Source: Kalaharituber pfeilii (taxonomy: Eukaryota > Ascomycota > Pezizomycetes > Pezizales > Pezizaceae). Taken from it: 64,000 bases of DNA. Both the position numbers and the translations under genes were made by a program. The notes beneath the pieces are model-generated. The model ran no database searches. It saw only the letters and a program-made list of their open reading frames with translations, and was not told the DNA's origin. This document shows, in pieces, positions 1 to 64,000 of this stretch (its first letter is position 1; the number at the start of each line of letters is the position of its first letter). Location of the stretch: contig WHUZ01000008.1 of assembly GCA_015179045.1 (NCBI GenBank), positions 1,557,501 to 1,621,500 on the forward strand, read 5' to 3'.

Positions 1-1884
1 GCCAAGATCCCCAGTTTGCAACATGATGTATCCCGGTTTCGTGAACCTCATGTTGACAGACTCGAACTTATTCTTTTTGGGGAAGAGCATGCGGCTAAAG
101 TCGAATGGAAGCCATGCAGCACCGCCACCGTTGTTGGTCAAGTCGATGATGAGGTGCTTGTGACCCGTTGCCTTAACATACTCAAGTCCTTTGTCGACCA
201 ATTGCGATGCCTCGTCGGTTATGAGATCAAAGGAGGTGATATCGAGAACTGCAGTCGTTCCATCAAGCGAGTAAAACTTGAGGTAACCATCAGAGGTGGA
301 ATTAAAGGCATCAGGATAACCTGGGCCTCCCTTAATAAGGGTAGGTTCATCGGTATTTTCATCAGGAGGCGCATCGTTAGTATCGTCCTCCTCATCCTCA
401 TCATCGTCCTCCTCATCCTCATAGTCATCCTCGTAATCATCCTCACCCTCATCCTCATCCTCATCCTGATCATCATAATCATCCTCATAATCATCCTCAT
501 AATCATCCTCATTATCATCCTCATAATCATCCTCGTCTTCAGGATACTCGTCCTCATGGGTTCGCCTCTGCAGCTTTTGGTTGAGTTTCCTCATCGCAAG
601 AATGTCCCTCTTTGTAATTTTCCGACGTCCTGAATGAGTATGGGAGCTGTGGTACTTGCCGCGAACAGCGTCCTTCAAGCTGGAATGAGGACTGCCATGA
701 TGCTTCTTGCCGCCTCTGCTCAACCCGTTTGTATGGTTGTTAGGGTCCTTCTTTCCACTACCCTTCGTGTGGTGCCCCTTCTTTCTGCCTTTGGATGTCT
801 TGTGTTTCGTCTTTAGGTCACCTTTGTGGTGAGACTTGGTGTGCTTCTTCTTCTCTAAATCAAGAGATGGAAGATTCAAGTCCGCCTGAATATGTTCAAT
901 TTCTTCGGGAGTGAGCTTCTTGATTTTATCCTTCCATTCTTCATCCGAGTACCAAAAGTAAGATGCCAAAGTGTCAATGCTTTTGAGGTATGGAATAATG
1001 GTATCATGAATCCTGACCTGCCACTCAACATCTACAGTCTCGTCATCGGCGAACTTGATGGTGAATTTCGGCTTTCCCGGCCATTGACTTCGGTACTGAA
1101 AGTAACCCATGAGTTCCACTTCACTGATTGTGGGAAATTGAGCCATGAGCATATTAAATCTGGTATCGGGGTCTGTGAAGCCCAAGTTCTCAGAAGTGGT
1201 ATTTGCAAGGTCTGTAAGGTACTCGAAAACCGGGACGCCATCAATCTCCTTGATTTCCTTACCAAGAGCGAACTGTTCATCCAGTGCCCAGATCTTGGGC
1301 TCTTTTGTAGGATCATCCGCAACGCTGACAATAGGATATGCATGTTCATAAGTTGCGCTAATGAGAACACGGGGTTCCAATAGACTATGGCCGTCGCGGT
1401 AGTTTGTCCAAACTTTGTAGATGTCCATACTGAAATCATAGAGGCCCTTGTACTTCTTCTTCTCGACATTCATCTTTATTTTTTCAAGCTCCTTTGCACC
1501 ATCATGTACTGGAATTTCAAGCTCGGGTGTAGGTGGATTCTTGAAATAAGTTTGATAGGAGATCAACTGGTGATAGTTCACGAGCCCCTCCGCAGTCTGC
1601 TTTGCATATTCATAGTTCAATGGCAGGGCACTTATACAGTCGTAGTACTTTTGGGCTGGGAAGTAATTGGATCCATCGGGATTACCTAAATAGGACGTTA
1701 GCCTCGTTAACAATCTCTGAATATTTGTCGAGAAATCCATACCTTCGTCTTCCAGGTACTTTGCAAGAGTGTGGCATGGGTCGCTTGTTGCTCTAACAGT
1801 GCCGGACAACAATGCAGTGGAAACAGCAAGCAATCCTACTGTCCTTGCACTCCGGATGCCATTTCTGGCTTCAAAGAAACGCAT
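1..1884 (-). CDS. Secreted S41-family peptidase-like protein, partial at the window edge
   Basis: The minus-strand frame is open from an ATG at 1884 to base 1 (628 codons, no stop), so the C-terminus lies outside the window. Residues 1 to about 32 form a signal peptide (basic start, hydrophobic core LLAVSTALLSG, then VRA), which points to secretion. NYRDGHSLLEP matches the DGH motif typical of fungal CPAF-like S41 proteins. HLIIDLTNNGGG near residues 575-587 matches the conserved core strand and glycine turn of the S41 fold. The region holding the later catalytic serine is probably outside the window, so activity cannot be judged. Between the two conserved parts is an unusual insert: Lys/His-rich at about residues 342-428, then an almost pure Asp/Glu/Tyr tract at about 440-505. 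The family call is fairly sure; substrate and role are unknown. Confidence 0.83.
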   Translation of the reverse strand, partial: MRFFEARNGIRSARTVGLLAVSTALLSGTVRATSDPCHTLAKYLEDEGMDFSTNIQRLLTRLTSYLGNPDGSNYFPAQKYYDCISALPLNYEYAKQTAEGLVNYHQLISYQTYFKNPPTPELEIPVHDGAKELEKIKMNVEKKKYKGLYDFSMDIYKVWTNYRDGHSLLEPRVLISATYEHAYPIVSVADDPTKEPKIWALDEQFALGKEIKEIDGVPVFEYLTDLANTTSENLGFTDPDTRFNMLMAQFPTISEVELMGYFQYRSQWPGKPKFTIKFADDETVDVEWQVRIHDTIIPYLKSIDTLASYFWYSDEEWKDKIKKLTPEEIEHIQADLNLPSLDLEKKKHTKSHHKGDLKTKHKTSKGRKKGHHTKGSGKKDPNNHTNGLSRGGKKHHGSPHSSLKDAVRGKYHSSHTHSGRRKITKRDILAMRKLNQKLQRRTHEDEYPEDEDDYEDDNEDDYEDDYEDDYDDQDEDEDEGEDDYEDDYEDEEDDDEDEEDDTNDAPPDENTDEPTLIKGGPGYPDAFNSTSDGYLKFYSLDGTTAVLDITSFDLITDEASQLVDKGLEYVKATGHKHLIIDLTNNGGGAAWLPFDFSRMLFPKKNKFESVNMRFTKPGYIMLQTGDLG

Positions 1885-4800
1885 TATGATAACCTTCAAC
1901 CAATTGCACAACTACCACCAAACACTCCGTAAAAAGCTCCGTTAAAGTATCAATGCAATGAAACAGGCACAACACACAGAAGGAAAACAGAAATGGACAA
2001 ATCTCACAGAACCAAAGGGGAGAATTTGGCTCAAACTGTGAGAAGTGAATGAGGGGAAGCGGTGGGGGAGGGGGTGAGGCAGCATCTTTAATAAGTGCCA
2101 GCAAACGATTTGTGACCTCTCTCAGCCTTCAGCGCCAACCAAGCACCCGCAGTAGTTCCCACACATGGGCTGTGCATTGTCTGAGGCTTCAGACTGCTAT
2201 TCTGGAGTGAGGCTCGATAGCCCTGTCAGATCATTGGCTGCCTCTCCGCTTTCATGCATGGATACATGTCAATTTTCGCTTCATGCATGGAGCTAGGGCT
2301 GGGTTCCTATTGGCGTGTTTGAGGCTGAGCTCACTACTTAGCACTCAGGAATATCGTAAACTGTTAGCAAGAATCGTTAGTGAGTACCTTGTGTCAAATT
2401 CCCTGCCACAAAGCACGATTATTGGACACTATATCCAAGCCCGGTGAACGAACCAGCTACAGATTGCTTGGAGGGGAGAATGAATTACTCTGCATTGACT
2501 TCGTTAATCGATCAGTTGTCTGACCTTCCCTCGCTGTCTGCAACTATTTGCAGAGCCTATAGATCTGTTGGGTAAGCATACTTATATTTCTTCTGTGCTC
2601 AATGAAGGTCAACTCTTCCGGACCGGCGTCTGCATCGGCTTTTCTGGGTGCACTTGGCCTTTCCTAAATGTGTACTTCTTAACTTATCTCTTATGTACCC
2701 AACTCAATCACTTTGAACCCCCATCGACTTTGTGCCGCCTATGGTGCCCAGTCTTGGTGCCACTCGCAGCCACAATCCCACGAGTTATTGTAAACGGACA
2801 GGCATGCCTCCTCTTGTGCACAGCACAATGGTGGGCCATTCCGGAGTGTCCCTCAAGTCAATTGCACCTCCGTGAACAGCCTGACACATGACTTGGGCGA
2901 TGCATCGTCTATCTATGGCGCAATGAGTTAGGCAGGTCCTGGCCGACTGCCAGCGCGTGAGAATCAGAAGCGAAGCACAAGAGAACGGCGTGGTTGCACT
3001 CGGCCCTTGTACGCTCCATAGGGCAGAGAGGGGTAGCCTGCAGAGGGGAGGAGGGGGGAGGGGGCAGGGCGCGAGGGCCAGCCACGCCAGCCTGCAGCCA
3101 GTCAGTCCGGCTCTGTCACACAAGGCCTTACCCTGGCATCTTGGCATCAGATTGCCTGTTTCGGCTAGCACGGACTAAATTTGGGTGTTGCGTGCAGGGC
3201 AGCGGGGCACAAAGGTGACACCAGCTGTAGAACCCCTCCCCCTCAGACCTTGTACAGCCACGATGGTGGTGGTATTGTACTGTTATATATATCTCGCGAT
3301 GCCAGAGTGTTTTACAGTACACTGCCTCCACGACCCGGGCACGGGATGAGAGTAAGGTCAACTGCGATCGGCCTCTGCCGTCTCGGACCTAATATCACTC
3401 AAAGAAGTAGTCTCGATCATGTTTAGGATAACAAAACTGCAGTGATCCAGTTGCCCGTATTACCTTACTCTTGAGCTTGACATGTGGTGGTGACCAGTCA
3501 CACAAACCCGTAGCATGGTGGCACAATGAATTCTCTAGGCCCATCTGCCAACCTATCCTCTACTCAAGTGCTGTTCAAACATCCAGTTGCAGAATGCCCA
3601 CCGATTCATCTCAGCAACCAGGAATCGTGTTTAGCTAGTACTTAGTCTCAAGGCAGTGCTTACTTCTCGGAGAGTTCATTATTACCACGTGCTTCTACTA
3701 GTATAGCCAGTAAAACTTAATAATCCCGGCGCCTTAATAGTAATTTCAGGAATATCATGGACATGCCCCGATCGGCCGGACTGGGGTTGCCACACGCTAA
3801 GCTGCTTTTGCTGCATGACTACCGATTGATGCTTTCGGCCGTACTAGTGCTAGAATTGAAACATTCCGGATACTTTACAATTGCCCAGACTTTTTTTACC
3901 GGAAATCTCTGTAGCATATCTGCGTAGTAAGTTCCATTAGTCTAGCTATAATAGCACCCAGTCTTCTGAAGTCCTTCTGCCTCTTTTAAATTACATTCTT
4001 ATTATAAAACTGAACGTTCACGGATAGTGGACTGCGCCATCAGACGTAAGAAATATTCATACTACCTATCAAGGCACCTGCTGCAACACCACTGACGCCA
4101 ACATCTCGATCCAACATAGAACCACCAGACACCTCACATTACCAACTGCATGTAGAGATAGGTATGACTCTTACCCCCCTCCTCCTCCTCCATTTTATCC
4201 CCCATACACATGAGACATATCCCGCATTGGCCACTTCTTTTGCTTAGTAGCGGCGCACCTCACTTAGCCTTATCCAAGGTCCATTCATCAGCCAAGTCCC
4301 GACTACACTAGTAACCAATTGCAGTGTGCCTTCCCAATCCCCCCCGAGAACAAGTGTGATAATCTCTTAAGTGTCCAGCCTGAATTCACCCAAGATACAT
4401 ACATAGCTCTCCTTCTACAAATGGAAGTTTCATACACAGGCAATGTCCTGAACAGGAACCTTCTATGAAGTGAGGAAGTTCTGCAGTCAGCCGAACATGG
4501 GATCAAAATGTAGTGTGTCGTCTAGTTCCTCCTTAGGTGGAAGAGATTATCAGACCTAATTAGTATTTCTGCGCATCAGATACTTGGCTAGTCTGACTGA
4601 TACTTAGGCCCGACTACGTATAGCCGAAATTCCAAGTGGCAACTATGGCAACCAAACGGTTTCTGTGTGACGCTAGAGTCGTTTCACACGAAACTAAACC
4701 GTGAGTTGACGCCCGCAAAAATTGGGAACTGTCCAACAGAGGCCAAGTATCATTTCGCTTGCTATAGCAAACTGCATCACACTATTGCATCGCATTCATG

Positions 4801-5155
4801 ACATTGACATCGCCACTATTATGGCAGAACTCAACCCTCACAATATCCCCACTCTGGACCTATTATTGGCAATTGGAATGGAAATAACAGAGTACATGTT
4901 GTTATTTTACAACAAAACTCCTATGCGGACATCAGCATTGCAAGGAAATGTGTACTTACAGCAGGTCTATCAATAGTTCAGCAAACCTGTCGTGTCCTTT
5001 GGAAGGTCCTCTTTGCTTGCAGTTCTGACATTTTGGGTAGGCTGAATGAGTGCTGTAGCAGAAGGCATAGACAGTGATAGTGATCGCAGTGGTAGCTGGA
5101 GACTCGGAATGCGGTAGCTGCAATTGACAGGTTTGACATTGATGGCCGCGGGATC

Positions 5156-5200
<45 letters not shown>

Positions 5201-5785
5201 ACAATGAGAATGTAGCAAGCGAACATTCAAGTTGCCGTTTTTTTTTGCACCGCGTATCTGTAGGTACATAGTCAAGTTGTAGCAAACAAACACTTCCCCA
5301 GTTCCAGTTGCACCTCTTACGCCTTGGCCATTCAAATTGATGCTAGGTCTAAACCATCTGATACGACCTACTGCAGCCTCTAAAGTTGCCAAAAAGGCTT
5401 ACATCCCCAACACAAACAACTAGCCTCACACTCACCAATAGCATCCTCGTCATATAAAGCCCGAGTGCAAAATGTCATAATTATCATGTCGTAATATTTC
5501 AAGCTACAAACTGTACTCATTTTCCATTTCCTCATTACCATAGAGTGGCAGAGGAACCCACACATCGGTATCACCCTTTAAACCCAAGTCAAAACAAACA
5601 ATACAAAACACCATACAAGATGTAGCTACAGTTAAAAACCTGAGTCTTGTAGACTAACCCATAAGATACCACCTTAAAGAACAGTACCCACCAGAGAAAC
5701 CCCAAAGTAAATATATGATGGCTAACACAGCAAGCCACCCAGATTTCTCCTGCTATTCCACCCAGCTTCTACCGTCCTATCAAAG
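1885..5785. other. Gene-free stretch of 3.9 kb
   Basis: I see no convincing coding region. Short open frames are in GC-rich or low-complexity sequence and resemble no protein I know. The first 150 bp hold the presumed promoter of the S41-like gene. Short direct repeats built on TTCATGCATGGA lie near 2250-2295, and a C-rich/CTC tract lies at 4165-4190. A long poly-T run at 5160-5198 is listed separately. Confidence 0.6.
5160..5198. repeat. Poly-T run of 39
   Basis: An uninterrupted T tract. Read on the minus strand it could be the poly(A) tail of a retroposed sequence, but the flank (ending ..CATTGTGC before the A run) does not match the short retroposon family found elsewhere here, and I found no target-site duplication. 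Confidence 0.7.
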
Positions 5786-7233
5786 CTAATTGCCATCATT
5801 ATCTTCCTCTTCTTCATCCTCCTCCATATCCAACATCATCATCCCTGAACTACTGCTCCCCGCCATGACCTTCTGCCTCTCAACCTCCTTTTCCTTCTCC
5901 CTCTTCACCCCCTGCGAGGGCCACGCCCCTTCCGCATCCATAAAACTGTCCTCCCCCACCTCTGCCGTCTTCTTCTCCCCACTTTCCTTTACCTTGCCCT
6001 TCCCCTTCTCCTCCGTCCCTACCTCCTCCCTCTCCATTCTCTCCCTCTCCCTTCTAATCCTCCTCTCCAACGCCTTGTCTTCCTTCACGTTCCTCTCTGC
6101 CAACCACTTCGGACACCCCGCTGCCGGACATTGAATACAGCGTTCCCCCTTCCCACTCCTTATTAGCGCCGCTGCTTGCAATGCTGTCATGAGCTCCTGT
6201 GGTTTTTCATCGGACCCGATATCCCTTGCCCACACCCCCTTCCTAATCATCTCCAATATCGCCGACTTCTCAAATGAATGCGGACACAATGCAGATGTAA
6301 CTGGGTGAACGAATGGAAGCAACGTAATTGGGCATTTGACCGGTATCCTGGATCCCTGAAGCACGAGATCATCCGAATCTTTTGCGTCCGGAAACCATTG
6401 CGATTGCGGCGGCATCGGTTCGCCCGAATGCTGCGCTTCCCAAATCACCTTTCGAAACTCAACATACTCCGCAACATTCCCGTATCGTTTCATCATACTC
6501 CTCCTCTCCCTCAGCTCCCTCAACTTTCTCACTCTCTCCTCATACACTTTCCACAATCCCTCCTTCTCCACCCCTTTAACTTCTTCTTCCTCATCTGTCG
6601 TTGCCTCTTCCTCACTACTACTCACCTCCTCTCCCTCCTCTTCCTCTGCCTCTTCTCATCCCTCTTTCTCCTCCGCTCCTTCCGTTTATTATCCCTATTT
6701 ACCTTAACCCCATCCCACCCCCCCGCAACCAATGCCACTTTGTTCCTCACCACATCCCCCGCCTCCCCTGCCTCCCACGCAGCATCCACCATCTCTCTCG
6801 CCACTTTCTCCATTTCGACTAACACCCTCCTTCCCTCTTTGACCTCCTCTGCCTCCTCTGCGACATCTTCATCCTCATCCTCATCATCCCCATTGTCCCC
6901 CTTAATCCCCTTCCCAACCTCCTTCTTTGCCTCCTTCACAAAATCAACAGGTGGCATTCGCTCTGCCAGGTCACCTGCCGCGTCCCCCAAAACCCGTAAT
7001 GCATCTGCGATAAATCGTCTGGTGGAGCTGTTCTCAGAGCGAAGATTGCTGGAAAGGGCATTGAGGTGGGCGGAATGGGCCGGGCTGAGAGGGAGTTGAG
7101 GAGGTTCGTAGCGGATGGAGACAGAGGTGGAAGCTCCATCTTTGCGGGAGGAACGGGGGGTGGAAGGGCCAGGAGTGGGGCGGGATTGGGAGTGGGGTTG
7201 GTGCAGGCGGCGGCGGGGCGGGGCGGTAGACAT
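5786..7233 (-). CDS. nse2: Nse2/Mms21-type SP-RING SUMO E3 ligase of the SMC5/6 complex
   Basis: Two exons, 7233-6703 and 6628-5786, give 457 residues. The proposed 74-bp intron starts GTAAAT and ends in AG; it is needed because the two open frames are out of phase, and its branch site is weak, so the exact splice is an inference. The C-terminal half holds an SP-RING: CPITLLPFVHPV, LCPHSFEKSAIL, QCPAAGCPKWL, then a basic helix ending ALERRIRRERE. This order and spacing is that of Nse2, whose SP-RING recruits SUMO-Ubc9; the family acts in DNA repair and chromosome segregation in the nucleus. The N-terminal part is Pro/Ser/Arg-rich, followed by acidic and charged helical segments that would fit the Nse2 helices binding Smc5. 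The tail is long and acidic (EEDEEEED). Siz/PIAS ligases are less likely because there is no PINIT domain. Confidence 0.83.
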
Positions 7234-7376
7234 GTTGAAGGAATTGCGATGAATGTCGATGTTGGTTGTGACGTTTTGCCCCGCAGGAATCAGGACTTTA
7301 AGAGCTCAAATGCAGCTGTGTAGTTGAAGTAGTCTGGTTGTTGTTGGGGTTGAGTCTAGTAGTTACAGCATCCCAA

Positions 7377-7403
7377 TTTTTTTTTTTTTTTTTTTTTTTT
7401 TTT
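7377..7403. repeat. Poly-T run of 27
   Basis: A homopolymer just upstream of the nse2 start. The adjacent sequence does not match the short retroposon family, and no flanking direct repeat is evident. Confidence 0.7.
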
Positions 7404-7547
7404 CGATGTTGTGAGGTTCTGCCCCCGTTCCCCGTATTGCTGTCTCAAACCGATTCTTACTTCGGGAAAACGCGTTTATTGATGTCGCGTAAGTCTTGGC
7501 ATTATCTAGAAAGTACAATAAACACATGAGTCATGTGCTCATACATA

Positions 7548-8578
7548 CAGTCACATGGCAAAAGAAAGTGTACACCTAAATTTGCATAATTTGATGTCTT
7601 AGACCTGCATACGCGCTATTACCGCCAGTAACGCCAATAAGGAACATTGAAATGGAGTTGAATTGTAAGATTGGGGCAAAGTAAAATATGAAGATAACTC
7701 TTGAAGGAGATTAAAGGTCAATAAGAAATATACTGTCACCTATCTATAACTATATCTACCTAAAACAGAAATCTACCCTATTCATAAAGACTCTCAAGTT
7801 CGTCTCTTCTGCCAAACCTGCCATCTCACTAACTAAACATGCCGCCTCATCTACCAAAGTTAGGTCTCTTCCTAGCTCTCTACTTCTGATAGCCCTTATG
7901 CTGGAGGTTCCGATCGAGGGTTCGCGAGTGAACTTAGTTGTCTAGAGTTTCCTTTAGATTTTCCTGTAAGAGAGCTTTGATAGAGATGGGTCGCAATCAA
8001 GCAAAGCAGTGATAGAGTCCATAACATTCTCACTTAGCTTTTTTGGACTTCCACTCTTAGGCATATTTTCAGCAGTGCCTCGCTCCTTGTAACACTTAAG
8101 AAAAGCTTGAATAGTACTCTTAGGCCAACCCAATTGATCTGCAATCTGTTGAAATGATGACCCTTGCTGGTGCAGAAGGACAATTTAGCCTTTTTCAAAG
8201 TCAGTCATCTGTTTCTTAGGAGCAGTAGTGTTGGTACTAGTAGAAGAGGCGGTACTGGAGGCAGAAGTGCCGGCAATATTAGCTGAGGAGGCAGCAGTTT
8301 GAGTTGATATTATTAGGTAGGATTTTGTAAATTCGGCTGTCAGTTACCTGTAGGCAGCTGTAGATTTTTCCTTAACTTCCGGTCCCTTTAGGAGTCGACT
8401 TTATATTTTTTTCTACTCCTTAATTTTGAAAATTGTCTCCAGGTCAGAATTCCCAATATAGTACAATGTTGTGAGACATACGCACGCTTATGTCCAAGAT
8501 ACGCGCGTGTGGTATGTCTTAATCAAGCACAGGCCAAAGATTATGCAAAGGTGTACACTTTCTTTTGCCATGTGACTG
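7548..8578. mobile_element. Tc1/mariner-type element with perfect terminal inverted repeats
   Basis: The left end starts CAGTCACATGGCAAAAGAAA at 7548, and its exact reverse complement ends at 8578; identity runs about 30 bp inward (through GTGTACACCT). Each end is bordered by TA (7546-7547 and 8579-8580), the target duplication of this superfamily. Length is 1031 bp. Inside, on the minus strand, is a broken transposase remnant (separate entry). The ends are far better preserved than the coding part, which suggests mobilisation in trans by another copy, or recent insertion of an already dead copy. Confidence 0.88.
7790..8208 (-). pseudogene. Tc1-like transposase fragment, DNA-binding domain only
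   Basis: From an ATG at 8208 the minus strand reads MTDFEKG, stop, IVLLHQQGSSFQQIADQLGW, PKSTIQAFLKCYKERG, then KSGSPKKLSENVMDSI. This is the helix-turn-helix part (QQIADQLGWPKSTI) plus the second DNA-binding subdomain of a Tc1-like transposase. At least three in-frame stops occur (after FEKG, after SYRKI and after RKL), and the DDE/D catalytic domain is absent before the element ends. It cannot make an active transposase. Its position inside perfect Tc1-type ends supports the assignment. Confidence 0.8.
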
Positions 8579-8580
8579 TA

Positions 8581-9239
8581 TATCCGTTCTTGCCCTTTGG
8601 GATTCTAAATATATTGGAGACATTCCTTCATGATTTTTTATCCAAAATTCATGACCCTTCTCCCTATTCTCCTAATATAACAGGGCATTTGGACACCAGA
8701 TGCCATTCATCCTCCACGACTCCCTCGAGACTTCACATGTCATTTGTACCCTAGGAATTCCTTGCCATCTACGTGTATTGCATTCGGATTTGTGGCAACA
8801 TTTTGGACATGCATCAGATATTGGGTTGGTGGGAGGGCGTAGTTAGAAGAACGTTAGAATGCACTAACGCATGGGACGTATTCAATTATCATGATGCTGC
8901 GCCCGCGCATTAGGACGCATTTTCGTTATTGCTGATGTAAGATTTCGGATGGCTCTTATTTTGAAGGTAAAATTATGACGTTGCCCTTGATATCAACTCA
9001 CTCCGAAAAGATTAATACCTTGTCAGCGGATGAACATAGTATTCAAATTCCCACTTTCAATAATATTTTTGGTATCGATCATTTGTCCAGGGGCCGGAGT
9101 AATGGCAGGGGGAAATAACAGATAATCTGAATAAGTGTAAGTATAAGATTTAGGGGCATTGAAAAGTAAAGAAGCCTTACTATTAGGTTGCTTCGAAGTA
9201 TGCTGTAGATTAAGTGTTCTATGATGCCTTATGCTTGTC
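8581..9239. other. Gene-free stretch
   Basis: A/T-rich sequence between the Tc1-like element and the eroded gene. I see no gene, repeat pair or RNA gene in it. Confidence 0.5.
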
Positions 9240-10194
9240 ATGCTGTACCTAAGGGTCTAGTCGTAGAGAGGTCTTGAGCAGTCTAATGGGATACTCTCAA
9301 ATGGTTTTTGTCAAACGAAGTTGGTGAAGGTATTCGGTTCTGCTTAGCATGTTCTCGCCAGGTTCGAATATGGCCCTGTGAGAAAAAAATAACTATAAGA
9401 ATACGTTTTCGTATAAAGAGTTGATAGTCTTGTTAACGATGCATGCTCTGAGGTCAACAAGAAACTGATTGGAGCCCAAAAGAGCATACATGGTCTCGAA
9501 CTTATAGAACTTGATATATATATGGATGGAAGGTCATTCATATCCTTGAACTTGAGCTCTGGATTTGCATTCACCAATGAATTACAAAGTTTATCTACAT
9601 TTTTAGCATACTCTGATGCCCAATTCTTCCGCCATTCTTATATCCATTTATATGCAAGCTGGAATCTATTGGAATTATAGTCCACACCACCTGGAATTTC
9701 AGCTGCAGTATCGATTATTTGAATGATGACTTCATTGAAAACATAGAAATATCAGACAAAATGAATTCGGCTAAGGCGGAGAAGTCTGCGAAAGACTTTG
9801 CTACTATTGTCAAATTGATCTTGACAATTTCTGAGTATTATACTCTCTTTTCTTCCCATGGCAGGGGGGAATTGGAGCCACCACCAGGCAGAGGGTAGAA
9901 GTGTCTGTCAATTATTGCCTAAAATTCATCACTTGATGTACTCAAGGGAGTCTATTGAGCCCAACGTTAGTATCCAACAGTACTAATATGAATTAAGATC
10001 TTACAAAAAGTCTATATGTTTCATATGCCACTTCACTTTCCTTGTACATGTCATCATCGAAATCTTGTCCAAGTTGGCATTCCCCAACTTGTTCTTCTTG
10101 GGGGATGATAATCTTCATCATCGAGGTTATCATCATTGAAAAAAGTTTCGTTCAAATCGGTGGTAATTTGTCTGTAATCCTGAGGCTGCTCCAT
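9240..10194 (-). pseudogene. Eroded protein-coding gene of unknown family with a recognisable intron
   Basis: On the minus strand a start at 10194 reads MEQPQDYRQITTDLNETFF, then an acidic segment; a frame change leads to GQDFDDDMYKESEVAYETYRL. A probable intron follows (GTAAGATC.., perfect branch site TACTAAC, acceptor CAATAG near 9960). Downstream pieces in shifting frames read RHFYPLPGGGSNSPLPWEE, FADFSALAEFILSDISMF, EIPGGVDYNSNRFQLAYKW, EWRKNWASEYAKNVDKLC, LVNANPELKFKDMNDL and NQFLVDLRACIVNKTINSL, interrupted by several stops and frameshifts. The consistent protein-like composition and intact splice signals argue for a decayed gene copy, not chance. The preserved intron means it did not arise by retrocopying. 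I do not recognise the family. Boundaries are approximate, the 3' one most of all. Confidence 0.5.
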
Positions 10195-10972
10195 ATAGAC
10201 TGTACTTGCAGGGTTATTCAGTATGCAGATCCGAGTACCTATAGCCTATAAGCCAGATACCACACTTGACCTAGGATGTCAAGACTGGACATGGGATAGG
10301 GGACAGATTTATAGCAGTCGGAGGGGTCGGCCAAGAGCACATAGAGATTTGATGGCAGCGGCGATTGCACGGAGGAACGGCTGGTGGAGGTGTTCTCGTG
10401 CCCAGACTTTAGGTTAAGTGTACTATGCGTGTCTACCGTTCATATTGGCTCCACGTGGGTGACCCATGATGTACTTGCATAATACAGTATACTCTCGATA
10501 TAAGAATATGTTCGATATAAGAATATGACTGGCCCTTCCCCATACAAATTAAGAATAATTTCGTTAAAAGGAAGTTCTTAATTTTTTGTTGCTTAGTCAT
10601 GTACATATTTTTCTATCGAGTATGCGCTAATACTAGTTGGGGAGCTTATGCACTTCTCGGCATCATTTCCATGTACCGTATATCATATACACACACTTGA
10701 TCTAAATATAATTCATCATTACAATCAGCCGTAGAATTCTTTGAGTGCACAATTTACTTAAGTGAACCTCCTGATTTGATTCATATACTCATCATGCCTC
10801 CTGCTGGAGCTCCTGAACATCAAAATTAAACCCAAGCCGAGTGTCAAGATATACAAGAATATGTAGCACAAATTCCAAAATGCGGCTGGTGGGCAATCAA
10901 ACGGTGGTATGAGCAAAAGTGTCTGGATAAGACATGAAGCTTTCAAACCAGCGATGCAACGTACCAAACATA

Positions 10973-11378
10973 AGCGGTATTCAGATTAGAAAAATCTGGC
11001 CAGATTTTCCGGATTTCAGAATTTTATCAAGTCCGGAAAATCCGGTCATCTCCATACAAAATTTTATCTGGTATTTTCATGTTATAAACCAGTTAAACCG
11101 GTTTATTTTCGCGTTTTTTTGCAGAAAAAATCCGGTCGGATTTTTGCGACAACTGCACGAGACTAACAACTGCATATATATGATGCATTTTGCGGGCCTT
11201 GATGCAATATTCAGGACTTGGTGTGCATAAATTCCGGTGGATTTTTGGACCCAAAACCAGTTTCCGATTTGACAAAAAATCCGATTTTCACAAGAGCGTA
11301 CTCAGACTACAGACCGGATAAACTGGTTTGTCCGCCGGATTCCATTTTATATGAGGACAGTCTAATCTGAATACTGCT
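10973..11378 (+). repeat. MITE copy 1, inside the pogo-type element
   Basis: A 406-bp unit with terminal inverted repeats AGCGGTATTCAGATTAG / CTAATCTGAATACTGCT, flanked on both sides by ATA, a possible 3-bp target duplication. The interior is rich in repeated AAATCTGG/CCGGA words. It shares long stretches, including GTGCATAAATTCCGGTGGAT, with the second copy in the opposite orientation. It encodes nothing. Confidence 0.72.
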
Positions 11379-11394
11379 ATAGACAAGAATCAAA

Positions 11395-11722
11395 AGTAGT
11401 ATTCAGATAAGACCGTCTCCATAGAAAATGAAATCTGGCAGACAAACCAGTTTATGCAGTTTGTACTCTGAGTATCCTCTTGGGAAAATCATCAAATCCG
11501 AAACTGAATTTAGATCCAAAAATCCACCGGAATTTATGCACACGAAGCCTTGAATGCTGCATCTGGACAACAATATGCAACACTATATGCAGTGGTCCCA
11601 AAACTCCAACAGAATTTATTTTGCGAAAAATAAACTGGTACAACCAGTTTAGACCTTGAAAAAACCAGATAAAATTTGAAATCTGAAAAATCCGGCCAGA
11701 TTTTTCTAATCTGAATACCGCT
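11395..11722 (-). repeat. MITE copy 2, inverted relative to copy 1
   Basis: The reverse complement of this unit follows copy 1 from end to end (ends AGCGGTATTCAGATTAG and CTTATCTGAATACT), with an internal size difference (328 against 406 bp). The two copies lie only 16 bp apart in opposite orientation, so a transcript across them could fold into a long imperfect hairpin. Confidence 0.72.
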
Positions 11723-11822
11723 ATTATATTGCTGAATCTCCACTCTACTTGATATAAGAATATTCGATATAAGAATATTTGCCTGCCGCCCGGCAATCTT
11801 CTTTTATCGAGAGTGTACTATA

Positions 11823-12760
11823 TATATGTTCAGTGGTGTGAGTCGATTAAGACTGTCAAGTTCTTTGACAATGATGAGAGAAGCGACCGGGGACCAGCTT
11901 AAAGGTGGAATTGGGTTTGCACAGGGATAGCACGAGGAGAGGAAATGTCCTTGCGGGAATCTCAATCCTTGTGATATGGGCAAAGTGATATGGGCAAAGT
12001 GATATGCGATTACAGCATAATAATAATAATTGGAAGAGTCAATTGCCAAAATATAAATTGACACCGACCGATGATAGATCACATAAGGACGTATACATGA
12101 AACAATCCCCGGACAGTTGGCCAAGAGGGAAGAAATATAAATAACAAAAAGAGTTCTCCGTTACTTATCAGATTCTCAAGACGATAAAGTACGGTAAAGG
12201 CATCCATCAATCAACCTAAGTTAAGGTAAGGTGCGGTAAGGTCTGGTTACGAGACTAGGTAAGGTACTATGATAGGCGATCTGGGTTCGAGATTGAGGTA
12301 ACTAGTCTAGTTGCATACATAACCCTTGTTCTCGTGTGCAGACTCTCTTGGCACGCGGAGTCTGGATCATTGGCTATTTCTGCCACATCAGTTAAAGGTA
12401 TCTATCACAGGTACAATTATTCTCCAGCTTTCTCAAAAATACAGCACGAAATTGTCAGCTTGTACCTGCTTGAAAACCTTTTAAAGATTGTACTTTGCTT
12501 TAGATCTTACCTCAAATTTAAAATTTTCAAAAACAACGCACGTGCACTGCGAATATCATTCCCATACCTGCGAGATTGCCCCACACTTGCGAAGGCTGTC
12601 CCATATTTACGAGACTGCCATTTCGTCTCAGTGCACCTCCTGAAACTATGGGCGAAAGCAGAATTTTGAGCTTAGCCGGAAGAAAACCAAAAACTGCTCT
12701 ACTTAGAAGGAGGTGCATTGCATCCGGAAAATAGCAAGATGCGGTATCCGACGTTTGTTT
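11823..12760. other. Gene-free stretch with small local repeats
   Basis: It holds short direct repeats of GATATGGGCAAAGT near 11975-12010 and repeated GTAAGGT words near 12215-12275, next to one copy of a recurrent CTGGTTACGAGACTAGG word (12243). I see no gene. Confidence 0.5.
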
Positions 12761-12858
12761 GCCAAGTGGCCGAGTGGTTGTGGAGCCTGGTTATGGAGCC
12801 TGGTTTGGGCAGGTTTTGGGGGGGCTTTGGCGATGCAGAAAATCAGATAAAAGTAAAC
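12761..12858 (+). repeat. tRNA-like SINE-type fragment (copy 1)
   Basis: It starts GCCAAGTGGCCGAGTGGTTG, which contains a good Pol III A-box (TGGCCGAGTGG) as found in tRNA-Leu/Ser genes, and ends TTTGGCGATGCAGAAAATCA then GATAAAA. The same tail occurs three more times within 4.2 kb. There is no complete cloverleaf and no clear B-box, so it is not a tRNA gene. The inverted second copy at 13617-13710 could alternatively make 12761-13710 one element with long inverted ends. Confidence 0.5.
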
Positions 12859-13616
12859 AAGTTCATAATCAGATTCCAAAACTTGATGTTCACTAGAGGG
12901 TTGAGGCATGAACTAGCCTTGGCACTAGTCAGGACTATGTATCTAAAATTTACATTAATTTCTTATCAAAGTGTTCTTATAACAAGCTCGGCACACCAGT
13001 TAGCTTGTGTAGACGCCGGTTCATCCCATTTTAAAATCCCTTGACATGGATCCCAATTATTTATTGATGATGACCACTCCCAACACGTATCTGGGAATAA
13101 AACCCATCTTCCATTCAAGTTACAGATGTCGAGATGTAGCCAGTGAAAGCACAAGCAGTACGCCGAGCTGATGATGGCGAACATTGAGGCAATTGCAGAT
13201 ACTGTGAAATTTGCGAGATAGCAGTGCAAGAAAAAAAGAGGCACCGCTCCATTGCTATACTATAGTGGTACACTCGATGAGTTAGATGATGTTGCTTGGA
13301 AAGTCTACGCCTTCCACGAGAGGTAAGTACATCGACTGGTAAAGGTTTTACAATTACCAGATCACCTACATTAGATTTGCACAAAATTGAGTTGTTGAAA
13401 TATTGGCGAGAAAAGTGGCACAGCATATCCCATTTACGAACTTAAATTTTACTCTAGTTTAGCCAGACGAGCCCGCCCTCTCCAGATGTTGCATATTTAT
13501 TAGAGAGCATGGCAAAGTGGCTAATTCTCAGGCCAGCTGTACAACTCTGACAGCATTCCCAGAACCACACATGGATATTCTAGTTCAGAATCTGATAACA
13601 GACTGCTTTGGATATT

Positions 13617-13710
13617 TATTTATTCATTTAATTTATCTGATTTTCTGCATCGCCAAACCCCTCCCGAACCTAACGCCTTAGCAACTCGGCCACTTGGCCA
13701 CTTGGGCAAC
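13617..13710 (-). repeat. tRNA-like SINE-type fragment (copy 2)
   Basis: On the minus strand it reads AAGTGGCCGAGTTGCTAAGG then CGTTAGGTTCGGG, close to the D-arm of tRNA-Leu genes, followed by TTTGGCGATGCAGAAAATCA and GATAAATTAAATGAATAAAT. The tRNA-like head plus shared body plus A/T-rich tail is the layout of a tRNA-derived SINE. The usual A-box to B-box spacing is lost, so it is a decayed or rearranged copy. Confidence 0.5.
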
Positions 13711-13798
13711 AAGCTGGGGACGAGGCCAACTCGGCTAGTGTGCGTCACTGCAATTCAACAAATGCCTACTCTAGAATCTGATACTGTCCTCCATTGCG

Positions 13799-13825
13799 TT
13801 TATCTGATTCCCTGCCCTGCCAAAA
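13799..13825 (-). repeat. SINE-type tail fragment (copy 3)
   Basis: The minus strand reads TTTTGGCAGGGCAGGGAATC then AGATAAA, the same tail module as copies 1 and 2 with a few changes. It lies just outside the left end of the Harbinger-type element. Confidence 0.4.
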
Positions 13826-14235
13826 TCTGAAAGGCCAGAGATGTGGATGACTTCCCGTCGGCCCAGACGACCAGACCCAGACCCTGGTTCCAGACTCGTT
13901 TCCAGACCCGATTCCCGTCGCAACCACAAAAGACCACAAAATTAATGTACAATTCCAAATTACCAAATTCCAGATTATGTCAGCACATCGCTATCACCGC
14001 TGATATCTGCACCGGTACCTATCAGGATATGCTATGGCTATTCTTTAAGAATAGTCTGAAGACTATTACCGCTACCGGAATAGATAATGAGTCAAGTATG
14101 TGGTAAACTAGCCTCGCCGCCAAAGTAGTGAAGAAAAAAAAAGAGAAATAGGCCTATATAAGACCTAAGTTAGGTATTCTACGTAGTATTCCTTTGTTAC
14201 AACCAAACGCATCTGCAGATTGAGCCGTATACTCC

Positions 14236-15214
14236 ATGCGAAACACACCTCTCGGATCATTACCCCCACGAAGGGCGGTATCCGTATCTGCGAGCTCCAG
14301 CATCACCAATACTACCTCAAGTCAAGGTACACAAAGTACATTGAGGGGGGGGGCGAGAATCGGGTTCACAAAACTATAGCCAGCAAGATAAAGATGCCCT
14401 ATTAGATGCAATAGCTGCAGTAATGCCTACATCACCGGAGGCCTGGGAGGATGTGCGAGCAAGGTAAGAATAGTTAACAATACTGGATATATGCTGTAGC
14501 TAATTGACATGAAGATATCAAGAATATGCTGCATCTGCTAATCGGGCAGAGCGGGGTCTTGCTAGTTTACGTAAGAAATGGAGTACTCTGATTAATTCAT
14601 CGAAACCTACTGGCGACCCTACCTGTCCTCCAGATATACGACGTGCGAAACAGCTGTACAGGGAGCTACAAGCGATGGTAGAAATAGTGGGGTTAGATGA
14701 TCATGCATTATTGGCAGAGAGTGAAGGTACTGGCACACAGGATATGAGTACGCAGGATACTGCTACACAAGATACTGGCAATAATGATGATGATGATGAG
14801 GAGGATGATCACTGGCAATCTGATCAAGACCGAGAAAATATGACCCAAATTTCGAATATCCGGAAGTTTTCTCGTTCAATAACACCAAGATCTTCAACAA
14901 GTTCACCAGCTCCGAGCCGACTTTCACAAAGTACTTCAACTTCACGGCGTCAACGTACTCGCAATATGGAGCAATCTATTATAAGTTTTTTTGATCCAGA
15001 AGTACGTGCACAGCGGGATATTCTACATCTTTTGGAACGACAACTCGCAGCAAAGGAAGCACATATTCGAGAACTTGAGAGGGAAAACAGACAGCTAGTG
15101 AAGGAGAATGCAAAACTGGAAGGTAAAATTGCAATTCTAGAGCTACAGCAGAGATATAGAGGGGCAGGAATCAAGAGGCGTCGAGAGGAAGAGATAGAAA
15201 TATTTGAAGACTAG
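14236..15214 (+). CDS. Myb/SANT-like accessory protein of the Harbinger-type element, one frameshift
   Basis: Two exons, 14236-14463 and 14515-15214, are separated by a 51-bp GTAAGA..AG intron. The start MRNTPLGSLPPRR runs into a G9 tract at 14345-14353, after which the open frame moves by one; without one G the exons give 308 residues. After the tract: DKDALLDAIAAVMPTSPEAW, then RYQEYAASANRAERGLASLR and KKWSTLINSS, resembling the Trp-containing trihelix/Myb-like fold of Harbinger ORF1 proteins. The middle is acidic and Ser/Thr-rich; the last 65 residues form a coiled coil (LLERQLAAKEAHIRELEREN). In this superfamily the protein binds the ends and helps the transposase enter the nucleus. The stop lies 3 bp from the stop of the opposing transposase gene. 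A sequencing error in the G run is possible. Confidence 0.68.
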
Positions 15215-15217
15215 AAG

Positions 15218-16318
15218 TTAGATTACATGGTAATAATAGAAACGTGTGATTCTATCATTTCGTTGAATATCTTGAAACATCATATTTGCGAAACGAGTAT
15301 ATGCTGCATCACTCCACTCCTCCCATATCGGCTCATACACTGAGTGGATTTGATTGATACCTATACATCGAACTCGTATTTGATGTAATCGACAGCATGT
15401 CTCGATAATTCGTCTTCGATGTAAATGATCCGTTGCTGGTAGTGGCATTTTAAGGCGTCCAAATGAGCCTTGAAGAGACCGCATCCCCCATTCTGCAGCT
15501 TGACGTGTGGATACAAGCTGGGTATTTCTTCGAAGCATTAATGCTTTTGCCATTGGATCTTGAGGCCATGCTGTAAAATCCATTTTTAGGGGAACTTTAA
15601 TTCGGTTGGCTAAATCACCAGTATGCGGGAATGCAGTATCAGCAATTAACCAATATCCATCTCTTGTATGACTTCTTAGCAACTGGAAAAGGTCTCGAGC
15701 AACTGCTGCATCATGGTAACTTCCTGGGGCATTAATAATTGCATGTAATAATGTGCCTTGAGGTGAAAAAGTAAAGACATTCGATGTGAAGTGTGAGTGA
15801 ATCCAGCCATTATAGTATGCATTCTGTACTACTGTATCATTAGCAGTTTGAATAGGAAGATGACATCCATCAACAAATCCGAATGCTTGCTGAAGTAATG
15901 GATGGCGGGCTTCAATCAATGTAGCATAAAAAGCAAATTCGTCAGTCTTCGGCCAAGTAATTGCAGCACTCGGAAGTTGTTGTAGAATTCGCAGTAAAAT
16001 TTGTAATGCAAAATTTAAATAGTGAGAACAAACTGCCGGAGTAATCGCGAAAACTTGCTGAAGTGTGAACTGTGCCATCGTAGAATTGAGATAGTGAAGG
16101 ATTAAGCCTAATCCTCCTGCCACATCTAAAGACCGTCGATATACGCGTCCAATTCTAGTATTGGAAATATCAGAGCGTGTAACTACCATAGAGTTCCAAT
16201 ATTCTGCAAAACCAGAGGCTAGAAGCATGTCAAATACTACAGGATCGACTCCCATAGTGACAATAAAAGCTTTAGTCACTCTAGAGTGATAAAGACTTTG
16301 CCATGGGTCTTGTATCAT
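15218..16318 (-). CDS. DDE transposase, Harbinger/DDE_Tnp_4 type
   Basis: This is an open frame of 366 codons. Three acidic motifs are visible in order: GFVDGCHLPI (first Asp), YWLIADTAFPHTG (second Asp) and AAEWGMRSLQGSFGRLK (Glu), with the spacing of the DDE_Tnp_4 family, so the catalytic core looks intact. It would cut at the terminal inverted repeats. The true start is probably upstream at 16467: that frame reads MTPDDNIFIDTDEELEAALL through YLTRDALPQNP and then loses phase at a CCC run just before 16319; one extra C would make a single 416-codon gene. It therefore seems disabled by a single-base change, or shows a sequencing error. It converges on the Myb-like gene with a 3-bp gap. Confidence 0.88.
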   Translation of the reverse strand: MIQDPWQSLYHSRVTKAFIVTMGVDPVVFDMLLASGFAEYWNSMVVTRSDISNTRIGRVYRRSLDVAGGLGLILHYLNSTMAQFTLQQVFAITPAVCSHYLNFALQILLRILQQLPSAAITWPKTDEFAFYATLIEARHPLLQQAFGFVDGCHLPIQTANDTVVQNAYYNGWIHSHFTSNVFTFSPQGTLLHAIINAPGSYHDAAVARDLFQLLRSHTRDGYWLIADTAFPHTGDLANRIKVPLKMDFTAWPQDPMAKALMLRRNTQLVSTRQAAEWGMRSLQGSFGRLKMPLPATDHLHRRRIIETCCRLHQIRVRCIGINQIHSVYEPIWEEWSDAAYTRFANMMFQDIQRNDRITRFYYYHVI

Positions 16319-16918
16319 GGGTTCTGTGGTAGTGCATCTCGAGTTAAATAAAATTGCCTTCGCCGTTGTCGCTGAATCTGAAGACCTAATAGACTTAAAA
16401 GCGCAAGTAATAAAGCGGCTTCCAGCTCTTCATCAGTGTCAATAAAGATATTATCATCAGGCGTCATATTGAGTATACTGAAATATCTTGGTGTTGAGGT
16501 TAGAATTACATATATGTACTAATTTTATTGCATATAATCTAACCATTTTTCTACTAGTCACTTGATTTGGAACGCGTTTCCAAAAATTCTGGGTCTGGCG
16601 GAGGGGGGGGGGGGGGTCCGCCAGAATCTAAAATTTGGAAGGGGGTTAAAAATTTTTTCTGGCGCTGATAAGGTCTGGGTCTGGTCGTCTGGGCCGACGG
16701 GAAGTCATCCACTAGGTGAAGCGCGAAGCTGTTAGCGACGTTCACAAAACTTGGATTTTGTGGTTGCGACGGGAATCGGGTCTGGACGAAATCTGGACGG
16801 GCCTGGTTGTCTGGGCCGACGGGAAGTCATCCACCTTTATCATCCATCATGCCGGCGTTTCTCCACCGCGCATGTATCATCTTGAAAATCAGATAACTGG
16901 CGCTCTGTATTCTCATTT

Positions 16919-16950
16919 TATTTTATCTGATTCGTTGCCTCGCCAACCCC
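16919..16950 (-). repeat. SINE-type tail fragment (copy 4)
   Basis: The minus strand reads GTTGGCGAGGCAACGAATCA then GATAAAAT, the same tail module as the copies left of the Harbinger-type element. A plus-strand GAAAATCAGATAAC at 16884 faces it. Confidence 0.35.
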
Positions 16951-17496
16951 AAGTTGGACGCCAGGTGGTCGTTGTTCGAGCCACTCCATCACCAGTCAGT
17001 CAGGGATTAATCCCAGACTAGGATTGATCGACTTCAAGCCCTTATGTACTGTAATCTGCGAACGCAAGTGGGTGTCCAATAACAGAATAAGCAATGTGAA
17101 GGTGTTAGTCGTCCTGATTTAGTAGCGTTCCCTAAATCATTACAATTCGATCCTATTCTCTTATGTTTCTCATATCTCATACTGAGTCTATAATAGGTAT
17201 TTTACATATGGCTTGTTGCCTCCCAAACATCAAGTAGAGTACATATACATGTGTTAAGCTAATGTAATGCCCATTAATAACTACAGCGAGTTATTTCTTT
17301 CTTGAATATCAACTTGAAGTCGATGTAGTATGTGAACAGTCTCGAATCCACACTACACGGTTGCTTCGTGGGAGAACGGCTGGAATAAAATGTGGGCGAC
17401 TCCATACAAGAGCCAAGGTCCAATGTCAGCGAAGGCCTACTGTAGGCGCCGACGTGGGTGAGACCAGTGGAGTGCGCTAGTGTATATCTAGCATAA
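16951..17496. other. Gene-free stretch
   Basis: It is sequence between the SINE-type fragment and the 83-bp tandem repeat. TTGTTCGAGCC near 16975 resembles a Pol III B-box but has no partner A-box at a normal distance. I see no gene. Confidence 0.45.
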
Positions 17497-17912
17497 TCTT
17501 ATATAGTACTGAGTTACATCCCTCTTGGCGTACACCGAACCCCTGTCAAAAAAGACCTTGGCGACAACCGCGAATACCATCTATTATAGTACTGAGTTAC
17601 ATCCCTCTTGGCGTACACCGAACCCCTGTCAAAAAAGACCTTGGCGACAACCGCGAATACCATCTTATATAGTACTGAGTTACATCCTCTTGGCGTACAT
17701 CGAACCCCTGTCAAAATAGACCTTGGCGACAACCGCGAATGCCATCTATTATAGTACTGAGTTACATCCCTCTTGGCGTACACCGAACCCCTGTCAAAAA
17801 AGACCTTGGCGACAACCGCGAATACCATCTTATATAGTACTGAGTTACATCCTCTTGGCGTACATCGAACCCCTGTCAAAATAGACCTTGGCGACAACCG
17901 CGAATGCCATAT
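17497..17912. repeat. Tandem repeat, five units of 82-83 bp
   Basis: AGTACTGAGTTACATCC recurs at 17505, 17588, 17671, 17753 and 17836. Two unit types differ at a few bases (CACCG..AAAAAAGACC..AATACC against CATCG..AAAATAGACC..AATGCC) in the order A A B A B, so the last two pairs look like a duplicated A-B dimer. Open frames across it simply reflect the repeat and are not taken as genes. Confidence 0.9.
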
Positions 17913-18689
17913 CAATGTACCGAGTGAAATGTTCACATACTCCTGAACCTTAACATACCCCTGAACCTTCGTCATAAGGCACATATTAATGTGGAATATG
18001 CCAAACGCCCGACAATACCTATATCAAGAGTTTCCATCACATTTCGTATGAAATCAACCTTCACGGAAATGGACACCATGACAATGAGGAGTTGCAATTG
18101 GCCGTATCTATCACTGCAATCCCTTTATGTGAAATGTTCACATTCTCCTGAACCTCAACATACTCGGCATAAGATACAGAAGAATGAGCCAAATTTTATA
18201 GGTATGGTATATCTCTCTCACCATCAGGAGATGAAGCATAACGAGTTCAATTTGAGAGGTACAGCAGCAGCTTTCCATAGCACAATAGTAACAGAGTGAG
18301 CCGAATTTAACAAGTATAAGAGTACAATTTGACTGGTATTCGATGGCACGAGATGCAGCTGAACGAGTCAAATTTGACAGGTATGGTAGGTCTATTTCAT
18401 CTCGCGAGATATAGCAAAATGAGCTGAATTTGACAGGCACTTTGACAGGCACGACAGCTCCTCAATTTGACAGGTACGACAGCTCCTCAAGAGTGCGACA
18501 TGCAGCAGAACGAGTCAAATGTGATAGGTATGGTAGGTCTATTTTACCTCGCAAGATGCAGTAAAATGAGCCGAATTTTACAGGCACTTTACAGGTATGA
18601 TAGCTCCTCAATGGTGTGAGATGCAGCAGAATGAGTCAAATTTGACAGGTATGGTAGGTCCATCTCACCCCGCGAGATGCAGCAAAATG

Positions 18690-19210
18690 AGCTGAATTTG
18701 ACAGGAACTTTAACAGGCACGACAGCTCCTCAATTTGGCAGGCACGACAGCTCCTCAATTTAACAGGCACGACAGCTTCTCAATTTGGCAGGCACGACAG
18801 CTCCTCAATTTGGCAGGCACGACAGCTCCTCAATTTAACAGGCACGACAGCTCCTCAATTTGACAGGCACGATAGCTCCTCAATTTAACAGGCACGACAG
18901 CTTCTCAATTTGGCAGGCACGACAGCTCCTCAATTTGGCAGGCACGACAGCTCCTCAATTTTAACAGGCACGACAGCTCCTCAATTTGACAGGCACGATA
19001 GCTCCTCAATTTAACAGGCACGACAGCTTCTCAATTTGGCAGGCACGACAGCTCCTCAATTTAACAGGCACGACAGCTTCTCAATTTGGCAGGCACGACA
19101 GCTCCTCAATTTGGCAGGCACGACAGCTCCTCAATTTGGCAGGCACGACAGCTCCTCAATTTGACAGGCACGATAGCTCCTCAATTTAACAGGCACGACA
19201 GCTCCTCAAT
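18690..19210. repeat. 25-bp minisatellite, about 20 near-identical units, expanded from half a satellite unit
   Basis: The unit is CACGACAGCTCCTCAATTTG plus GCAGG, varying only at a few sites (TTGGC, TTAAC, TTGAC; CTCCTC or CTTCTC; CGACAG or CGATAG). It equals one half of the surrounding 57-bp unit, so it is a local secondary expansion. As 25 is not a multiple of 3, the open frames seen across it cycle through all phases and are repeat artefacts. Confidence 0.9.
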
Positions 19211-19605
19211 GGTGCGAGATGCAGCAGAACGAGTCAAATGTGATAGGTATGGTAGGTCTATTTCACCTCACGAGATGCAGCAAAATGAGCCGAATTTGAC
19301 AGGCACTTTGACAGGTATGATAGCTCCTCAATGGTGCGAGATGCAGCAGAATGAGCCGAATTGAATAGGTAGAACAGTCTCCCTCAATGGCGCAAGATGA
19401 GGATGGATGTGGTCAAGTTGACAGATATGACCTTGACAGGCAAAAATGAGGCAGAATAAGCTCAATTTAACAGGTATGACAGCTTTCTCTCAATGGCGTG
19501 AGATGTGGCCGAATGAGCTCAAGTTGACAAGTATTACAGGAGTCTTTCTATAGCGTAAGAGCAGCAGAATGAGCTGAATTTGTCAGGTATAGTAGGTCTC
19601 TCTTG

Positions 19606-19669
19606 CCCTGCCATGGCGAACAGCTGCAAGCGGAGTTACGTGAAATTAAAAAAAAAAAAAAAAAAAAAG
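19606..19669 (+). mobile_element. Short retroposon type A, copy A1
   Basis: CCCTGCCATGGCGAACAGCT, then GCAAGCGGAGTTACGTGAAA and TT, followed by about 22 A. A perfect 15-bp target-site duplication AGTAGGTCTCTCTTG flanks it (19591-19605 and 19670-19684). It sits inside a satellite unit, and removing the insert plus one duplication gives a continuous unit, so the whole insertion is 64 bp. Confidence 0.88.
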
Positions 19670-20560
19670 AGTAGGTCTCTCTTGATAGCACGAGATGCAG
19701 CAAAATGAACTCAATTGGACCGGTATGTACGTCTCCCTTGACAATACAAGATATAGTAGAATAAACTAACTTTAACAAGTATATAGGTATGGCAAGACTC
19801 TTCTACGGCACGAGATACAAAAGAATGAGCCAAATTTCATAAGTATGGCACACCTCTCTTACCAGCATGAGATGTAGTAAAACGAACTCAATTTGATAGG
19901 TATAGTAGCACCTTTCCACAGGAGAGTAGCAGAGTGAGCCAAATTTAACAGGTATAATAGGACTCTTTCTGCATTATGAGATATAGCAGAATGAGCGCAA
20001 TTTGATAGTTATTCAATAGCACAAGATGCAGCAGAACGAGAGTCGAATTTGACAGGTATGGCAGGTCTATTTCAGCCTGGGAGATGCAGCAGAATAAGCC
20101 GAATTTGACAGGGATTGGTAGATCTCTCTTGCTAACATGAGATACAGCAGGGCGAGCACAATTTGACAGGCATGACAGCTCCTCAATAATGTGAGATGCA
20201 GCAGAATGAGCTGAATTCAATAGGAATGGCAGTCTCTCTCGATGGTGTGAGATGGGGCAGAATGAGCTCAGTTTAACAGGGTATGACAGCTTCCTTTCGA
20301 TGGCGTGAGATGAGGCAGAATGAGCTCAAGTTGACAAGTATTACCGGACTCTTTCCACAGTGTGAGAACAGCAGAATGAGCCAAATTTGACAGGTACGGC
20401 AGGACCCACCTAGCAACGTGGAACATGGTAAAATGAGCTCAATTCACAGTTAAGGCTGGCCCCTTTCTATGGTGCAAAGTGAGGCGGTATGGCTCAATTT
20501 GACAGATACAATAAGATCTCCTTGATGGTGCGAGATGGGGCAAAATGAGAATGCGCTGGA

Positions 20561-21436
20561 CCGGTACGGCATGGTGCTAGAGGCCAGAAAAGGAAGCTAG
20601 GTACACATGAAAGGGCATATGCTGGACATCTGAGCAATATCATTGTGGGTAGATATTAACCGGAATTTAGGTAGAGTTTATGGGCTGTAACGAGGGTTTC
20701 GCTATCCATAGGTTCTACAATTATTAGCATTATACTCCACAAAATATATAAAATTAATACTAGAGCTCCCTGGATGCAGGAGTGGGATTACGTGATATTT
20801 ATGAGAATATACTGATATGAATAAATGCAGAGAAACGAGTATTGTACGGTCATGGAACTGGTAAAGAGTGTACAGTCACTTGACGCCGACTTTACGGGTC
20901 CCTTATCCACTACTGCTACACCTACACTCACCCTCGCGGTCGCGAGGTGGCCACATGCTAGTACTGTATGTACTTCCCTGATCTCGCGAACAACACCTCG
21001 CGGCATACATGGACCACCTTGTCCTCCTCGTTTGGTCCCCCTGCTGGAAGGGAACCGCCCTGCATAACGAGGCCTAATGTATATAAGTAACATCAGTACA
21101 TTACTGCCATAAACGTACGCTACATTACATCGTAACCATAAGGATCCTAACACAGTCTCTTATAACTCTAAGAATGGCCTACGAATTTAACAAAATAATT
21201 GATTATCCAACCGAGTGCATGACATTGGTATAATTTCTTTCTTCGTTTTTCTGGTATACATATAGATAGGGTTTCATGTTTACAAAAAATACGGGAAAAA
21301 CTGAATCGATGTAACGAAGACTGTATCGCATGTAGTCAATACCCTCTCCAACATATGATGAGGATCCCTTCTATCGTTACAAAGCAAAGCATCTATTACA
21401 TTGGTAAACCTCCTGCATTGTCATTTTGCGCAATTC
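20561..21436. other. Gene-free stretch
   Basis: No gene recognised. CCCTGGATGCAGGAGTGGG then ATTACGTGATATT at about 20768-20800 looks like a tail-less, decayed relative of the type A short retroposon. The GC-rich part at 20880-21065 shows no recognisable protein. Confidence 0.45.
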
Positions 21437-21507
21437 TCGCCATAGCCCAACGGGCGGTATGCGAGTAATAATAAAAAAAAAAAGAAAAAAAGAAAAAAGA
21501 AAAAAAA
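21437..21507 (+). mobile_element. Short retroposon type B, copy B1
   Basis: TCGCCATAGCCCAACGGGCG then GTATGCGAGTAATAAT, followed by an A-rich tail interrupted by G. The flanking duplication is TTGCGCAATTC (21426-21436 and 21508-21518), 11 bp and perfect. Confidence 0.82.
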
Positions 21508-21627
21508 TTGCGCAATTCCGTATCTAACCTCTCAAAAAGCGGCATATACAGACGTAGTAGACAATGGGCTTCTATGTTTACATGGTGGATGTTCTGTCCA
21601 TAACTTGTTTCAGCTCAAAAATCGAGA

Positions 21628-21725
21628 CTGCCATAGCCATAGGGCGGCATGCGAGTAATGATAAAAAAAAAAAAAAAAAAAAGAAAAATAAAAAAAAAGA
21701 AAAAGAAAAAGAAAAAGAAAAAGAA
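21628..21725 (+). mobile_element. Short retroposon type B, copy B2
   Basis: CTGCCATAGCCATAGGGCGG then CATGCGAGTAATGAT, followed by a long tail of A with regular AAAAAG steps. The flanking duplication AAAAATCGAGA is present at 21617-21627 and 21726-21736; its A-rich start makes the exact length uncertain. It is only 109 bp from B1, in the same orientation. Confidence 0.8.
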
Positions 21726-21736
21726 AAAAATCGAGA

Positions 21737-24028
21737 TTAAGCTACGCCAAGGGATTTGGGTATGTGCAAGTCATACAAAAGAGTCGTTAAATACAGCCGT
21801 TTGCACTTCCAAAAGTAGAAAGAAGGTGACGCTGCAAGGCGACCAAACATTCAATTTCTCACCGGGATCAGCCTGCTTTTTTTTTGTGTGTGTGGCTGCA
21901 TAGACCCATTGCCATACAGAGGCGTGGGAACGAATGCAAACTTCGCGAAAGAGAAAGGACTCATCTCGTGATAGGAAAGACAGAAATATTTTTCCACTTC
22001 CCACGCAAATACAAATACAAGGTGATGGAGCAAGCAGCCTCAAGCGTAACTATAGTGCCCCATACAGACATTTACACACGCAAAATCCTCTGATGGTTCG
22101 GGGTCTTCGACGAAAAGTATCTGGGAGCAGCACATCAACATGAGAGCAGACAAGGCGGGGAAATACCTCAAGTCATTCTGAGATGGGCCATTTACAACCC
22201 ACATGACGGCCAGAGTTCATGGCGTGCGATTACAGGTCGGCCGGAATTTCAACCAGCCTTACCTAAACCCGAATCCCCCGGCCGTGGGAGGAGGGCACGA
22301 GCAGTTCCAGGCAACTGGAATTATATATAACGTGCCTCAATTCGAAAACCCAATATCCTCCGCTGGAGCAAGGTGTTGCGATTACTGCTGATCCCGCAGC
22401 AATGGCATACACACAGCAAGGAGTTGAAGGTCAGTTTGCGTACTATGGTCAACAATATTTACAGCCAGCGCAAGGTGTTCAGCAGCAAGGTGACATGACC
22501 GGCATGTCATTTACAAGTATGCCTGAAGGACAACACCAGTCTGTATTCCTTCTACCGTCTCGAGCCAGAAATCGCTTACTGCGTTGACCCTTCAGTACGA
22601 TTATCTTTCAGCATTCAGTCTGCTAATATGAGCTGGTTTAGATGGGATACCCCAACAGCGAAGCAGAAGCAGGTGCTTTTGCTGAGATAACAAAAAGACT
22701 ACAATTGCAAATGTGGGGACTCTGAGGAACCAAACCCACTATCTCACCAGCTGCCCGTCACCCGGCTCACCACGTCTCAACACCAAGATCCGATAGACGA
22801 GGCGAATTCTCTTTAAGGAGCGGTTTGAGGTTGAGTCTCATTGAGTCGACTTCCAACGCCTCGCTGAAGAAACACCTCACGAGAGTCTAAAGTAAAGTCA
22901 AAACGCGTTTGTTTGTTCAAATCTCTTTAGATAAAACGCCGTTTTGTAGGCAATAAGTAAGCTCTCAGGGCTTACTTGCCATATATTTGTACCTACCTAG
23001 AACCTCAGTACACGGAATCTCTCTCTACCAGTTGTAATTAATCTCTGAAATGGATTTCCCCACCGGGAGCCTTTGAAAATCTCTATTTTTTGACACCCTT
23101 ACTCACTGGAGTTGTTGATCGTACAGTAACAGTTCGGTTCCCCACCCATGACACGCGCGGCCTTGATTTATTTATTTACAACACCCCTCCCTGCAACTTA
23201 CTGCTCTTTTTGCCGCGCAATAACGCTTGCTATTTCGTTCTGGGGTTTGGCATTCTGCGCTGAAGAAGAAAGATTGTGTGGGGATGAGCTTGAAAAAGAG
23301 CCTCTATTTAAACATGTGATTTGGGACGGATTGTCAAAAACCAACTTGTGTAAGAGAGAAGGGGGGGGAAGTGAGAGTGAGCGAGTGAGATAGTATGGTA
23401 AATTGAATAATACAGTACCGTAAGTAATTTCTTGAAGAAAGGCAGGTTAAAAAAAAAAAATTAGGTAAAAGTAGATATTCTAGACAAAAAGAGAAAAAAA
23501 GAAAAAAAAAAAGGTAAAAATCCATGATCCGTTTGCACACACAAATCCACATTACTACAAACAAAAGCAAGCTGACATCCGATCCGATCCGATCCCATCC
23601 CGCTATTATCATCCATCACCCCCCCAACATCCATAAAAACAATACTACTTTGTTTGTCCAACGAAAAAGCAAAATCAAAAACAAAAACGAAACAAATCAA
23701 TAAAACATGCACCGGCATTGCTCAAATTATAGATACAGTATACAACAGAAGTATTGAGTAACTGTTTGCAACAAGTAGTGCTACTATATGCACGTTTAGA
23801 AAGCTTCTCGCATCTCAAACAGCACTAAAAACCGACCCCCCAAACAATTGACTTTAGCAAACGGAACGGCAACAGTATCAAAAGTAACAAAGAGAGAGGG
23901 GAAAAAAAAAAAAAAAAAAAGAAAAGAAAAAAAGGCCAAGATAATAGAGGGACATTTTTGCAACACGACGGCCTTCAAAGCTTTGCTCCTCTCCAAAGAC
24001 AGCAAACTTCAGAAAACCATGCCCTTTT
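21737..24028. other. Stretch without a supported gene; possible Gln-rich coding fragment
   Basis: Around 22360-22585 the plus strand reads YPPLEQGVAITADPAAMAYT and on through QQYLQPAQGVQQQGDMTGMS, a Gln-rich, protein-like segment. Upstream pieces need frame changes, and I cannot connect it to a start or a family, so it may be an old gene fragment. The remainder is A-rich low complexity (23447-23510, 23900-23935) and a short GATCC repeat near 23580. Confidence 0.35.
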
Positions 24029-26923
24029 CTACACATCTCCCTTCGATACAACCTTCCCCCTCAGCTCCTGCGGAAGCAGCATCTGCAACAACGCGTCACT
24101 AAACAGATGACTTGTGGCCGCCGGTAGCTCAGCCTTCCGCTCTTCACCCAAGCTCACTACACGTTCAACTTTCTCTTGAGCTTCATCTTCATCTGATTTC
24201 TTCCCATTACAGGTTTCGGTGATCTGGTCATCTGTACAGATTTCCTCGCTTTGCCGGGTAGGTATCGGAGTAACGTCCAAGTCTTGTACATAAAAAATCG
24301 TTGTGCAGCTTGGAGAACTTGATGGGCTTCTGGATTCTGCAAGAGGCATGTTTTCCTCTCGATTTGCAATGTCATCAGCAGTATGGCACTGAGTCAAGTT
24401 ACCCATGTCAGTCGGCTCCGGTTTGCTTTCTGCGTTGGTGCCCTCACTTTGTCTCTGTGAGGTTTGTTCAGCGTTATCAAAATCCACTAGGTCCTGAGAA
24501 CTACCCGAATCTCTCTCACTCAATGTCTCGTCCGGATCAAAAACAGTCTCAGCAGCCGTTGCATCTAATACACAACAGGCGGAAACATTTGACAATGGAA
24601 GCTGAGATCCAGGAGGGAGAGCGTCTCTACGCCTTTCCGTCGTAGTGTGGAATCTACCTCCCAAAACCCCTTTTCGCCATGCCTCTCGTGCAGCAGCAAA
24701 CTCCAGCGTGGCTCCTTCCCCAAAGGTATAACCAGAGACCTGTGCGAGGTCTTCAAGCTCCCCTTCGGCGCAGCAACTGTTGTCTGAGCCGCTGTATGCC
24801 AGCATGGCGGCATTTCTATTCTCATCAATTGTTTCGTCTGTCAACGATCGTCTCGTTGTTCGCCTTTTGAAGGTACAAACTTCTTCACTCATGTTGTTAT
24901 GTAACCAAGTATTCCACTCCTTTGCTGCCTTGAACTTACGCAAAGACTCCCTCGTAGCACTCTCTGGAAAGGTAATCCTGTCATATCCTCCATGCTGAAT
25001 GAACCTTGAGTAGCCATTCTCATCTGTTACCCAAGCGCCAAGATAATGTTCCAAACCAGACCAATTAGCCAACAATCCAGGCGGCCTTTCTACCTTCCCT
25101 GCTGCATCAGCCAACATGGTTAAGCTATTAGCCCTTTCCAGGCATGATACAAAGCTATTTCTGAGCTGGCTGCTATACGATTCGCCAGAAGCCTTGCTCA
25201 GGATTCTAGCCCTTTCAAAAGGTTGAATATACTGTGCATGTTGAGGAAGTGGTGCTCTACATCCATTGACCTTAGGCCCGGTAATGTCCCAGGCTCCTCC
25301 TTCAGTCCTACTTCTTGGGCTTATATCAGCTCTTCCCATATTGTGTCCAGCCGTCATCTCTTGTGTTAGGGAGGACTTTCCAGTGCCTAGAAACGGGTTG
25401 TGTGTCATAATGCTTCTATATGCAATACTCTGATTCTGCCAATCATCGTCATCTGGGTATGGAAACTGGTTCTCTGCAGCGAACTCCCGGATCGGCTGCC
25501 CTAGTGTTTGACGTAGACCGCGTGCTGCAGTCTCACGCTTGATCCTGCATGCTTTGCAACTTGGATTATGCTTCCCTTTTCTGGTTTTGGAACAACTTAG
25601 GGTCTTGGGGCTGTTGATTTGCTTGGATTGGAAAGCCTTTGGGGTCAATGGTTGAGAGGTCCGCGGTATTGCATTGAGATTGACTTTAGTGCCCCATTCT
25701 GTGATTGCAGAGGCTTGCTTTTCGACAGCAAGTGCTTGAACGCGAGTAGAGCGGCGTGTTCTCGGGGTATTGTTTCCAGTGTGGGCGCTGCCATCAACAT
25801 CAACTGACATATCTACGTAGGCAACGTTAGAATTAGCCCTTTGTCATGAGAACAACTGCGTATTAGTATCGAATGGTTGGGATTCAGGGCTAAGCCGAAA
25901 TTGCAAGATCTAGTGATAAAAGCCTTGAGCTGGTCGTATGCAAATGATACTTCACATGAACAGGAAATGGAAAGTATGAAACATACCTGAAGTCCTAGAA
26001 GGCTGTAGATCAACCAACCCCCCTCTCAGACCCATCGTAAAGATACAGGTTGAACTCCCTGCAACTTCGGGCACTAAACCGGGAAGAGGAGAGACTGATG
26101 GGATTGATTTGTGGCTATCTGAGGCCAAATTGATGGTGATAGGTCTGTGTACTTGCGTCAATGAAGGTAGTTTTTGTGGTAGCTGGTGTAATTCCCCTTG
26201 TCTAGCTGATCCATTTTGTTGTGCAGGAAGGGCATTAGCTGTAATCTTGTCCCTAGAAGACCCGTGCATCCCGGAGACCTTGGGAGTTGTGGCAATTGGG
26301 CCTGTTTGGGTGTTGTTGCTGATCAAGGGTTGCGTGCGAAGGCTCGAGCCAACGCACGTGGCCATAAGCTGTGCGGCTTGGGAGCCGGGCTGTGTTATAA
26401 CGGGGTGATTAGTCTCCATCGACCGAGCATTCGGCCCTGCTGGGGCACTCAGGGCTGCACTGTGCTTTTCTTTTCCCCGCTCCGAATCCGCCGAGGCTCC
26501 CACTGTATCCTTTTTGTGCTGTTGATGTGGCGTAGGAGCAATAGCCTTTGCATGAGGCGCTTTGTTAGAAGACTGCTGGAGAGTCCTCTGTCGGTGAAAT
26601 GCAGAGGAAGCCGTAGCCCCTCTTTTGCCCGTAGAACTGGTCAGTGGATGTTTTCGGTTTGGCTGCCCTGCTGTGGGTCGACCTTGAGGCACTTGGCGAT
26701 GGGGCATTGCCATGGTGCGTACACATCCATCACCAGCAGCAATGTGTGAAGCAGCATTGTCTGAGAAATGGGCCTTGCGTGCTGCTGTGACTGTGGTATC
26801 CGTGCTGGTACCTGTGGACGCATGACACACAGATATCGTAGGAGGTGTTCCGGGCGGCATGCTAAGCGTATTCGTTTTCCAGATAAACTTCTTGAGGGGG
26901 CTCGCTGACCCCATACTGGGCAC
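24029..26923 (-). CDS. Large unrecognised protein, probably nuclear
   Basis: Two exons, 26923-25987 and 25812-24029, are joined across a 174-bp intron (GTATGT..GTAG); the junction (..RTS-D-MSVDVDG..) keeps the frame and gives 906 residues. Exon 1 is Ser/Thr/Pro/Gln-rich and probably disordered. Exon 2 has a basic patch with a lone CxxC (NPSCKACRIKRETAARG), a compact stretch around LLANWSGLEHYLGAWVTDEN and YSRFIQHGGYDRITF that looks folded, and an acidic, disordered C-terminus. CKACRIKR is like the first half of a Zn2Cys6 finger, but the other cysteines are missing. I do not recognise the family. An open frame at 26870-27056 in another phase (MEKEEDSAHSG..) could be an earlier exon, so the N-terminus is uncertain. 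Confidence 0.62.
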
Positions 26924-27059
26924 TGTTCTTGCCAGTGGCTGGCCGCCTGGCGGTTGTATACGACAAAACTAGGCCAGTCGCTGTTGAAGCAGCTGCTTGC
27001 TTCTCGGGCGCCGTAGCCGTTTTGCTACCAGAGTGAGCCGAGTCCTCCTCTTTCTCCAT

Positions 27060-30000
27060 GTGTGGGTGCGGGCTTCAGCCTTTGCACCGACTCCGCTGGC
27101 CAGATGGATCCTCGTTCACCGCCCGACCCACACCGCTCTTGCTCTTTCTCTCCACCGCTGCTATGTTACAGCGCTATAGCCCGCCGATGAGAAATGGCTC
27201 CTGGAAAGGAGCGCGAGCCAGGCCGCCCCCAGAGTGCGTCATTGCATTGTCAAGATGCGAACATTACTCACGTGAGTAGATTAGGCTTGCCCAAATTCAG
27301 CCACGTGACTAGTCCCCACCTCCCGTTCCCAAGGCTGGCCTGAGGTGAGGGCAGGACAAGTATGATGAGCCCGCACAATTTCCTGCATTTTGTGGTTCAT
27401 CACATGCGGCAGTTTCCACTCTCTCATTTCCATGAAATTCAGCAGTCAACACGCACCCCACCACTACTGCAAACGTCTTCCACAGCGGCTCAAAAGACAT
27501 GCATGGATTTAACCCCAATTTTCTCCAGTTCTTCACCGTCGTGTCGAAAGCTTGTACCCCATCTCTCGGCATTCTTATTGGCTGAGCAAACCGGTGTTTG
27601 AGTCTTCCTATTGACTCTTGACACGAGATCGTGGTTTCATCCCGTGGGGGAAACTTGAGAGGTTCTGGTATTTTGGATTAAAAATCGGACGAAGTGACTC
27701 GAGTGGAGGCAATGATGCCCACAAGGATTTTTGGCAAGATTCAGGAATCCATTGACTCTCGTAAAGAGGCTTGACTTTAGCACAGGTATCGAAGGTTATA
27801 GCGGCCCTTACTTCCAGAGACCACTTGCCAGCTGAGCTGAAGGACGTGTTGCAAGCCTATCTTTAGCTATTGAATTCACGACGTAAGTAACGATTCCCAT
27901 CGAAGAGACGAGTGGCCTGTGATTATGGTGAAGCCCACTTTACAATGCATTAGTAGACTCATTGTATGTCATGCCAGGGAGCAATAGAAGACAACTTCGG
28001 GCAGTCGAGGACTTGATATAGTGTAGCTCTTGAGGGCACGCCATGGAACAAGACCTTCCGTGCCATGGGCTGGTAGTTTGTATGCGGGATTACGTGACCA
28101 CAAAAAAAAAGGGGCCTTCATAAGACAGGTACAAATATTCCCGGCTTGATTCTCATCCAGACCTCATGAAAGCAAAACTTCACCTGTGAATTAGCTATAA
28201 TTCGTGAACAGCAACAATCCTTTCGCTGATAAAAGGCCTGTATGCGAGTTCACAAGACTAATTTATATCTTGCTGAACAGTCTAGCATGCACCCACACGT
28301 TAGCGTTGACCAGAGGACTGCTTAAGCAGCTAGGTGACTATCAAGCGTCTACCCTAAGCCCGTTACAGTTATCACTGGCATAGTTAAGTGAGAAGCTCTT
28401 CTGAGCAAAGGTGAATATAGCTCCGTTCCGCGTCTCGTTTAGGCTCGAGCATCGCAATAAACCATTAGTGATGTGTGACCTTTCCTTCCTACTCACCTGC
28501 GACATCTAGATATTGGATAGCGTTCAAGTTCAATTCAACAACGTTACTGATATTCTCTTTTTCTTGATACCATGGTAGGAGCTCGAACAGTAACAACTGG
28601 TTCGCTCAGCTTTAGGCCGGAAAAGTGGAAAATTCCATCGCAATCACGCTATACCTCTGGTGTAGTTTTGCTATAGACCTGTTCAGGAATGGCTGTTTAC
28701 ATATAAGTGAGTGAATGAACAATCGTGGAACTAATCTGGTAGCATTATACCCAGTTTATACATTTCCCGTAGATTGTGATCCTTCTGCTGTACGCCGTTT
28801 ACCCTGGTTCAGTAGAATGCTAACCAGTTTAGGTAATATTCTTGGTCTGTAATTTCCTGTATTGCTACGCCACGTGATACAACATTTCCGACGCTGGAAT
28901 CGTATTCGCAATTTTTGTTATTGTGACGGGGTTTTACTCAAGAAACATGAAACTGCTGCTGGAGAGAAAGACAGAACGATTTCTTTCACGCATGCTTTAC
29001 TCATATCTGAAGGCACCGTACCCAAGTTTCATGGGATCCGCGGATTGCAAGTAGCCATGCAACACATTGGGTGCCTATCTTGTTAGGGAAACCAAGCTGC
29101 CCAATATGAAGAGATGACCATTGGTATGTACCAACAACTAAGCGAGATTGCGTATAATACCACGTGCATCAAGAATTTTACACACCAGAAATAGCATGCC
29201 ACACCATAAATAGGGTGACCCCCACGCAGGACTTTCGAGGGGGTATTATGCTTGACGGAGATCATTGAAGGCGCATGCTCGGATGTACATAGGAAAATAT
29301 TGCAATTTACACCAGCCATACGGCAGTTAACGTTGTGTGGGCACAGACTGTTTGTGATGGAACATTTCCCCTGTATCAAACCGAGTATAAACAAACTCTG
29401 CAGAGTGTACCTGACAGAAACCGATCTCCCAGGCTCAAAGAAAGCTTCAGCGGGAGGGTTAATCAACTGGTTCGCAGCTTGTGTATATTCCTCGATGCCT
29501 GGTTCCTGGGTATCTTTCCAACTAATTCGGGCTCCACAGGGAGAGAGTTGAGAAAGCCAACCTAACCGCCATTGGAAGCTATGGCCGAGCTGGTGTGCAT
29601 AAACCAGGACTTGTTAAGTAGGACAGCGACACAGTTGCAATACTAGGTACAAGGTGCTGAAAAGTGGGGTTATATGAATGCTCTATTCTAAAGTAGCTCG
29701 TATGCAGTGGAATGCTACACAGAATTAACGTATCTCATTCTCCATGCGGTAAGAACTGCATACCGTTTAGTATTGCGAATTTCAGTCCATTTATCTCAAA
29801 AAAGGCTGAACGCAATAAAGAGGCATTAAAAGCAGAATCACAGCAATATGCATTTCATTTAATACCTCATGCAATTGCATAGAGTACTAGTCCTATACTA
29901 TAGATAGATAGATACTAACTTACTTGATGTCACCGAAGGTTCTACCCGTACCCTAACTTTCTCTTGTCGGCGCCATGCATAATCTTGCATGGCCGTCGAC

Positions 30001-31828
30001 AAGCTTGCTCAAGAATGGAAACTTCCGACAGAGGTGGGGCCGTATCTAGCTAGCGCCAACGCCAAGCCCTTGTATAACTGCCGGCGCCTCCGCAAAAGCA
30101 AACTTCACAGGACAAGATATTGTGGCGTATCACAGCAGCGAGAAAACAGCAGAGAAAGTTATGCCCCCGCTCCATCCTTCCCAGGTTTCCCGACACGAAC
30201 CCAGCATTTCCCAGCCTCTTCCCCCGGTTCTACGAACCCAGGCTATCATGTAGAACCAATAAGCGCGATACCCTATAATCTTGAGTTCAGATTTGCAGTA
30301 GTTGGGAGGAAATTTTGGGTTGCTTCACTCTAAGGCTTAGGCTTAAAGGAAAGAAAAGAATGTCCGAAGGAAAAGAGGGAGGAAAAGGAGTTGCACGCTG
30401 AGTGTAAAGCCCCAAAGACCTGTAATAGTAAGCTGTGGGTAACATCTCAAAGTGCGAACAGGCGCAGGTAGCTACAGAATTTCAAGCCCTTAGTTTAATT
30501 CCGACCCAAATTGACACTGGGACCACGAGTGAAACAAGCTAACTAGGAGTTCGTGTGAGCGAGCGGGCCTGGGACGGCAAGAGGCTGGAATCACCCATAC
30601 TCAACTGTGACAGAAACGCTCCAATTATGATACGTCTACGGAACGTGCGACGATCTGTATCCCGGTGTTGGGAACCGAAAGGCAAAATATCATATATTCA
30701 ATTGAGCATTACCTCATTTGCCTGCATTTCATAAGCCAGATGAAGCTGAGAACTTGGAAGGAGCTTCATTGCAGGCTACCATCACCCCGTACTGGGGTCA
30801 CCCAAGGCCGTCGTATCAGGAGTTCCTGCATAACATATTACATAGCATTCGAGGGGAGAAAAAGAGTGAACAAACCACTCACCCCCGGAGAAGCTTTTTC
30901 TCCAGATTCCGTTCCCCGCCCCCATGAGTCCCTGCTACAATTTAGGAGACAGGTGTAGCAATGATGGCTTATATCTCATGGCACCGGTGGATATCTATAT
31001 TGTTCCAACAGCACACACCCAACCTACGGGGACTAAACATTTTGCGCAACCATTGACTGGATGGAGTAATTTGTTATTCCTTGCTGCGTCGGGTGCTACT
31101 AGTAATACGCTTTCCTCTTGAATATGGTGGCAAGTCGGAGTTGTCCGGAGAATTACAAGTTTTCTTAACAGAAGACTCCACATCGCCTCTAAGTTCCACT
31201 GGAGATGCCGCTTAGCTTAGTTGGTGAGTAGTGAGACTGCCTACATCGCGCTTCCCACAGCTTGCAGGACTGCGTATGCTTCTTCAAATCTTCCATATGC
31301 AACAGAACAGATCTAGAAGACGCACAAACACGACTCAGTTTCAGAGTATCACATCTACAAGAGGGAATAAGCTCAGATTCACCGAGAAAATGCCCGCATG
31401 GACCATAAGCGAGACAAGAGTCGTCCTGCCTTGGAAATTCCCCGGTTCTTACTTGGACACTGTACCTGATACTCGGTCGGGATCTGTTCGACATCAGCAT
31501 CAAAATCGCGCAGCGTGGTATGGCGGATCCGGGGCAAGTCTTCTCCAGATCCCCCAGTTTTTCTCCACAGGTCAAATCGTTTTTTTAACGAGTCCCACTG
31601 TCGGGACTTCTCTCGGGGAAATAGTGGGTTGGCCCCCATCCAACTTGAAAGGCAGCAATATGAGGTTCCTGTACCGCTTTCGCGTGTACGGCTAGTCAGC
31701 AGGCGGAAAGGGCACATTTCATTGTTGCATGACACCTGTCAGAGTTCTCAAGAAATGTCAGTTGTCGTGCTGTTATTGCGCTGTGCTACTTACTCTAGCA
31801 TCCAGACTTATTGTGGCGAAAATACTTA
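27060..31828. other. Gene-free stretch of 4.8 kb
   Basis: It holds only short, unrelated open frames and no protein I recognise. At about 28040-28103 GCCATGG.., GCGGGATTACGTGACCAC and A9 resemble a diverged, longer type A retroposon without a clear duplication. A tRNA A-box-like TAGCTTAGTTGG occurs near 31214 without a credible cloverleaf. Confidence 0.5.
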
Positions 31829-32095
31829 GAGAGATTGCGAATTTAAGCTGGAGCCAAAACCGGGGGGTCGCCACTGGTGACCGGGAGCCCCAGTAATTCG
31901 CTGGGGACCCTTGGATGACCCCCCGTCTAGCCTGGTTGCTCCCCTGTTAATGAGGCCAGCTGAAAGAAATTTGGGCCAGGCTGGCCGGAGAAGGGGGGGT
32001 ATTCAGGCCAACGTTCTTTCTCAGGCCCTGTCACTGCCCCTGTCGCATTTTTAACGCTATGCACTGCATAGCGCTCTGAATTTCGCAACCTCTCC
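31829..32095. repeat. MITE family with GAGAGATTGCGAA ends, copy 1
   Basis: The terminal inverted repeats are GAGAGATTGCGAATT and AATTTCGCAACCTCTCC. The interior shares many blocks with 38503-38748 (AGCTGGAG.CAAAACCGGGG, GGGGACCCTTGGA, CCCCCCGTCTAG.CTGGTTGCT, CAACGTTCTTTCTCA). A perfect hairpin CGCTATGCACTGCATAGCG lies near the right end (32055-32073). It encodes nothing. Confidence 0.8.
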
Positions 32096-32575
32096 AATCT
32101 GGCTGGGGGCAGGAAAAACAATTGGAGCTAGCCGCCACTGGGCATGCAATGTTTGCTTTTTCTCAGAGGCTAGCGTGCACACTGGTGGACCGTATCTGCA
32201 CCATTAACACACCTGCAACGGCAATCTAACGGCTCACCGCAGTATAGGTTGAACTTATGAGAGGAGGCAGCATCTGATACACACCACCACTTTCAGCATT
32301 TTTCTCGCAGAGGATCGGCTACCACACGTGAGAAATATGGCACGAGGCATGGATTTATCGCACATTCTAATGGTAGCTAGGATTGGTGCATTGGAGAAGC
32401 CAATTTGTGGGTAGAGCTAACTTCAGCAGGTAACGATGCTCCTCCGCTTGTACTCCAACCTTAACTCATGAAAGTTATTTGCAGAATTACTGATGTCAGC
32501 CAATCTAGGTTAGCTTTCAAGGAGGAGTTCCTACAGTGGTAAAGATGGCCAGCCTGGTCCTATTGTGTCTCGAGT
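32096..32575. other. Upstream region of the hexose transporter
   Basis: Presumed promoter region. I see no second gene and no recognisable binding-site array. Confidence 0.45.
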
Positions 32576-32582
32576 TATAAAT
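32576..32582 (+). promoter_or_regulatory. Possible TATA box of the hexose transporter
   Basis: TATAAAT lies 90 bp upstream of the start codon, with a pyrimidine-rich stretch between. A position-based inference only. Confidence 0.35.
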
Positions 32583-32671
32583 CCTGCCCTTCCCCACCTG
32601 GCTGCTCTTCTCCACTATCTGGGGAAGCAGCACCATTCTTGCCTTTCCATCCATACAGAATCAACCTCAAG

Positions 32672-34451
32672 ATGCTCGGGATTCACAAGCCGGAGAATGT
32701 TGCTGGGTCCTCGGCCCCAGCTATCATCATTGGCGTTTTCGTTGCCTTTGGTGGTATTTTGTTTGGGTATGTTCATTATGAGCAAGGGAAAATGGGCAGT
32801 TAACTAATACTTCTACCCAGGTATGATACCGGTACGATCGGTGGTATCTTGGCTATGGAATATTGGATCAAAGAATTTGCGGATACCTACGACAAGGAGG
32901 GTAAACCATACATCACATCGTCGCAATCTTCTCTTATAGTGTCCATTCTATCCGCCGGTACCTTCTTTGGAGCCTTGACTGCTGCCCCCTTTGGTGACTT
33001 CCTGGGTCGTCGATGGGGTCTCATTGCTTCTTGCGTTGTGTTCTCCCTCGGAGTCATCTTCCAAACCGCTGCCACTGAGACTGCTCTATTTAGTGTTGGG
33101 CGATTTGTTGCTGGATACGGCGTCGGGCTAGTCTCTGCTTTGGGTAAGTTACGGTCTTACAAATGCCTTCGGCTTGTTTCGACGACTAACTGTCCTTTTC
33201 AGTTCCCTTGTACCAGTCAGAGTCTTCTCCGAAATGGATTCGTGGTGCGATCGTCGGAGCATACCAGTTGGCGATTACCATTGGTCTCTTCCTCGCTGCT
33301 TGTGTCAACCAAGCCACTCATGCCAGGCAAGATTCTGGATCCTACAGAATTCCCATCGCCGTTCAGTTTGCTTGGGCCCTCATCTTAATTGGCGGGATGC
33401 TTATCCTCCCAGAAACTCCACGCTACCTGATCAAGCGAGGCAAATACGATGAGGCTGCTCAGGCCATGAGCCGCCTCCGAAGGCTTCCTGTTGACCACCC
33501 AGTTTTGCTTGAGGAGTTGAACGAGATCAAGGCCAACCACGAATTTGAGACTCAAATGGCTCAGGGTGGATATATTGACTGCATCCGCGGCGGTATGCTC
33601 AAGAGATTGTTGACTGGTATGGGTCTTCAGGCTTTGCAGCAGTTGACTGGGTATGCGTTCCTTTGCAAAACCTCAAGTCCCAAGGCTTCATACTAATCAA
33701 GCAAATATAGTATCAATTTTATCTTTTACTATGGTACCAACTTCTTCAAAGAATCCGGAATCGAGAATCCTTTCTTGATTGGTCTCACGACCAACTTGGT
33801 CAATGTGGTCTCCACCATTCCTGGTCTCTGGCTCGTGGAGCGAATGGGTCGGCGCAACCTCCTTTTCTTCGGCGCCGTCGGCATGTGCATTGCCCAATTC
33901 ATTGTTGCCATCGTTGGAGTCACCACCACCTCTGTGGTGGCCAACAAGGTCCTTATTGCGTTTGTTTGTATCTACATCTTCTTCTTTGCCTGCTCTTGGG
34001 GTCCAGTCGCCTGGGTCGTCACCGGCGAGTTGTTCCCTCTCAAGGTCCGTGCAAAGGCTTTATCCATCACCACCGCCACTAACTGGCTTCTTAACTTCGC
34101 CATTGGTTACGCTACCCCATACTTGGTCGACTCTGGCAAAGGTAATGCCAACTTGGGATCTAAGGTGTTCTTCATCTGGGGTGGTTGCTGTTTCATTTGC
34201 ATGGTTTTCGTGTACATGGTATGTTTTCTTCCTCGGGACTCTGTAACAAAAAACATCGCTAACATCGTGTCCTCCAGTTCATTTACGAAACTAAGGGTCT
34301 CTCCCTCGAGGAGATTGATGAGCTCTACGAGACGGTCAGCAACGCCTGGCAGTCGATGCACTTCAAGCCGACCATGACCTTCCAGCAAAGGATCCATCAC
34401 GATGAGAAGGTTGAAGTCGCCCACGTCACTGGTGACGTTGTCGACGCTTGA
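32672..34451 (+). CDS. MFS hexose transporter
   Basis: Five exons (32672-32766, 32821-33143, 33203-33650, 33711-34218, 34278-34451) give 515 residues. The four introns are 54, 59, 60 and 59 bp with GTATGT/GTAAGT donors and TAACTAAT or TACTAAT branch sites. Sugar-porter signatures appear in order: GGILFGYDTG (helix 1), GDFLGRRWG (loop 2-3), VPLYQSE, PETPRYLIKRG (end of helix 6), LQQLTGINFIFYYG (helix 7, sugar site), ERMGRRNL, GPVAWVVTGELFPLKVRAKA (helix 10 and after) and YETKGLSLEEIDELY. Twelve hydrophobic helices are readable, so it is a complete plasma-membrane carrier, most like fungal glucose/hexose uptake proteins. The C-terminal tail is short, without the long extension of glucose sensors, so transport is more likely than sensing. 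Substrate and affinity cannot be read from sequence. Confidence 0.93.
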
Positions 34452-37400
34452 AACCGATCTTTCGGTTTTGACTTCTTTTGTTTTATTTTTTTGTGGAACG
34501 TGTTACGATAGATATCTTAAGGAAAGATTTCATAATTGGGAGATATCAAATATCTACTCTTTGAAGGATATTAGATTTTTGTATATGAAATTTATATTCT
34601 GCGTTTTGTGTGACTTTCCCATGCCGCGCCCGCTTGCTGCGAAAAACGCGCTGTTTAGAATTGTTTTTATTGGTTTACGTACAGGGGAATTATGTATATG
34701 TTTGTATTATCTGCTCGACTGCAACTTGAATTGAAATTCTTAACTGACCTCTACAAGTAATCGTTCCGTTTGTAGTCTGGCTAGTTTTGTATGTTTTTTA
34801 TGTTTTTTTTTGGTTTTGATTTCTTCTAATTGGTCCAAGTTTGGTGGTGTGTAGAGTTATTACCGGTAAAGGTTTAATCTCCGTTGGTTCCCAGCCAGAC
34901 TAAGCATCAACGTACCTACGCCTTCTTTCTTTTTTCCCCCCCCTTGTGTGACCGTTATTCCATCGGAGAAAACAACGGCTATAGCTAGTTTGCCACTGCT
35001 TACGGACGGTTAGAAATTAAGTTCAGGTGGGATGTATGAACTAATAGAATTCAAAGTTAGAGTGTAAAACTTTGTGGCTGCGGAATGATGAGAGTAAAGT
35101 TAACTTCACGGGTGTATCCCGTGTATTATTTATTACAAATGCTTTCTTTTTTTTAAGTGAACTTCTGTTTTGTTCTTTTTTTTTTTACTTTTGACAAGAT
35201 CGCGTTTTTTTCCCTATTTATTTATTTATTTATTTAATTTATTTATTAATTTATTTATTTTTTTCGCAATTATTCCCCAACTCTCGTCACCCCAAATACC
35301 GATGTGCATGTACCGGTAGGTACAGTATGCCTGGTTGCGTGGCTCATACTTGTATAGTACTTGTAATCTGACTAACCAGGATTTGGGTGGAGTGGGGTAG
35401 TGGGGACGGCAAGGGTGGTGGAGGAGGAGGACGGGATTTTGCTTACAAATGAATGGGTAGACTAAGTCCTTTTTTTGTTTCGCTCTGTGGGGGTTTGAAG
35501 GCTTGGCAATAGAACGGTGGTGGAGGTTATAGGAACTACTGAGAAGGGAAAGGGAAAGAAGGATAAAAGAGAGGGGAGCTCCTGTACTTAACACCTCACC
35601 CCACTCTCAATACAAGAATACGCAGACAGCTCAAAGGTTTTGTAAAACAATAAGCCCGCCCTGGGGCGAAACGATCGTTTTGAATAAGAAATTTAAGTGA
35701 GAAAATAGGGATAAAAAGTAATCCCTCTAGAGCTGTCTTTTGAAAACGTGGGACTAAATAGGAAGGCTATGAAGAGTTAGGTATTTGAAGTAGACAATAG
35801 GGTCTTGGCATCAAACTACAACAATAACAATCTCTTTCCCCAACGGTAGACAATATATTTCCAACGCAAGAAAGCTATCACATCGCACCACATTAACGGT
35901 GCCATGTTTCGTTTATTACCAATGGATTTATGTTGCTAGTGGGTATGTGAATACGTTTTCTCGTTTCAGTATAGTCAAAGTCAGTTCTTCGAAAGTCTTC
36001 AGCCGCACGTACTACAGTAATCCCTAGTTATCACGGCTACTCAGCATTGGCAAGGTTGGCTATGCCTTTGCGCTAGACTGTCCCTCAGTGACAGGTCATA
36101 TAGCCTCTCGTGGATTTATTACGGCAACTTCTTCCTCTTGCTCACGAGCACTTGGACGCACTCCGAAACCGGCCGCTGCAAGGCCGTTCAATTGGGGTTT
36201 CTACGGGGCAGTTGACCATTTCAACGGCATGCTGCGGAGACAACTCGACATGTCGAGTGGTTCACGAGACACAGAAAGAGGTGGGACATGCTGACGAGCG
36301 AGCTGAGCTGCGGGGCTTTCTTGTGTGACAAGTCGGCGGTCGAAGATCTAAGTGAAATGGACCGCAAAAAAGTGTCGAATGGGGAGATGAGAGTGGTGAT
36401 GGAGGCAGTGTTTGGGTGCGCAGGTGCGCGGTTTGTGACCACACCAGCAATATCTAGCCATATCTCGGTCTGTCGCACTGGCGCTCCGACAGAACTACGA
36501 GTCTCGGGTTTGGCGTAAGTCATGTTATAATATCCCCCCAGCTTGTTAAAATCAGGCTTAATCTCACATAGATTCCAACGTTCACCAAGCTACTTATTTA
36601 ATCAGTAAAGAATTTTATCATTTTCTCATATTTTCCGACACGCAGGAAGACCAAAATTGGTACTAACAGGCGAAAAGGTCGCGATATCGTGGCTAGTGGA
36701 GGAGCTGAGTTGTGGACTCCGGCTCGTGCTAGGCTTGATTGGGAAACTCAAGAAAGTAACGGAAGTAGTCTGGTTACGGGAGGAAGATATTTCGATGACT
36801 TAGTGGCTGAGACCTGCCCTCATGACTCGCGCTTGGGAACACAATAATTTGACTGCACACTAAGGAGGGGCCTCAATTTGCCCAGCTTCGCTTTTGGGGA
36901 AAAGTGTAAAACCCAAATGTTTCTGTCAAATTCTGTAAATTGTTTCACCGATATATATTATGTACAGTACACCGTGTGTGTGTGTGTGTGTGCTAGCTGT
37001 TAGCTGCAAATATACACCTCCCTCCCTATCCACATTCATGGTTTTACTTTAGCTTTGTAAATGCTTAAATTGAACGCTATATATATAGTTTTTGAGAGCG
37101 AGGTATGCAGAGGAGCACCTGGGGCGGGAGGAGGAGGAGGAGGAGTAGGGGGGTGCACAAGTCGGAAAGTTGTATCTTAAAATGAATCGTTGGGATTTTG
37201 GCCATGTCAATGAATACTATTAAACTTTTGGGCTTGCTTAAAATTAGTACCGAACCTGGGAGGGGGGAGGGCAAAAAAAAGGAAGTTTTTGAGATTTGTC
37301 TTAAGCTTATTTTTTCTTTTTTTCTCTTTTTTACTTTTTTACTTTTGTTGACGTTATGTTCTATTTTTTAAACTTTTACCCGTTGACATCCGCAGTTATG

Positions 37401-38502
37401 CCATCTTATACATGTATACTCAAAATCAGATCGGTGTGCACTATTCCAAAAGGCGAATAGCGCATCCGAGCTGTGCAGCGTTCCAATACTTCTACATCCA
37501 ATTCACACATTAAGCTTGTTTTACCAGTACCTCCTTCACAGGTCCCCCCGATCAGCTCACATGCAATCTTCTACATCGGCAAAGAAAGTGCCCCTTGTTA
37601 TAGAGAACACTGGTTATAGTGAAGAAGACCGGTCGGATTCCTGGCCTTCATTACAGCCAGGGTCACCTATACCATAACAAAAAGCTCCACCAGGGAAGCC
37701 GAGGTAGGAGGGGTAGAGGGGACGGGGGCCGCGGCCGGAGGCGGTATAAGCTGACGTATTATGCCATCCAGTGTGGCATGGAAAGGATTGCAGGATAACA
37801 AAGGTCTCATGATCAAACGATTGTAATCATTGAATCGACGATCAAGTAGGAGGCACGAAGGGAAGCCGAGTGAACCGAGGATTAGAACGCAATTCTTCTT
37901 TTCTCTTTTTTTTGGGGGGGAGGGGGCAGCGTGAGTTCAGAGGTCGTGGTCATACCTTCCTAAGGTAGGATACTCTTTGCCTTGCCCGCGATGAGCCGTT
38001 ACGCAAATACAAAAATACTCTCGTTTGAAACTGAATTTGTTGGTATTAATAGCGACGGTAACATGAACCGTACGTTTCATTATTTCCAGCTCCGTCCTAA
38101 ATCCAGCTAACTCAAGCAACCACCCTGCGGGACGTTTTTCCGTGCTCAACGCTTTTGCCTTGCCGGAGACAAGGCGGGGGAGCTCAATTGGGGGAGGGTG
38201 ACCGAGGGGTAGAACGAACTCCATACCTCCACTTCACGCTAGCGATGCGCTGCAAAGGTGGCGGCCTGCGTTTCCATCCATCCCATCGATGCTTGGAGAT
38301 TAGCTGGGGTTACAGGCCAAGGGGCAAGGGTTGATAAAGCAAAGTATGGCACAGTGGAGAGTTGTTTCCTTGAGTGACGCGCAACTTAGAGTTGAGGCGC
38401 TCCCACCTGCAGAGGGTCTTGGCATGAGACTACCCCCTGTCACTGTTAGTTATTGAGCGAACAATATTTCTAAGCAGCAATCAGTAGAGACCACCGTGAC
38501 AA
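34452..38502. other. Gene-free stretch of 4 kb
   Basis: It begins with the T-rich 3' region of the transporter. It then holds T-rich low complexity (35140-35265, with TTTA repeats), a (GT)n microsatellite at 36974-36992, a GAG/AGG purine tract near 37120-37150 and T-rich sequence at 37300-37380. No coding region is convincing; the open frames at 36088-36523 overlap on both strands and resemble nothing I know. Confidence 0.5.
36974..36992. repeat. GT microsatellite
   Basis: About nine uninterrupted GT dinucleotides. Confidence 0.9.
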
Positions 38503-38748
38503 AGAGAGATATTGCGAATTGAAGCTGGAGTCAAAACCGGGGGTGCGCCACTGGGCCAGGAATTAACTGGGGACCCTTGGAAGACACCCCCCGTCTAGTC
38601 TGGTTGCTACCCTGTTAATAAGGCCAGTCGAAAGAAATTCGGGCCAGGCTGGCTCAACGTTCTTTCTCATGCCCCCCCTGCAGCATTTTTACGCTATGCA
38701 CTGCATAGCGCTCTGAATTGACTCCAGACGTAATTCGCAATCTCTCTC
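38503..38748. repeat. MITE family with GAGAGATTGCGAA ends, copy 2
   Basis: The ends are AGAGAGATATTGCGAATT and AATTCGCAATCTCTCT. It shares the internal blocks of the copy at 31829-32095 in the same orientation, and also the perfect hairpin CGCTATGCACTGCATAGCG (38692-38710). It is shorter by internal deletions. Confidence 0.8.
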
Positions 38749-39918
38749 TTGCCAATTGACATTGTGGGGTGCGCCTCGCTAGCCCAAGGGGATAACTTGA
38801 TGCAGATAAATGGATAGATGACTGGAGCTCGGTGTGGTTGTGTTCGAATTCGGCTGTCGGTGAACAGTTGATTGCGTAGGTGAAATTGGCTTATCACAGG
38901 TTTCGTTTTGGATAAAATTGGTTACTTAATCATGATGATGAAAGACCAATGAGAATAGAGTCTAGACACGAGAGCCAATGGGAATTTAAAAAATCATGAT
39001 CATGTTAGAGAATCACTCAAGCCCAGGCATCCATGCCCGAAAGGCACCTACTGGAGGATTATGGCTTGGCAGGAACTGTGACCTTTGTAACAAATATTGT
39101 ATCGTCGCATCTATGATATAAATCGCAATTTCAATTTCGCGAGCACATATATGATCCAGTGAACGAGTTGCTTTCCTCCCATATTAGCGCGCGTATATCC
39201 TCATACCCCGCGGCTATATTGGCGGACTCACCTCTGCCCCACTAGTCCTCGCGGCCCCCACATGGCTGCCGCTCAAATGCAGGACTTGGACCACAAAACA
39301 ACTTTTCCCGAAATCCAAATACGGAGGCCTGCTGGTTACGAGACTAGGAGGCCTGTACCAAGGAAGTCACAGATCTAATCTTGATGCACTAGATGGGTGA
39401 TCAGACAGGTGACGATAAAATCTGCAAATGGCTCGTAACCTCACAACGTGTGACTTCCCAATCCAGGATAGCTGCGTTGTTTATGTAGAATTTTCCGATG
39501 CATATGCGCTACTGCGTTACCTGCGTTGTATAGGGTAACACTGATCGTTCACGCCCTGCCGAGCGATGGGGCCAGCTGAAAGAGGAATAATATCCCCAAA
39601 TACGAACTACCGAGTACTGTACTTACAGAGCTACACTGGCAGCATGTAGATTACAAAGCCTATAATCGTAACCATGTACAATAGTACTGTATATCGTAAT
39701 AGCTATCAAGCCCTACAGAATTGAAAACCTTATTTAACTCTGGAAGTTAGTAAAAAACGACGGCTGTCGTGCCACTTACTCTTCCTTTTGCCATTCTTGC
39801 ACTGAACAATATTGCTTGTGATGAAGCACCAACTACTCAACACCATGGATAGGGTACCAGCTCAAAGCATGCAAATAAGAAAAAAGACTCAGCGCGTGAC
39901 CGTTGAGCAAGTTATGTA
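38749..39918. other. Gene-free stretch
   Basis: I see no gene. The recurrent word CTGGTTACGAGACTAGG occurs near 39338, between two AGGCCT words. Confidence 0.45.
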
Positions 39919-39927
39919 CGATTGCCC

Positions 39928-40022
39928 CAGTCTCGATCGAACCAGACTACCGCTTAGTGGCTGCCTAAGCTACTCCACACTTACGCGGTTGCTAAGCGGT
40001 ATGATAGTCTGGCTCGAGACTG
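39928..40022. mobile_element. 95-bp fold-back element with a 9-bp target-site duplication
   Basis: The left arm CAGTCTCGATCGAACCAGAC then TACCGCTTAG is the near reverse complement of the right arm CTAAGCGGTATGATAGTCTG then GCTCGAGACTG, with a loop of about 35 bp. CGATTGCCC flanks both sides exactly (39919-39927 and 40023-40031). Nine bases is the usual duplication of Mutator-like elements, so a MULE-mobilised MITE is likely; the class is an inference. Confidence 0.75.
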
Positions 40023-40293
40023 CGATTGCCCCAGCTTTCGCTCGGATACTCCGAGTAGTGTGTAGCGGCACGCCAAGTCTTGCCCCGAATGCCCAGAAGT
40101 AAGAACGTCTGCATGCATACGCCAGTCTCACCATGGCGCAAAACAAAGCAAAAAAAGTTCGTTACCTATGATAGCGGAAGGATTTTGCACAGACAATAGC
40201 TGATTCAAAAAGCAAAGCTGAGACAAATCAACAGCCATAGACGTAAGCACTCAGTAGAGTATACAGTACCAGTACCAATTGTCTCCTTGCATA

Positions 40294-40499
40294 CTCGTTA
40301 CCAGCATTTAGTGATGCAGGTGGGGGCCAAGCTATTGAGGCTAAGGCCTGTACTAGTACCTGACTTTGGGAGCAAACTTGTATGGAAAATACCCGCTGTC
40401 AGTAGCAATATCCATCCCCGATCTGGTAGACTTTTCTCGCACGGCCATAACAGCCCCACCTGCATCACTAAATGCCAGTAAGTAACGAGTACTCCACAA
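40294..40499. repeat. 206-bp MITE with a TA target
   Basis: The left end CTCGTTACCAGCATTTAGTG then ATGCAGGTGGGG matches the inverted right end CTCGTTACTTACTGGCATTT then AGTGATGCAGGTGGGG apart from a 3-4 bp gap. TA lies on both sides (40292-40293 and 40500-40501). There is no coding content. Confidence 0.78.
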
Positions 40500-41589
40500 C
40501 ACGCCACCCTGTCAGAAGAGAGGACATGTGGGATCGCTAGGGTGTCACATTGTGGCACAAGAAGATCTGGCACAGTCCAGCTCCTCATGACCCAGGATCA
40601 GTAATGGAGTCAATTAGCAATCCTCAGCCATGATGCAACAAAGAGGCTGCAACACCGGGTTGCCACACCAAATAGGGAATGGTGTGCATTCTAATACAGT
40701 GGGCCATGGGGGAGAGGCTGGGGTCAGTCATAATCTCCATGCTTTAACATCACTTATTTCTTTGTGGGGCTGAAGCATACTATCATAATGCATCTCGGAC
40801 TCTCAATTGATTGGAGCAACAAAACAGCGACGAATAGAAAATAAGCCTCTACCTACAGGGGTTGGCTTTGTTGGTGGCGCTTCCGGTATTCAGGAGCTCT
40901 CAAGAATTATAGGCATCGGGAGACTTATCATAATACCTCGTAAAGTCGGAGCCGGTATGCGGGGTTCGCTTCGCCCCCACAGTGGGACCCTTTCAACTTA
41001 ATAGAATTCGATGCTAGATAATTCTGAAGAAAATCCCGGTATAATTCTGTAAGTACATTTTGAATCACCGTCCACTCTACACACATCGTCTCAATCTTGC
41101 AGCAACCTCCAGCTGAAACCTTTCCTCTCGCATACGGCTCCTCACTAATCTCTCTCACCATATCAGTACTCGTTGAAAATATCGTGCTCAAATACTGGTT
41201 TCTCCTGCAACATGCATAATCGCCATATATGAGCCTTAGCTTCTGTGCCAAGGGTACAGGGAAGATGTATGTGGTCCCATACAATCTACAGCTATCTGTT
41301 CGTTCCGAATTTGGCAATTCTATGTGCCGGCGATACCGGGGAAACCTACGGTAGTTCTCAGCATAAATGCTTCGCCGGTATTGCTGGAGTCTTCGCTGCG
41401 GGCTGCGGGCTAACACCCGCACCCTTCGGGTGATTTCCCGTCTCCCCTAATACAATGATAGAGATATAAGTATCTTATTATTTTTCCTCTTTAACCGAAA
41501 AAAAACATCTTAGAAAAAAGCCGACCGTAAAAGAAAACTCGATACCTGAACAAACAAGAGAAAAACCATGTCCACAAAACATAGCCTTG

Positions 41590-42560
41590 TCACACGATTA
41601 TGTCCTTCTCTCCAGTGCCTCCTCCTTCATCTAACGCGAGATACATCAGATCAACTAAATTGGAGTAGTTTTCAATTCATCTTTTTTGGTCTTCTTCCAT
41701 ACGCAAAAACATCACCGAAAACCTCTCCGTCACTTGAAGGTGCTGCCGTCATGTATTGCCATTTGCCAATCGTCTCCCATTGTCATGAAGCCATAGATGC
41801 TGCCTTCACCGTTTGCGTCCCTCGAATCCTTCATTGCAAGCAGGACTTGTTTCATGGCATTTCCCATACTGGATCTCTTGGCCTCTACCATGAGCACAAA
41901 CTTCTTTGCCCTCACAGAGATAATGTCCATAACCACAAATTCTTCGGTTCCTCCTGCCTCCCCATCAACTGATATAATCTCCTTTTCCCGAAATAGCATC
42001 GCTCTCTTGCTCTGTGTCGGTTGCTTTACAAGTGATTGCATCATTAGAACGGCGTGCCGCCAAGCATACGAGTACATCATACTTGTGTGTAGTCCTAGTG
42101 ACGATCTATTTGTCTTCGATAACCAAGACACTTTGCCTCTGTGACTGAAATAATATCAACCATTAATAAACTCCTCATTCCCTCCTGTCTCAAGGTCTCC
42201 GGAGATAATTTGTTTTTCCCTGCATATCTCTACTTGATGGCACCTGTCCTGCGTATGAAGTCTTCCAGCATTAGACTGATGCCAAACAGAACTAAGTCAT
42301 TTACGTTCTCTTCCTCGAAAGTCTGAGATTCGATCAGATATCCTTCAACCGCAAAGGTGTCGTAGTATTTGCCTATAGACTTCTTCCTTGGTTGTCATGA
42401 TTGAATTCGAACCCTCTCCGTCAGGGCTATATTCTGCTCGTTCCATTTCCCTAACTGGATGCCATAGAAGCGGTCTTGCAACTTAATTCCTATCCTTTCC
42501 TCCAGTGTTGGGTCAAGTTGGAATATGAGATCTTCTGATTGATGTCATCGTCACCCATCG
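41590..42560 (-). pseudogene. Decayed PD-(D/E)XK/Crinkler-like gene
   Basis: On the minus strand, fragments in shifting frames read RIGIKLQDRFYGIQLGKWNE, YYDTFAVEGYLIESQTFEEE, VNDLVLFGISLMLEDFIRRT, MVDIISVTEAK, then EFVVMDIISVRAKKFVLMVE plus AKRSSMGNAMKQVLLAMKD, YGFMTMGDDWQMAIHDGSTF and ENYSNLVDLMYLALDEGG. The D..VEAK core followed by KRSS.G.AMKQ and YGF.T.GD.W resembles the nuclease-like domain of large fungal Crinkler/RHS-type families, which often expand and decay in repeat-rich genomes. At least three frameshifts and several stops are present, so it is a pseudogene. DIISV.. appears twice, which may reflect a partial internal duplication. The family link is from memory of motif patterns. 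Confidence 0.6.
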
Positions 42561-42669
42561 TATTTGAATGATTATCCGCCGTAGTACACAAATGCACTTT
42601 CTATCTATTAACCTATTGGCCATAAGAGCTTTCCCTCATATAATAAATTTCCGAGGATAATTTAACGTT

Positions 42670-42860
42670 TCGCTCAGGATCACTCTCTTGCTCTGTGTCC
42701 GTTGTTGAACGACAGCCAGACTAGTTGAACGTGTGATAGATAAACTCTCCATATGAGACCCATACCAGTGACCGAAAATGGGAATGGATAGTCTTCCTAT
42801 CTGGGACTTAGCGTGCCGCTTAATGTGCTCGAGTACATCGTGTACTTAGGTCAGCAACCA
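42670..42860 (-). pseudogene. Second, shorter decayed copy related to 41590-42560
   Basis: CACTCTCTTGCTCTGTGTCCG and GCGTGCCGC..CGAGTACATC..TACTT recur here at the spacing found in the preceding pseudogene (about 42000-42080). The A/T-rich flank CTTAGA.AAA..GACCGTAAAA is also present both at 41510-41530 and at 43075-43095. This suggests an old tandem duplication. Confidence 0.4.
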
Positions 42861-43249
42861 GTGTGACAACTGATAAATAGCTGTCGTTCCCATATAGGAA
42901 AGTCCACGTCCAGCGATACCGTATTGGTGGACTCTTGGCTGTTCTCGAGTGGCTTCCCCCCCGTTGGGTCCTCCTTTCACCCTAATAAATGAATAATTCT
43001 TTAAAAAGTTCCCGTACTATTCTTTATTTCCTTCTTTGTTTTACAGAAGAAAAATTTAATAAAATAAAACGCTTAGAGAAAACCAGACCGTAAAAACAGC
43101 CTACCGTCGTCACAAACAATTCCGTAAACCCATAAAAAAGCGAAAGAACAAAGAATGGGTCGCATATACATAGCGACAAACACCTAGATGAAAGCACACC
43201 ATTTCCGTTAAACTCCACAACCTACGAAATAGAAGCATTAACAAATGAA

Positions 43250-46200
43250 TTACCTCCTATAACAAACCTCCAAAGTATCTTGACTTGGAATACTTCATTC
43301 TCCAACAACCTGCCCTACATATAGAAAACGTTAACCAGGGGTGCACTCTGAATAATTCAGCTCAGCTGAAAAAGGGATACATCAAGTAGAGACACTGAGA
43401 AATGACACAATTTATTAACGACTGTCCATAACTGTAAAACTCGGAAGTAGAGTTGGAAGGTCAAGTGCTACTGCAAGCTCCTGGCATTGAAGCATTAAGG
43501 CTGCTATGTATGAACAACGCGTGAGTGTAAAATGTAGATTAAGGTTACATTCATATGTAAGCAAATCATCCTGAGAGATTGCACTCTTCTGGATAGCGGA
43601 GATATACTTTGTTTTTAGAAGATGTGTTGTATAGACGTAAGGGGGGCAGTACTTAGCTGTATTCCAGTAAGTCACCAATACCAGCAGCAATAAGTATACA
43701 AACCCTCTAGAGTATCGTAGCCATCTTGCGCTCAGTGCTATATATATGTTTTCACATTTGTATAATACTTTTATCACATATCGAAGTGCCTTTTGAACTG
43801 ATAGAGGTATCTAGCAACTCCGTAGCTATTTTTAATTATACGAATGCTAGCAAGAACTTCAGGTATACTTATCCTACTACAATACCAGCTAACTAATCTT
43901 CTACTATAGCTACCAGAGAGCCTGAAGTTATATAATTTTTACTATACTGTGGAGTATGCTATAGCATCTCTAAAAGTAGGTGGGAGGTATACTGCGGAAT
44001 TGGCGCATATTTGTGTGTGCATGAATAGCCAATATATATGATATCTATATTTGTACAGTGATAGTAATTCAGAGTTGCAGTTCGTTCCATGTCGCTAGTA
44101 TGCTTTGTTCTGGAAATATGGTGTAATACTGTTTAGGAGAGGTGCCAAGAGGTAGTAGTGTTCGTTTATGCATCTTGGCTCGCTAGCACGTCAGGTTAGT
44201 ATCATATATAGTAGAAACTTTCACATTCCAGCAATACCGGGGTGACATACATCAACTGTGACGGGGATCAGAAATATGGATAGCTGAGGGCTTCATGTAG
44301 TAGCGTAGACCCAACCCAGCAAGACATGGCTGCATGCAAGAAGAGGGGAATTGGAAGCGCAATAAAAAAGCTGCCCGTCAAATATTAATTAAGCTGTATA
44401 CATGCTCTTAACTGCGCCACAAACACTTCGTTGCTACGGCAACTTTACCCGCATGTTGCAAAATCCCTCTAATTGTGGGGGAAGTTTTCAGCCATCTGTG
44501 GGGAAAAAGCAAAAAAAAAAAAAAAAAAAGAAGAAAGAAAAAGTAGAACTCTGCAAATCGCACAACCGATAAACAGCTCAGGTACCAGAAGTTCTAAGCA
44601 TTCCATCTTCGATTGCAGACCATTTACCTACCGATGTACTACCTAATACCTCGGAAAAAAAAAGTAGCTCATTGGGCAATTTTTAATTGCAGGAGAGATA
44701 AAAACCTCGCAGGTGCGGGGAAGTGGGTCGCGTGACAGAAGCTCACTCCACGCGTTCTTTAATTTGCGCTAGAAACGATAGCCAGGGTACATATTAAATT
44801 TGCTTGACAGTTTCTGCGTGAAAAAGGAAGCTCTGCATTGGGGTATCACAGAGCATTTTGTGACGGGAGACGTTGCATGGTTTACCCAGGAACAGGGATA
44901 TCAATGTGCTGCTTTACTTCCCGTTGTGAGAGACAACGTCATTTGCACAAAGCCAATACACAATCACCTAATACATTTGCCAAGAGGCTGCTGAGTTCCT
45001 ACTTGAAGCAAGCGCCTGGTCCGAGGCTATCAATCACCATGCTTCCTGTCGGACACCATTTGCTGACCTAAGATCTTCCCAGCAAGCCTTCTCACCACCT
45101 CACCAGTTGCCCAAGTATCAGGTAAGGAAGACGACGAGGGATTTCATCTGCAGCTCAAAGCTTGATGGGGTTTATATTTCAAGGCACCCGCTTGCAGCTA
45201 TTTGCCATAGCAGAGCAGGCTTTTATCTTCGGATAGCTCACCTAGAAAAAATGTAGGAGTGGTGATAGAAAAAGCAAACTGAAGGCTCTATCAATGTAGG
45301 TTCATCTAAGGCCACGACAAAACCACTTTTCGGCAGCATAGGATGAATTGAGGATTATCATAATCTACGAAATGGCCATCTTCGATTGGAAGGTTGCTGG
45401 ATCCAGTGCATTGGGCGGGCATATCGTCTGATTTTGAAAAAAGCTGGTTCATGTGGTACTACGTGGATACTGTATCCGTTGTAAGCTCCTGAAGATCGTC
45501 GGATTGTAAAAGGCAGCACATCATAGGTACTGTATTTGCATGCATCGTAGTGGCGTAACGTAAAATGGCTTGTTCACCGATATCAATTTGCTTCCTGTGA
45601 GACAAATGTCATGAGTAGAGTACTTTTGTGGATCATTTTTGGCGTTTCTGGTGCGTTGTCATGTGAGTAATCAAGATTCTCGTGTTCCTTCAAGCCTTTA
45701 GAGTGTTTACCGTCGCAGTTTCACCGTTATCGACTTGCGACATGTGCTACATCTGTGCGAGAGAAGTGGCGCTCACGCCAGGGGTCCCAGGATGCCGTAC
45801 CACCTTACTATTTCGTTACCGGCGCTCACATGTTAGGCGTTTCTGAGGTGTGGTCTTCGACGATCCCTAAGTGATCCGCAGAGAAGATCAATCCAGCGTA
45901 GGTTGTACGTTCTTTTAGTATTTCTGGACATTATGAATTGTCATCCCAATTACATACTAACCCGTAGCTGCTGTAAATATACTGCGAAACTTCTTTGCGA
46001 TGGTGAAGCTGTGAAGGTGTTATATAGTCCTCTCTCTTTTTAGTCTTGTGGATTAGTGGTGTCCTGAAGTAGCACGAGGTCGCATTAAAATGGATGCAAT
46101 AAACCTCAGGCTGGGATATATATGTCCCCTTTGTTTTTATGATCATCAGAGTGGCATTGACCACCCATGTTTGAATTCCAATCACGGGTCACTCGACATC

Positions 46201-48539
46201 TGCGTAGACTGACTTTCCTTCATAGTAATGAACCTGAACTTAAACTGCAAGCGTATAAGAAGGGTTACTTAGGCTGCGTTGTGAACATTGGTTGCGATGA
46301 CAGTTAATGACGCTGTTAACAGGGGTTGAGCCGCTCAAGGGACTATGATAGGAAACACAGAAGAAGAACACTGAAACACTGAGACACAGGGATCACAGAT
46401 CTGGTATTCGCGGAGGTTGTTCTAGTTACAAAAAATGGAGCAGAAGGGCCTCTCAAAAAGCAGAACACCAACTAATTACATGAGAACGTCATATGCAAAC
46501 AGGAATCAGTGTTTGTACCCATGCCGTTTGTAGTTTGCTCCATGCATACCATTTCATGTATTCCTCCGTTTACTCTATGCACCTATCCCCCTGCAACACA
46601 GCATAGAGGCGAGGTCACGGTATCCTCTTCCTGTTCCTCAAAGGAAACTAAAGCCATATGAATTATGTTTTAACTACTTCCAACTGTACCTGAAAGGCAA
46701 TTTAAGCCCGCAATTAGCTGCTTAAGTGGAATCTACGTGCGAACTAGTTTCCAGCGGTTGTGAAAGATAGCTGGGTAGGTATCACAAGGTTGGAACTAGT
46801 GGTCTTTAGAGGATAGTTGAGACTTGATTATGATGAACTGGAGATGCCCTATGGCATCAGCATAAAAACACCCAAAGCAGGCCGTTCGAGCTTGTGGGCC
46901 AGTACGGTTCGAGCAGCGGGCCAGGACAAATTTGGTTAGCTTGGCTCCCTAATTAAGTAACTTATTTGAAGGGAAGCGCTTTCGCTTGCCGATTTATGTA
47001 CTTGTATTGTATTGCCTTCACTTTGATTTAACTTACAAGGTACGAAAATGCTGAGTATTTGGGTGTATGTGCTTGGCATATACCCATGCATTGATATATG
47101 CACAGGGCCTCTAGTTCCAGACAAGCTACTATCCTTCATGCCCAGACTTTGGAGTTGGGAAAGTCGCCCGGGCGGACCCAATTCGTGTTCAAGCATGTTC
47201 TCGTGCCCACACTATTATTTTCGGCCTTCACGGCCCGTCTGGGTACGAGAACAGTTAGAGCAGTATGTGGACATTTTAACAGTAACCCGGCCTATAAAAA
47301 TTTGAGATACAAAGGCAAACGGCGCGTGGGAGCGGTGTGAAAAGCTTGGATCAGTTCACGCAATCTGCGGTGCTAGCATTACCAGCTTCAGAATAAACTC
47401 GCAGCGAAATTTGTCAACTGCAATAGCTGGACTGCATATGCCTTACAGGAAATAGCTGGTTACGAGACTAAAGCAGTAGAGAGAATGTGAACGCCCTAGG
47501 AAATCACGAACCATATAATAAAAAGAGTGTATGAAAAGAGGGCTCATCCCAATAACCTCGTGGTCCAGTAAGAAGGGGTGATTGAGTAGTACACTTTTCA
47601 TTTTATTTTTTGGTTCAGTATCCGTCTGCAGCACTGCGGGACTATGCCTTATGGCGAGATAATGCTAACGTGGGTGAAGAAACATCATACAGTACACCCC
47701 TCTCTCGATACACTCTTCTCAGTGCCTTCTCCACCGCTGCTATGAAATTTCGAACTCTGTCTTTTCCCCCTTTCTCGGTATCGCTCCTGTCCTCATCTCT
47801 GTCCACTACGGGGTTTGTGGCCCTCGAGCTCCACCACCTGTGACCACCACCACCACCACCACCTGCAATTATTCTGCTTCTTTGGCAGCCTTGAAGGCTC
47901 TACACCTATGCTGGGAGAACGTCATAAGAGAGAAAACAATTGACGCAGTTCAGGTCTAAGAGAGGGCCTAACATACACAGCGGAGGATCATAAATTTTAC
48001 TAGGATCATCTTCTGCACATTCCGAAGTTCTCATACCGCTCCCCTATAGAAATATATATCATTTAGTTTTTATTTTAATCTGTATATAGGCACTCTCTTA
48101 ATATAAGCAAATATCCATTCTAAACATCCCCTCATTTCCCTCCGAGTTCGGACTACAGGCTTATAATAGGGGTTGGCTGTACCAATATTATCTTGTGAGC
48201 AGAACTGAGAGTTGCCAGTAGGACTTGGCGCAGTGGCAGCAGAGTTTGTTTCTCTTTTTTTGCACGGAGGAAGTGGGGTACGACAGTAGATGGAACCTGA
48301 GTTCTTCATCTTTTTTCTTGGTTGCTAACATAACTGTGGACGGTGACTCACTAGACCTCTTTCTACATCCTGTTAGGTTGAAGCTTGTTCGGGGAATGAC
48401 CTCCTGCTAATCAAACAGATGACTGGAGGTTTTGGTCACTTAGAGATCTACGACGCACAGAACCTCTCTTCATGATATCTATTCATAAAGCTATTATCAA
48501 TCACCACTAAAAAGATAAGGATATACAAGTGGGTTAGAT
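43250..48539. other. Gene-free stretch of 5.3 kb
   Basis: No gene is recognised. Minus-strand open frames at 43415-43777 and 45931-46185 and plus-strand frames at 44800-45071 have no family resemblance. An inverted pair GTTCTCGTGCCCA / TGGGTACGAGAAC (47197-47209 and 47239-47251) and the word CTGGTTACGAGACTA at 47454 are the only structures I see, besides a CCACCA run near 47845. Confidence 0.5.
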
Positions 48540-48598
48540 CGCTGTAGCCCTCAGGGCGGTATGCGAGTGATGATATTAAAAAAAAAAAAAAAAAAAAA
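48540..48598 (+). mobile_element. Short retroposon type B, copy B4
   Basis: CGCTGTAGCCCTCAGGGCGG then TATGCGAGTGATGATATT, followed by about 21 A. The hairpin stem AGCCC/GGGCG is kept with loop TCA. No flanking duplication is visible; the tail runs into a G-rich tract. Confidence 0.7.
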
Positions 48599-48709
48599 GG
48601 GGGGTGGGGGGAGGGGTTGGACGGGAAGGCGGGAGCAGGCTGTTGGGATGGGCATAGGTCAAGATCATTCCATCTAGGAAGGAGAGCCACGGTTAATGAT
48701 GCAGAAGTA

Positions 48710-49043
48710 GTGAGCGGCACGAGCCGAGCCAGCTCGAGCTCGACTGATCTTGAGCTCGAGCTGGCAAACGAGCCAAGATCATGCTTGTGTTTTTCTTGAC
48801 AGTTCGCTAAAATGCTTAGCCAGTGCAAGGTTTCATAAACTGTAAATACCTACTATAGTAATAATTAGAGACTTGGAGCTCATTCTGACCTACCAACAAC
48901 TTCGAAATGCACAACTTAGCTGATAGTAGTGAGAAAGATGAAAATTTAGCTTAGTTTAGTTTAGTTTGTCAATATTATGTATATAATCAATCCAGGCTCG
49001 AGCTCACCCTCCAGCTCGGCTCGAGCTAGCTCGTGCCGCTCAC
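48710..49043 (-). repeat. MITE with GTGAGCGGCACGAGC ends, copy 1
   Basis: Perfect terminal inverted repeats GTGAGCGGCACGAGC are flanked by TA on both sides (48708-48709 and 49044-49045), 334 bp. The subterminal regions are packed with GAGCTCGAGCT/AGCTCGAGC words. The centre shares GATTGATTATATACATAATA, then TTGACAAACTAAACTAA and AAGTTGTTGGT, with the copy at 63812, in the opposite orientation. Confidence 0.85.
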
Positions 49044-49583
49044 TACGGCAGGCGACCAAATGTTCAGGGTAGAAACATAATTCCATTGCATGGTGCTGCA
49101 GATGTCGGAAACAGGAATACAGCTTGCTCCACTCTTCGATAGTCTGGTTGCAAATAATTACACTACGAACGAGTTGACAAACGGTAATGAAAAATGTGCA
49201 CTACGCTAGTTCTGGGGTGATTGCGATGTGCGACATCGATGATGCATGCTGTTAAGTAGGTCGGACAGCAGCAAAAACAAAAGCTGGAGGTACATTCATG
49301 TTCCACCACTTGCATTGAACAAGAGATCGACAGAAGTACGCAACTAGTCGAGTTGCCGCTGGTAATCAGTAAGTCTCTCAGGGTAACCGTTACTCCGCTG
49401 TAAAGACAATTCCATTCGCTCTTAGCGTTAAACACACGGTACGGCTACTTTTCGTTTTTCCTCATTTCAAATTTCCTTTCATTCATTCACTCTTTCTTTT
49501 CTCATTAAAAAATATTAAAGGGTGAGTGCTGTTATTGAATAGGTTAGGACCACTTATGGAATCAAGTACCACCATATATTAGT

Positions 49584-49674
49584 GCCCTGTCATGGCGAAC
49601 AGCGGCAAGCGGGGTTACGTGGGCAAAAGAAAAAAAAAAGGTCACGTGGAAAAAAAAAAAAAAAAAAAAAAAAA
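49584..49674 (+). mobile_element. Short retroposon type A, copy A5, with two A tracts
   Basis: GCCCTGTCATGGCGAACAGC then GGCAAGCGGGGTTACGTGGG, followed by CAAAAGA10, GGTCACGTGG and about 24 A. The repeated CACGTGG plus a second A tract suggests a tandem or twice-primed tail. No clear flanking duplication is seen. Confidence 0.65.
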
Positions 49675-50350
49675 GACTTCCTACTCCCGTGTGAGATACA
49701 CATATTTCGCCCACGATTCAGGGTCTTCCAGATATAATGATTTCTTATAACCGAGTTATGAGATTATTGAGCGGCAAGCGCAGTTGTTCCTCCAAATCCG
49801 TGGCAAGTGACTCATATTCCTTTCATTGACAGTCAGATCTTTTCTTTGCATTGTAGTTCTCGACAAATTCTAATAAGATAGAGTAACATATAATGCTTTG
49901 CTCTCGAAGATAAGCACCCTGGGTTTTGAATTGGTTATTGTGTGCGGAATATTGTTTACCTAACTGCCCTCGCTCACACTCATCTATAGCATATAATATA
50001 TTGATTTCCTCGTCATTATATGTATTTTTTCTGATTATTTTTGAAGTCCTCCATATGACAACTCCGTTGCGTTTTTTATATATCGAATCTTGATTGATTC
50101 TTCTTTCGACTTCTAAATGCCGCCCCAAATTTTCTCGGCCTTGCAAGACTACCAGTTTTATGCTACTACCATTCTGCCAGTATCATTGCACTGACCAGAC
50201 GCAATCGAAGCCTGAGAAAGCAACAACGGTGCATGCAAGTCTCATAACTAGTTACGAGACCAAAAGGTACAGACGTGCAATTTAAAGTAGCGCTAGCGAA
50301 CAAGTTCCTCATTCCTACACATTCTTTTCCCCAATGGTACTGTAATATCA

Positions 50351-50422
50351 CTCGCCATAGCCCATAGGGCGGCATGCGAGTAATGATATAAAAAAAAAAA
50401 AAAAAAATAAAAAAAAAAAAAA
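50351..50422 (+). mobile_element. Short retroposon type B, copy B3
   Basis: CTCGCCATAGCCCATAGGGC then GGCATGCGAGTAATGATAT, followed by A18, T, A14. The flanking duplication is TACTGTAATATCA / TACTTTAATATCA (50338-50350 and 50423-50435), 12 of 13 bases. Confidence 0.82.
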
Positions 50423-50515
50423 TACTTTAATATCAGCAGGTTTGCGTTCACGTTCATACATAAGGACAATATTGCAATTTGACCCTACTGCTCTCAGTTT
50501 TCATACATATTGCCC

Positions 50516-50574
50516 ACCCTGCCATGGCGAACAGCTGCAAGCGGGGTTACGTGAAATTAAAAAAAAAAAAAAAA
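50516..50574 (+). mobile_element. Short retroposon type A, copy A2
   Basis: ACCCTGCCATGGCGAACAGC then TGCAAGCGGGGTTACGTGAA and ATT, followed by about 16 A. A perfect 13-bp duplication ATACATATTGCCC flanks it (50503-50515 and 50575-50587). It lies only 93 bp downstream of B3. Confidence 0.88.
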
Positions 50575-50587
50575 ATACATATTGCCC

Positions 50588-52803
50588 TCCTGTCGGACAG
50601 CTCACTCATGCACATTCAAAGTTCTACAGCTGACAGGAGCTTGCAAAATTTATATAGGCAAGTACAAACCAGCATGATACACCATCGTCTGTAGTATATT
50701 GCTCTTCAAGCCATCGCTACTCTTATGACTTTCTTGCTATTAATATTTCCCCCCCATTGCCTGCTTCACTTCTCTAGGAAGCCTTATCAGATTCTCGCAT
50801 CACCGCTCGGACTTCGGGACCGCATATCCGACCATCTCTATTTCCCTTTTGCTTCCTCACAACAGTCACACTACCTATGGCGGTTATGTCGCCGGTTCCC
50901 ATGATCCTCATCCTCCTCCCATTCTGCCCTCGCTCCCGCCGCCTCGATCAACATTTCTTGGCCACTATAGTCAGAAGCAGCTATTACTTGATGGGAAAAG
51001 TGCCTAAGAAGTTCAATTCTTGGAAATTTAGAGTATGTTCAAGGCACAGGTGGGTAGGACAGTCGTATGGTGACCATAAAGTGGGAAATGGAGTCATATG
51101 GCAAGGTATGTGCATGCACTGGATGATGAGAAGATTTGCTAGCCTATCATGGAGAGGCTGTACTCTACGAGTTATTCAAGTTAGTATGCATTCTCCTACT
51201 GTTAAATGCTGCACATATGTATACCATCATAATCGTTGAACAGCACGCAGATTGATCAAACAGATTAACTCCTCACCAGCTACCAATTCTGCTTGTTCTA
51301 GCATAGACGGTACAAAATTTCATAATTTGAAGATTCGCTGATTCTTCTCCGGCTCCGGAATTAAATCAAAGCGTGGAAGTTAAAATGTAACACAAGAACT
51401 GGAACGAGAACGAGAGCCGCGCGGCAAAACCGAAAAAAAGCACCAATATGTAATCCAAAACTATGAGTGAGTATTGGATACAACTTGAATCTATGAGTTT
51501 TGGTGCTTGGGATTGGATTGAGGTGGATGCATTGATGTATATCATTAAATGACTACGACTATGTTGTGGTAATTCTCGATCACCCCCTGTTCTCGTGCGT
51601 AGACTCTATCGTCCCCTAGTCTCCATTTGTTCTCTTTATGACCTCCGCTTTTCCTCAAAATAGGCTGTAGTCCCCATCCATCAATCATCTTATGAGCTTC
51701 TCAGCGCAAGCCAAGCTTCATCCCGACACTAACTCTTCCCGGGACTTTCACTTTCCGAGCTCCTGAACCATCCAAATTGCATTACCCAAATTTTACCAAG
51801 TTACATCAAACACCCTCACTACACAAGTTTCACGGAACCCTAACTTTCCGCACAGCCGGGTGCGAGGTGCCATAACCCTAACATCACAACCATCAAGGAA
51901 CGCTGCAGTACCGTACGTACCGCACTCTACTCTACTCTACATGGATAATAGCCCTTGTAGTTGACCAAGCCTAGTCTGGTTTAGTCTCATTAAAGTCAAG
52001 TCAAATTGGAAGGGGAGAAGCCAAAGGCCAAGAAAGTTGCGAACGAAAATGAAATTGGGATGGGGGGTATGGCTTACCCTCAACATACTGGCATATCATA
52101 TATACAAGTACATACATTGCTTGAGTAGCTCGAGCAATTGAGCATAGTTACTTGTAACCTATTGTTGAAGACGTTTCGGGATTACCCTTGGAGGTAGTAG
52201 TGCCAGCTTGCATAATGCTTAACGATCAACATCTCACTGGGAACGAGGCTAACATTTACCACGTTAGTCATGGTTATGAAATAAAAGAAACATTCGAATT
52301 CCCAGCGCCGGCGCCCGGTGCCGTCACCGACGGGATCAAGGGTCAAAGGATTACTGGCTCTAAAAAAAAGAACATGTACGTAATCATAATGCTGCAACTG
52401 GCAAAAGCGAAAAAGAAAAAAATTTCAACGTTGTAAAATAATGATAAAGATCAAATTTATAAAGCGGATTTGGAGTATTCACAGGTCCCCACAAACCTAC
52501 TTTTGGAATGATGGATATACAATACTACAATGATAGATGCCACACTGCATTCCAATTGCCGGTACCAATTCAATCTACTACGTCTCCGTGCCTCCAGTTT
52601 CTACGAAACCTCCAAAATTCCAGCTGGCAACACAAGATTAACATAATGTCTTCTCACTAGATTATTATAGAAGTCCCTCAGTCCATGGCTGCTTTGCAGC
52701 TAGGATACCATCGATAGGCTGATATCTATATATTGGGGTGGTGCGCAGCAAGAATATGTGATACCATATGCAAGCAAGAGATTTAGGTACAGTACATTGC
52801 ATA
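50588..52803. other. Gene-free stretch
   Basis: I see no recognisable gene. The plus-strand open frame at 50877-51239 has no family resemblance. TTCTCGTGCGTAGACTC at 51592 resembles a word at 12329. Confidence 0.45.
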
Positions 52804-52897
52804 CTCGCTGATTCGGAAAGTATTGGAACGCTGCATAAGAAATATTTCAAAAGGCATATGCTTTATGCAGCATTCCAATACTTTCCGAATCAGTGAG
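52804..52897. mobile_element. 94-bp snap-back element, probably a minimal Tc1/mariner MITE
   Basis: The left arm CTCGCTGATTCGGAAAGTAT then TGGAACGCTGCATAA pairs with the right arm over 35 bp with two mismatches, around a 24-bp loop. TA lies on both sides (52802-52803 and 52898-52899). It is essentially two terminal repeats with nothing between. Confidence 0.8.
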
Positions 52898-52899
52898 TA

Positions 52900-54242
52900 T
52901 ATTGGAGAATCGTACCCTCGGATAAATCGGATGGATGGAGATACAGTACCTTGCAAGAGCGGCTGGGCACGAGCTTGGTCTTACAAGTTTGCTGCACTGG
53001 CTTTCAGTGTCACGTTTGATGGATCACAAGAGCCGCATGCACATGAATTCTCCGCATGAGCTACCAGTCAACATGCCAGCCCCTTTGATGGCCACGTCTG
53101 CTGGTGAACAACTACCGGTACTGTACGGCATCGTTTCCGTTCTTTGCGTGAATGTGCAGCTTTTTGTTTCATATTTGCAGAAAAACTTTGACCGTGCGTT
53201 AGCTCGGGGCTAAGCTCGCACTTTTGAGGCTTGGCGGGGCGTCGCCTGGACGCACCGCCTATGGTGAGTGAGAGGTTGCAAATGTGACGGGAAGTGAGCG
53301 GCGACCTGGTAAGGCACCTCACGTACCTCCTTTATCATACCTTCTCATCGTTGGCCATTGGCAAGATCTAGTAGAACACTAAGTTGTTAATAATGTAAAC
53401 TAGCTTTGTACGTATAAGTGCCCACATTCTCTGCTATAATTGCTGACTTACTATCAGATCAGCAGCTGGTAATTACCAGGAAGCTCCGGATCATCGGAGC
53501 CAGTACTCCTAAGCGAGAATCAGGGGGGTTAGTTACCTCCGGGATTATCGGAGTCAGAGTGCCGATGGACCCAGTTGCATTAGTCTGTTTTCTGCAGCTT
53601 TATTAGCACCAGCACCAGCACGTGATTTCTCCACACCTCATCTGGATCTACATGTATTTTTCGCAGTTCAGAGATCTGTAGTCCCGTGATTGCCCCAGGA
53701 ATGTGAATCCTTTAATGTACATCAAATGTATCTGTGCCAGGAACTGTATACATCCTTTAGAGCTCAAAGAACCTGATAAACACTAGTGTGGTATAGTAAG
53801 TTTCAAGAAATCGAGGCAGAATTCAATCATTAAATGACTGGTGGGGAATAATGTATTTCTTTTCCGTGGCATATTGCCGACTTTTCAACTCGAGCTGCTC
53901 AATGTGTCCTGTGCCCTGTGTAGATGCTTGCAAGGAAAGTGCTCTGCTGCCAGGCTCAAGTTCCCAGTGCAGACCATGGTACCAGTCTTACTGTATCAGG
54001 ATTAAGTATCCAAATACTAGAAGACACCTTATGCAGCGTCTCAACACGACCATGAGCAATTATAAAACCGCACTGAGCTTGGGCGTTCTCATGTAAAAAT
54101 TGACATTCTTATTTACGGTGAACACAGGTGTTCTAGAGTTATGTGTACTTCTATCTATCGTGGAGGGGCTTGCCTGGGCATGGGGACAATCAAGTAGCTC
54201 AGCAATTGCTTGCCTAGGGATCACGAGACGATGCTTACGGCA
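52900..54242. other. Gene-free stretch
   Basis: I see no supported gene. AGCACCAGCACCAGCACG near 53607 is a short local repeat. Confidence 0.4.
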
Positions 54243-54395
54243 CTATCTGGGACCTACAACCTTTATGAAGTACTTGCTTATTCCAGCTAGAAGCAGTAGT
54301 AACAACTCCTTACACTTACCCTTCCTAGTCTCGATACTCTTCTGTGACGTAGTGCATGAGAATGTCTTTGTGAGGCCGTCCGCTAACATATTCAC
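54243..54395 (-). pseudogene. Possible Copia-type RNase H terminal remnant
   Basis: The minus strand reads VNMLADGLTKTFSCTTSQKS and runs to a stop after FIKVVGPR. N-M-x-A-D-G-L-T-K is the motif at the end of the RNase H domain of Ty1/Copia polyproteins. Nothing upstream (54400-54780) keeps a recognisable reverse transcriptase or RNase H, so this rests on one motif. Confidence 0.35.
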
Positions 54396-54419
54396 TTACC
54401 ACTCACACTCCTAATCAGT

Positions 54420-55440
54420 CTATCCCATTTGCAGGACAATTTTCAGTTGACGTGGCAGGTTTTATTATATTTTGTAAGACGTTCCTATCGACTCCCTCTC
54501 TGTGTAACGGCATCCAGCCCTGGTCAAACACGAGATAGGCACTCCATCTACGACGCAGGTGATATGAGCCTGCAGTGCTGCGCGGGATTGTGCGTACGAC
54601 ACCAAGAAAAGTAGTCTGGCACATACGGAAGTTTTGGGATCATTCTCTTTTTTGGATCCTTGCAGACGCTAATGAACATAGTTATTGTCTGGTATTAGAG
54701 GACTCTTTACTTCTGTCGTTCAGGATATCATCGCCGAATTGGATAAACTTACATTAGTGGATGCTTGATTCTTAATGCTCAAGTTTCAAGCGAATGAGCA
54801 TAGGTTCAAACCTTTGTAGCCATTTGTGACACCTGTTTGGGCATCAGTTGCTAATATGATAAGCGCGGGCAGGATTTTGGCTTTTGATTGAGCACGAAGC
54901 CTTGGAGTTCCAGGAAATAAATCGACGATTATATTTGCAGGTTGACAATGAAAAAGGCAGCTACCTATATTTGTTTCATGACGTTGATAGTATAGAGGAT
55001 TAGCTCTCATTCAACTGATGCAATGCTACATGCAAGAAGAAATGTACGATATGAAAATTTCTTCTGAGTAGTTCTATAAGTTCTTGCAGCCATTCCGACT
55101 TAATCTAAGGCCGTGACCCCGGATTCACTCAACCGCAACTGATTTTTCCTCCAACAGCAGCTTTGCTGTGGGTAAGGCCTCATGATCTAAGCAGTGGATT
55201 AAATTTCTTACTGCGCCAGGGACAACATACCTCGGCTGCTTAGTACGTTGCCGTCCTACCCGCAAAGCACCTACCTCGAGACAAAAATTTGATGGCGAGA
55301 CATATGATGAAGTCCGCCACGGGGCCTCGGATGAAAAGCGGATCGAGTTGCGCTGTATAATCATATAAACCATAACGTTCCCATATGCCTCAAATTACAA
55401 TCAAAAAGCAGCTGCAGGTATCACCCACCTGGCGATGGTT
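54420..55440. other. Gene-free stretch
   Basis: I see no gene or repeat here that I can support. Confidence 0.4.
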
Positions 55441-55452
55441 TGTTCCTCTTGA

Positions 55453-55505
55453 GGCCCTGCCATGGCGGACAGCTGCAAGCGGGGTTACGTGAAATAAAAA
55501 AAAAA
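55453..55505 (+). mobile_element. Short retroposon type A, copy A3
   Basis: GGCCCTGCCATGGCGGACAG then CTGCAAGCGGGGTTACGTGA and AAT, followed by about 10 A. A perfect 11-bp duplication GTTCCTCTTGA flanks it (55442-55452 and 55506-55516). At 53 bp in total it is the shortest copy. Confidence 0.87.
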
Positions 55506-55613
55506 GTTCCTCTTGAAAGCTATAGTATCTGCTGAAATCAAGTAGCCCGTTGACAGAATTTATACTAGACAATTGCTTGTCCTGCAGCTCATAGGACTAT
55601 AGCACTTGAAGAC

Positions 55614-56083
55614 TGTTACGGTTGTAGTGAATAGCGGGTGTAACTTAGGACAACGCTTGGCGCTTGGCCTTTGAGAGGGAAGCTCTTGCTGGCCCTTCTT
55701 TTGCAACCAGACTAGCCCTTCTTATAGTCAACCCTGCGTACCTTCTAATTGCTATCAAGTATCTATGCTAGCTTAACAGATCCTCAATAGCTTCGGCAGT
55801 CACATAACTCCATCCATAGCTATCTCCATAGCTCCGGCGCAACATAACTCTCCCTTGTAACTCCGGCCTTGACTGTTTCTCCGAGGTGTGGCTGTTTCTC
55901 CGACAATTCCGGTCCGTGCTTGAGCCACTGTCTCAACGCTCTGACCATGCCGGTATTTCTCGTGATACACACCCGTGCTTTCATTGCCAGACTGTAGCTA
56001 TCGGTTGATCAGGCCGAATTGTCACTAGCAGCTTTACAGGTCAATATGGGTGGATATCCCCTTCGCGCGGGTAGACCCTGACA
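55614..56083. mobile_element. Solo LTR, 470 bp
   Basis: It begins TGTTACGGTTGTAG and ends CCCTGACA (TG..CA ends), with the 5-bp duplication AAGAC on both sides (55609-55613 and 56084-56088). GTGTAACTTAGGACAACG near the left and GATCAGGC.GAAT.GTCACTA near the right are shared with the solo LTR at 62881, in the same order. The internal region of the retrotransposon was lost, as expected from LTR-LTR recombination. Confidence 0.85.
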
Positions 56084-56088
56084 AAGAC

Positions 56089-57256
56089 CCTGCTAGGAAG
56101 TAGGGAGAGAACGTCTTCGGTGGTGCCATCAATCGCTAGCTTGAACTAGGAATTTCTGGCTATGGGTCTGCTAAAGTGGCTTGATTAAGTATCTCCTATA
56201 ATATGCGATGTATCCACCCTGGGAGTGAGGGGCCCGACTTGCTTTCATTTGCATATGGGTCACCTGCGCATTGCTATTAATTAGCAGACCCTTGTTATGG
56301 CCCCACGGTCAGCTGAAGACATTGGAGAAGTCAGAAACAGTGACGCGATAAATATTTATCCATACCGATTAGGTGTTCCTGCGACTGTTTTGAAAGTCAC
56401 TTGAAAGCCTATGGAATTCGAATTGTGAATCACTCTTGACTGTCATCCCGTGACAGGTTTCAGGTGGTCCGAGGCAGGTGCTTGCTTCATATTACGAGTC
56501 TAGGAGGTTATGAGGGCTTTTATTATTAGGTCAAATCCAATAGGACAGCCTGCGCTGCGCTACCATAGTCCCGTGGAGCAGTGGGATCAGTGGCACGGGT
56601 TTTCTCTTATGAATTATTTCATCATGCGCCGATGATCGTGGACGGGGGGGCATGAGAGTGTGCTCATTTCACACCCATCTACTTTACCGCTTGCATGCCC
56701 ACCCTTGTCGAGGGCAGACTTACCCTCACAGTGTCTGTGCGCACGAAATACCGGACGATTCCTACCTCATTGAATTTCGAAATATCGTTAACTCCGTTCC
56801 CAACAGGCGGAGCAGTTACTAGTGGCGAAGAACTCACAGACAGCACAGTTTGTCAGCTCATGCATGCAGCCATCTCAGCTGATGAGAGGGCCAGTGTCAT
56901 GCAACTTGAGAGCAGACATCCTCAGAGCAGGTATTGAGGACGAAGCAGCATAAAGCGGAAGGCGCCTGGTGTTTCGAGCGATCCTTTGCGGGTGCGCGCA
57001 CGCAGGCTTGCCCGAAACACGCGTTGCTGTGCGTGGGCGTGCGCCTGGTTGGGCGGCATGCGGCGGCGATCAGGCGCAGCTTGCCAGACTTCCGCTTTGC
57101 TCCATCCAGGCGCCAAGCCCGCAATGCCCCTTGGCGGATCGGAATCTCGCCGTCCCGCATCGGTGAGAGCGGCGAATGCTCCGTCTTTCTCCGCTGCCGC
57201 CTCTGCGCTCCAGCTGCGCCAGCTGCGCCAGCCCCGCCGCAGCACAGCCGTCGCAC
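56089..57256. other. Upstream region of the transcription factor gene
   Basis: No supported gene. From about 56950 the base composition becomes strongly GC-rich on both strands, producing several overlapping open frames that I take as artefacts of the 5' leader. Confidence 0.45.
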
Positions 57257-57263
57257 TATATAG
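57257..57263 (+). promoter_or_regulatory. Possible TATA box of the Zn2Cys6 gene
   Basis: TATATAG lies 90 bp upstream of the ATG at 57353. It lies downstream of the first in-frame ATG (57176), which favours 57353 as the start. Confidence 0.35.
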
Positions 57264-57352
57264 CACCATATCCTCCGCATCCTCCGATTCTCCGCCAACT
57301 CTGCCAGCCCCCAGCCCCCAGCCCTATCCTCCCCGACGAGTGTGAGCAAATC

Positions 57353-60040
57353 ATGGACCGCGACAACAGCAGCAGCACCCCCCCCGCGCTGAACAGAAGC
57401 ACAACGCATAGCCCACAACTGCAACCATCGACGCAGCCTGTGCCGTTACTGAATCGCCCCCCCAGCTCCGCTCCTCAGTTAATCCAGGATCTGTTAACGC
57501 ACGACCCTGTACCATCGCGGCCTTCACTGCAACCGGAAGCGCCAAATCCACCAGCAACCCCGTCAAATCCTCAGCGCCATGCTTGCGAACCGTGTCGCGT
57601 CGCCAAAGCGAAATGCGAACCACTCTCGGGCTCGGGGGATAGCAATGCACCACCGGCTGCAGGCCCATGCAAGCGGTGCGTGAAGACGGACAGGGAATGT
57701 GTGTTCGCTGAACGGAGCAAGACGAGGAGAAGGAAGCGGAGGGACAGTAGTGCTGGGCTAGGTGGTGCAACTGACCAAAGGGTTGAAGAGTTGGAGCGTA
57801 GAATTGAGAATTTGATGGCTGTGGGATTAGTGAACGGAATCACTAGGGTTGATGGCATTGCGCGGAGCAGGGTGAATGGAAGCGTTGAGCCGAAAGAGCT
57901 GGACAAAGGGCGTGTGGTGGAACAACGTTCCAGGATCCAGGACGTACTCAATAGCCCACTCGAAAGAGTCGACGACCTGGACAGCCGAGAGCCAGCAGCC
58001 AAGCGGTGCAGGATTGCATCTGATCTTGGTGCGCTACCGCCTCAACAGGATCCATGCAACGATGGACCGACTTTGGAATCATGCCCACAGTATCCGCCCT
58101 CCTCTCAAAAAGCATGCTCCTCTCCTCTCTCGCCACCAAACTCACATCAATCGCCTTTCCAATCTGGATGCCCATCATACGATCCATTACGCTCTGCGCA
58201 GGATGCGCCCGCCGTAAACAGACGAAACCAGAATGAGTTCCAGGATGTCATTGACAAAGGCTTCATCTCGCTCTCTCTGGCCACTCTTCTTTACAACCAT
58301 TTCACAGTAGAGCTGCTCCCTCATACACCATTTATTGTCCTCCCCCCTTTCTTCACAGCAAGTACATGCCGAACAACAAGGCCAGCTCTCTTTCTCGCTA
58401 TATTGGTCGCCACGCTCCACAGGCTGCCGTCATCTGCAACCGAGATCAGCGAGGCGAATGGAAGCGCTCTGATTGATGAGCTGCACTGGATGTTTGCTGA
58501 AAGAATATCATACAAGGGTGAAAAGAGCTTGGATCTCGTGCAGGCCTTGCTTGTGGCCTGTAGTTGGTATACGACGCCTGCAGATCAAGGGTTCCTCAGC
58601 ATAATGGAGAAGCACAAAGGTTTCATGTGGCTGACACAAGCAATATCTATTTCGTATGACTTGGGGCTGGCAAGGCCGGGTGCATCAGGGCTCCTACGAT
58701 GTATGTCTCATGTAAACCAGTCCTCGAAGTCTAATGCACAGCAATACAGTATAGACGAGACAGAGGGAAGGCGGGCAGTGATGGGATGCTACTGGCTGTC
58801 AGTCAACATCTGCATGATTTTGAAACGGCCGCACCTCATGAAGTGGTGCCCTGCGTTGAATGACTGTTTAGAAACGCTAGTGAAAGTCGCAGATGGCGCT
58901 GGAAAAGGTGCAGCAGGTAGTGACAAGGTATTGACGGAAATGATAAAGGCAGCCAGAATAGTTGAAGACTCTGGAATGACTGGATGTTTTGACAACACCC
59001 AGGATCTCGTAGGTGGGGCAAGTTTAAAAGCCGCTAGAGTCAAATTCATGACTACCGCATTGGAGAAGCAGGTTGAGGAGTGGTGGAATGGGGTACCAGA
59101 TAACGTGAAATATCACAGTAAGTATTCCTTGATTGTTGATATCCAGGTAGCATGTTCTTAAACTTCTATAGATTCGATCTCCTTGACATATTACGTTCTC
59201 AAAATCCACATTCATGAATTCTGTCTACATACGTCAGAGTGCCCATCAGCAAACAATCACTCGTCCGAACCTCCCCGTCATGGATTTGCTGATGCGGTTA
59301 TCCGAGCTCGACTTGGTGCTGTGCCACCTTGGAAGTTACCCCCGGCTTTGACGGCTAGCTATATGCCTGTCATTATTCAGTCCGCACATTCTCTACTAGA
59401 CACCTTTCTCGCGCTCGGCAAAAGTACGATTGACGTTTTACCCCATGTAGCGTTTGGAAGGATATGTTATGCTATTCTGGTCTTGGTAAAGGTTGAGCGG
59501 ATGCTTTCGGCGGAAAAGGGGCCAAACGACAAGCTTGTGGAGGAAATCAAGCTTGGCTATTATTTGGAGAAAGTGCTCGCAGCCTTTGGTCGGGAGCTTC
59601 CTAAGAAAGGATTCTGTGCTGCGCCCAAGTCCTGTTTGGGAAGACTGTTCAAAAACATGAAAAATTGGTGGGAGCGACAGAGCAAAGGATGTGGTGGAGA
59701 TATCGGAGAATGTTCTAAAGTCATAGGGAGTGGGCTATTTGGGAACAGTGGTGCCCCGGTAACCCCTGATCCATCCTCGTCGGCTTCAGCATATGTGTCA
59801 CACGAGGCAACTCCGAGCAGTTACGCAACTCCGAGCTTCACTCCAGTTAATCCCTCTACAGTATCAAGCTTTCAAAACGGTCAGGATCATTTATCACCCC
59901 CAGAAAGCGTCATAGGAGGAACCTCTTTATTCCCGGGAACATTAGAAGAATTATCACTCGGCGGTTGGAATTTAGGTGATGAGGATTGGATAGCTCTCAT
60001 GAATGCTGGCGGAAATGGGATGCAGCTGTTTGAGTTTTAA
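57353..60040 (+). CDS. Zn(II)2Cys6 fungal transcription factor
   Basis: Two exons, 57353-59117 and 59172-60040, with a 54-bp GTAAGT..ATAG intron, give 877 residues. The DNA-binding cluster starts at residue 78: CEPCRVAKAKC, then CKRCVKTDREC. The spacing is C-2-C-6-C-17-C-2-C-6-C; the 17-residue middle loop is longer than usual. It is followed by a basic stretch (KTRRRKRR) and a short coiled coil (DQRVEELERRIENLM) that probably dimerises. The middle region (YNHFTVELLPHTPFIVLPPF, LHWMFAERISYKGEKSLDLV) resembles the helical regulatory domain of such factors. The C-terminus is Ser/Thr/Pro-rich and then acidic (LGDEDWIALM), a likely activation region. The frame is also open upstream to 57176, but that part is low-complexity and precedes a TATA-like site. 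No neighbouring pathway genes reveal the target. Confidence 0.88.
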
Positions 60041-61733
60041 GGCATGATTTGGTGCGGAGTTAAAGGGTGTTGAGGAAGCTTGTATGCTTTGATGGTGGTA
60101 AAGTCGAAGCATATACAAGAGAGTAGAATATAATGACTTAATGTATATACAGTTGTTGGATGACTTTTGCTAGATTCATACCCCTTCATGTTAGGAATTT
60201 TCCTTTTTTGATGTCCGAAGATTGATTGGTTCTATTGGATATTACGGCCCTGGCTTCTTATACTGGTTTTAGGTTTCGTTTCTTTGTGTGTCTTTTTCAG
60301 TTATGATATCTCTATCTCGCTGGTAGCGCCGGCTGGTGATAATTCTAACTCAGCTCTCATAGTATTCGTTCTTCCCTCCATCTTCTCATTGGCTTTGTGT
60401 TGGGTTGTTTACGGACTTTTCTCGCTGCACACGCTTTCATGCCCATATACTTTAATACCTTGCGGTCGTTTTTTTTCCGTCTATGGAATTTCGTTTCTGT
60501 GTCAGGTGCATGAGTTTCGATGGGATTACTACACTGGATTTTTTTTTTTTGGGGGGGGGTAAGGAATTATGCAAGTTAATGGAACTTAGGTTAATGTAAT
60601 GGGGTATCTTATCTGTTTCAAAATTCGGCATATTACTGAATGTTGGCACGGCTTTCTCCGTGAGGTATCAAGAAAGGTGTTATGAGTCTGCGAGAAATTT
60701 GACTGGGATTATTTCGACGGGAAAAAACTTCCGCGTGCACCGAATTTGCTCCGCGAGGTTTCAAGCTTGTGGAATGTTAGATATTGATAATGGAAACTGT
60801 GTCTATTTTTTTTTACCGCTGAATGGAGAGAATACGGAGGCAGTACTCTGGTAGTACCTTTGCCAATTTTTTTTCCGATCACTATTTTTGCAAGAAGGAA
60901 AAAAGAATAAATCATGGATATTTTTTGTTGACCTAATATGCATAGCAAGTGGAGCTGCTTACAAGATCAGCAATCACTCGGACTGATCGGTGTTATGCCC
61001 GAACAGATAATTCTTACTGTTGTGATTATAATACCCGGCAAACGACGGATTGTTCCGCGGCAACATTCAACATCTGGTATGTGGTTCCTTTGAGGCTTTC
61101 TGATTGGTCAGTTTTTCTTTTACCTGTTAAAAAATCCTATTTTATTGATGCGGTTCACTGGACATCTTTCTTAAAAAAAACGTTAAGGTTCCAAGGGTTT
61201 CCCGATCCAGAAACGCCGTGACCCATACCCGCATGGAGTTTGAGGCTTACATAGCTATAGACATGCAGGCACCAGGTATCATCCCTGCCGGCTGATCACC
61301 ATGCAGCGGGCGGGCGGTGATGTAAACCCCATATGTGAGCGCGCATATAGGGACATGCCTGCCACATCTTAAAAGAAAACCAGAAACCCTTGTTTTTCTT
61401 AACCATCTCAAAGGTGGGGAGGTACCACAACGCAGCAATATGTTACACGCGCACATGCACTGCAATTTATTCGGATTCGTTAGGTTACTCAGGTTCATTT
61501 AGATTTTTTTACCTCCGTGCAGCATGAGAAGACCCCCGGCGAGTGCGGCATTGGAGAGAAAAGGCTCCGTGAGCGAACGTTGTTGCTCCGTTCCGGTGGA
61601 GGCCGGGCAGGGGTGGGTTTAAAAACCAATCAGGAGTGTGCCGGATTGGAATCTGGGGGAAGGTGATTGGGTGATGGAGGACAAGGGGGAGATTTGAGTA
61701 GTAGAGGTATGGGTGTCGGAGTCGGAGCAAAGT
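60041..61733. other. Gene-free stretch
   Basis: It holds the 3' region of the transcription factor gene and A/T-rich sequence with a T10G9 run near 60540. No gene recognised. Confidence 0.5.
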
Positions 61734-62153
61734 TTAGGCCGATGGGGTGGGGGCACGGAGGCTGGGGTGGGGTAACAGGGAAGGGTGGAATGAGCCGAGG
61801 AGATGCGAGGTGTTGCAAGGGGCATAGGTAAGGAGAGGAGGGGATGGGAGAGTTGAGATGCGCGCTTGGGTTGCGGACCCGGGGTGAGGGGGGGAGCTGA
61901 GATTAGAGCCAAAAGCAGACTGCTCTTCTCGCCTTGTCGAAATCACGATCTCTTCAGCCACATTGCCGCGCGCTCGACAGGGGAGACGACGAGAAGAGAT
62001 GTGGGGTGCAGGCGGGGGGCGTCCAGTCGTGCTGGAGTGAGGGGGGGCCAGCACGATGGAGCGGATGAGCAGCGCTGCGGCGCCGGTGGTGGTGGTGGTG
62101 GGTGGAGGCGGGGAGGTCTGGATTCTTTTTGACAGAGAGAGCCCGCAGCCCAA
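61734..62153 (-). CDS. Possible small protein with an N-terminal acylation signal
   Basis: An open frame of 139 codons starts MGCGLSLSKRIQTSPPPP. MGCxxS followed by basic residues is the classic N-myristoylation plus palmitoylation signal, as in G-protein alpha subunits, but the rest is Pro/Ser/Thr-rich and shows no such domain. The region is much more GC-rich than its surroundings. Overlapping open frames exist in the other phases, so this may be an exon of a spliced gene or no gene at all. Confidence 0.25.
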   Translation of the reverse strand: MGCGLSLSKRIQTSPPPPTTTTTGAAALLIRSIVLAPPHSSTTGRPPPAPHISSRRLPCRARGNVAEEIVISTRREEQSAFGSNLSSPPHPGSATQARISTLPSPPLLTYAPCNTSHLLGSFHPSLLPHPSLRAPTPSA

Positions 62154-62691
62154 GGAGGTGCCTTTCGGTCAACGATTCTGGTGCTCTACAATCTGCTGAA
62201 AGCCAATTTTCTTTCTTTTTACTCGAGTCTTCGCTCTCCAGATCTTGAATAGGGAATGCTTACCCTCAATCCAGCTGCGCTCACGTGATATCTACTCATC
62301 CGTTCAGGGTAACGAAACAGGTGACAAATTTTCTACTCGTAGGCGGTCACGCTAGTTATGACGAGATCTAGCAATGTAAGTCTAATTTGACACCTGCCCT
62401 TTAACGGGCAAATAGTACAACATGCTATAACTAGTATTCACAGAATATTGAGGTCCAATACTGATTCGTGGCTAGGGAATAGAAGAGGGAGGAATATGTT
62501 GTGGTCTTGTCGGGAGTTCAGGCCTCTCTGGAGTGGACCAGTTCGCTCCCAGGTATTCCCGAAGGGACCAGAAGAATGTATATCGGCGATCAGTCAAGCT
62601 TAAGCTTTGTTTTTGTTTTGATTTATCTTTGTATTCCGTTGTAGTAAAATCAGACTTGGTTGCAAAAATGACAATGCAACACAAAACAAAA

Positions 62692-62726
<35 letters not shown>

Positions 62727-62875
62727 AATATACAGACGTAGCATACATAGTGGGTTTTGGTCCAGATAAGGGGTGCTATGACACATCTGAATTGCCGCCT
62801 ACAGGTCACATTGGACGTACCCAAGGCACTAGTAGCTGGGTAAGACTATTTGGGTGGAATAGTGGCTCGCAGAAG
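62154..62875. other. Gene-free stretch with a poly(A) run
   Basis: ACACAAAACAAAACA is followed by an A run of about 30 near 62693-62722, which may be a retroposon tail. The preceding sequence is not the short family described here, and I see no duplication. Confidence 0.45.
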
Positions 62876-62880
62876 CACAC

Positions 62881-63217
62881 TGTTACGGATACTACGATAA
62901 AGTAGCTAAAACGAGTGTGTAACTTAGGACAACGATTGAAGTTGGACCCCGTTCTTCGAGGCCGGGAGGCCTCTTTATGTAATTCAGCTCCCCAAGTGCG
63001 GCAGCTGTCTGTTCATTTGTTTATGCTATCTATGCTTGATAACTCAATACTTGGGAAACAATATCATGCTTAACAAGCCATGCTCTTACCAGTCACTGGC
63101 GCAACACTATCTATCAACCATGTGACTCGTCTTGTGATACGCTGCTATAGGCTGATGATTGATGATCAGGCTGAATGGTCACTAACAGCCTTACGGGTCA
63201 AGTCCAGGCCCGTGACA
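62881..63217. mobile_element. Solo LTR, 337 bp
   Basis: It starts TGTTACGGATACTACG and ends GCCCGTGACA, with the perfect 5-bp duplication CACAC on both sides (62876-62880 and 63218-63222). It shares terminal and several internal words with the 470-bp solo LTR at 55614 but is 133 bp shorter and otherwise diverged, so the two belong to related subfamilies. Confidence 0.87.
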
Positions 63218-63667
63218 CACACGGGCACAAACGAAGCCTGCTTCCAGTATATTTCAAAGATATGTATGACATATTGCGCTTCATTTCATCTAAAAAAAAA
63301 TCAAGTTTTGGAATCTGAGCTTGAGTAACTGGTAAAAAATACCTTGGAAAGATTGCATAATTGTATTTTGCTTCGCAATAAGACTGTCGATAGTCCAAAG
63401 CTTCAGGATGCCTTGGCGGCCTATGTGGCATCTTTGAACCATTTCTTACTTTGTAAAATTAAAGAGTGAAATTTTCCTGGGGCAATATTCGTTCCCACTC
63501 AAGAACTGAAGTACTTACATGTATTGTCGTGACGCCAGCAGCAGACACACAGTATGCGTAATAATACAAGAAAGACATAAGATGGAGTATCGTTTTCATA
63601 TACCGTTTTCACTGGGAATACAGACCCTAGGACAAGCACCTTTCAATGTACTCCGGTGGTGGTCTTG

Positions 63668-63672
<5 letters not shown>

Positions 63673-63701
<29 letters not shown>

Positions 63702-63740
63702 TCACGTAACCCCGCATGCAGCTGTTCGCCAAGGCAGGGT
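63673..63740 (-). mobile_element. Short retroposon type A, copy A4
   Basis: The minus strand reads ACCCTGCCTTGGCGAACAGC then TGCATGCGGGGTTACGTGAC, followed by about 28 A. The flanking duplication is GTGGTCTTGAACTT (63659-63672 and 63741-63754), 14 bp; its T-rich end touches the tail. It is the only copy on the minus strand. Confidence 0.87.
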
Positions 63741-63811
63741 GTGGTCTTGAACTTAATTGCCGAGCAAAAGTCATGCATTAAATGACTTGAGATTGAAAGC
63801 TGACAATGTTA

Positions 63812-64000
63812 GTGAGCGGCACGAGCTAGCTCGAGCCGAGGTGGAGGGTGAGCTCAAGCCAGCTCGTGAGTAAGTGAGCTCGGCTCGAGCCTGGATTGAT
63901 TATATACATAATATTGACAAACTAAACTAAACTAAGCTAAATTTTCATCTTTCTCACTACTATCAGGTAAATTATGCATTTCGAAGTTGTTGGTTGGTCA
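63812..64000 (+). repeat. MITE with GTGAGCGGCACGAGC ends, copy 2, cut by the window edge
   Basis: It starts GTGAGCGGCACGAGCTAGCT after TA (63810-63811) and follows the copy at 48710-49043 in opposite orientation through GAAGTTGTTGGT. It carries about 30 extra bp of GAGCTC-rich subterminal sequence. The right end lies outside the window. Confidence 0.83.

Follow-up and report, generated by a model that had tools for sequence, protein, structure and literature searches.

Retroposed copies of about 40 bp in Kalaharituber pfeilii, probable tail-only elements built from a LINE hairpin and poly(A)

A family of extremely short retroposons in the genome of the ascomycete Kalaharituber pfeilii probably consists of tail-only, non-autonomous elements, each made up of one LINE recognition hairpin and poly(A) and mobilized in trans by the LINE. 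Resident LINEs end in the core of about 40 bp, which forms their 3'-terminal hairpin and is not an independent sequence. Judged from sequence comparisons, this hairpin and poly(A) seem to be all that an RNA requires for retroposition, with no other part of the LINE needed. If this is true, the copies provide natural evidence that LINE-mediated retroposition can make do with a hairpin of about 35 nt and poly(A), far under the usual SINE size and with the promoter-bearing head dispensable. The very large genomic set would then yield data on the tolerance of the LINE enzyme, and the elements would serve as a compact model of how templates are recognized and how retroposed copies acquire a fixed 5' end.

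Short insertions and their flanking duplications

The window analyzed here, a stretch of 64,000 nucleotides (contig WHUZ01000008.1, positions 1,557,501 to 1,621,500), contains all nine insertions that the original prediction had described, each with 37 to 43 bp ahead of an A tail. They were recovered by nhmmer profiles built from other genomic copies, with E-values of 1e-12 to 5e-17 for the five copies of type B and 4e-8 to 2e-17 for the four of type A; chance is excluded for the nine by the overall range of 4e-8 to 2e-17. Seven of them are flanked by duplications of 11 to 15 bp, as predicted. The type B copies lie on the forward strand at 19606..19669 (CCCTGCC... followed by the A tail; 15 bp duplication at 19591-19605 and 19670-19684), 49584..49674 (duplication not found; its A tail holds a second GGTCACGTGG and A run), 50516..50574 (13 bp, ATACATATTGCCC, at 50503-50515 and 50575-50587), and 55453..55505 (11 bp, GTTCCTCTTGA, at 55442-55452 and 55506-55516), and on the reverse strand at 63673..63740 (14 bp, AAGTTCAAGACCAC, at 63741-63754 and 63659-63672). 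The type A copies, all on the forward strand, lie at 21437..21507 (11 bp, TTGCGCAATTC, at 21426-21436 and 21508-21518), 21628..21725 (inner stem one base short; 11 bp, AAAAATCGAGA, at 21617-21627 and 21726-21736), 48538..48598 (diverged, and placed at 48540 in the prediction; duplication not found), and 50351..50422 (13 bp with one mismatch, at 50338-50350 and 50423-50435). A tenth core, a decayed type B at 45187..45216 on the reverse strand (nhmmer E-value, 2e-6), has no recognizable duplication and had been missed. The copy at 19606 has the same duplication as genomic locus L060, as do L121 and L035 between them; these are therefore probably duplicated loci.

A search of the 78-Mb genome returned thousands of cores, 2,602 of type B and 4,614 of type A at three mismatches or fewer, with long and short copies pooled, and the prediction of very short elements retroposed repeatedly with LINE-type duplications was borne out. 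Among the exact 26-base B cores, long copies included, 560 of 627 are preceded by GCCCT (280) or ACCCT (280), and 226 of the long copies in this set carry AGGGACCCT. No exact match to the B core was found in viral contigs, and none to the A core in prokaryote genome contigs. Most of the genomic loci listed were picked by exact core match, which biases them toward young copies, and 10 of 155 tails repeat the flank of another, including the overlapping L028 and L029.

Duplications flanking the short copies measure 10 to 16 bp (mean, 12.7; n = 42), and those of longer copies measure 10 to 24 bp (mean, 14.4; n = 14). A few of the duplications with a score of 10 will be due to chance, the 99th percentile of 1,000 mismatched pairs being 11. 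These flanks bear on the idea that a longer SINE has decayed and that its conserved tail is all that can still be recognized. In repeat families the tail is often the best-kept part, which counts in favor of that idea, but the duplications directly flank the core and A tail in 42 copies, some of them with a core identical to a 33-base B core common to six short copies, and we regard decay as very improbable.

A 3' hairpin common to LINEs and short copies

Stems of the type A and LINE tails covary. In 69 distinct gap-free tails, the stem positions pair in 95.8% of cells, versus 16 to 48% when slid; copies with an indel, such as the one at 21628, were not in register in this count. A hand-picked subset of 49 tails gave 97.5%, but it was chosen from 67 with several breakers of the closing pair left out, and the recount used all 69. 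At the closing position, 37 tails have C-G, 25 have A-U, and 1 has U-G, with 6 misfits; at one of the inner positions, 60 have C-G and 7 have U-A, with 2 misfits. For the 31 distinct type B tails, the paired share of cells is 97.7%, and for 28 of those it is 97.9%, versus 36 to 49% when slid; two-sided covariation was not found in the stems of these 28. A conserved 3' stem-loop of the kind found in stringent-type LINEs is thus present in type A and LINE tails, and type B pairs without two-sided covariation. Folding energies of nine hairpins were only modestly better than those of shuffled sequences (z, -1.0 to -2.3). In six longer stretches of type A or LINE sequence, the core hairpin was predicted in five and not in L033.

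All 20 LINE ORF2 copies sampled terminate in a type A hairpin followed by an A tail, with part of the hairpin missing from L092, so that the LINE with the same 3' end for which the original prediction had called is resident in this genome. The GCC of the core sits 51 to 142 bases into the LINE end stretches, which start about 10 bases before the stop. ORF2 matches RVT_1, scores 20.2 bits for zf-RVT, below the cut-off of 27.5, and contains by eye the RNase H motif YTDGS. The features looked for were those of the Tad1 clade, a reverse transcriptase with RNase H and a C-terminal zinc knuckle. A second ORF2 C terminus is followed by a B-type hairpin in L036 and, more weakly, in L022, and relatives of this second ORF2 have open frames of up to 1,072 amino acids. 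At the RVT_1 loci L061 to L090, the only tail found within reach was a diverged core of type A in L086.

The core also lies at the 3' terminus of elements encoding an ORF1-like protein, in 21 of 21 long type B loci and 13 of 30 exact type A loci; the long B elements and many of the long A elements have no ORF2 between this protein and the tail. Short copies occur in several core lineages. Four core sequences, including the LINE-type ATCGC/GCGAT core and a B variant, are found in both short and longer copies, and LINE-type stems are also present in short copies (L012 and L019). The prediction that the insertions have no longer relative therefore fails, the core being the 3' terminus of resident LINEs and ORF1-only elements, whereas its companion claim that they are not ordinary 5' truncations stands. 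Genomic copies running further 5' were to count against the prediction; many do, and they count by half, because the core ends these longer elements, whereas element lengths fall into two classes, the shorter of which starts at a fixed point.

Relation to known retroposons

SINE features found here are target-site duplications, a 3' A-rich tail, and a 3' end in common with a partner LINE. The copies lack the usual head of a SINE at the 5' end, which comes from tRNA, 7SL, or 5S RNA and bears A and B boxes; only a nonconserved A-box-like stretch is visible by eye. SINEs are usually about 80 bp or more in length, which the 37 to 43 bp of these copies do not reach. In stringent-type pairs (UnaL2/UnaSINE, ZfL2-1, ZfL2-2, and the fungal MGL/Mg-SINE), the non-autonomous element likewise has the stem-loop tail of the LINE; their SINEs have a promoter-bearing 5' part, whereas in the copies of about 40 bp described here nothing beyond the hairpin is left. 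HAL1 elements are half-LINEs with ORF1 only, and they resemble the long ORF1-only elements of types B and A, which are longer relatives of the short copies and not the short copies themselves. In trypanosomatid RIME/SIDER elements, which are far longer than about 40 bp, a 79-bp signature lies at the 5' end, and RIME is linked to a LINE; the copies here are far shorter and keep only the 3' hairpin. Like the copies here, these elements are short, non-autonomous, and LINE related. The signature is described as common to RIME and SIDER (PMC2323293).

The ZfL2-2 LINE protein binds its cognate stem-loop (PMC4176376), and the Mg-SINE 3' end resembles that of MGL, with chimeras flanked by duplications of 10 to 20 bp (PMC2104539). 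Copies of LINEs truncated at the 5' end are similar in having the LINE 3' end only, an A tail, and duplications, but their truncation points are scattered (PMC2104539, PMC3747384), and here one start point dominates. The tRNA-derived tailless retropseudogenes are also short retroposed pieces of RNA (PMC3747384), whereas the piece here is a LINE tail with poly(A) and no tRNA fragment. A literature search of partial coverage, with Repbase and most subscription journals outside it, found no description of a hairpin-only retroposon, which is weak evidence.

Start site and origin of the 5' end

The common 5' point of the original prediction is seen inside and outside the window. Among non-ascertained copies with a duplication score of at least 10, 26 of 40 begin at the base of the closing stem, 0 to 8 nt before GCC (10 of 24 type A and 16 of 16 type B); for 26 of 40 starts in 9 positions, a uniform start over 309 nt gives a binomial p of 2e-30. 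Of the remaining 14, 11 start further up and 3 inside the hairpin. No duplication sequence occurs twice among the short copies counted, and all 16 of the non-ascertained, duplication-bearing B copies are short. With ascertained copies included, B stems reach -5 and B starts fall 3 to 6 nt before GCC in 19 of 20 (at 5 in 10 of 20); A stems reach -3 and A starts fall 0 to 7 nt before GCC, 15 of 22 at 3 to 5. Random 5' truncation as the whole explanation is ruled out by this distribution.

The template RNA would be a single hairpin of about 30 to 35 nt, followed by a short unpaired 3' segment and poly(A). The LINE ORF2 product would presumably bind the hairpin, nick the target, and copy the RNA by target-primed reverse transcription, which would leave duplications mostly of 10 to 16 bp. 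The 5' end would in each case be brought back to the base of the closing stem, most likely by trimming or processing of the RNA up to the folded or protein-held hairpin, and present-day short copies could themselves act as sources.

One alternative is that these are ordinary 5'-truncated copies of LINEs or ORF1 elements, piled up at a strong truncation hot spot because reverse transcription, begun at the A tail, halts just past the hairpin. The longer elements do have the same 3' module, a few type A copies begin within the hairpin (L033 and L054 and, by eye, L047 and L050), as a stopped reverse transcriptase would give, intermediate starts occur at -14, -45, -54, -61, and -63, and some 5' junctions overlap the duplication as in truncated copies. 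We nevertheless consider a hot spot unlikely: all 16 non-ascertained B starts fall at nearly one place, and the obstacle in long B RNAs would be the next hairpin upstream, the 3' foot of which is some 4 nt past the observed start. Arrest at a stable hairpin upstream of the B core was thus rejected on position and misfits type A too, since no upstream structure beats shuffles in the six type A or LINE stretches (z, -1.3 to 0.7), which start similarly nonetheless. The base at -5 also differs: it is G in 33 and A in 5 of the B copies without a long flank, versus A in 26, G in 5, and C in 1 of the long B copies (18, 5, and 1 with near-identical flanks removed; Fisher p, 4e-9, before this removal and with the C copy dropped). 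The short B copies therefore probably do not stem from recent copying of the commonest long B family. The idea that the G at -5 derives from a cap, raised by this difference, was rejected as a general account, as type A has no extra G before ACCTC.

A second alternative is a miniature SINE that has source genes of its own, is transcribed by Pol III from the -5 purine under an A-box-like element in the hairpin, and is mobilized in trans through the LINE tail. The base at -5 is a purine in every one of the 38 B copies that lack a long flank and is often A in type A, which agrees with this, as does TRGC, at the tenth base from -5 in both types. The distinct -5 base of these B copies and their own subtypes (GTCCT start in L015, L022, and L057) suggest that short lineages propagate by themselves. 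The prediction had seen neither an A nor a B box; by eye there is no B box, but type A carries the A-box-like TAGCCCATAGGG, in agreement with the A-box consensus at 7 of its 8 specified places. It is not read as a promoter, because it is the inner stem, the loop of which varies among short copies; three or more short copies have another base in place of the A-box A (CCCTCAGGG in L042, CCCTTTGGG in L002, and CCCGTCGGG in L007). The stem itself accounts for the motif, and the short copies with LINE-type stems (L012 and L019) likewise argue against such a SINE, which we judge doubtful. An origin from tRNA or a known small RNA was rejected: the window holds no tRNA and no Rfam match at the gathering threshold, and 50300-50620 gives chance-level matches only.

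For the tail-only elements, we tentatively suggest that their whole information may be one LINE hairpin, with the 5' end set by RNA folding and not by a promoter: transcripts that carry the hairpin and poly(A) would be cut back to the foot of the stem, and what is left would be retroposed. In a three-hairpin B variant, two more copies (L010 -857 and, with a weak duplication, L007 +1862) start near the foot of the next-but-one hairpin upstream, as such trimming would predict, and form a size class of 80 to 85 nt.

The short copies and their longer relatives

The original prediction of nine short insertions was borne out at every position, with scores far above chance against profiles from other genomic copies, and the flanking duplications it claimed for seven are present, at 11-15 bp, in seven of the nine. 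Profile searching added a tenth copy at window 45216-45187. Type A copies read (A)CCTCGCCATAGCCCATAGGGCGGCATGCGAGTAATGATA and type B copies GCCCTGCCATGGCGAACAGCTGCAAGCGGGGTTACGTGAAAT, each followed by an A tail. Counts were made across one genome (78.03 Mb in 360 contigs), in which the window belongs to contig C339. At up to three mismatches, B cores number 2,602 and A cores 4,614, longer elements included; reversed control patterns of both cores gave no matches genome-wide at that tolerance. Most loci fetched from outside the window (L numbers) were selected by exact match to a core.

The resident LINEs carry the same type of ending. Locus L091 encodes, on the minus strand, a reverse transcriptase (RVT_1) and the C-terminal part of a LINE that is broken by a type A insertion with a duplication of its own; about 50 bp past its stop, the LINE terminates with a type A-like hairpin and an A tail. 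This C-terminus has at least 150 scored matches and 3,499 first-look candidates. When 201 bases from the 3' end were sampled for 20 of the 150 matches listed, the tail and A run terminated all 20, with the reference GCC of the core 51-142 bases in. A stop triplet, counted without regard to frame, lay within the first 25 bases in 18 of the 20, and none was found there in L108 or L109. The L092 LINE end, whose hairpin is partly lost, was excluded from the tail profile. LINE-type tails number 1,012 genome-wide (up to three mismatches). A second ORF2 C-terminus, with 947 first-look candidates and open frames reaching 1,072 aa, stands upstream of B-type tails in L036 and, more weakly, L022, and of an A-type tail in L035.

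Long shared upstream sequence was found in 21 of 30 exact B loci, all 21 with an ORF1-like reading frame, 134-213 bp ahead of the core in 20 and 619 bp in one; the other nine have neither. Among 30 exact A loci, an ORF1-like frame lies upstream in 13 and an ORF2 piece in 5. The ORF2 pieces at L040 (659 bp from the A core, without shared flank) and L049 (upstream of a core that also has a flush duplication) may be unrelated to their A cores. The commonest B-long join has 338 genomic matches and one A-long join 340 (up to three mismatches); by subtraction, the commonest long flank is absent from up to about 2,260 of the 2,602 B cores, some of which belong to other long families.

The long elements of L001-L060 (21 B and 13 A loci) are high-copy, LINE-related elements in which an ORF1-like protein precedes the shared tail with no ORF2 in between; they are half-LINEs comparable to HAL1. 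Their proteins gave no Pfam match and are about 45% identical between the A and B lineages.

The hairpin of the shared tail

Type A and LINE tails form a closing stem of 5 bp and an inner stem of 4 bp; the type B stems are 7 and 3 bp. In the full set of 69 distinct gap-free A/LINE tails, pairing holds in 95.8% of cells, against 16-48% in slid controls. The closing pair is C-G in 37, A-U in 25, U-G in 1 and a misfit in 6, and one inner pair is C-G in 60, U-A in 7 and a misfit in 2. In a hand-picked subset of 49 tails, 97.5% of cells paired and none of 500 shuffles equaled it in cells paired or in covariation score, results that are not probabilities because the sequences are related; pairs with two-sided change and further pair types were no higher in this subset than in shuffles. 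For type B, 97.7% of cells pair (31 rows), change is on one side only, and shuffles score equally (28 rows). Hairpin folding energy (z -1.0 to -2.3 against shuffles) is not decisive alone. The core hairpin falls within the predicted fold of five out of six longer A/LINE stretches, the exception being L033, and none of the six folds better than z -1.3.

Where copies begin and how they may arise

A first scan of 354 kb (fetched loci plus window) yielded 155 tails, 95 of them non-ascertained, that is, not the tails that had brought their loci into the sample; ten of the 155 repeat another's flank. A second scan, of 358 kb, used only the 3' part of the tail as its anchor, which made starts inside the hairpin visible; of its 149 anchors, 145 had sufficient flank, 74 of them non-ascertained and 71 ascertained. 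Duplication scores in mismatched pairs had a 95th percentile of 8 and a 99th of 11. At scores of at least 10, all 16 non-ascertained B copies started 3-6 nt before GCC; the 24 A copies, which complete this set of 40, started 0-8 nt before GCC in 10 cases, further up in 11 and inside in 3. At scores of at least 12, 13/13 B and 6/19 A copies had the shared start, with 10 A copies further up and 3 inside. Ascertained copies scoring at least 10 had it in 12/15 (A) and 4/4 (B). Starts more than 300 nt upstream are invisible to the duplication test, so full LINEs are uncounted. In 50 exact type A loci, 16 had a duplication (score at least 8) ending 0-8 nt before GCC, a count that excludes L115 (matched within shared long sequence) and in which L035 and L121 share one duplication.

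In both types, copy starts fall at the closing stem's foot. The foot lies at -3 relative to GCC in type A, with 15/22 starts at -5 to -3, and at -5 in type B, with 10/20 starts at -5 and 19/20 at -6 to -3. An "inside" row from L005 was a short copy displaced by an indel; starts genuinely inside the hairpin occur in L033 (minus strand, near 2500 in reverse coordinates) and L054 (+2486) and, by eye, in L047 (+2644) and L050 (-2970). In these four insertions, which have duplications, only about 15-30 nt remain ahead of the A tail.

A start at the stem foot would result if trimming of the RNA from its 5' end went as far as a hairpin that is folded or bound. Alternatively, the reverse-transcribing enzyme might be stalled by the next hairpin upstream, which in B RNAs lies about 4 nt beyond the start, so that stalling there would give copies slightly longer than those seen; trimming fits the start position better. 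A three-hairpin B variant (L007:1818-1899, plus; L010:2141-2223, minus; L029:2952-3033, plus) has flanks that are unlike just beyond its first hairpin, with a duplication at that edge of 13 bp in L010 and a weak one in L007; the L029 copy runs off its locus. Its folds beat shuffles only modestly (z -1.2 to -1.6). The L001 tail, of the common long B kind, folds no better than shuffles (z -0.3), and the three hairpins are not predicted for the L036 tail. As a lead only, copies beginning at the first hairpin's foot could form an 80-85 nt size class.

The base at -5 and genome-wide counts argue that many short B copies stem from short copies, not from the commonest long family. B copies without the long flank, classed by upstream motif, have G in 33 and A in 5 (22 and 5 at duplication scores of at least 10); long B elements have A in 26, G in 5 and C in 1 (18, 5 and 1 with near-identical flanks removed). 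Exact counts are 280 for GCCCT and 280 for ACCCT, 226 of the latter within AGGGACCCT. Four core sequences occur in short and longer copies alike, so the short form was made by more than one lineage.

LINE/SINE pairs with a common 3' stem-loop are well established (PMC4176376, PMC3747384), MGL/Mg-SINE of Magnaporthe among them (PMC2104539). By their sequence the short copies appear to work like a SINE; unlike the members of those pairs, they retain the stem-loop only, and they lack two defining SINE features, the promoter-bearing head and the size.

Other features of the window

In the 49584 copy, the A tail (window 49613-49674) contains a second GGTCACGTGG and A run, which could reflect either reverse-transcriptase slippage or an extremely truncated insertion nested in the tail. 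A long degenerate array (window about 18441-20590) of related 25-, 57- and 121-bp repeats (TTTGACAGGTATGGCAG...) surrounds the 19606 insertion. A B copy in L060 has a 15-bp duplication identical to that of 19606, so the array with its insertion has probably been duplicated elsewhere.

The window also encodes a fungal-type transcription factor domain, together with a sugar transporter, an Nse-type zinc finger and a DDE_Tnp_4 transposase; from this coding content its source is taken to be a filamentous fungus. The transposase, on the minus strand, adjoins a plus-strand reading frame with DUF6818 (window 14513-16429), and the two are probably a single DNA transposon. A repeat with ends rich in CGAGCTCGAGC occurs in two copies, at window 48700-49050 and 63800-64000, and pieces of it are also found in L007, L022 and L093.
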